This document shows positions 1 through 32,423 of a stretch of 32,423 nt of DNA, piece by piece (position 1 is the first letter of the stretch; each line of letters begins with the position of its first letter). The stretch covers positions 1 to 32,423 of the IMG/VR virus record IMGVR_UViG_3300009177_000083. The stretch is one strand, 5' to 3'. The DNA is from a virus. The notes beneath the pieces were generated by a model. The model did no database searches, had not been told where the DNA came from, and was given only the letters and a program-made list of their open reading frames with translations. A program made the translations under genes and the position numbers.

Positions 1-3000
1 ATAATCGTCGTGCCAAGTAGCTGCCCCTGATTAGAGACAAATCCACTAAACAAATAGAGGCCACCCCCAGGCGCACCCATTGTGAATGACGTGAGCCCGC
101 CGACGACAACCCCAACGCCGACGCCATCGACCCAGAGTCGGAGATCTCCCCCCTGCACGGATGCGGCGAGATGGTGAAAGTTTCCATCCGTAACGACGGT
201 TGAATGTGTTGCGGTGAAGGTAGAAAAACCATTAAAAGCTTGGGCGGTGACTCTCCCATTCGTATTTAGATAGAGCAGTGCGAGGTTATACCCGCCCACC
301 CCATTGGCAATGCTACTCACCCCGAGAATCGTTCCCACAGCAGTGGGATTGCCTGCGTGTTTGAACCACAGTTCAATCCAGCCCAGGCCACTATAGAGCG
401 TGGAGGGGCCGGTCGTGCCGAGTTGGGCAATCTGACCCGTGCTCGCAATAAGCTGTGCGCCGAGGCCAAACTGCCCAACTGCCCCGGATGCCACACTCCC
501 CCCGCCAGAGGCACCCGCGCCCATGAGGTCCGCCGCTACAGCAGCGCTACCAAAATCCATGAGATCAAAACAATGCTGATAGACAACGACACGGTTAATA
601 AGGTCATACACTGTCAGGTTATACGTCGGGCCGAACACGCCGTGAATACCATTTAAGAATTCAGGATCACGCCCGTTCCAGATGAGGTCTTGGTTATCCT
701 TTAAGAGCCGAGCGGCCCCATTGGTCGCTGCCCGCCCAGAAGAGGTCGCGACAAAAGAATGTTGCTCTAAATTGAAGATGGTGCCGACAAAATTAGGCGT
801 CCCCGCACTCACCCCTTGCCAATCAGGACTAATCAACGAGCCGATAATCGTGCCGATTTCTATGTTGTTATCAGTTCGTCGATAGGCCGCTACGCCGAAA
901 GAATAGACTCGCTCTGTTGGTGCTCCCTTGACGGTAAATCGTGCTGAGAAGGTTCCCACATTGGTTGATGCCACGAGTCCAAAGTGCGCATCCGTGAGCA
1001 CTGCTGGGGCATCGCCATCATGTTGAAAGACAAAGAAGCCATCGGCCCGCTTCGCGCCCTGGGTGTAATTCCAGCCAATGGCATAATCGACCGATGCGTC
1101 CGCATTCACAAAGGCACTAAAGGTAGTTGGGCTTGGGTTGTTTGTCGGTGCGCCCGTGAGTCGATAATTGACCGTGCCGTCAAACGCGGCCTGTCCGTTC
1201 GCATTTGACGCCGACCCTGCCACGAGGGTAGCCGCATCGACTCCCGCCACGAGACCCGTATAATTGCCCACGGTAGAAATATCCGCCCAATCAGGCGATG
1301 TCAGCGGGGACTGCATCGCCCCAATCGACAACCCTCCCCCATGTGGCCAGCGGCCCGCCGCAATGCCAAAGCGAAAGTTTGACGAAGGATTGAGCCCGTC
1401 CCAGGTGTACGTTCGCGCCCCAGCATCTAACACTTGCGCTTGGTCAAATACCGAAGGCGCGGCCAGTGGGGCGGTTCCTTGTACGGCAAAGAGGATCATC
1501 GCCTCGGCCAAGATCGCCCCTTGAGTGTACGTCCAGGTCAGCTTGACCCGCATGGAGCCATCCGGTTGCGCAGATACCGTAATCGTAGCCGGGACGGGAT
1601 TATTCGTCGGCACGTCGCTATCCATCGGCACGAGAAAGGCCGTCCCCACGTTCACAAAGCCGTCTTGAAACCCTGCGTTGTTTCTGGTGTTGCGTGTATA
1701 TGCTTGCGGAACAACCGTTGTCCCTGGACTTACCGCGAGTACCGCAATGCCCGACCCCCCGGGCGTAATCTGCACTGTTTCAAACGAGACGAGGGCATTG
1801 GTCAGAAACGAATAGATACGAAAGACTAGCCGATCGCCGTTGCCATCGGCTGCGGTCGCACTCAAGGCCACCCGTGATTCGACTTGGCCCGCACTATTCA
1901 CAAACGTCACAAGCTGTGTGATCGTGAGATTGAGCGGGGCGGGGGGGAGTGTGAACGCATAATCCGTCACGTCCTGCCCTGGATCATCAATCGTGACCGG
2001 CAAGGCCGTATAAACAAAGCGATTCACACGATTCGGGAAAAAGGCGTAGGTAAAACTGGCGCCCCGATCCGCATCAATCGAGAGTTCTTCTGAGCCCACC
2101 ACAAACAGCGCACGATCCAGTTGCAATTGCGGGGCAGTCAGCAAGACCGTGTTCCGTATAGTGAGGTCTCGCCCGCGGCTGCCCATCTTCACCCCGAGGA
2201 CCGTATCTTCTAACTGGAGTCGCTCCCACAGGTAGCACGCCTCAGTATCGAGGGTCAGCGCATCATCGATAAAGCGCCGCGTCTCATTGATCTCCCGCCC
2301 GCCGACGCTCCGTGCGCGCGGGGTAGTATGGAGGCGGTATTGATCGCCACTGCCTAACCGTGCCGAATGGCCGCCGTGCAGTTGCACAGAACGAATACGC
2401 TTACTTTCATCTAAAAACGAGGCCGGGACGACTTCACAGTTATTGAGATACTCATCGCCATGTCCCAAAGCGAGATTGGAAGATGTGTATAACGCGGCCG
2501 CGTCAACGGTGAGGCTATAGGCAAGATTGACGTTTAACTCGACTATCGTCCCGCGCAAAAACAGGTCAGGAAACAGCCCCGGCAGTTTTTCTTGGGCAAT
2601 GAGGCCCCCCGCGGCGCGATACCCTGCGGCCGATAGTGCGGTGGCAGCGGACGAACAAGCCGCACTATCGACGCTGAGTCCTGCTCCATAGGGGGTTGAC
2701 GAGAGCAAGAATTGCGCAACGCGCGCATGATTTTCATCAAACGCCCAGGAAAACACGTCCACTGCGATGGCTGCTGCCCGCCCCGTACTATCCACTTGTG
2801 ACCTGCCAAAACGAATGACCCCGGTTGCTCCTGCGCTGACCATATAGGCCCATTCTGCCGGATCAACCACCGCGCCGTCACGATAACAGGCAGTGATACG
2901 GACGGTCGAGAGTAATCCACTCACCACGGTTCCGTTGGTAATGGTGTACGTCTGCCCGAGCACCCGTTCCTTCGCCGCTTGCACCGCCCACACCTGCTCA

Positions 3001-4634
3001 TCAAAGTTCATGTAGAAGAGCAGGCCAGGATCTTCGCGAATCGCGGGCATGGTGTAATGCTGCGATTGCGTGGCCGTCGCCGCAGACAGGGCATGATCCC
3101 AGATGCGGATCTCATCAATATCGCCATTCAATCCTTGCGGCGTGCCCGTGCTGCGCATGCCGATCAGGAAGGGGGCGGCATTCAGAATCGTTTGGGAGAG
3201 CGTATTCTCTGCCACGGTGACCGTATCGGCGATGCCATCGACATACAGCTTAATACCACTGGCTAGACTGTTGCCGGAGTAGGTCACCGTCACGAAATGC
3301 TTAAGATCATTGGTCATCGTGGCAGTGCCGGTCACCACAATGCGGTTGCCGGTGCCGTGACTAATCATCACCAGCAGTTTGCCGAGGGCGGTGAGTTCAA
3401 TCGAGTAGCCAATCCCGCCGCCGGTTGCCGGATCATACTTCCCGACGAGCACTTGCGCCCCGGCAACGGGGGTCTTCACAATGAGGTCTATCGACCACGG
3501 ATTACTGCGCTCAAACGCGAGTTGCGCCCCACAGTCAATCTTGCCCGTGCCATTGAAATGAATGGCGGCGCCGTTGGTTTGGTAGAGGGCGCCGTAATCA
3601 AAACTTTCTGAAACGACCACTGACCCGGTGTTGTTGGTTCCGTCCGCATTGCGTGCGCCCGCCACCGTCGTGAGAGGAGGAGAAATAGCCGTCGCAATCT
3701 CCGTCAGGACCTCGCCGTCCGCATCGCCAATGTAGGCGTTGTGAATAAACCCGGTATAGGTCCCGCCCACATTACTTTCAGAGGTGACCAAATACTGTGT
3801 GATCGTTCTCCCTATCCACGCCGCAGGCAGCGGAATCCGCCGCCGATACCAGCCGTTCACCATGTACGAGGAGAGATCATCGAGCGTGGGGTGCTTTGCA
3901 TTTTGGTCAGTGGCACTCGTTTGGCCAAGCCGCGTGCCATCACTCAGGACCGGATCTAAGGTGACGTAGGCCGCGCCGATCCACGACACATCGTAATACA
4001 GCGCCATCCCGCCCTGTACGATCGTGTCCTGTGCACTGGTAATATCGAGGGCATAAAAGTTTTCCGCGAGCGGGCGGGTAAACGTAAAGGTCGCAATGAG
4101 CGGGCGCTGTTGCACTAACACCAAGGGGACTTGTCGATGCCTGCCCCAACTCATCCGCACGACTTCATCGGTTTGCTGCTGTGTAACCAACACCGCCGAG
4201 GGGTACACGTCTCTCACTAACAGTTTGGGGACCATGACGTTCAAATCACGGAACACCCGCCCTTGGATGCGGAGTTCACACTGCTGCTGGTCTAATCCTG
4301 AAATCGAGGTGATTCTGCCGGGGAGATTCCGTACGGTTTGCAAGGTCTCTAGGTCAATCAGTGAGACCACGCAACCCGCTTGGGTGAGGTCGTGGGTCAA
4401 ACTCAAAACAGAAACAGTCGGCGCCGCTACACTGTGCGTATCAATGTTGCTCAGGCTGAGCGAGACCTCAATATCACTTTGTGTTCCATACGAGGCATCA
4501 GCGAGAGACTTCGTAAACCGAGCGCTGCCAACAATCTTGGGTGTGTATGCTGGTATCCTGTCATCGCCCAGGCTTGAAAATTTGTACACAACAGAATCAA
4601 CAGTCAGATCGAGCAGCACGACTAACAACGACAC
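1..4634 (-). CDS. Giant tail-tip / host-recognition protein, partial (C-terminus beyond left edge)
   Basis: I translated the minus strand from 4634 to position 1 and found one uninterrupted frame of 1544 codons plus two bases, so the C-terminus lies outside the window. The start is a GTG whose G is the last base of the upstream gene's TAG stop (TAGTG), a typical coupled start. A LamG/concanavalin-like domain sits at about residues 355-520 (FNGTGKIDCG; KLYVDGIADTV; DEIRIWDHALS). Two Fn3-like repeats lie near 1010-1095 and 1175-1250 (RVKLTWTYTQG; YAIGWNYTQG), and a second LamG-like domain runs from about 1380 to the window edge (RLWVDGVGVG). LamG and Fn3 modules are common in tail-tip and adhesin proteins of siphophages, and the place after the tape measure gene fits a receptor-binding tip or central fibre. 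The exact role is inferred. Confidence 0.8.
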   Translation of the reverse strand, partial: MSLLVVLLDLTVDSVVYKFSSLGDDRIPAYTPKIVGSARFTKSLADASYGTQSDIEVSLSLSNIDTHSVAAPTVSVLSLTHDLTQAGCVVSLIDLETLQTVRNLPGRITSISGLDQQQCELRIQGRVFRDLNVMVPKLLVRDVYPSAVLVTQQQTDEVVRMSWGRHRQVPLVLVQQRPLIATFTFTRPLAENFYALDITSAQDTIVQGGMALYYDVSWIGAAYVTLDPVLSDGTRLGQTSATDQNAKHPTLDDLSSYMVNGWYRRRIPLPAAWIGRTITQYLVTSESNVGGTYTGFIHNAYIGDADGEVLTEIATAISPPLTTVAGARNADGTNNTGSVVVSESFDYGALYQTNGAAIHFNGTGKIDCGAQLAFERSNPWSIDLIVKTPVAGAQVLVGKYDPATGGGIGYSIELTALGKLLVMISHGTGNRIVVTGTATMTNDLKHFVTVTYSGNSLASGIKLYVDGIADTVTVAENTLSQTILNAAPFLIGMRSTGTPQGLNGDIDEIRIWDHALSAATATQSQHYTMPAIREDPGLLFYMNFDEQVWAVQAAKERVLGQTYTITNGTVVSGLLSTVRITACYRDGAVVDPAEWAYMVSAGATGVIRFGRSQVDSTGRAAAIAVDVFSWAFDENHARVAQFLLSSTPYGAGLSVDSAACSSAATALSAAGYRAAGGLIAQEKLPGLFPDLFLRGTIVELNVNLAYSLTVDAAALYTSSNLALGHGDEYLNNCEVVPASFLDESKRIRSVQLHGGHSARLGSGDQYRLHTTPRARSVGGREINETRRFIDDALTLDTEACYLWERLQLEDTVLGVKMGSRGRDLTIRNTVLLTAPQLQLDRALFVVGSEELSIDADRGASFTYAFFPNRVNRFVYTALPVTIDDPGQDVTDYAFTLPPAPLNLTITQLVTFVNSAGQVESRVALSATAADGNGDRLVFRIYSFLTNALVSFETVQITPGGSGIAVLAVSPGTTVVPQAYTRNTRNNAGFQDGFVNVGTAFLVPMDSDVPTNNPVPATITVSAQPDGSMRVKLTWTYTQGAILAEAMILFAVQGTAPLAAPSVFDQAQVLDAGARTYTWDGLNPSSNFRFGIAAGRWPHGGGLSIGAMQSPLTSPDWADISTVGNYTGLVAGVDAATLVAGSASNANGQAAFDGTVNYRLTGAPTNNPSPTTFSAFVNADASVDYAIGWNYTQGAKRADGFFVFQHDGDAPAVLTDAHFGLVASTNVGTFSARFTVKGAPTERVYSFGVAAYRRTDNNIEIGTIIGSLISPDWQGVSAGTPNFVGTIFNLEQHSFVATSSGRAATNGAARLLKDNQDLIWNGRDPEFLNGIHGVFGPTYNLTVYDLINRVVVYQHCFDLMDFGSAAVAADLMGAGASGGGSVASGAVGQFGLGAQLIASTGQIAQLGTTGPSTLYSGLGWIELWFKHAGNPTAVGTILGVSSIANGVGGYNLALLYLNTNGRVTAQAFNGFSTFTATHSTVVTDGNFHHLAASVQGGDLRLWVDGVGVGVVVGGLTSFTMGAPGGGLYLFSGFVSNQGQLLGTTI

Positions 4635-5386
4635 TATTTAATCTCACTTAAAGTTACATTCCCGTCAGACACCGGAAATCCTTCGCTCCACCGCCCACTC
4701 TCACAGCGAACAAAAAAGACTTCTTGAATCACACTCCTGTTGCGGTACAGAATGAATGGATCGGGGCGGGTCGCCAGTATGGCCTTGATGTCCACCAAAT
4801 TTTCCCATTTCCCCCCAAGTTCGAACCCCACCGACCGTGGCCCCGCTTTCACACTCTCCGTATGCCCGCCGATTCGCTGCGTAAACGTCGGCGCATCAAT
4901 CGTAATGTTAGAAAAGGTCTCTGGGTTATCACTAAATGTTATTATTTGTGTGGGGCTGAGAATCTCGACCATGCCGAGGGTGAACCCACTCGCCGCCGTC
5001 GTGAGTGCCTGTGTAGGAATCGTGAGTCGAATCACCCGGTTCGTAAAGGCGGCCACAATCATCCCGCGCGCGAGCGGGAGGACCTCAGGCAGGTAGGGTG
5101 CGAGCGTAAACGTGCCGAGATTGGTAAAGGTGCCCCCAGTCGAGGACGCATGGGCGACGGAGACTGTCAAAAAGTTCGCGTGAAAAATGGCGATATTGGA
5201 CACGGTGACAGGCCCGAGCATGTCGAGCATAATCACTTGCTGTGCGGTGCTGGTGCTGATCCACGGCAGAAAAGGATATTCACGGCTTGTGAGATTCGTC
5301 ACCGGATAGGCGGCATTCGCACCGGGGCTCACAGTCGGCGTGAAAGGAACAAAATACGAATTTGAGCGTTGGAATAAGTTTGCCAT
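4634..5386 (-). CDS. Tail protein with discoidin-like N-terminus (distal tail or tip component)
   Basis: 250 residues, starting 3 nt after the tape measure stop and overlapping the tip gene by one base. The N-terminal half (about residues 20-130) is beta-rich and resembles an F5/8-type (discoidin-like) carbohydrate-binding fold: a conserved aromatic/Pro patch (REYPFLPWIS), a 'VSNIAIFHANF' strand, and a closing 'RVIRLTIP' strand. The C-terminal half (LVDIKAILATRPDPFILYRNRS) resembles the strands seen in small siphophage tail proteins. In siphophages the gene after the tape measure usually encodes a distal tail or adaptor protein, so this is the best guess. No enzyme motif is visible. The role rests mainly on position. 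Confidence 0.65.
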   Translation of the reverse strand: MANLFQRSNSYFVPFTPTVSPGANAAYPVTNLTSREYPFLPWISTSTAQQVIMLDMLGPVTVSNIAIFHANFLTVSVAHASSTGGTFTNLGTFTLAPYLPEVLPLARGMIVAAFTNRVIRLTIPTQALTTAASGFTLGMVEILSPTQIITFSDNPETFSNITIDAPTFTQRIGGHTESVKAGPRSVGFELGGKWENLVDIKAILATRPDPFILYRNRSVIQEVFFVRCESGRWSEGFPVSDGNVTLSEIK

Positions 5387-5389
5387 CGC

Positions 5390-8300
5390 TTATTTCCCTT
5401 GTGTCAACCGGGTCACGGCGACGGCAAGCGGGCCGCGCTGTTCAATTTCCTGTACGGCATTGTCGCGAATCTGCTTCCAGACGACATGCCCTGCTGCCGC
5501 CGCATCCTCTGGGGTTCCGTTTGTATTCACGGTCACATTGGGGACATTGATATGCACGGCGGTCGGCTGGCCAAACACATCGGTGCCATAGCTATAGGCC
5601 CGCGTATCGCGCACGGGCGGCGTGCGCGTGAGGAGGCCCGGAACATCGCGCCCTTCTCCTGGATTTTCAGAGGTGGTGACCACACTCCCCCCGCCTGTCA
5701 CCGTTCCGCCTTGCAGAAACGTAAGCAGATGATTGTCGATCGACACTAAGGCTTGCTGCACTCCGGCCAACAGGACAATTTGCGCATCATTTCCCGAGGC
5801 TAAGAGCTTCGCCGCTTGATCCGCCCCGACCATCTCTACAAGCTGCGCTTCCGCCACCGCCTTTTGTTCGAGCAGCCGCTTCTGTTGTTCGCCTAATAAG
5901 ATCGTTTCTAATGAACCGAGTGTGACAATCTCCGACGCAATCCGCGCACTCACCCCCGCAATTTCTGTTTTTGCCCGGTCCTGGGCAGCCACGACCGCAG
6001 CCGCGGCTGCATCAGCGGCGGCTTTTGTTGCCGCTTTTTCTTCTGCTGACAGCGCCTTACTCAGCGCCTGATTTTCGACGTGCGCCTGCTTAATTTGCGC
6101 ATCGATACTGGCGACATAGAGTTTCTGGGCAAGCTGGGTATCCAGAATACGATTCGTTAAGTCCGGGATGCGGTCCGCTTCCACTTGCGCCGCCGTCTGT
6201 AACTCCGCAATTTGTTGGATCGTCGCGGTAAATTTCCGGAAGTAGTCGAGCGAGGAAATTTGGTAGGGTGAGGAGGTCAATTGTAACTGTAAATTCTCCA
6301 CGAGGGAGCGAATCAACTCCGGGCGGTCCCCACGGGCCGCACTGCCTAACTGATTACGGATTAACGCCTCCTGCTGCTGTAAAAAGAGGGCTTGTTCCGG
6401 CTTTGACAGCGCACTATTGGCACCTGTCACGAGACTGTCTGAGGCTTTCTGGGCATCTTTCGCCGCCCCGGCAAAGTCCTGCGCCACCTGCAGTAAGGTT
6501 TTGAGGCTCTCCAGTTGGGCACTGTAGAGGTCCTGCGCCCGGTCTTTGGTCTCTTGTAACTGGTCGGCTTCATCTTTCAGGGCATCTTTCCTGGCATCAA
6601 AATCGGCCTTAATCGCGTCTTGTCGCACGGTAGCATTCTTGTTAATCGCGTCGATCTCTTTTTGCAGGGCCGTGTTGATCGCGTCCGCTTCCGCCTGATA
6701 GCGCCCCACCGCCGCATCCCGTTGCGCCCCGAGAATCGTGATCTCTCGGGCCACCATATCATCGGTAAGATTTTGTAAGCCGGTGACGTGCCCATAGGAT
6801 TGATGAATGTCAATCGTATCGAATTGGCCTTGCAGGAGTTGCTGCTTCATCTTCGCGGCATCGGTCCCACTCAAGGCCCCGATACTCCCCAGCTGTCCTG
6901 CGACATCAATCCGGAGTTGAAACTGTTTCGCGACGACATCATTGATGGCCGTGACAATCCCGTGAATCTTATCGACTAATTCATCGGCTTTCTTCTTCGC
7001 CTTCTCCATTTCGTCAGGGAGGAGTCCAAACGTCCCCAGTAACTCTTGCCCCGCGGTGTTGGCATCCATAATTTTCTGCTTAAAATCCTGAATGGTTGGC
7101 CCGTATTTATCCTTCAGTGCCGCAAATTGTGATTCAAACGTCGCTTGGGTAATGGTGCCCGTGCCAAAATCACTCACCAGCTTGGCAAAATCCGCAAGGA
7201 AATCTTTTATCCCTGAGCCGGATAAGGTCTCTTGCAGTGAGGTCACAAAGGCCCCTGCAATGGCCGCGCCGAGCTGTGACCGCAACGCATTTTCAAATTG
7301 CAGCCCGACCTCAGGGCTACTAATGCCTTTGGTAATGGACTCGCCGAGGCCCTTTCCGACATCTTCAAAGAAGGTCGCAAGATTTTGGGTAAGCGAAATA
7401 ATCTTTTGAATCTCTGCCTCGACTTTCGCGGGATCAATCTGAAAATCCGTCATCGACAAGGCCGCCAGTCCTGCCGCTTCTCTAAATTTATTGAGTTGAA
7501 TAATTGCCTCTTCTAGGGAAACCGAACCATCTTTGACTTGCTGCGCCAATGTGGTTGCGGCATCCCCCGCCGAGCCTTGCGCGATCGCGGTTTCTGCAAA
7601 CTGCTGACTCGCGAGCTTCAGTGCAATGGATTGCGCATTTACTGCTGCATTAAACCCGCTGGCAATATCAATCGCCCCAGCCACGAGATCCGTATAGAGT
7701 ACGATCTTACTGCCCGTATTGCCATGCGCGACTGCCATTTCTGAGAGTTGTTTGGCGGTGAGTCCTGCCGTCTCGCCATACTTTGACAAGTTCCGTTGCG
7801 CATCCCCCAACTCTTTGCGGAATTGCTCAAGAGATAACAAATTGTTTCCTTGATGCTCCGAGAATTGTCCCATCAGCCCATTGACTGCGGTGAGTGATTC
7901 CACGAGATCAAACTTCATGGCGTGGGCGGCTTCGAGCACTTTGTTCTTGGCTTGTTCGGCGCTGAGCCCCTGCTTGTCAAAGAGGTTCGCGAGCAGTTGC
8001 CCGCCCGTGCGAACAATCGTCCCTTGGGTCGAGCCTTCACCTGCTTCCTTGGCGTACAGTGCGCCTAAGGTCAGAGAACTTGCATCCAAATCTTTGCCCG
8101 TGACGAAGGCAGCGGCCACTTGCTTTTCTTTGAAGGTTTTGAAGTCGATGCCATCAAAGATTTGTTCAAAGTATTTCGTAATAGATTGTTTCTCGGTGGC
8201 AATGCGCCCCGGTTGAAACAAAATATCCTTCAGAGAAAAGAGGACGGTCCCTAATATCGCAAACGCTGCCGTAATGGGATTGGTGAGCAACGGAGCAAGA

Positions 8301-11300
8301 GAACCCATCAAGCCGCCCAGCGATGGGAAAATACTCGTGAGTTGACTGGTGAGGCCCCCTAACAAGGAGTTCCCAAACCAACTCGATGCCGCCCCGCCTG
8401 CAAGGTTCCACACCGTCGAATTTGCATCAAATACGTTCGCCACTTCTGCCCCAAACCCGGAGCCGAGCGTCTGGCTAATGCCGCCGGTGAGTGCCCCGCC
8501 AAACAGATTCGCGGCAATCCCCCCGCCATTCCCAAAGATCGAGCCCAGAATGCCGCCCTGATTCCCCCCAAGGAGTGAGTTGATATTGCCAATGAGCGGG
8601 ACATCGAGGTTCTCGTTCTTCCCAACCAAGATCCCCTTGAAGAGTTTGACCCCTAACCCTTTACCAAGATCTGCTAATGAATTCCCCAGACTCTGCGTGC
8701 CCTGTAAAAGCCCAGTGGCAATCTGTTCGAGTGCGTTCCCGACATCATTCTTCGTGAGAGAGGCCGTGCGCGTGAGTTCTTGATTGTACTGTGACCATGC
8801 AATCTGTCCATTTGTGGCTGCTGTGGCGACTTTTTCTGTGGCCACTTCGACCGCATTCTGCGCTGCTATCACAGATTGTGTCGCCCCCGATTGTTCAATA
8901 TTCAGCGTGTGCTGCTTGGTAATCAGCGCATCTAACTCCACGCCGCGCGCCTTACTGGTCGCAATTAAGGCGGTGTTCTTGGCAATCTGGCTATCGAGGC
9001 CCGCTAAAATGACCTGGGCATTTGCGAGGGTCGCTTGCGCAATCGCTAACTCGTTTTGCGCCCGCTGTTTTTCCAGATCGAGTACGACCCGGAGCTGCTC
9101 TCCCACGACTTCTATGCTTGCCCCTTCGGCCTTGAGTAACGTCAGGTTTGCCTGCGCCCGGTTTTCCTGCGCGGCCAAAAGCTGATCTTTATTCTGTAAC
9201 GTGGCTTGCTGTGCTCGCGCGGTGACCTCGGCAGCATCGGCGGCCTCTTTCGCTTCCTTCGCTTGCGCGGCGGCTTGGTCACTCAGCGCTTTGAAAAAGT
9301 CCGTATCCGCTTTCGCTTTCAGTGCCCCAATCTTCGCAAACTCCGTGGTTGCGGTCGTAGAGAACTGAATCACCTTCGCTCGTTCCGTCTCAATCTTCGC
9401 GGACAGGTCGGTAATCTCTCGATCATACTTACTGACCTCCAGCCCGCGCTCTGGCGTGGTTGCGACTTGCGCTTGGGCCTCCGCTCGCTTCGCTCGCAAC
9501 GCGGCAAGCTGTTGTTGTTGCAATCCTATATCCTGCTGTGTGGCCGTCGCTTGCGCCCGCGCTGCGTCTCCCTGCGTGCGCGCTATCTGTTGCTCTAAGG
9601 TCAGCTTTTGTTGCGCGAGACTCGCGCGCTGCGTTTCCGTATCTCGCTCAAGCGCCAGTACCGCGATGCGATTCGTAATGGTTGCCACTTCCGCTTGCAA
9701 CCCCCCAATCACTTGCTGTGATGTTGCCGTCGTAATCGCAACACGTGCTGCTGCGGCCTCTTGCTCCGCTTTGACTTCTACGCGTTTGTTGGCAATGAAA
9801 ATGTCTGCCGTCTGCGCATACGCTTGGGCTTTTTCTAACTCTCCGGCTTTGGTAATCTCTACGCCTTGTTCTGCCGTCGTTTTGAGATCAAACTTTTGTT
9901 TTGTCTGCGCGTCAATTAAGGCTAGACTTTGCGCCAACACGCCCCCGACATCCGCGCCCGGTGTGATCGTCGCTGCTTGGGCGGCCAAGTCACGACGGAG
10001 TTGCAACACGTGAATCGTGGCATCCGCAATGCCCTTGAGTTGATCCGTGCTGAGTTGCAATTGCTGGTTGGTGCGAAAAAAAATGCCGCCCAGGGCGTTA
10101 AACGCATCCCCTAAGGAGACGAGCGCAAACGTGAATTCATGTGCTTGTTTCGTTGAACCCACGAGAGCTGAGGCCACAAGCCCCAGGCCCCGCTCTGCTT
10201 GTGACCACGCCGTGCGTGATACATCGTCGGCTTTTTGTGTTTCGGTATTGAGTCGGAGCAGCTCAGCATAGGTAAAGTTTACCGCCGCCCCTGCGCCTAA
10301 CACGCCTGCCTTTGCTAAGTCCCACGCGCCTTTTGCCCCTTCGGCGGCCCCTTGTAACAACTTGAGCGTCGTCTCACCCAAGGCCCCTTGTAAATCCTTG
10401 ACGAACCCTTGTGTCAGTCCGATTTCACTCGGCAGATTCGCGGCATTCGTCCCCACTTCCACCACCACCGCCACCGTTTTGGCGCTAATTTTGACGATCC
10501 AGTCAAAAATATCGGCTAAGATGGCCCCGGCCTTGCGCAAGTCTTCCGTATTCACATTGACCGGGATATTGGACCCTTCCTGTTTGAGTCGTTTGAGTTC
10601 GTCCCCCGCCCCAATCAACAGTTCTTTGAACGCAGAGAACACGCCCCCAAACGTTTGGGCTTGTAACGCTTGGGTAAAGGACTCGACCGTCGATTTGATC
10701 GCATCAAAACTCTGTGAGGAGGCATCGGCGAGGGTCTTATAGACCTCCATGCGCGTAATCAGCTCTTGCACGTAGTCGCCTTTTTGTTTCCACGTGCGGG
10801 CATCTTCCAGGTTGGTAATATGAATGGCTGGAAGAATCCGTTGCCCCATTGCGGAATTCAACTCAAACATTTGCCGGACTTCTGCAACCAGCATTTCCCC
10901 CGATAATCCTTGTAGCTTGCCAACATTTAACACGCCTTGTGAGAGGGTCAGGAGCTGTTCTTGGGTCGCGACTTGCCCCCGTGAGAACGTGGCAACCGCT
11001 TGGTACACATCTCGTAAATCTTTCGCGCTGCCTAATGTTTGCGCATTCAAATCAAGAATGCGCTCTTGCAGCTTCGCGGCCTCTCCGAGATTTTGCGTCC
11101 ACGCCTGCGCAGGCGCGAGCAGTTGCCCAGAGGCATCGCGCAACTCCGTCGTTGCTTGTAAGGTCGCCGCAATGGCAATCGTCGATTGCTCTAAACTATC
11201 CGCAAGATTGATGGATTGCTCAGCCATCGCCTTCAGTGCCGCGAGTCCCCCCACAAAAGAAAACGCCGCTCCTAAGGCCGCTGCCGCTGCTCCCACCACC

Positions 11301-11503
11301 CCCATGCTCGTTCCCATTCCAAGAATCTTTTCCGTCACTCCCCCAAATAACCCGGCCATCTTCCCCAACTCGCCCTCGACTTGAGTTGTGGCCTGTTGCG
11401 CCGCCGTCCCAATCCCCGCCATGGCTCCGCTCACGTCTTGCAACACACGGACCGATCCCCCGGACGTGATTTCGATGCGGACGGAGACGACTTGTTCAGC
11501 CAT
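5390..11503 (-). CDS. Tail tape measure protein
   Basis: 2037 residues, by far the longest complete gene here, lying just downstream of the tail chaperone pair, the classic tape measure position. Long Ala/Gln/Glu-rich helical stretches (about residues 560-930 and 1500-1950) suggest coiled coil. Hydrophobic Gly/Ala segments occur near 50-95 (SMGVVGAAAAALGAAFSFVG), about 980-1010 and about 1070-1090 (PITAAFAILGTVLF). Tape measure proteins set tail length and line the tail lumen before DNA ejection. At the usual 0.15 nm per residue this length predicts a tail of roughly 300 nm, which is long. No lytic enzyme motif was recognised. The ATG lies 2 nt after the chaperone fusion stop. The last codons contain an operator-like half-site (5398-5406). 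Confidence 0.93.
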   Translation of the reverse strand: MAEQVVSVRIEITSGGSVRVLQDVSGAMAGIGTAAQQATTQVEGELGKMAGLFGGVTEKILGMGTSMGVVGAAAAALGAAFSFVGGLAALKAMAEQSINLADSLEQSTIAIAATLQATTELRDASGQLLAPAQAWTQNLGEAAKLQERILDLNAQTLGSAKDLRDVYQAVATFSRGQVATQEQLLTLSQGVLNVGKLQGLSGEMLVAEVRQMFELNSAMGQRILPAIHITNLEDARTWKQKGDYVQELITRMEVYKTLADASSQSFDAIKSTVESFTQALQAQTFGGVFSAFKELLIGAGDELKRLKQEGSNIPVNVNTEDLRKAGAILADIFDWIVKISAKTVAVVVEVGTNAANLPSEIGLTQGFVKDLQGALGETTLKLLQGAAEGAKGAWDLAKAGVLGAGAAVNFTYAELLRLNTETQKADDVSRTAWSQAERGLGLVASALVGSTKQAHEFTFALVSLGDAFNALGGIFFRTNQQLQLSTDQLKGIADATIHVLQLRRDLAAQAATITPGADVGGVLAQSLALIDAQTKQKFDLKTTAEQGVEITKAGELEKAQAYAQTADIFIANKRVEVKAEQEAAAARVAITTATSQQVIGGLQAEVATITNRIAVLALERDTETQRASLAQQKLTLEQQIARTQGDAARAQATATQQDIGLQQQQLAALRAKRAEAQAQVATTPERGLEVSKYDREITDLSAKIETERAKVIQFSTTATTEFAKIGALKAKADTDFFKALSDQAAAQAKEAKEAADAAEVTARAQQATLQNKDQLLAAQENRAQANLTLLKAEGASIEVVGEQLRVVLDLEKQRAQNELAIAQATLANAQVILAGLDSQIAKNTALIATSKARGVELDALITKQHTLNIEQSGATQSVIAAQNAVEVATEKVATAATNGQIAWSQYNQELTRTASLTKNDVGNALEQIATGLLQGTQSLGNSLADLGKGLGVKLFKGILVGKNENLDVPLIGNINSLLGGNQGGILGSIFGNGGGIAANLFGGALTGGISQTLGSGFGAEVANVFDANSTVWNLAGGAASSWFGNSLLGGLTSQLTSIFPSLGGLMGSLAPLLTNPITAAFAILGTVLFSLKDILFQPGRIATEKQSITKYFEQIFDGIDFKTFKEKQVAAAFVTGKDLDASSLTLGALYAKEAGEGSTQGTIVRTGGQLLANLFDKQGLSAEQAKNKVLEAAHAMKFDLVESLTAVNGLMGQFSEHQGNNLLSLEQFRKELGDAQRNLSKYGETAGLTAKQLSEMAVAHGNTGSKIVLYTDLVAGAIDIASGFNAAVNAQSIALKLASQQFAETAIAQGSAGDAATTLAQQVKDGSVSLEEAIIQLNKFREAAGLAALSMTDFQIDPAKVEAEIQKIISLTQNLATFFEDVGKGLGESITKGISSPEVGLQFENALRSQLGAAIAGAFVTSLQETLSGSGIKDFLADFAKLVSDFGTGTITQATFESQFAALKDKYGPTIQDFKQKIMDANTAGQELLGTFGLLPDEMEKAKKKADELVDKIHGIVTAINDVVAKQFQLRIDVAGQLGSIGALSGTDAAKMKQQLLQGQFDTIDIHQSYGHVTGLQNLTDDMVAREITILGAQRDAAVGRYQAEADAINTALQKEIDAINKNATVRQDAIKADFDARKDALKDEADQLQETKDRAQDLYSAQLESLKTLLQVAQDFAGAAKDAQKASDSLVTGANSALSKPEQALFLQQQEALIRNQLGSAARGDRPELIRSLVENLQLQLTSSPYQISSLDYFRKFTATIQQIAELQTAAQVEADRIPDLTNRILDTQLAQKLYVASIDAQIKQAHVENQALSKALSAEEKAATKAAADAAAAAVVAAQDRAKTEIAGVSARIASEIVTLGSLETILLGEQQKRLLEQKAVAEAQLVEMVGADQAAKLLASGNDAQIVLLAGVQQALVSIDNHLLTFLQGGTVTGGGSVVTTSENPGEGRDVPGLLTRTPPVRDTRAYSYGTDVFGQPTAVHINVPNVTVNTNGTPEDAAAAGHVVWKQIRDNAVQEIEQRGPLAVAVTRLTQGK

Positions 11504-11505
11504 AG

Positions 11506-12431
11506 TTAGTTCACTTCTTGTGAATCGTCATCAAAGGGGGTATTAAGCGCATCCGCAATTTCTCCCACCCACGACAACAATTCTTCCCCGTCAGATTGGG
11601 GAATCGCCAGAAACCAACACGCCTCACGCAAGCGGGTAAGGTCGATTCCGTACCGAGTTTCTTTGCGTTCGTTCTCATAACTCGACTCCGCCAGTTGCCA
11701 AACCTTCCACAGGCGCAGCGTAAAGGCGTCAATGCGCTCAAAAAAACAGGTCGGCTGACAGCGCCAGGCCTGCCACGCATTGCTTTGACTCGCCAAATCG
11801 CAACATTCATTAGGATCAATCCCCCCCGCCCGGTCCCGTGGCCGGTCCTCTTCCCGATGCACCCGTGGACACCAGCGCGGATGTTTGATCCACGCGCCTA
11901 CGTTGCGTTGGAAGCGGGCGAAGTCCCGGAGTTTTTTCGGGCGGACATCACCTCTTGCGCTTTCTGTTCGGAAAAGTACTTTGCCGCTAACGCAACGTTG
12001 TCCCGGACCTTGTTAAAAAACATCTCCACCGTGGTCTCTCGGTAGAGGAGGAGCGCCGCTTCTTCCGAAAATGGCATCTCTCCGTCAGGATAGTCGGCGT
12101 ACCACGCCTCGGGATCAATCGTCCCCGCCCGTCCTGGTAGCATGCGAATAAAGTTGCCCAGCGTCAGCCCAGTCCAGCCCGTAAAGTTTTTCTTTACGAA
12201 CTGCACCCGGTACTTATCATTATCCGCTTCCATCTGACCCGTGCGTCCGCGTACCATGCTGGCCTCAACAATCGACTCCAGCTCGCGGCCATCAACAAAC
12301 ATACAATGCACGAAAAAGGCGGGATCAGTCTCGGAGGCCGTCAAAATTTCGACATCGACGGGGATGCCCTTACGGCTCGAATAGCGGTCAAACAGATTGG
12401 CTTTATGGTTTCCGATTCTTGGACTCTGCAT
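11506..12431 (-). CDS. Tail assembly chaperone GT fusion made by -1 frameshift
   Basis: Reading 167 codons from 12431 and slipping back one base on A AAA AAC (11931-11937), translation continues through 141 further codons to a TAA at 11506-11508, for a total of 308 residues. No stop intervenes between the slip and the downstream frame, which enters it with LRDFARFQRNVGAW. The extension is well formed (RLREACWFLAIPQSDGEELLSWVGEIADAL). The reading frame downstream of the gpG-like stop lacks a convincing start of its own. The fusion stop lies 2 nt before the tape measure ATG. In lambda, gpGT binds tape measure protein through G and recruits tail tube subunits through T. The equivalent job is inferred here. 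Confidence 0.85.
11898..12431 (-). CDS. Tail assembly chaperone (lambda gpG-like), short product
   Basis: 177 residues, between the tail tube and tape measure genes. It ends in frame 0 at a TAG 30 nt after an A AAA AAC heptamer. This is the abundant, unshifted chaperone of the G/GT system that binds tape measure protein during tail assembly and is absent from the virion (family knowledge). The mid-protein sequence (FVKKNFTGWTGLTLGNFIRMLPG; PFSEEAALLLYRETTVEMFF) is helical and acidic, as expected for gpG-like proteins. The ATG at 12431 has an AAGGA 14 nt upstream, which is far. A closer ATG (12443) opens a 12-codon out-of-frame reading frame overlapping this start, so initiation may be modulated or the true start may differ. 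Confidence 0.82.
   Translation of the reverse strand: MQSPRIGNHKANLFDRYSSRKGIPVDVEILTASETDPAFFVHCMFVDGRELESIVEASMVRGRTGQMEADNDKYRVQFVKKNFTGWTGLTLGNFIRMLPGRAGTIDPEAWYADYPDGEMPFSEEAALLLYRETTVEMFFNKVRDNVALAAKYFSEQKAQEVMSARKNSGTSPASNAT
11931..11937 (-). promoter_or_regulatory. Programmed -1 ribosomal frameshift slippery heptamer (A AAA AAC)
   Basis: On the minus strand the frame-0 codons are CGA AAA AAC TCC, giving the X XXY YYZ heptamer A AAA AAC in the right phase. Both tRNAs can re-pair after slipping one base. A short hairpin (CGGG...CCCG) begins 2 nt downstream. A stronger 8-bp stem with a CAAAC loop lies at 11875-11895, about 35 nt downstream, farther than usual for a stimulatory structure. 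A AAA AAC is among the most efficient slippery sites known in bacteria. Confidence 0.85.
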
Positions 12432-12468
12432 GGTCGCTCATTGTCCTTTCCTCACACGCGGGGGTCTC

Positions 12469-12484
12469 GTGGTGTCAACACCAC
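12469..12484. promoter_or_regulatory. Operator-like perfect palindrome GTGGTGT-CA-ACACCAC
   Basis: A perfect 7+2+7 inverted repeat occupying much of the 56-bp gap between the tail tube stop (12488) and the chaperone ATG (12431). It belongs to the dispersed GTTGTGT-NN-ACACAAC family. The third position of each arm is exchanged symmetrically (T to G, with A to C opposite). It contains TTGACA on the minus strand, but no -10 element follows at a normal distance, so it is not a promoter. Confidence 0.6.
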
Positions 12485-12487
12485 GTA

Positions 12488-13441
12488 TTAATCCATCAAA
12501 ATCGACAATTCCGCATCGTCGGTTTGATGCTGCACGTTGTATGTGAGATCAAACGTGCGCAGCTGCTCGTTCTCTCCGTAGGGGTTGTCAATCGGTTGCG
12601 CCGTGGGAAAACTAAACTTGACCCGATTCCCGCTCGCCGTCCCGACTTGAAACGCCACGGCATGCACCGCGTTATCTTTGTAAATATCGTTGAAGTAGTT
12701 GCGCAGCGCGGTGTCGACTTCCACGACCATGTTGAGCGGCGGCGCCCGAGACGCAATGAAGAGGCCCTTCATGGCATTGGCCGCATTCGCATCGCGTCGT
12801 TCCGCAATCTGGACCCCAAAGGTAAAGCGGAAACTTTTGAGGACGACGGTTTCTGTGGCAATCGTACACGCCGCACTCTTGAACGAGGGCGCTTTATCGA
12901 GTTCAAACGTTTGGGAGGGAATCGCTACGACGGTGGGATCAATGTACAACCCCCGCATCTCAAACGTGACCTTGCAGTATTCACCCGCCGCGGCTTCCAT
13001 CGTGAACGTGCCCTGCGCATCGGGCATCTGATGCCGAAAGCCGTCCAGGTAAATATCCAACCCCACCGATTCAAAGGCAGACGAACGCGGCGTATAGGTA
13101 ATCGTATTCGCGGTTCCATCGACCGCCTCCAGCATGCCGCACGCACGCATGAGCCGCCCGAACCGCCACGGGATCGGCGCGGTCACATTGGTAATATCTT
13201 CTGGTCCCTGTAAATAGGTCACCCCGGTAAAAATATTGATGACCCGCCCCATAGAATCTTTCCGCTTCGTGAGTGACGGGCGGATCGGCTGAATCTGTTG
13301 CCGCTGCCCATCAATCTTGAGCGGGTTGGTGTTCTCATACATCAGCAGCGCATCGGTCGCTTGACTCAGGGTCGGCATGGCCCCCGGCGTCGTCGTGATG
13401 GCCGCTGCTACGCCAATTTTCTTTCCACTACTTGAGGCCAT
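12488..13441 (-). CDS. Major tail (tube) protein
   Basis: 317 residues, beta-rich, directly upstream of the tail chaperone pair, which is the usual place of the siphophage tail tube gene. The sequence has the look of phage tail tube proteins: an N-terminal segment of short strands (GVAAAITTTPGAM), a domain start with TNVTAPIPWRFGRLMRACGM, and long central strands (ESVGLDIYLDGFRHQMPDAQGTFTMEAAAGEYCKVTFEMRGLY). It ends with strands typical of tube subunits (VKFSFPTAQP; RTFDLTYNVQ). Tube subunits form stacked hexameric rings around the tape measure. It follows a 182-bp gap with an operator-like palindrome and hairpins, consistent with separate control of this abundant protein. The identification rests on position plus general sequence character. 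Confidence 0.8.
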   Translation of the reverse strand: MASSSGKKIGVAAAITTTPGAMPTLSQATDALLMYENTNPLKIDGQRQQIQPIRPSLTKRKDSMGRVINIFTGVTYLQGPEDITNVTAPIPWRFGRLMRACGMLEAVDGTANTITYTPRSSAFESVGLDIYLDGFRHQMPDAQGTFTMEAAAGEYCKVTFEMRGLYIDPTVVAIPSQTFELDKAPSFKSAACTIATETVVLKSFRFTFGVQIAERRDANAANAMKGLFIASRAPPLNMVVEVDTALRNYFNDIYKDNAVHAVAFQVGTASGNRVKFSFPTAQPIDNPYGENEQLRTFDLTYNVQHQTDDAELSILMD

Positions 13442-13508
13442 AGCTGTCTCCTCTGTCGTTCGGGCGGCGGCGCACGGTGCCGGTTAAGGGGGAAGGGGAA
13501 TCCCGGCA

Positions 13509-13540
13509 TGAGAAGAACAGTATCGATTCCATTCTTCTCA
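13509..13540 (-). repeat. Inverted repeat (9-bp arms) upstream of tail tube gene
   Basis: TGAGAAGAA and its complement flank a 14-nt spacer containing ATCGAT. It lies in the 182-bp non-coding gap 13442-13623, about 70 nt upstream of the tail tube ATG. A second smaller repeat (GTCAC...GTGAC) follows immediately. No T-tract follows on the minus strand, so it is not a classical terminator. It may be a leader hairpin or binding site. A 34-codon frame (MESILFFSC...) crosses it but has no ribosome binding site. Confidence 0.45.
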
Positions 13541-13583
13541 CGTCACACGCCGTGACATTTCGGTGACGCTGCCGGGGGCCTGA

Positions 13584-13605
13584 CCTGTTGTGTGAACACA
13601 ACAGG
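13584..13605. promoter_or_regulatory. Operator-like perfect palindrome, 10-nt arms CCTGTTGTGT around GA
   Basis: The longest member of the dispersed inverted-repeat family: arms CCTGTTGTGT and the exact complement with a 2-bp centre, giving 22 bp of perfect dyad symmetry. It sits in the non-coding gap after the tail terminator gene stop (13624) and 143 nt upstream of the tail tube ATG. As RNA it would form a 9-bp stem with a UUCA loop. No T-tract of a terminator follows on the minus strand, and the A-rich sequence on its other side precedes it in transcription order. Confidence 0.6.
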
Positions 13606-13623
13606 AAATAATAAAACAAAAAG

Positions 13624-14112
13624 TTAGACGGGCCGGGCCGGGTCTCCTTCGCGGTGTCGGTATTCCACAACAAAGGTGATCGATCCTTCGAGCCGATTAT
13701 CCAAAATTTCTGACACCGTTTTGTAACTTCGCAGCGGGTTGATACGCACCTGTACCCCGCCGATTTGCTGCTCATCACGCGTCATCATCGCTTTGTGGAG
13801 GTCATGGAGAATTTCATTCCCCAATGTCGCCACCGTATCTGCATCAACATCGGTCATCTGAAACACGACGCTGGTCTCTAATCGACAGCCGGTAAAACCA
13901 GCCGGAGTGGTTGCCCCACTCGCCCCCGCCACCTCATACGTTTCCTCCCCTTCCACCATCTGTAGGGTGTACGCGGCTTCCATCGTTTCCGTCGAAATTG
14001 ACTTACGCCCCACCAATGATGGGGTGTGAAAATATTCCGTCCCAGCAGTCATCGTGGTCAATGTCGTTACGAGGTCCACAAGTATCAATTCCCTAATGGG
14101 GGTCGCGGGCAT
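13624..14112 (-). CDS. Tail terminator / tail completion protein candidate
   Basis: 162 residues. The ATG shares one base with the stop of the gp10-like gene (TAATG), so translation is coupled. Size and position between the gp10-like protein and the tail tube fit a gpU-like tail terminator, which caps the tube at the head-proximal end. The N-terminus (IRELILVDLVTTLTTMTAGTEYFHTPSLVGR) has the helix followed by an aromatic/Pro turn seen in such proteins. A long helix (ATLGNEILHDLHKAMM) and C-terminal strands (EGSITFVVEYRHREGDPARPV) match the alpha/beta layout of that family. The call is by position and shape, with no invariant catalytic residues to check. The stop is followed by an A/T-rich stretch and the operator-like repeat at 13584. 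Confidence 0.65.
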   Translation of the reverse strand: MPATPIRELILVDLVTTLTTMTAGTEYFHTPSLVGRKSISTETMEAAYTLQMVEGEETYEVAGASGATTPAGFTGCRLETSVVFQMTDVDADTVATLGNEILHDLHKAMMTRDEQQIGGVQVRINPLRSYKTVSEILDNRLEGSITFVVEYRHREGDPARPV

Positions 14113-14711
14113 TAGTTCAACACCAGTTCGTTGCGTATCAGTTGCGCAATATCCGCTTCTACTGCGCGTATCGTTTGATCTTTCGGGCCGGTAAAAAAGT
14201 CGCGCTTCGGTATCCGCACTTCCCGCTTCAACACAAAGAGCGGTTCAATGCCGCCCGGACGTTTTCGCACCAAGAGGAGGTTGCCGCGCTTTGATCTGAT
14301 GAAGAACGAATTCGGCACCGACCGCGCAGTTCCACGCGCGACACCTGCCGAGGTCAACATCGCGGGTAACGGAATCGTGAGCCACTGTCCGTGCGTCGGT
14401 CGGAGTACACCGCCGCTCATGTGGATCATGCTATATTTTAGTGCAGGCCCTTGTTTGATAATCCCGACTCTGCCCGTGACCTTCTCCGCCCCTTGCTGCA
14501 GCTCCCAGCCGACCGCCCGAGCGAGATTTCCGGTCCGTCGATGAAGTACCGCTCCCGTCAAATTGTACGTCGTCGCATTGGCCCCTTCGATCAACCGCCT
14601 TTTGAATTGGGGACTGTAGGCCGCGACCAGTCCAGACTGTGCCTTGACCTGCATCGTCGTGGCAAATGCCTGCAACTGTTTGACATCAATGGTGATCGTA
14701 AAATCCGCCAT
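14112..14711 (-). CDS. HK97 gp10-like head-tail joining protein
   Basis: 199 residues from the ATG at 14711 (MADFTITIDVKQLQAF). The frame is open further upstream, but that part overlaps the exported-protein gene and looks non-coding, so the later start is preferred. The N-terminal helix pattern (LKVF-like 'VKQLQAFATTM', then 'FKRRLIEGANATTYNLTGAVLHRRTGNLARAVGW') matches the gp10-like family: many are basic, carry a 'TGNL.R.' turn and end with a helix for oligomerisation (IRAVEADIAQLIRNELVLN). The protein joins neck and tail (family knowledge). Its last codons (GGTGTTGAAC) resemble an operator half-site and overlap the next start. Confidence 0.65.
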   Translation of the reverse strand: MADFTITIDVKQLQAFATTMQVKAQSGLVAAYSPQFKRRLIEGANATTYNLTGAVLHRRTGNLARAVGWELQQGAEKVTGRVGIIKQGPALKYSMIHMSGGVLRPTHGQWLTIPLPAMLTSAGVARGTARSVPNSFFIRSKRGNLLLVRKRPGGIEPLFVLKREVRIPKRDFFTGPKDQTIRAVEADIAQLIRNELVLN

Positions 14712-14721
14712 AACATCACTT

Positions 14722-15105
14722 TTAGTTAGGATCTCTCCAGTTAATGACGACTGGGGTAGAACCACTCTCCAGCAGCGAACACACCTGCCCTTCCCAGCCA
14801 TAAATGCGCACCGGCCATTCGTAGGCCTGTCCTGGCGGAATACACGGCGCAAACAGCGCGGGATTGGTGATCGTAGAACAGGCCGTGCCGTTATCGACGA
14901 ACCCAAAGCAGACGGACCCTGCGGCATTCGCGGGGACGGACACTTTGAGATTTTGTCGAATTTTATTGGTCACCTGGACCCCTGACGTGCTACTGGAAAC
15001 CGTGACTTGCCCGCCCCGAGATCCTGAATTTTCGAGATCGAGCGCCCAGGCCGGACAGCCCCCAAACAGCACGGACAACACAAGCAGTATGACAATATGT
15101 TTCAT
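14722..15105 (-). CDS. Exported cysteine-containing protein of unknown function in the neck gene cluster
   Basis: 127 residues with a clear Sec-type signal peptide: MKH, a hydrophobic core (IVILLVLSVLFGG), and an AWA cleavage-like site at about residues 19-21. A cysteine at residue 17 preceded by FGG gives a weak lipobox, so lipoprotein processing is possible but not well supported. The mature part is small, beta-rich and carries four cysteines (VCFGF, TACST, APCIPP, QVCSLL) that could pair. It lies between the connector and gp10-like genes in the same direction, 9 and 10 nt from its neighbours. Nothing in virion assembly needs a signal peptide here. A surface or superinfection-exclusion role is a guess, and I do not recognise the family. 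Confidence 0.7.
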   Translation of the reverse strand: MKHIVILLVLSVLFGGCPAWALDLENSGSRGGQVTVSSSTSGVQVTNKIRQNLKVSVPANAAGSVCFGFVDNGTACSTITNPALFAPCIPPGQAYEWPVRIYGWEGQVCSLLESGSTPVVINWRDPN

Positions 15106-15114
15106 AGGGGTCCC

Positions 15115-15729
15115 TCAGAAGACATGCCGCACAAAGGGGGCGAGCAATTCCAATACTTGCGGTAAATAGACGGATGGACTGAACATCGACACACTGCCCG
15201 AGGCGGCACTTTCCGCATTCACGCCTAATCTGTTGCGCCCCTGATACACAAAGGCGCTCTGAATCGCGCACGCGAGGTTCAGCGAACTCGGAATCATGGT
15301 GTCGTCTTGAATCAAGCCGCCGGTATAGGTCACCTTGATATGGCCATACCCCCCTGGCCAGCCTGCCCCAGACCGCAACATCACCATCGGAAGTCCGGTC
15401 GGATCAATCACAAGATCGGTCGCCGCTACTTTACTGGGAGTGTCCCACGTGTAGCCAGAATCGATCCACACCTCGGCGGTAGTGATCGGATACGCATGTA
15501 AAAAAAGCCGCTGGCTATTCCCGTCACTGGAAAGATATTCTGTATACTCTTGCAAAGGAAACACCCGATTGGTGACCGCTTCAAATCCTGTGAGTATTTG
15601 CGGATCACCTGTCCCTGATAGTGCCCCGATGATCGCAGCCAAAATGCCATCGTCACTTTCCGAATTCACCATTCCCTTCAGAAACGAGGCTCGAACAAAA
15701 GCCGGGGTTGTTAACGCAATCGCAGTCAC
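15115..15729 (-). CDS. Head-tail connector protein (HK97 gp6-like)
   Basis: 204 residues. The layout matches gp6-like DNA-packaging/connector proteins: helical N-terminus (ASFLKGMVNSESDDGILAAIIGALS), a Phe/Val-rich strand region (FEAVTNRVFPLQEYTEYLSSDGNSQRLFLHAYPI), and the common 'GWPGGYGHIKVTYTGGL' strand. A C-terminal helix with 'PSSLNLACAIQSAFVYQGRNRLGV' follows, where family members have the 'P..l..A....a...y..r...g' pattern. Such proteins form a ring under the portal and start the neck. It is placed downstream of the capsid gene, as expected. The ATG is 9 nt after the previous stop. Confidence 0.8.
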   Translation of the reverse strand: MTAIALTTPAFVRASFLKGMVNSESDDGILAAIIGALSGTGDPQILTGFEAVTNRVFPLQEYTEYLSSDGNSQRLFLHAYPITTAEVWIDSGYTWDTPSKVAATDLVIDPTGLPMVMLRSGAGWPGGYGHIKVTYTGGLIQDDTMIPSSLNLACAIQSAFVYQGRNRLGVNAESAASGSVSMFSPSVYLPQVLELLAPFVRHVF

Positions 15730-15738
15730 ACTCTGTTC

Positions 15739-16335
15739 CTAACACAACGCATCTTCGACCGGAGCGACACTCACTCTCGGCCCATTCATAAAGGGGGCTG
15801 GCGGAATCGGCGGCGGAAACGACGGCAGCCGTCCACGAATCGGTGCAAACTCATTGTGTGGGACTTCGCGCCAGACATCGTCTTTCCCTGCGGGATGCAC
15901 GGGCGTCTCGGGTGGCGTCACAGGCGCCAGTTGCGCTGACTCCTGTACTTGTGGAGGAAGATGCTGCCATTCTTCTCGCACATCTCGAAAGGTCGCGCCC
16001 TGTTGTCGCTGCGTTTCCGCATAGGACGTTTGTAATCCGGCCAGTCCATCCGGGGTCGGCCGCTGTACGAACTCTTCTAACGCACGAATCCGTTGCTGCA
16101 ACACCTCAAACAGTTCCTGCTGATCTCGGACGACATCCGCCAGCCGGTCCACGTCCTCACTCAGCTTGCTATTGCTGACCATCAGCCCGTCCCGTTCAAA
16201 CGTCAATCCGTGATTCGTCACCCGGAGTTTCTTCACCTCTTCCAGCAGGTGAGCCACGGTGGAGACAAACTCCCGGCCCTTCTCCGCCGTCACCTTGAGA
16301 TCCGCATTGATGTCGGTCACTGGCTGTTCCATCAT
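15739..16335 (-). CDS. Coiled-coil and proline-rich protein of unknown function
   Basis: 198 residues. Residues about 8-95 form a long charged helical region with heptad character (GREFVSTVAHLLEEVKKLRVTN; LSEDVDRLADVVRDQQELFEVLQQRIRALEEF). Residues about 95-150 are Gln-rich, and the C-terminus is strongly proline-rich (RLPSFPPPIPPAPF). It follows the 16338 gene with 2 nt between them, so the two are co-translated. Its place between the major capsid and connector genes suggests a head-associated or assembly helper protein, but I recognise no family. Two start ATGs are adjacent (16335 and 16332). Confidence 0.55.
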   Translation of the reverse strand: MMEQPVTDINADLKVTAEKGREFVSTVAHLLEEVKKLRVTNHGLTFERDGLMVSNSKLSEDVDRLADVVRDQQELFEVLQQRIRALEEFVQRPTPDGLAGLQTSYAETQRQQGATFRDVREEWQHLPPQVQESAQLAPVTPPETPVHPAGKDDVWREVPHNEFAPIRGRLPSFPPPIPPAPFMNGPRVSVAPVEDALC

Positions 16336-16337
16336 GG

Positions 16338-16637
16338 TTATTCTTTCCGCACAGGGGGGTGCTCGTGACGCAGCTTCTCAAAATCGTGCGCGGTCCCGAT
16401 CTTCTTGAGAAACTCTTTCCCAAACGCGGCGGCTTCGGCGTCATCCAAGAGACACACCTCGCCCTCGACAAACCGCCCGACACTGGTCATGATCACCCGC
16501 CCGCGTCCCATCACCTCATAGGTACTCTGCGGCAAGTCCGGCTCTGGGACGACCGGGGGCGGCGGTTGTCCAGCAATCGGCTTCGGTGGCTCCACATGCG
16601 ATTGTGGTCCGGGGAATGGTTTGTTCGCGTCAGCCAT
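16338..16637 (-). CDS. Small proline-rich protein of unknown function
   Basis: 99 residues with a proline-rich N-terminal 40 residues (PFPGPQSHVEPPKPIAGQPP) and a compact C-terminal part (GRVIMTSVGRFVEGEVCLLDDAEAAAFGKEFLKKIG) that looks like a small folded domain. 'GRFVEGEVCLLDDAEAAAF' resembles short phage capsid-adjacent proteins that carry a turn-helix after a beta pair, but I cannot name a family. GGAG of the ribosome site is 9 nt upstream of the ATG. A perfect GTTGTGT half-site of the dispersed repeat family (16651-16657) sits 14 nt upstream. Two large palindromes separate it from the capsid gene. Confidence 0.55.
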   Translation of the reverse strand: MADANKPFPGPQSHVEPPKPIAGQPPPPVVPEPDLPQSTYEVMGRGRVIMTSVGRFVEGEVCLLDDAEAAAFGKEFLKKIGTAHDFEKLRHEHPPVRKE

Positions 16638-16660
16638 ATCCTCACTCCTTGTTGTGTTCT

Positions 16661-16686
16661 GGGAGAGGTCCTGCAGGACCTCTCCC
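16661..16686 (-). repeat. Perfect 26-nt palindrome with TGCA loop, second of two behind capsid gene
   Basis: Arms GGGAGAGGTCC flank TGCA. As RNA this is an 11-bp GC-rich stem with a UGCA tetraloop. It lies 8 nt from the larger palindrome at 16695 and ahead of the 16637 gene start. No T-tract follows, so it is not a standard rho-independent terminator. An mRNA stabiliser, processing site or expression step-down after the capsid gene is plausible. Confidence 0.6.
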
Positions 16687-16694
16687 TACTTACC

Positions 16695-16722
16695 CATGCG
16701 GGCTTCTGCAGAAGCCCGCATG
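16695..16722 (-). repeat. Perfect 28-nt palindrome with TGCA loop, directly after capsid gene stop
   Basis: Arms CATGCGGGCTTC flank TGCA, giving a 12-bp RNA stem with the same UGCA loop as the neighbouring 26-nt palindrome. It begins 7 nt after the capsid TAA in transcription order. It has no downstream T-tract. Two tandem, unrelated-sequence but identical-loop hairpins behind the most highly expressed gene suggest selection on structure. Confidence 0.6.
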
Positions 16723-16729
16723 AGAAGGG

Positions 16730-17983
16730 TTATGATGCGGCGGTCTTCAGTCGGGCAAACGCGCCGGGGATGGCTCCCACAAACGCGACCCGCTCGACCA
16801 CGCGCATCCATTTGGTAAATTCCGTAAATCCGGCTTCAGAGGAAATGTCGATTTGCATGCCCATGCGATCACCGAGCGCCCATTTTTTCCAGTCGCCGTA
16901 CAACATAAAGGGAGTCGAGACGGCGGTGGACGCCACACCGGGCATCGCATTGGTCGTGTAGTACGGTCGCCCTAAGATCGTGCCCGGAGGACCGTCGACC
17001 AGCCCACCACTCAAGGACTCTCGCCAAATCGGTTGGCCGGTCGAGTCTTTAATCTTCTGCAGGATGCCGACAATATCCAGGTGAAACACGAACGCCCCCT
17101 GCATAACCACTTTCGGATCGGCGCCATGTTTCAGGTTCACGACGTTGTCATAGACAACATCGGTAAATGCGGTTTTCGTGGACGACATGGTGACATCGGT
17201 CACGCCTGCCGCCTGTAACGCGCCGGTAAACGGCGCGGCCGCGGAGTTAAACGCTTGCTTGTCTTCCTCTAAGGCTACCGCCTCCGTGAACAAATCAGTG
17301 AGCAGCGGGACCAAAGGAACAATGGAGTCCATATCCACCTCAACACTCAGCTCGTCGAGGGCCATCATGGTTTTGGAGTTGAGTTCCGGACGGAGTAAGG
17401 TCACCGTCGAGGTGGTCGGCTTCGTGCCTTCTCCCGGCCAGTACACGAGCGGGCCAGTATTTCGCACAGGCAGTTTCATATCTTTCCTGTGCATCGGATA
17501 GATACGCAGCAGCTTGCGGGCTACGCCCATCTGCCCGATCATCGCCAGCACTTCGGGGTAGATTTCTTCTGGGACGAGAAAGCCGCCCGTGGTGGTCGTG
17601 GTCTCTGTTTGATTGAGACGGGTTACCCCATCGGCGGAATAGGCGAGCTGGGTCCGGGCAAAATGTTTAGGTTGGACTCCGTAGCGGATACGGGCCACGT
17701 CACTCAGGAAATTCTCGAATCCTTGTCGCCCCACTGTCCCCGCCCCAACGGCAGGCACATAAACCTTACTGCCAAACGGTTGGCGTTTGTCGATCTCGTC
17801 ACACCGGACCAGGGCATCTTTCCAGCCTTGTTGGACACTGGTGAGACCAGCGTCTATCTGCCCGAGGCGGGCGTTATGGGCTTCAATCTTTTGCTCAATC
17901 TGCGGAATCGCCGCGGCGATCGGCTCAAGAATTTGCAGGATTTCGTACAGGGGATCACTATGCTTAACTATGACATCAGTCAT
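16730..17983 (-). CDS. Major capsid protein (HK97 fold)
   Basis: 417 residues. The N-terminal ~90 residues form a helical, coiled-coil delta-like scaffold (ILQILEPIAAAIPQIEQKIEAHNARLGQIDAG) normally removed by the prohead protease. The body has the HK97-family signature: 'GGFLVPEEIYPEVLAMIGQMGVARKLLRIYPM', 'VYWPGEGTKP', 'LDELSVEVDMDSIVPLVPLLTDLFTEAVALEEDKQAF' and 'GRPYYTTNAMPG'. The C-terminal strand 'GDWKKWALGDRMGMQIDISSEAGFTEFTKWMRVVERVAFVGAIPGAFARL' is the usual phage_capsid end. It assembles into hexamers and pentamers of the head. It follows the protease gene by 58 nt, with a short AAGG just before the ATG. Confidence 0.93.
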   Translation of the reverse strand: MTDVIVKHSDPLYEILQILEPIAAAIPQIEQKIEAHNARLGQIDAGLTSVQQGWKDALVRCDEIDKRQPFGSKVYVPAVGAGTVGRQGFENFLSDVARIRYGVQPKHFARTQLAYSADGVTRLNQTETTTTTGGFLVPEEIYPEVLAMIGQMGVARKLLRIYPMHRKDMKLPVRNTGPLVYWPGEGTKPTTSTVTLLRPELNSKTMMALDELSVEVDMDSIVPLVPLLTDLFTEAVALEEDKQAFNSAAAPFTGALQAAGVTDVTMSSTKTAFTDVVYDNVVNLKHGADPKVVMQGAFVFHLDIVGILQKIKDSTGQPIWRESLSGGLVDGPPGTILGRPYYTTNAMPGVASTAVSTPFMLYGDWKKWALGDRMGMQIDISSEAGFTEFTKWMRVVERVAFVGAIPGAFARLKTAAS

Positions 17984-18041
17984 CAGCCTTTCTGTTGTTT
18001 CTTGTCACGGAAACACGAACGAGGGTCATTCAGTGATCTTT

Positions 18042-19382
18042 CTAGCGTTGTTTGATCCGCTGCAACTGAGCCGCGATAGACGCATGGGCTTCGGCAGACC
18101 GACCAAAATAGAGTTGTTGTTGGGTGGTCTCCTCGGGCACGTCTGCCGGAGGAGGAGGAACGGTCACAATGTGTTTTAATTTACTCAGTCGTTGGGTCAA
18201 CGCATCGGCGGCCTTCTGCGCGGTTAAGGCAGAGAGCCGTTCTTGGATAGACAGAACCGGGGCCAGTGGCGGCTCAGGCGTGGTCTCAGGCGTCACGACA
18301 GGAGTGACCCCCCGTGCCGTGCGTTGCGTTATCAGACTGGCCGGAATCGCCCGTTTCGCCTGGTTATTGGCAATCGTGAGGAGGAGCGGACGCATCATGT
18401 CGCCACACTCCCGCAAAAAGCTATCCACTTGTGAAGAATTGTCTTGCGCCCCAGGAGGCAGCATATACACCATGCGCAACATCGTCCCGTGACAGCGCTC
18501 CACCTGGTCTACTGCGTCCCACAGATTGGCTTCGTCATCCGCCGCCATTGCCTCAGCAAGCGGGCCGCGCACACTGGGAGGCGCGGCGCTCACCTCAGAC
18601 GCTGGGGAAGGAGCGGAAGACAGCGTCGGAGTTGTGTCTGGGGGTTCAGCCCCCACGGGAAGAGACCGAGAGGAAGCGGCGGGCAAAGACGGGGAGGTCG
18701 AGGGGGAAGCACCCTCGGCCGTGGGGCTGCTCGCACTGTCCTCACTCGCCGCATCGTTAAGTCGCACCACTATAGGGGAGACCCCTGGTGTGACTCGACG
18801 GACTAACCGCTCAACTTCTTCAGCGGTCACTTGTCGTTGCTGGATCGCGCGCATAATAGCGTCGGGGTCAGCAGGGACGGGACAGAGCGAAAATTCTAAG
18901 AGTTCTTGTTCGACATAGGTCAGGCCGACTTGGCGACCTTGCTCATCCAGGTTCGGCTCCCATTTGAGCGGCATCCACTGCACACTGCCCGCCCGCATAA
19001 TCGGCGGGTCCGCGGCATACAAGCGGTAGACCGTGTCGGCAAAGGCGTAATCATCGGGTTTGGCGTAGGTCACCTCTGCCACCAACTGTTTGCCTTCCAC
19101 CCGCATGGTGGGCGCAATGCCAATCGCTGGCTGCGTCACGTCGTGACACCACAACACCGGGGCACCCGTCCGCTTGTAGTTGTCTAAGGCCCATCCAGCA
19201 GTCAGAATGCGGTGTCCATCCCGCTTGGTGCCTTCCGTGGAACAGACAAAACTGATAGTGCGGTCTGGCCCGTCTGGGCGGGCTTGCCGTGTCAGGGCAA
19301 ACTCAGAGCGCAATTGCGTCTGTGGGTCAGTTGCTAAGACCGCAGCAATTTGTGCAGGCGTCACCAGTGACGGCTTAGTCAT
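18042..19382 (-). CDS. Prohead protease fused to a scaffold-like C-terminus
   Basis: 446 residues. Residues about 35-190 are an HK97-type (U35/S78) prohead protease: His80 in LWCHDVTQPAIG, Ser133 in AGSVQWMPLKW, and an acidic residue Glu163 in ELLEFSLCPVPADPDA, in the family order. A Ser/Pro/Ala-rich linker follows (about 210-280: SSPTAEGASPSTSPSLPAA). Then comes a helical charged C-terminal region (DDEANLWDAVDQVERCHGTML; LSIQERLSALTAQKAADALTQRLSKLKHI) that looks like internal scaffold. The enzyme would cut the scaffold and the capsid delta region. Fusion of protease and scaffold in one chain is known in some phages. An operator-like repeat lies 41 nt upstream of the ATG. Confidence 0.9.
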   Translation of the reverse strand: MTKPSLVTPAQIAAVLATDPQTQLRSEFALTRQARPDGPDRTISFVCSTEGTKRDGHRILTAGWALDNYKRTGAPVLWCHDVTQPAIGIAPTMRVEGKQLVAEVTYAKPDDYAFADTVYRLYAADPPIMRAGSVQWMPLKWEPNLDEQGRQVGLTYVEQELLEFSLCPVPADPDAIMRAIQQRQVTAEEVERLVRRVTPGVSPIVVRLNDAASEDSASSPTAEGASPSTSPSLPAASSRSLPVGAEPPDTTPTLSSAPSPASEVSAAPPSVRGPLAEAMAADDEANLWDAVDQVERCHGTMLRMVYMLPPGAQDNSSQVDSFLRECGDMMRPLLLTIANNQAKRAIPASLITQRTARGVTPVVTPETTPEPPLAPVLSIQERLSALTAQKAADALTQRLSKLKHIVTVPPPPADVPEETTQQQLYFGRSAEAHASIAAQLQRIKQR

Positions 19383-19422
19383 ACGGCTGTCCTTATGTCA
19401 CACTTTACCTTGTACACTCATT

Positions 19423-19438
19423 GTAGTGTTCACACAAC
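19423..19438. promoter_or_regulatory. Operator-like inverted repeat (one mismatch) upstream of protease gene
   Basis: On the plus strand it reads GTAGTGT-TC-ACACAAC, with the right arm perfect and one mismatch in the left arm. It lies in the 109-bp gap between the 40-residue membrane peptide (stop at 19492) and the protease ATG (19382), 41 nt upstream of the latter. Same family as 12469, 13584, 25889, 29945 and 30216. Confidence 0.55.
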
Positions 19439-19491
19439 GTCGGATAGAGTCTCCCCATAAAAGGAAATCTCGTAGTGATATTCTCCAGACG

Positions 19492-19614
19492 TTATTGTTT
19501 ATCGAAATAGAGAAAGGCTAGAAACGCTATCCAACACAGCGTAACCATGATCGCTGTGGTGATCACTTCTGCTGGAGACTCCACCCTCCCCTGTTGTTGG
19601 CACTGGTCATGCAT
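19492..19614 (-). CDS. 40-residue single-pass membrane peptide
   Basis: A short minus-strand frame in the gap between portal and protease genes. The ATG at 19614 is 15 nt after the portal stop and is preceded by GGGAGGAG at good spacing, so translation is well supported. The first ~17 residues are polar (MHDQCQQQGRVESPAE). Residues about 18-36 form one hydrophobic helix (ITTAIMVTLCWIAFLAFLYF), followed by DKQ. This length and layout fit a small inner-membrane peptide. Nothing else identifies it. Possible roles include lysis control, superinfection exclusion or docking, none of which the sequence shows. It lies in the structural operon, so late expression is expected. Confidence 0.6.
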   Translation of the reverse strand: MHDQCQQQGRVESPAEVITTAIMVTLCWIAFLAFLYFDKQ

Positions 19615-19629
19615 GGTGCATCTCCTCCC

Positions 19630-21774
19630 TTACCGCATCAGCGGAACACCAACGCACCGGCAGTTTACACACTCCTCCGCCGTCCCATGCGGATCAAGGG
19701 GGAATAACAACCCGTTACTAAACGGTGTGCCCAGCGCCCGAATCTCGCCGTCCACGCCCGTCTTGGGCGCATGCGATTCCCGCACAACCGTATCGCGTGA
19801 CGAGAGCCACATCTGCTCATCAATCTGCTGTTCCCGCATCGCTTCATAGCGCCCGCCACTCATCGCCTGCCCAATCTCCGTGCGGGCAATCGTCAGTGAG
19901 CGCGAGTTGGCACTATTCATCACGCGTTTGACCCGTTCCACCAGTTGCAGGAGCGTATCGGACTCGTCGAGGCCTTGCAGAAGAGACGCGCGGAGCTGTT
20001 CGCGCACAGTCTCGTTAATCCCCACGACGCGAATCACTTTTTGTTCTAAGAAGCTCCGGGCCGCGTTGGAGTCAATCAAAAACTCTTTATCAATGCCCAG
20101 CTCTGCCACGACCAGCGCCCCCCCCACTGCATACGCTTGCGTAAACAAGGGATCGGAGAAGGTTTGCAATTCGCGCCGGGCGGGATCGACCGCGAATAAG
20201 ATTGATTCAATGTCCTGGTCTTCTATCTCACGCCGCAGACTCCGTGCCCCGGCAATCTCCGTCAGGTTATGCAACGTCTCTGCGCGGAGCTTATAGAAGT
20301 GGCGGCGAATCTTGCCCTGATAATTCTCCTCAAAATGAGACACCGCTTCCGTATAGCTCCGCCAAAACTTTGCATAGCGGCGCTCGCGTGCATCATCGTG
20401 CGCCCGGTGCGTGATCACACGCGGGGCCTTTGCTGTGGGCGGCGGTGGTTGCTTTCCTTGCTGGGTCTGGTCAGTCAGTTGTTTCGGTTGTGGCTGTCCA
20501 TCCGGGGGAAGTTGCTGTTGATCGGGCGGCGGTTGCAGTTGCGGAAGGGTCGCGCCGTCCATCACGGCAGACAGCGGCACGAGTGAGGACGTGACAAACG
20601 CCTCATCCCCCCACGGGACATCCGGCATGCCCAGGTCCAGCACTTCGTTGATAATGTTAATCGGATACCCGAGGGCTTGAAACTTCTGCGCTTGGTCGAG
20701 CTTCTCGGTAAGGTCTTGCTGACAGGCGGGCACTTCGTCAAAGTCAAAGATCCCTTCCAGCCCAGCATCAAACCGTGGGATAAAGTCCGAGTTGAGCGTC
20801 TCTGCAAGAAAGCGCCCCTTCGGGATCATGTTCGTATCCCAGAACAAGCGAATCTGCGCTTTAATCCCGGCATCAGAGAGCCCGGTCTTCTCGTACTCCC
20901 CGAGGAGAATCGGCAGCACGTTGAAAATCTGCGCCAACTCTGACTTATTATATTTGCGCAATTCTAAGAATTGCATATCCCGATGAGTGAGTCCTAACTG
21001 CTTGTAGTCCCAATCCTCCCCCGGTAGCACCCCAAGTTTGAACGCTTTGTTGATCCCCCCGTGCGTCTCATACCAGCTCTCCTTAATCAACGTGCGCTGC
21101 GCCTGCGTGAGTTGAGTCTTGCCCTTATAGAGCATCAGCCCGCCCGGTTCCGCCGTGTTCTCAAAGAACGCGCTGTTATACACCGAGGCGTTGTAGTCCT
21201 GTTGAGCAGCGAGTTGGGCGACTTGCAGCGGCCCCACTCCCCAAAACGGATTATCGGGGTTCGGATACCGAAAGTGTAATACCTCATCAAGCGAGAGGGT
21301 GACCGGGGGACGATCAGCGCCCATTTGCACGATATAGCCCACAGGCATGCCGGTTGCCCGGTCAAGCAGTTGTTTGAAGTAGTTGGGGTTGAACACCAGG
21401 ATATTGCGGGGGATGGTGCGCCGATCCCCGTCATTATCGAGCCACCACAAACAGTTCCCAGAGAGTTCTAAGAACAAGATCGTCAATTGCCAGAGTTCAC
21501 TCGCTGTGATGAATGGTGCAGGGCGTTGAAACAATGTCAGCAGCTTATGCGCGGTGACTTCCGTCTCCCCTCGGTACAGCTTAAAGGGCGCTTGGGCAAA
21601 CGTTTGATACTGCACGCGGACACAGGCATAGACCGTGCCGTGCTGGGTATACGGGGAGGTAAACTGGTGCGCGGCGGGCGAGAGGGTAGCGCCGCGAAAG
21701 AATGCGTCTTGAAAAGAGGTCGTCGGCGCATCTCGTGTCTGTGAAGAAACTACGCGTGCTCGATGTCGGCTCAC
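19630..21774 (-). CDS. Portal protein fused to a MuF head morphogenesis domain
   Basis: 714 residues. Residues about 30-395 are an HK97-type portal: YACVRVQYQTFAQAPFKLY, ELWQLTILFLELSGNCLWWLDNDG, VLHFRYPNPDNPFWGVGPL, FNVLPILLGE. A Pro/Gln-rich linker (about 400-450: PPPDQQQLPPDGQPQPKQL) joins it to a C-terminal domain with the MuF signature: LTIARTEIGQAMSGGRYEA, MWLSSRDTVVRESHAPKTGVDG, FSNGLLFPLDPHGTAEECVNCRC. The portal is the DNA gate at the packaging vertex. MuF proteins are minor head components, usually made from a separate adjacent gene. The start is a GTG with AGGAG 4 nt ahead; no better start was found. The single frame is uninterrupted, so the fusion is not an assembly artefact of two frames. 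Confidence 0.92.
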   Translation of the reverse strand: MSRHRARVVSSQTRDAPTTSFQDAFFRGATLSPAAHQFTSPYTQHGTVYACVRVQYQTFAQAPFKLYRGETEVTAHKLLTLFQRPAPFITASELWQLTILFLELSGNCLWWLDNDGDRRTIPRNILVFNPNYFKQLLDRATGMPVGYIVQMGADRPPVTLSLDEVLHFRYPNPDNPFWGVGPLQVAQLAAQQDYNASVYNSAFFENTAEPGGLMLYKGKTQLTQAQRTLIKESWYETHGGINKAFKLGVLPGEDWDYKQLGLTHRDMQFLELRKYNKSELAQIFNVLPILLGEYEKTGLSDAGIKAQIRLFWDTNMIPKGRFLAETLNSDFIPRFDAGLEGIFDFDEVPACQQDLTEKLDQAQKFQALGYPINIINEVLDLGMPDVPWGDEAFVTSSLVPLSAVMDGATLPQLQPPPDQQQLPPDGQPQPKQLTDQTQQGKQPPPPTAKAPRVITHRAHDDARERRYAKFWRSYTEAVSHFEENYQGKIRRHFYKLRAETLHNLTEIAGARSLRREIEDQDIESILFAVDPARRELQTFSDPLFTQAYAVGGALVVAELGIDKEFLIDSNAARSFLEQKVIRVVGINETVREQLRASLLQGLDESDTLLQLVERVKRVMNSANSRSLTIARTEIGQAMSGGRYEAMREQQIDEQMWLSSRDTVVRESHAPKTGVDGEIRALGTPFSNGLLFPLDPHGTAEECVNCRCVGVPLMR

Positions 21775-21876
21775 CTCACTCCTAGGTCACAACGGAAAGT
21801 ATAACGAAACTCCAGGGGAAAGCGAGGGGCGCTATTATTTTCTGGTAATCACACCAGAAGTCAACGCCAGAAACGA

Positions 21877-21902
21877 CACGACCACAGGCGCCTGTGGTCG
21901 TG
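21877..21902. repeat. Perfect 26-nt palindrome upstream of portal gene
   Basis: Arms CACGACCACAGGC and the exact complement with no central spacer. As RNA it gives an 11-bp stem with a GCGC loop. It lies about 100 nt upstream of the portal GTG. It lacks a T-tract on either side. It is unlike the GTTGTGT family, so it is a separate element: a binding site or a leader hairpin of the structural transcript. Confidence 0.55.
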
Positions 21903-21992
21903 AATAAGTCCGTACTCTCCCCGTGACGGAGAAAGGAAACTTATGATCCATGATGTATACGAAGATAACAAACAAAAAGTGGCCAGACAAGG

Positions 21993-22037
21993 ACACAAAG
22001 AAAACTGCCGCGCCGGGGGGTTACCTACGCGGCAGTT
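21993..22037 (-). terminator. Hairpin with T-rich tail, possible terminator or attenuator
   Basis: On the minus strand, AACTGCCGCG and its complement form a 10-bp stem with a 15-nt loop, followed by TTCTTTG. Its left neighbour is a small AGAGG...CCTCT hairpin. It lies downstream of the promoter candidate at 22093, so it could attenuate the structural transcript rather than end the terminase one. Confidence 0.5.
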
Positions 22038-22092
22038 ACATAGAGGGGGAAACCTCTCGAAACTACACCTTCACACAGACAGGGCACCGCTC

Positions 22093-22121
22093 AGCGTATC
22101 AATATGGTATTGTCGTGTCAA
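22093..22121 (-). promoter_or_regulatory. Sigma70-like promoter candidate for the structural operon
   Basis: TTGACA at 22116-22121 and TACGCT at 22093-22098, separated by 17 nt, on the minus strand. The -35 matches the consensus fully and the -10 keeps positions 1, 2 and 6. The -35 lies inside an operator-like repeat (22112-22127; GTCGTGT-CA-ACAAAAA on the plus strand). Binding there would block RNA polymerase. The terminator just upstream (22131-22155) means the portal and later genes need a new start here. Confidence 0.5.
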
Positions 22122-22127
22122 CAAAAA
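22112..22127. promoter_or_regulatory. Operator-like repeat overlapping the structural promoter -35
   Basis: GTCGTGT-CA-ACAAAAA on the plus strand, 11 of 14 arm positions matching the family consensus GTTGTGT-NN-ACACAAC. It overlaps the TTGACA of the promoter candidate at 22093-22121. It is one of the weaker family members, and the call depends on the family being real. Confidence 0.4.
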
Positions 22128-22130
22128 TGA

Positions 22131-22155
22131 AAGAAAAGGGGCGGTGCCTCGCCCC
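22131..22155 (-). terminator. Rho-independent terminator behind the large terminase gene
   Basis: On the minus strand GGGGCG-AGGCAC-CGCCCC forms a 6-bp all-GC stem with a 6-nt loop, followed by TTTTCTTT and then more T. It is 78 nt after the terminase stop. It separates the methyltransferase-terminase unit from the portal-onwards unit. Confidence 0.7.
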
Positions 22156-22232
22156 CTCTCTGCGACCATGATCAGTGGCCCATTTCATTGCGGTGCAGAC
22201 ACAACACCACGCAATCTGAAAACTATAGTGTA

Positions 22233-23852
22233 CTACATGCGAAATGGCAACATCACATCTCCCCCCTCTTCCGCAAATGCCATCACCACCGCATCGCCAT
22301 CGTCCGTCGAGCGGCCTAACCGATCTCGTAAGCTCAGCTTCGAGTCAGGCGACCACGCATCGTCTTTGCCTTCAACCTTGATCCGGCCCCCACTCTGGAC
22401 CTTCCAGTGTGGTGACGTGAGATCACCCGTGAGACCATCATGCGGCGGTAACGCAATCGCTTCCCCACAATCGGGGTCTAACATTTCCCGCATTTTCCAC
22501 CATGCCTCGCTGCGCCGATCGGCAAACCCCAATTCCCCTGAGCGGTCCCGCGCATCCGAGTGTGAGCCCGCCGAAAACGCAAAGGCCCGCTGTCCCTGTT
22601 CTACGAGCCGGTCATACACCCCCGCGCCAATCCCTACGACATCAATAACTGCTACCCCTCCATGCTTCTCTTGAATGCCTTTCACCACGCCCACGCAGTG
22701 CATGAGGTTGCGTTTCTGCTCTCCCTCAATTCTGCGCAGTTCCGTGATCACGTTGCCCGTCCGCAGGGCTAACACGGTCGCATCATTGCCGCTGCGGGCA
22801 ACATCAACGCCAATGGTGGTCAGCAGGAGTTCCTCTGGTTTCTGTTCCTGCCACCCCTGCCACCGTTCATTCGCTTGCTCAATCCAGGTCAGCGGAATAA
22901 TCGTGTCTTCATCACTCGCGGCAAAGTTTCCCTCAACGCGATTCTGATACATCGGACTCTGTTCGCCCCATTGCCGTTTGCGCTGCTCCGCCCATTCCGT
23001 ACTCATGCGCCCTGCGGCAATGGCCTCACTCTTCGTGACATGCCGCACCCACCAATCTTCCAATCCTGGCTTGCGGGATTGGATGTCATAGAACCGCCCG
23101 GCAGGCTCACCAGGAGTGGAGATGGAGAACACAAACACTTCTCCCCCCTCCACATTGCCATCGGTCGAGAACGCGCCTTCTGCGGCATTCCAGGTGCCAT
23201 CCAGCACGGCCTTAGACTCATCGAAGATATAGAGGAGAGAGGTCGCGTGCGCCCCTTCAATCGCTGAGGGCGTATCACTCGCGACCGCGAATGCTTCACC
23301 ATATGTGAGTTTAATTGAAATGTTGAGAAGTTCTTGCCCCACCTTCCATGCGGGGCAGGGAATCTTCGACCAATCGAGCAGCCGCACCCACTTGTGAATT
23401 TCTGGCCACAGATACTTATCAAGCTGCCGCCACACGCTGGCGGTGGTAATTGCTTTCCAGTCGCGCTTCGCGATCTCCCGCGTGAGGGTAAACCAGATAA
23501 TCAACCAGGCGGCACTGGTCGTCTTCCCTAGACCATGCGGTCCGCGAATGCAGACCCGCCGCTGTGGCATGATCTGCTGCAAAATCTCATGCTGGTACGG
23601 GGCCGGCCCTTCGGTCCCTGGGCGCCACGTAAAACAATCTAACACAAACTGTGATGGATTGGTAAAATAGTGCTCCAGAAAAAAGACACACCGCTCATCT
23701 TCAATGGGTGATTGCGTCGGGGTCGGTGGTGGGTTCAAGCGCCCCCACCACGTTGACGCCACGTTCTCGAAACCGGATCGCAAGGAGCTGCTGGAGTCGA
23801 GCCAGTTGCTGTTGGTCAGTAATGATTTGGCGGATCGCATCGGTATAGACAC
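22233..23852 (-). CDS. terL: Terminase large subunit (DNA packaging ATPase/nuclease)
   Basis: 539 residues from the most upstream start. The ATPase half has Walker A GPHGLGKT (104-111), Walker B YIFDE (208-212) and the coupling motif SISTP (about 243-247). The nuclease half has Asp350 in GVDVARSGND, Asp404 in VIDVVGIG and a C-terminal acidic DDGDAVVMAF, the layout of the RNase H-like terminase nuclease. It pumps DNA into the prohead and cuts concatemers. Its start is uncertain. The GTG at 23852 and ATG at 23840 overlap the small subunit gene by 140-152 nt and have no ribosome site. The family region begins near residue 50 (DERCVFFLEHYFTNPSQF). A TTG at 23738 or an ATT overlapping the TerS stop are other options. 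Confidence 0.93.
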   Translation of the reverse strand: MSIPMRSAKSLLTNSNWLDSSSSLRSGFENVASTWWGRLNPPPTPTQSPIEDERCVFFLEHYFTNPSQFVLDCFTWRPGTEGPAPYQHEILQQIMPQRRVCIRGPHGLGKTTSAAWLIIWFTLTREIAKRDWKAITTASVWRQLDKYLWPEIHKWVRLLDWSKIPCPAWKVGQELLNISIKLTYGEAFAVASDTPSAIEGAHATSLLYIFDESKAVLDGTWNAAEGAFSTDGNVEGGEVFVFSISTPGEPAGRFYDIQSRKPGLEDWWVRHVTKSEAIAAGRMSTEWAEQRKRQWGEQSPMYQNRVEGNFAASDEDTIIPLTWIEQANERWQGWQEQKPEELLLTTIGVDVARSGNDATVLALRTGNVITELRRIEGEQKRNLMHCVGVVKGIQEKHGGVAVIDVVGIGAGVYDRLVEQGQRAFAFSAGSHSDARDRSGELGFADRRSEAWWKMREMLDPDCGEAIALPPHDGLTGDLTSPHWKVQSGGRIKVEGKDDAWSPDSKLSLRDRLGRSTDDGDAVVMAFAEEGGDVMLPFRM

Positions 23853-24384
23853 TCGCGTACAACATGAATTGCTCGACCGTCACAAACTGTTGTAATTCTA
23901 CGGCGCGTTTACGCTCACTCTCAACGAGGCGCTGCTTCCGGTCGATCTGTTTTGTCACCTCTTCCCAGGCATGATAGTCTTCTGTCCCACGCACAATCAA
24001 GCGCTGCATCTCCGTGAGCGCGGCCCCAATCGTCACCGTGTCTTTCGCCCGGATCGCTTCTTCGAGGTCGGCAAAAGTTTTCGCGAGCAACTGCCAGAGA
24101 TGCCCACTCTCGCCCGAATCGACCCGCTTAATGAGATCGACCGCCCGCGAATGAATCAACGCAATCTCATCTTTTAACTCTAACAGTTTGGGATCATTGC
24201 GGGTGAGATCATATTCCGCCAACAGCCGCGTCGGGAGGTCTTTTGAGTAGCGACCATGCTTAAATTGGCCAGAAGCTATGCCCTTCCGACTGTTGCCGCC
24301 GTGCAACTCACAGAACTCTCGGCCAATGCGCGCATCTTTCTTACACGGAAGTTGCGTACGACGAGAGCGGCCTTTACATTTCAT
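23701..24384 (-). CDS. terS: Terminase small subunit candidate with N-terminal Cys/His cluster
   Basis: 227 residues. The N-terminus has a CxnCx10CxxH arrangement (Cys3, Cys14, Cys25, His28) ending in 'CELHGGNS', followed by 'GIASGQFKHGRYSK'. This cluster is common in small phage proteins encoded next to the large terminase. The rest is helical with a long Arg/Lys/Glu-rich segment (DRKQRLVESERKRAVELQQF) suitable for oligomerisation. It lies just upstream of terL in the same direction. Small subunits recognise packaging sites and control the large subunit. No clear helix-turn-helix was seen, so binding could use the zinc-like cluster. Position is the main evidence for the call. Confidence 0.72.
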   Translation of the reverse strand: MKCKGRSRRTQLPCKKDARIGREFCELHGGNSRKGIASGQFKHGRYSKDLPTRLLAEYDLTRNDPKLLELKDEIALIHSRAVDLIKRVDSGESGHLWQLLAKTFADLEEAIRAKDTVTIGAALTEMQRLIVRGTEDYHAWEEVTKQIDRKQRLVESERKRAVELQQFVTVEQFMLYASVYTDAIRQIITDQQQLARLQQLLAIRFRERGVNVVGALEPTTDPDAITH

Positions 24385-24419
24385 AATCGTTCAAGAGATA
24401 CGCAGGCGTACAAGAGATA

Positions 24420-25901
24420 TTATCTCGGCTTTTTGAAAATAAGGACCGGCTCTGTTGCGACTTCTTCTTCTTGACCAGCCCCAAATCGTCGGGATAAAGA
24501 AAACTCCTCTGTCGTCACGAATTGAAAGCCTGCAGTTAGCGCCGCCCCCTTTGTCCACTCAACAAGGGGATACGTTTTCCCCCGCAAGGTCACATCGGCA
24601 ATGTTCACAACAGCATACGAATCCGCATTGAGTGCCACATGCTGCAAGTGCATCATCGGAATAAGAAACCCCTCCCGCCACGCTTCACCAGTTTGATACC
24701 GTATCCACGATTGCGTTGCCTCATCACTATAATGTTCTTTTGCAAAATAGGGAGGTGACGTAAACGCAAATTGGCATCGATTTTTAAATGCCGCTGGGTC
24801 AACATCTTCTGCCGGGACGTTATGAAGTTCAACGCGTGCGGCCATACCAAGCGCCTCTACCATTGTCATATTTCCTGCATGCGTTGCGGTATTGGGGTCA
24901 ATCCCAATATACAAAGGAAGTCCCGATGCTAAAAATCCTACCAGCCGCCCCCCATACCCTGTTGAGGTATCAAGCACAGTCGCTCCGGGCGGCGCATATT
25001 TTCGATAGAGATAGAGGGCAAAACCAGGACGAAAATTGGAGAGCGGCTGCGTGCCGTGAACAAACTTCAAATTGTTCACGGCACGATCGCCAATAGCCCC
25101 ATATTGCAATTCTAAGGTCAGCGCTTTTCGTAATAGCAGGTCATCACAAAATGCACTATATTGACTCTTCATTTTTTCCGCTGCCGCATGATACCGCTGC
25201 GGATGGTACGTATCCGCCACATGATACGCCATATCTGTTCTGATAAGATGTTCTTTTTCAGTAGAGGATAACTTGTTCATCTCTTGCATACACACATGCA
25301 GCGGGAGTTTTCTATACGGGAATCCCGTCGCCCGAAAATAGGCAAACGCGGCCTCAATAATTTGCTCATTCGTAAAAAGAGGAACCGGAGTCTCTTCTGA
25401 CGCCTCCTCCGCTATCGGCTCACTCCCTGTCTCTGCTATCGCCTGCAACTCCTCCTGTGTAAACGCCGCGGCAATCGGGGCATACCCTTTCGGCAAGTCC
25501 GCCAATTCAATCTGCAATAATGGATTATCCCACTCCGCGAACTCATGGGTTTTATTATCCACGAGCCGCAGCGCTTGAATCTGCTGTGGCGTCAAATCAT
25601 CCGCAAACAGACAGGGCGCGGTGGTCGTCCCTTCCGTATCGCCCGCTTCATCGGCTAACTCACACGCGGCTTGGTAGCGTGTATCCCCGATCACAATCAC
25701 TTTCTGTTTGTCTAGCACAATCGGTTGTCGCCAGCCAAATTCCTTCAGGCTCGCCTTGACGGCAGGAATCGCCCCGGCATTCTTACGCGGATTGCGCGCA
25801 TAGCGGGTAATGTCCCGCAGCGGAACATACACGAGTTGTCGCGCGGACAGTGCGTCTTTGGTAGGAGCCGTTGCCTTGACAGGAGAAGGGAGTGTTGACA
25901 C
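24420..25901 (-). CDS. ParB-like domain fused to a DNA methyltransferase
   Basis: 493 residues. Residues about 24-150 are a ParB/Srx-like N-terminal domain (VPLRDITRYARNPRKNAGAI; ASLKEFGWRQPIVLDKQKVIVIGDTRYQAAC), where GDTR takes the place of the usual GERR/GHTR. Residues about 295-490 are an AdoMet-dependent DNA methyltransferase: motif I DTSTGYGG (311-318) and catalytic motif TSPPY (381-385), the N4-cytosine/N6-adenine type, followed by FAKEHYSDEATQS. ParB-methyltransferase fusions are frequent in phages and may methylate phage DNA. The linker (about 170-290) is not recognised. The start is GTG at 25901, sitting inside the operator-like repeat and about 7 nt after a TATAGC -10 element, so the message may be leaderless. 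The C-terminal half looks more A/T-rich than its neighbours. Confidence 0.85.
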   Translation of the reverse strand: MSTLPSPVKATAPTKDALSARQLVYVPLRDITRYARNPRKNAGAIPAVKASLKEFGWRQPIVLDKQKVIVIGDTRYQAACELADEAGDTEGTTTAPCLFADDLTPQQIQALRLVDNKTHEFAEWDNPLLQIELADLPKGYAPIAAAFTQEELQAIAETGSEPIAEEASEETPVPLFTNEQIIEAAFAYFRATGFPYRKLPLHVCMQEMNKLSSTEKEHLIRTDMAYHVADTYHPQRYHAAAEKMKSQYSAFCDDLLLRKALTLELQYGAIGDRAVNNLKFVHGTQPLSNFRPGFALYLYRKYAPPGATVLDTSTGYGGRLVGFLASGLPLYIGIDPNTATHAGNMTMVEALGMAARVELHNVPAEDVDPAAFKNRCQFAFTSPPYFAKEHYSDEATQSWIRYQTGEAWREGFLIPMMHLQHVALNADSYAVVNIADVTLRGKTYPLVEWTKGAALTAGFQFVTTEEFSLSRRFGAGQEEEVATEPVLIFKKPR

Positions 25902-25904
25902 AAC
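25889..25904. promoter_or_regulatory. Operator-like repeat overlapping methyltransferase start codon
   Basis: GGAGTGT-TG-ACACAAC on the plus strand: the right arm is a perfect ACACAAC, the left arm matches 5 of 7. It covers the GTG start (25899-25901) and the predicted transcription start of the divergent -10 element. A protein bound here could block both transcription and initiation. Confidence 0.5.
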
Positions 25905-25907
25905 CCA

Positions 25908-25935
25908 GCTATAGCAAACTGTGTGCTTGACGCAA
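25908..25935 (-). promoter_or_regulatory. Promoter candidate for the methyltransferase-terminase operon
   Basis: TTGCGT (25930-25935) and TATAGC (25908-25913) with a 16-nt spacer on the minus strand. The distance from the -10 to the GTG start is 6 nt, so transcription would begin at or next to the start codon. Its -35 overlaps the -35 of the rightward promoter candidate (25927-25955), so the two probably compete. Confidence 0.5.
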
Positions 25936-25955
25936 GGTGGAAAGCGGACTAACCT
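25927..25955 (+). promoter_or_regulatory. Promoter candidate for the 25985 gene
   Basis: TTGACG (25927-25932), 17-nt spacer, TAACCT (25950-25955), followed by AAGGAG and the ATG at 25985. The -10 keeps positions 1, 2 and 6. It is divergent from, and overlaps, the methyltransferase promoter candidate. Confidence 0.5.
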
Positions 25956-25984
25956 AACGGAGTAGATTGAAGGAGAAACACCCG

Positions 25985-26449
25985 ATGCCGTATCACGATG
26001 ACCCTCGGCTGATTGAGTTAGCCACCCTCATCCCAGAGATTGTCGCGCAGCTAGACCTCATCCCAGAGTGCCGCGCGGGGATCTGCTATCAACTCATGCT
26101 GCAGAGTACTGTAGCGCCGCTGCTCCTCGCGCTGGGGATGCACACCGAAGAAGCAGAACGACAACTGATCACGTATGCCGACCTGGACCACATCACGCCC
26201 GCCGAACGCACTGCGGCTTTAGATCTCGTGGAAGCGTTGCCCCATGTGATTACCGATGTCCGGACACTGCTCAGCGCGGAACACTGGGGGCTCGTGTTTC
26301 CCCTCCTCACGGCGATTGCACAGGGGGTCATCCATCATGAGGACCTTGCCCGAGAACTCTTGAGACACAATCATTTCGCGCATGACGAACGGTATGCCGC
26401 GTTTCGGCGCTTTATGAAACTTGAAGACACCCCGAACGAGGCCGCCTAG
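25985..26449 (+). CDS. Helical protein of unknown function, divergent from methyltransferase
   Basis: 154 residues from the ATG at 25985, which has AAGGAG 9 nt upstream. An upstream TTG (25967) is in frame but has no ribosome site. The protein is almost entirely helical and acidic/His-rich (LIELATLIPEIVAQLDLIP; ERTAALDLVEALPHVITDVRTLL; HHEDLARELLRHNHFAHDERYAAFRRFMKLED). There is no membrane segment and no known motif. It stands alone on the plus strand between the terminase operon and the attachment-site candidate, so it could be a regulator or a lysogeny-expressed accessory gene. I cannot assign it. Confidence 0.65.
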   Translation: MPYHDDPRLIELATLIPEIVAQLDLIPECRAGICYQLMLQSTVAPLLLALGMHTEEAERQLITYADLDHITPAERTAALDLVEALPHVITDVRTLLSAEHWGLVFPLLTAIAQGVIHHEDLARELLRHNHFAHDERYAAFRRFMKLEDTPNEAA

Positions 26450-26792
26450 CGCAGTCAACATCCTGTGTGTGCCCCCACCGTAGCCATTCTCTCCTGTTTG
26501 TTTTGGGGAATTGTCAACAGCGGGAAGGAAAAAGACGGGAAAAAAGAGGGGGTATGATGCGGCGCTCGCTCACGACTGGTGGGGGAGTGAAGCGCGAGAG
26601 TAGGATAGATATGAAGAAGAGCACTACGAAGGAAAGGAAGGTGAATAGTGAGTAAGTAGGACTTTTAAGTCCTGCGCGTTTGCCTATTTCGCCACTCCGG
26701 CAGTTGAATAAAATCAATGAGTTAGCCACAATTTTTCTGTATCGATCAAAAGTTCTGTTGCCAATACGTTGCCACTTTCAGAAAGAATCAGT
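26450..26792. other. 343-bp non-coding region containing the tRNA-derived attachment-site candidate
   Basis: No convincing gene. A 33-codon basic plus frame (from about 26553) follows GAGGGGG but is low-complexity and unsupported. A 71-codon minus frame is just translation across the tRNA half. The region is purine-rich on the plus strand at 26515-26655, holds TTGTCAACAG (26511-26520), weakly like the operator family, and the tRNA half at 26663-26701. Between the tRNA half and the Rep gene there is TTGAAT-17 nt-CACAAT (26704-26732), a weak promoter candidate for rep. Confidence 0.55.
26655..26701 (-). other. attP candidate: 5' half of tRNA-Leu(UAA) up to the anticodon loop
   Basis: The minus strand from 26701 to 26663 reads as a tRNA-Leu 5' half of 39 nt. 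It has the GCCGGAG acceptor strand, TGGCG with a GCG/CGC D-stem, a D-loop with GG, and then AGGACTTAAAA with anticodon TAA. After the anticodon loop the match stops: no 3' anticodon arm of the usual phase, no variable arm, T-arm or 3' acceptor strand follows. At the break, AGGACT and AGTCCT flank TAAA, the arm-spacer-arm layout of a tyrosine recombinase core. The integrase is 1.2 kb away. That this is attP is inferred. Confidence 0.7.
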
Positions 26793-27761
26793 ATGACACA
26801 TCCCCCCTACTCACGTCCACCGACGTTCGCAAAAGATGGGATTGGGCTCTATAAACAAACCGCAAAAAAATTAGAATGGCTGTATCAAACCAGTCCCGTA
26901 CAAAAACATAAAGACTATGCCTATCGTATCAACAGGTGTGGCCCCACACGAAAGCATACGTGGTATTGCAGAGTTAAACTCTGTCCCGTGTGTATGTGGC
27001 GACGCTATAAACGGTGGCAAGCCCGTTTTTATTTTTCCGCCCTCCCAGCGCTCCATGAAGAACATCCCAATGCCCAATTTTTACTACTCACCCTAACAGT
27101 GAAAAATGTAAAAATAAAACATCTCCGGTGGACCGTCCATGCGATGGCGGAGGCGTGGCATCGATTGACCCAACTCCGTGCCTTTTCATGTCTGGGCTGG
27201 ATACGTGCGCTGGAAGTCACCCGCACAGCAGACGGATTGTGTCATCCGCATTATCACTGTTTGTTAATGGTCTCTCCCCTGTACTTTCGCACGAGTTATC
27301 TCACCCAGCACGCATGGGGCGCCCTCTGGCAACAATGTCTCCGTGTCTCCTACACCCCCGTCGTTGACGTGAGAAAAACACGCGCGGAACGATTCTCCTA
27401 TCTCATTAAGCCACTCGATCTTTCTCTCAACACAGATCGTTCTGCACTTCGTCCCTACGTTTTTGCCTTGACTGACCATCTCCATAAAATAAAACTCATT
27501 ACGGCAGGCGGCACACTCAAACGGTACTTGCAATTATCCCAGATCCCCAGAGAGATCACGCCCTCTAAAAATGTTCCCTTACATTCCATTCATCATGATG
27601 GATACAAAAATCAGCTCGCATTAGGAGAGGAAATTTTCCCCAGTGCCGACCTCTCCCCAGAAGAAAAATTTCTCCTCATCGATTCAATTGCGGAACGGTT
27701 ACAGCGCGAACGGGGCCTGTCTCGCACCGAAGCCCTTGCCCTCATCAAAGACGCCATGTAA
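26793..27761 (+). CDS. rep: Rolling-circle replication initiator (Rep_1, pUB110/pC194 type)
   Basis: 322 residues from the ATG at 26793. It carries the family motifs: Cys pair CPVC with Trp/Arg after it (64-69, CPVCMWRR), motif I FLLLTLTVKNV (96-106), the His-hydrophobic-His metal site HPHYHC (151-156), and FSYLIKP (201-207) whose Tyr203 is the likely nicking tyrosine. The enzyme nicks one origin strand and joins to it covalently. This family serves small plasmids and is unusual in a tailed phage. The gene is visibly more A/T-rich than the structural genes. A strong terminator follows at 27804, so it is its own unit. No family origin could be identified by eye. Confidence 0.85.
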   Translation: MTHPPYSRPPTFAKDGIGLYKQTAKKLEWLYQTSPVQKHKDYAYRINRCGPTRKHTWYCRVKLCPVCMWRRYKRWQARFYFSALPALHEEHPNAQFLLLTLTVKNVKIKHLRWTVHAMAEAWHRLTQLRAFSCLGWIRALEVTRTADGLCHPHYHCLLMVSPLYFRTSYLTQHAWGALWQQCLRVSYTPVVDVRKTRAERFSYLIKPLDLSLNTDRSALRPYVFALTDHLHKIKLITAGGTLKRYLQLSQIPREITPSKNVPLHSIHHDGYKNQLALGEEIFPSADLSPEEKFLLIDSIAERLQRERGLSRTEALALIKDAM

Positions 27762-27803
27762 GATCCAGTTATGCAAATCATAAACATTCTTTATGTATTC
27801 GCA

Positions 27804-27842
27804 CCGAGGGAAGGGGTAAACACCCTTTCCTCTCGGTTTTTT
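27804..27842 (+). terminator. Strong rho-independent terminator behind rep
   Basis: CCGAGGGAAGGGGT pairs with ACCCTTTCC-CTCGG (one bulged T, one G-U) to give a 14-bp stem with an AAAC loop, followed by six T (27837-27842). On the opposite strand no T-tract follows, so it ends only the rightward rep message before the convergent integrase gene. Confidence 0.85.
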
Positions 27843-27856
27843 CTGAGCACTTCTGC

Positions 27857-28972
27857 TTAAAGTTTTTGTTTTTTGAGTGTCTTCTCCCCCTTCCGCTCAA
27901 TCACCTCCCGCAACGTATCAAAACTCGGCTGATTATAATGCCGCGTCACGACGTGCAAACTCTTGTGACCCGTAATCGCCATAACCACTTTGTAGTTCAC
28001 CCCCGCGTTCAGCTGCCGCGTGATAAAGGTTCTGCGCAGATCGTGGACATGGACGGTGTGCAGGCCGAGGGAGTGACGTGCTTTCCGGACATACCACAGG
28101 AATTGATGCCGGGTGAGGGGAAAGACCAGCGACTCCTCTCCGCCTTTCGGTTGGGAACACACCGCGGCGTGTACGGCGTGGGACATGGGCACCCGGCGAG
28201 CATCGCTCCCTTTCGTCCCGATAAAGCGGAGCCAGTGTTCCTCACAATTCACATGACTCCACCGCAACGCTAACACCTCCCCCTCCCGTGCGCCTAATTC
28301 CCATAAAACCGTGAGCACCGCTGCAGCAATGGCAGGAAGGGCCTCGCACAAACGCTGATACTCTGACTCTGAGACGAGTCGTGTCCGCGTGCCGGTCTCG
28401 CGGTCTAACTGGAGATGCGGCCGTTCCGCAATCACATGATCCCGTTCGGCTAAGATCAGCAACGAGCGTAAGAAGGCCAGTTCACGGTTTATCGTGGCCG
28501 CTGTGGGTGGGGTGCCATACCGTGTGATCGCGGTCCGTCGATGCTGCTGGTACTCAGCAATGCCCGCCGAGGACACCTGACTGAGCGGAATATCCCCAAA
28601 AAAATCACACAGCCGAGACAAGGAGAGCCGATCTTTCTCCACACTGCGCTTATGTTGCTTGGTCGCAAGCCAACGCTGCCCCCATTCCGAGAGTGTCACA
28701 ATCTGTGGTGGTGGGGTACGGGCCGCCTGCTTGGCCGCGTCAAAGTCCGTCTCAATCGCATTCTTGCCTAAGTAGAAATCTCGGCGCTTGAGCGCCAGGG
28801 CCAGCGTATCGCCGCCTGGAAAGACGCGCCGTTTGCCTTGCCAGTCCGTGAAGCGCACGTAATACAGCGTCCGCACCCGTCCATCCTGCGTGCGATAGGA
28901 ACGGGCCACCAAATGTCTAGGCAGTGATGCGGGGGGCTTTGCCACGGGGCACCGTCCGGCCAACCAGATCAT
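27857..28972 (-). CDS. int: Tyrosine recombinase / phage integrase
   Basis: 371 residues from the ATG at 28972 (a TTG at 28975 is next to it). Numbering from the TTG, the catalytic set is complete: Arg230 (ELGAREGEVL), a Lys in GTKGSDARRVPM, His311 and Arg314 (HDLRRTF), His337 (TGHKS) and nucleophile Tyr347 (RHYNQ). The N-terminus has a strand pair (YYVRFTDWQGKRRVF) like arm-type DNA-binding domains, then a SAM-like core-binding helix region (SVEKDRLSLSRLCDFFGDIPLSQV). It catalyses attP-attB recombination. The gene overlaps the repressor-like gene by about 55 nt. A GTG at 28945 would shorten the overlap, and neither start has a good ribosome site. The tRNA-Leu half at 26663 is the probable substrate. 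Confidence 0.93.
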   Translation of the reverse strand: MIWLAGRCPVAKPPASLPRHLVARSYRTQDGRVRTLYYVRFTDWQGKRRVFPGGDTLALALKRRDFYLGKNAIETDFDAAKQAARTPPPQIVTLSEWGQRWLATKQHKRSVEKDRLSLSRLCDFFGDIPLSQVSSAGIAEYQQHRRTAITRYGTPPTAATINRELAFLRSLLILAERDHVIAERPHLQLDRETGTRTRLVSESEYQRLCEALPAIAAAVLTVLWELGAREGEVLALRWSHVNCEEHWLRFIGTKGSDARRVPMSHAVHAAVCSQPKGGEESLVFPLTRHQFLWYVRKARHSLGLHTVHVHDLRRTFITRQLNAGVNYKVVMAITGHKSLHVVTRHYNQPSFDTLREVIERKGEKTLKKQKL

Positions 28973-29435
28973 CAAGCGAGCAGTGATAAAAGTTGGCGAG
29001 CTTAATCAGCGTGTAAATATCCGGCCAGGGTGCCCGCCCGGTTTCATAGCGCCAGAGTTGCGTGCGGTCCACGCCCGCCCGCTCCGCCACCACGGGCCGA
29101 GAGAGGCCCCGTTCCTCCCGCATGGCAAGCAACGCCCGCCGGAGCGTCTCGGCATACGGCGGCGGATTGGCGAGCGCATGCGGCGGGCGTTTGCGATGCG
29201 GCGGCGGTTTCTTGCCCGGCAGTTTCCGCTGGCCATTCGTGGCCCCCTGCAAGCGCGTGATGCGGGGATCAATCAGGATCTCTGGGGCCGGTGCCCCCGT
29301 CATCGTCGCCGCTCCCTGCACACACACCTCGTCATCGGCAGCGGCCAGTGAGCCGCACACCAGCCGGGCCACCAAACAGACCACCGTGCCGCTGGTGCCC
29401 ACGCGCCGCCAGAAACACACATTGTGAGATTCCAT
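28917..29435 (-). CDS. XRE-family repressor-like protein
   Basis: 172 residues from the ATG at 29435, chosen because AAGGA lies 8 nt upstream. A GTG at 29522 and an ATG at 29303 (with GGGAG) are alternatives. Residues about 94-160 are an XRE helix-turn-helix (AETLRRALLAMREERGLSRPVVAERAGVDRTQLWRYETGRAPWPDIYTLIKLANFYHCSLDDLVG). The first ~45 residues are odd: Cys-rich and hydrophobic (CLVARLVCGSLAA), followed by a Lys/Arg/Pro-rich hinge (GKKPPPHRKRPPH). It is divergent from the early operon and upstream of the integrase, the usual site of a lysogeny repressor. It is a candidate binder of the dispersed GTTGTGT repeats. Confidence 0.8.
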   Translation of the reverse strand: MESHNVCFWRRVGTSGTVVCLVARLVCGSLAAADDEVCVQGAATMTGAPAPEILIDPRITRLQGATNGQRKLPGKKPPPHRKRPPHALANPPPYAETLRRALLAMREERGLSRPVVAERAGVDRTQLWRYETGRAPWPDIYTLIKLANFYHCSLDDLVGRTVPRGKAPRITA

Positions 29436-29572
29436 CGTATACGTCCTTGTGCGCGCCGGTGCGCGGCTGTCCTCCTCCGGTCTGGTGGCTGCGGCCCACG
29501 CTTCCCAGGCATCGCTCCTCACCTCATATCATAGTGCGTGTTCTGCGGGCGGAGCTGTGCGCCGCGACGGAC

Positions 29573-29601
29573 TTGACTTTTTTCCCACAATGCCATATAT
29601 C
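29573..29601 (+). promoter_or_regulatory. Promoter candidate for the rightward early operon
   Basis: TTGACT (29573-29578), 17-nt spacer, TATATC (29596-29601). GGGGAGG and the ATG of the first early gene (29628) follow. The -35 matches 5 of 6 and the -10 keeps TATA. It lies in the divergent gap (29436-29627) facing the repressor-like gene. No copy of the GTTGTGT repeat overlaps it. Confidence 0.6.
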
Positions 29602-29627
29602 CGGGCCAGCAGGGGAGGTCATTCGCT

Positions 29628-29954
29628 ATGCACACGGCAAAATCCGTCACTCAATCGCGTCAAAATCCCCAAAACCGCAGAATTGTTAAAAAGTCTAGCA
29701 ACATCCCACCCGCAATGCAAATCCCCCCACCGCAGGAGTTTCCCCTCTCCCGGAAGAGGCAGGCCCCAGAGTTTATCTCGGTCCCCCGCTGCGCGGAGCG
29801 GCTTGGGGTCAGTGACGAGACCGTCAAAACCTTGATTCACCAAGGGAAGCTGACGGCCATTAAGCTCAATGTCCATCTCCGCGTCTCGGTTGCTTCGATT
29901 GAGGCATTGAAACAACGCGCCCTCGTCTCTCCTACGCCGCCGTCGTTGTGTTGA
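29628..29954 (+). CDS. HTH_17/excisionase-like DNA-binding protein, first early gene
   Basis: 108 residues, ATG preceded by GGGGAGG at 9 nt. The first ~45 residues are polar, Pro/Gln/Arg-rich and probably disordered. Residues about 49-95 form a MerR/excisionase-like winged helix (FISVPRCAERLGVSDETVKTLIHQGKLTAIKLNVHLRVSVASIEALK), with the turn before the recognition helix and the 'R.S..SIEAL' end typical of HTH_17. As the first gene of the early operon it may be an excisionase or regulator. Its stop codon lies inside the perfect operator-like palindrome at 29945, and the next gene has the same fold. Confidence 0.75.
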   Translation: MHTAKSVTQSRQNPQNRRIVKKSSNIPPAMQIPPPQEFPLSRKRQAPEFISVPRCAERLGVSDETVKTLIHQGKLTAIKLNVHLRVSVASIEALKQRALVSPTPPSLC

Positions 29955-29960
29955 CACAAC
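29945..29960. promoter_or_regulatory. Operator-like perfect palindrome GTTGTGT-TG-ACACAAC
   Basis: Perfect 7+2+7 dyad spanning the stop of the first early gene and ending 24 nt before the next ATG (29984). It equals the family consensus exactly. The embedded TTGACA has no -10 at a usable distance. As RNA it forms a 6-bp stem with a UUGA loop. Confidence 0.65.
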
Positions 29961-29983
29961 ATGTGTAGAATAGGGGGAAGGCT

Positions 29984-30208
29984 ATGATCTGGTATACGGC
30001 GACTGAGGTCGCCCGTCGGTATGGCGTCTGTCTGCGTACCATTACCCGTGCCGTCGCCCGCGGTGACATCACACCTACCGCCCGCGTCCATCAGCACTAC
30101 CGCTTTACCGAAGAAGCCCTCGTGGCCTGGGAACAACGGACACAACTCGCCAAACCTCCCGGTCGCCCCCGCACCATTTACCCCCTTGACACAAGCAACC
30201 TACTTTGA
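29984..30208 (+). CDS. Small HTH_17/excisionase-like DNA-binding protein
   Basis: 74 residues, GGGGAAGG just before the ATG. Residues about 4-52 are an HTH_17 winged helix (YTATEVARRYGVCLRTITRAVARGDITPTARVHQHYRFTEEALVAWEQR), the excisionase/MerR-like fold. The C-terminus (PPGRPRTIYPL) holds a GRPR element that resembles an AT-hook. It is flanked by two family palindromes (29945 and 30216), and a half-site (TTGACACAAG) lies in its last codons. That makes it or the preceding protein a good candidate for autoregulation. Excisionase, repressor or anti-repressor cannot be told apart from the sequence. Confidence 0.75.
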   Translation: MIWYTATEVARRYGVCLRTITRAVARGDITPTARVHQHYRFTEEALVAWEQRTQLAKPPGRPRTIYPLDTSNLL

Positions 30209-30215
30209 TAGGTTG

Positions 30216-30231
30216 GTGGTGTTGACACTAC
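30216..30231. promoter_or_regulatory. Operator-like repeat GTGGTGT-TG-ACACTAC (one mismatch)
   Basis: Dyad with one mismatch, lying in the 48-bp gap after the small HTH gene stop and 26 nt before the next ATG (30257). It shares the GTGGTGT arm with the copy in front of the tail chaperone gene. Confidence 0.6.
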
Positions 30232-30256
30232 ACACCACAGCAAAGGGGAATATCAC

Positions 30257-30514
30257 ATGGACAGTCTTTTTCGCCATTATGAGCAGACCCTCACCACGCA
30301 GTTGCAGGCCGCAGGCGTCAAATCAAAAGTGCGCTGGTACGGCGCGGAGTTTAAGCAGCTCGTCTATGCCCGGTGGGATGGTCTTCCCACCGTTTTTTCT
30401 ATTGGCTCATCGTTCGCCGAGGCGTCTGCATGGGTCGAGCAATATCTGACCAACTTCAAGGAGTATCAAAAGCGGTTCGCCAAATTAGAACACGAAGGGC
30501 GCGTAAGTGCATGA
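30257..30514 (+). CDS. Small conserved-looking protein of unknown function
   Basis: 85 residues, ATG preceded by AAGGGG. Alpha/beta character: a helix (DSLFRHYEQTLTTQLQAAGV), strands with aromatic residues (KVRWYGAEFKQLVYARWDGLPTVFSIG), then a long helix (FAEASAWVEQYLTNFKEYQKRFAKLE). The stop overlaps the VRR-NUC start (ATGA), so both are translated together. It may assist the nuclease or helicase. I do not recognise its family. Confidence 0.65.
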   Translation: MDSLFRHYEQTLTTQLQAAGVKSKVRWYGAEFKQLVYARWDGLPTVFSIGSSFAEASAWVEQYLTNFKEYQKRFAKLEHEGRVSA

Positions 30515-30972
30515 CCGAGGCGCATCTCAGGCGGCTCCTGCAAAAACATGTGGTCGGGCCTCACTGGAGTGTGATAGAAAGTCCGCTTACACGACGAGGC
30601 CTGCCCGACCTCACTGGATGTTATCACGGGGTGGACATTTGGCTAGAACTCAAAATCAGTACCGGCTGGCAGGTCCGTAAGTCTACCTCCTCTGTGACAC
30701 AAGTCGTATGGCATGAAGCCCGCCGCGCCGCAGGCGGCCAGAGCTTTTATCTGATCGAGAAAGATCATGCCGACGCCTGGGGCTATGCGCTCTACCTCCT
30801 CGATAGTCTGTTTGCGCGCGACCTCCTCACCCGTCCCTTCGTGGAACTCCCACATGTCCACTTCATCTTTGGGCACCGGGGCAATGAAGCGGTGTGGGAC
30901 GATCTCCAGCGATGGCTCTTCACGCCTGACTATTGGCCGCTGCTGCGCACACATCATCCAGGGCAACCCTAA
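30511..30972 (+). CDS. VRR-NUC family nuclease
   Basis: 153 residues from the ATG at 30511, sharing ATGA with the previous gene. It carries the PD-(D/E)xK core of VRR-NUC proteins in order: Glu23 (IESP), RRGLPDLTG with Pro32-Asp33, the ELK pair Glu46/Lys48 (DIWLELKIS), and Gln64 before a Trp-His (VTQVVWHEARRAAGG), then the FYLI strand. Phage VRR-NUC proteins act as structure-specific nucleases in replication and recombination. It is followed by the SNF2-type helicase with a short gap, a pairing common in phage replication modules. An open frame extends upstream but has no ribosome site, and the ATGA start is preferred. Confidence 0.85.
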   Translation: MTEAHLRRLLQKHVVGPHWSVIESPLTRRGLPDLTGCYHGVDIWLELKISTGWQVRKSTSSVTQVVWHEARRAAGGQSFYLIEKDHADAWGYALYLLDSLFARDLLTRPFVELPHVHFIFGHRGNEAVWDDLQRWLFTPDYWPLLRTHHPGQP

Positions 30973-30990
30973 CCAGAAAGGACACACTTT

Positions 30991-32423
30991 GTGACTCCAC
31001 TGCATTCAAAAACGATCGCCCGCCCCTATCAGGAACACGCCTATCAGTTTCTCGCCGCCCATCGTGGCGGGATATTGGGAATTTCGATGGGCGGCGGCAA
31101 GAGTAAAGTTGCCGTTGACTATATCGTCTCTCACAACCTGTTACGTTCTCTCATTGTCGCGCCCCCCTCGGTGGTCAATGTGTGGCCGAATCAGTTTCGG
31201 GTGCATGGCGCACATGAGGTCGCGGTCCTCGCGCTCAGTGACAAGCGCTACTCCGTTGCTCAGCGCACGGAATTGGCCCAACGATTTATTCATCAGCACG
31301 GAACCTGCAAACGCCCGCACTGTGTGGTGGTGAACCATGAGGCCATTTGGCGTGAGCCCTTTCAACAGTTCGCCTTAGAGAGCGGGTTTCAATGCCTGGT
31401 GATTGATGAAAGCCATCGATGTCAGGATGCCGGGGCCAAGCTCAGTCGCTTCGCCATGAAAGCCGCCTCCTGTATTCCCCACCGCATTGCACTTTCAGGC
31501 ACGCCGACCCCTAACTCGGAAGCGGATATTTTTTCCCAGGCGCGCTTTGTGAACCCTGCCATCTTTGGGTGGAAAGTGAGCGCGTTTGGCCCGAAGTATT
31601 GTCAATTGGGTGGCTATACCGGCACGAAACGGGTCGGCATTCGTGCGGAGATGCGCGCGGAGTTTACCCGGCTGGTGAGCCAGGTTCTCTTCGTCGTCAC
31701 CCCTGAAGAAATGAACCTCAATCTCCCAGAGATCACACATAGTGAACGTACCTGTCAGCTCTCCCCCACCCATCGCCAGCAGTATGAAGAGTTGAAACAC
31801 ACCTATTATACGGAGCTGGCCGAGGGGGAGCATGTGACTGCGGTGAATGCGGGCGTGAAGCTGCTCCGTCTCCAGCAGTTTACCAGTGGGCATGTCAAGC
31901 TCGACGATCACGACTCACCCAAGGTCTGGGGTGACCATAAAGAACAACTCTTGCTCGATACGCTCCGCGATGTACAAGAACCTGTGGTGGTCTTTACGCG
32001 ATTCACCGAAGACTTGAACGCCACCGCTCGGTGTGCGGCCACGCTGGGGCTCCGATACGGAGAGGTGAGCGGTCGGCGCAAAGATCTCACCGCGGAGGCA
32101 ACCCTCCCTGACAATATCGACGTGCTGGGCGTAAACCTCAAGGCGGGATCACTTGGCATTGATCTCTCCCGTGCGGCCTTGATGATTTTCTATAGCGTCG
32201 GGCATAGCCTGGTTGATTATGAGCAAGCCTTGAAGCGCGAACACCGCCCCGGACAATCTCACCCTGTGAGAGTGCTCCATTTGCTGTGTCACGATTCTGT
32301 CGATGAACAGGTCTATACGGCTATTCGCAACAAGCACGACATCGTGCAGGCGTTCCTGGCCAGCGTGCAACAGCTGCAGCAGACCCGCCCGTCCGACCGA
32401 TTCGCGGTCACACACGGTGCCTC
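30991..32423 (+). CDS. SNF2-type DNA helicase/translocase, partial (C-terminus beyond right edge)
   Basis: GTG start with AAGGA 8 nt upstream; open for 477 codons to the window edge. Helicase motifs: Walker A GGGKS (34-38), motif II DESH (139-142, a DEAH variant), motif III SGTP (169-172), later VVFTRF, and motif VI QALKREHRPGQS (about 415-426), where the common GRxHRxGQ is changed to KREHRPGQ. Such proteins move along dsDNA and drive replication or recombination. It is the last gene of the rightward operon in this window, next to VRR-NUC. The size, over 477 residues with the end missing, is normal for phage SNF2 helicases. Confidence 0.9.
   Translation, partial: MTPLHSKTIARPYQEHAYQFLAAHRGGILGISMGGGKSKVAVDYIVSHNLLRSLIVAPPSVVNVWPNQFRVHGAHEVAVLALSDKRYSVAQRTELAQRFIHQHGTCKRPHCVVVNHEAIWREPFQQFALESGFQCLVIDESHRCQDAGAKLSRFAMKAASCIPHRIALSGTPTPNSEADIFSQARFVNPAIFGWKVSAFGPKYCQLGGYTGTKRVGIRAEMRAEFTRLVSQVLFVVTPEEMNLNLPEITHSERTCQLSPTHRQQYEELKHTYYTELAEGEHVTAVNAGVKLLRLQQFTSGHVKLDDHDSPKVWGDHKEQLLLDTLRDVQEPVVVFTRFTEDLNATARCAATLGLRYGEVSGRRKDLTAEATLPDNIDVLGVNLKAGSLGIDLSRAALMIFYSVGHSLVDYEQALKREHRPGQSHPVRVLHLLCHDSVDEQVYTAIRNKHDIVQAFLASVQQLQQTRPSDRFAVTHGA

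Follow-up and report, generated by a model that had tools for sequence, protein, structure and literature searches.

The phage fragment analyzed here carries a dispersed family of 16-bp palindromic repeats that is real and statistically strong. Judged from the sequence, its six sites are probably operators of one phage-encoded, dimeric DNA-binding repressor, which would silence the lytic arms. The window, meaning the whole stretch of DNA that was analyzed, is a single linear virus record of 32,423 bases; the genes at its two ends are cut off, and six sites is the count for this fragment. The phage is tailed, with its late genes (tail, tape measure, tail tube, capsid, protease, portal and terminase) on the minus strand, and it also encodes an integrase, an XRE regulator and two HTH_17 regulators. 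To our knowledge, immunity through dispersed operators has been characterized in no more than a handful of phages, which infect actinobacteria and Bacillus; the family described here has its own sequence and belongs to an uncultured phage, and one relative carries a different family. If the proposed reading is true, one virus-encoded regulator could switch off many gene groups at once.

The pattern GTNGTGTNNACACNAC (GTDGTGT-NN-ACACHAC) was found at six places in the whole window with at most one mismatch, against 0.03 expected by chance, and five of these match exactly, against 0 expected; the expected counts come from simulated sequence with the dinucleotide make-up of the window. The original prediction had listed exact dyads at 12469-12484, 13584-13605 (16-bp site at 13587-13602) and 29945-29960, which the sequence and the pattern scan bear out, and near-perfect or degenerate ones at, among others, 19423, 30216 and 25889, which all lie within one mismatch of the pattern. 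The six sites and two weaker elements are the following.

12469..12484: full site GTGGTGTCAACACCAC, 37 nt ahead of the start of the tail assembly chaperone gene (11898-12431), with the tail tube gene (12488-13441) on its other side
13584..13605: full site (13587) inside the 22-nt extended dyad CCTGTTGTGTGAACACAACAGG; the tail tube gene starts 145 nt downstream
19423..19438: full site GTAGTGTTCACACAAC, separating the portal gene from the head maturation protease gene, whose start follows after 40 nt
25889..25904: one-mismatch site GGAGTGTTGACACAAC in a divergent gap; it overlaps the GTG start codon of the ParB_N-methyltransferase gene
29945..29960: full site GTTGTGTTGACACAAC; it overlaps the end of HTH_17 gene 1, and HTH_17 gene 2 starts 23 nt further on
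30216..30231: full site GTGGTGTTGACACTAC behind HTH_17 gene 2, abutted by an extra half-site ACACCAC at 30232; the 30257 gene starts 25 nt beyond the full site
22190..22210: possible weak auxiliary site (9.3 bits, near background) in the gap before the portal gene, made up of a degenerate dyad GCGGTGCAGACACAAC and overlapping half-sites
16651..16657, plus strand: isolated half-site GTTGTGT, weak, in the gap that follows the capsid gene

A matrix built from the six sites scores them at 22-27 bits (22.4 for the weakest), figures that are inflated because the same six trained it. The next-best position in the window (5673, within a gene) reaches 13.9 bits, leaving a clear break below the six, and in 200 runs of simulated sequence the maximum score averaged 10.6, with a top of 19.2. 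Seven copies had initially been listed for such a matrix scan: six stand far above the simulated average maximum, but the seventh, at 22112, scores 10.7 bits, which is background, although it lies in the gap before the portal gene. Half-sites proposed at 5398 and 30187 were dropped, as they fall within the ends of coding sequences and differ from the half-site motif. The number of single half-sites is not raised (9 found, against roughly 12 by a simple base-count estimate), and gaps hold four of the nine, a mild enrichment (P = 0.002, two overlapping ones counted separately).

All six sites touch non-coding DNA, which a random 16-mer does with a probability of 0.074 (P = 1.7e-7), in keeping with the proposed enrichment between genes. 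The window has 14 gaps of at least 25 nt, and six of them contain a strong site. The family was also recovered unaided by a de novo dyad search restricted to gaps (corrected P = 2.8e-11), as the only six-member dyad family of its kind in the window. This composition-corrected search, which covered about 80 contigs, replaced a count-based version whose output was swamped by GC-rich words; its match in G452 was set aside as AT-rich low complexity, and several marginal families were also discarded. Perfect palindromes of 26 nt (21877-21902, in the gap upstream of portal) and 28 nt (16695-16722, downstream of capsid) are possible terminators or processing sites, and a strong terminator-like hairpin with a T-rich tail on the minus strand lies between the terminase and portal genes (22132-22161).

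The motif appears to be private to this phage. Terminase relatives, mostly of about 40-57% identity, were gathered from viral contigs and genomes, the latter including those of Chloroflexota, Streptomyces and other bacteria. No site at one mismatch or fewer was present in the searched stretches of about 120 terminase-related contigs, so conservation in relatives, on which the original prediction had set store, lends the sites no backing. This suggests that the motif goes with a regulator of the phage itself rather than with the terminase lineage or a common host factor. One exact match elsewhere in genome G026 is not remarkable among 13 bacterial genomes of millions of bases. Scanning viral contigs with the exact 16-mer gave 15 matches, and with a 14-base version at least 118, which look like chance; L010 and L118, with several weak copies each, were opened and are unrelated. 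Searches of viral contigs returned no useful close relatives of the portal, helicase, XRE or HTH_17-2 proteins, a portal search of 400 genomes from the phylum of an Anaerolineales match gave distant matches only, and a megablast of positions 1-24500 against phages gave no match.

That one regulator would bind dyads of both early and late operons, as had been predicted, is well supported by the number, position and symmetry of the sites. We hypothesize that each 7-bp arm (GTDGTGT) contacts one repressor subunit, the two arms being separated by a free spacer of 2 bp. Within a prophage, this repressor would occupy the gene-boundary sites heading several late and early transcription units, namely chaperone-tape measure, tail tube, protease-capsid, the divergent methyltransferase/25985 pair, HTH_17 gene 2 and 30257-helicase. 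Bound there, it would either block initiation at local promoters or halt read-through polymerase, and its presence at dispersed sites would silence the lytic arms.

The position of the sites relative to genes bears on this mechanism. A usual location 10-40 nt before a start codon had been described; four sites do lie at 23-40 nt, but 13587 is 145 nt away and 25889 overlaps a start. At 12469, 29945 and 30216 a Shine-Dalgarno sequence follows about 10-16 nt after the end of the site, which leaves no room for a -10 element and a start point downstream of it. RNA polymerase must therefore start upstream of or on these three sites, and this placement, on or downstream of the transcription start, favors repression or a roadblock over activation.

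It is possible, if on balance unlikely, that the sites are palindromic stoperators, at which the bound protein mainly stops elongating polymerase inside operons and does not act at promoters. Such a role would fit sites that lie between co-directional genes, beside ribosome sites and without recognizable promoters; indeed, no consistent sigma-70 promoter hexamers were found near the sites, a lack that also counts against the repressor reading favored above. However, the promoter rules of the host may differ, region P27 of phage BPs lacks confidently predicted hexamers yet has promoter activity (PMC4557955), and L5 stoperators are asymmetric whereas the sites here are not. Rather doubtful is the proposal that a small repressor dimer uses the palindromic sites as elongation roadblocks at structural-operon gene boundaries, with the early promoter under a different site; if true, dispersed sites, and not one master switch, would keep the prophage silent. 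If confirmed, the family would provide a clean test of promoter repression versus roadblock, and a readily detected sequence marker for the immunity specificity of uncultured phages.

We consider it improbable that the sites bind a phage activator of late genes (for example, of HTH_17/MerR type) or serve a phage-specific promoter system. Sites do precede structural operons, two HTH_17 genes adjoin sites, and MerR-type proteins are often activators. Against this, the sites at 12469, 29945 and 30216 lack the room before the Shine-Dalgarno sequence noted above, and the model of the 74-aa HTH_17 protein 2 contains no helix long enough for a MerR dimer coiled coil.

The symmetry of the sites points to DNA and not RNA as the recognized form. 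Dyads are perfect in three of the six sites and near-perfect in the other three; the central 2 bp are free, and the T and A flanking the center are invariant. The third arm position is G, T or A in 3, 6 and 3 of the 12 half-sites. The symmetric arm changes originally predicted hold in three sites but break down in 19423 and 25889, where A stands opposite A, and in 30216, where G stands opposite T. Compensatory stem changes were sought in all six sites and not found, with A-A, G-A and G-T at the variable positions of three of them. Thus, the two halves vary independently of each other at the third arm position. A protein dimer that reads each half-site separately would be expected to leave this pattern and an RNA stem under selection would not, although six sites offer few changes. 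No U-run follows the site on the coding strand at any of the six, and intrinsic terminators were rejected for lack of a U-run behind the stem. With arms free of RNA-stem co-variation and no U-run following, the most likely reading of the sites is a DNA dyad that a homodimer would bind.

An RNA hairpin with a U-rich tetraloop had been offered as an alternative; the loops (TCAA, TGAA, TTCA and TTGA) are not U-rich, and the uncompensated mismatches disfavor a hairpin. There is accordingly little to recommend hairpins beside the Shine-Dalgarno sequence that bind a protein and control translation, whether as translational operators or start-associated elements. What speaks for them is the consistent 23-40 nt between four sites and start codons, the stable RNA folds of two sites (-10.9 and -12.5 kcal/mol), the start-associated sequences of cluster K mycobacteriophages, some of which contain inverted repeats (PMC3203893), and a relative, G463, with seven oriented copies of TGCCCGCTAGGGCA, mostly beside start codons. 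Yet the stems at 19423 and 25889 contain A-A mismatches, the 19423 site folds at only -2.3 kcal/mol, the T and A beside the center are invariant though they would not pair in an RNA tetraloop, site 13587 lies far from its gene (145 nt) while 25889 overlaps a start, and the palindromes of this phage are not followed by any shared element. Roles as partition (centromere-like) sites or as sites for a host transcription factor are very improbable: a site overlaps the start of the ParB_N-methyltransferase gene and the phage has a Rep_1 replication gene, but no ParA was present among the proteins searched, the searches run found no ParB DNA-binding domain in the methyltransferase fusion, and a widespread host factor should leave sites in related phages, where none were seen.

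For the repressor that we favor as the ligand of these sites, the candidates encoded in the fragment are the following.

27857..28975, minus strand: tyrosine integrase (PF00589, E=9.1e-19), overlapping the XRE gene (temperate phage module)
28917..29303, minus strand: XRE-type regulator, leading candidate binder; start codon uncertain, longest ORF to 29522
29628..29954, plus strand: HTH_17 protein 1, excisionase-like
29984..30208, plus strand: HTH_17 protein 2, MerR/Xis-type winged helix (HTH_17, E=1.5e-10), second candidate binder

Among the named candidates we favor the XRE protein next to the integrase, at about even odds of being the binder. Its profile matches are HTH_31 (E=2.4e-11) and HTH_3 (E=1.4e-9), and its model folds into an XRE domain of five helices, which reach a pLDDT of about 90; XRE domains typically bind palindromes as dimers. 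Foldseek matched the model to SinR, DdrO, P22 c2 and 434 Cro, with weak E-values (best overall 2.8e-3) and a probability of 1.00. HTH_17 protein 2 is a less likely binder, although its gene is flanked by two sites (29945 and 30216); if it were the binder, its own gene would have a site in front (29945). Among named phages, it comes closest to Xis/MerR-like genes of mycobacteriophages, for example Brujita and Babsiella, and its model resembles MerR DNA-binding domains, BldC and an excisionase, with no dimer coiled coil. The remaining candidates are HTH_17 protein 1, a protein outside the fragment, or the integrase, the latter because the SP-beta repressor MrpR has a recombinase fold (PMC10516654). 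A point against XRE is that the 324 nt between its gene and that of HTH_17-1 (29304-29627) contain no site, although a classical repressor would be expected to keep its principal operator there. Elsewhere in the fragment, a rolling-circle plasmid replication gene (Rep_1, E=3.5e-55) lies at 26769-27761, within a tailed phage that also has an integrase, and a ParB_N-like domain is fused to a DNA methyltransferase at 24420-25901.

The repressor sites of phage phiC31 are conserved inverted repeats. By comparison with known systems, the best explanation is that the sites would be dispersed palindromic repressor operators like those of BPs gp33, phiC31 and SP-beta MrpR, with a sequence of their own and a known type of switch; as in BPs and phiC31, several near-identical palindromes lie in gaps across the genome. 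BPs gp33 binds five loci with a palindromic core in small intergenic regions, one of them between genes 5 and 6, and in the BPs lysogen three promoters besides the early one are down (PMC4557955). The likeness lies in one repressor, dispersed loci, a palindromic core and small gaps; in contrast, the BPs core is CGACATATGTCG, its full operators are paired half-sites, and BPs has operators in the divergent region of its repressor (PMC4557955), whereas the region in front of the XRE candidate has none; such an operator is not known to be a requirement for all members of this kind. The gene order of integrase, repressor and divergent MerR/Xis gene is that of Brujita, and the XRE protein has no detectable homology to the Brujita repressor. 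SP-beta carries the repeated element SPBRE, bound by the master repressor MrpR, in many intergenic regions of one prophage, and SPBRE too was first found by sequence alone; MrpR differs in its tyrosine-recombinase fold and 15-bp motif, and most named SPBRE target genes are of unknown function (PMC10516654).

The Streptomyces phage phiC31 also resembles this phage in having many repressor sites over its genome, and as cited in PMC4557955, phiC31 and L5 have 18-30 dispersed sites against six in this partial genome. The original prediction had taken L5-type stoperators as its parallel. Like L5 stoperators, which silence the prophage from dispersed sites (PMC6550527, PMC9283540), the sites here are many and lie between genes (six of six touch gaps). 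In these sources, however, the stoperators of L5 and cluster A are described as asymmetric, monomer-bound and mostly in one orientation (PMC9283540, PMC4557955, PMC6550527), whereas three of the six sites here are perfect dyads, the rest near-perfect, and their orientation is undefined. Membership in the L5 type therefore fails, although the sites may still act as roadblocks.

Relatives carry other repeat families. A different dispersed 17-bp palindrome, GTATCGTNNNACGATAC, was the one clear second family in the gap-restricted de novo search; it occurs in one terminase relative (L250/L295), with four copies in gaps, a corrected P of about 1e-7 and a chance expectation of 0.01 when two mismatches are allowed, and is independent of and, by its sequence, apparently unrelated to the palindrome of this phage. 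In L295 (contig IMGVR_UViG_3300037264_001112) the copies are as follows.

1937, 7546, 9387 and 13982: copies of GTATCGTNNNACGATAC

Two of them precede late-region genes, at distances of about 28 and 22 nt, and we infer from gene order that one of these genes encodes the protease. In G463 (contig IMGVR_UViG_3300036821_000178; L308-L310), the oriented family consists of seven exact copies on one strand.

56488, 56783, 57190, 57495, 58329, 59486 and 59954: copies of TGCCCGCTAGGGCA

Six of the seven closely precede a GAGAGGAG ribosome site and an ATG, so this may be a start-associated sequence family, a different kind of element. Finally, L035 contains twelve TGCTAGTGAGAGTCCTAGCA-like dyads clustered within 1.2 kb (6949-8173).
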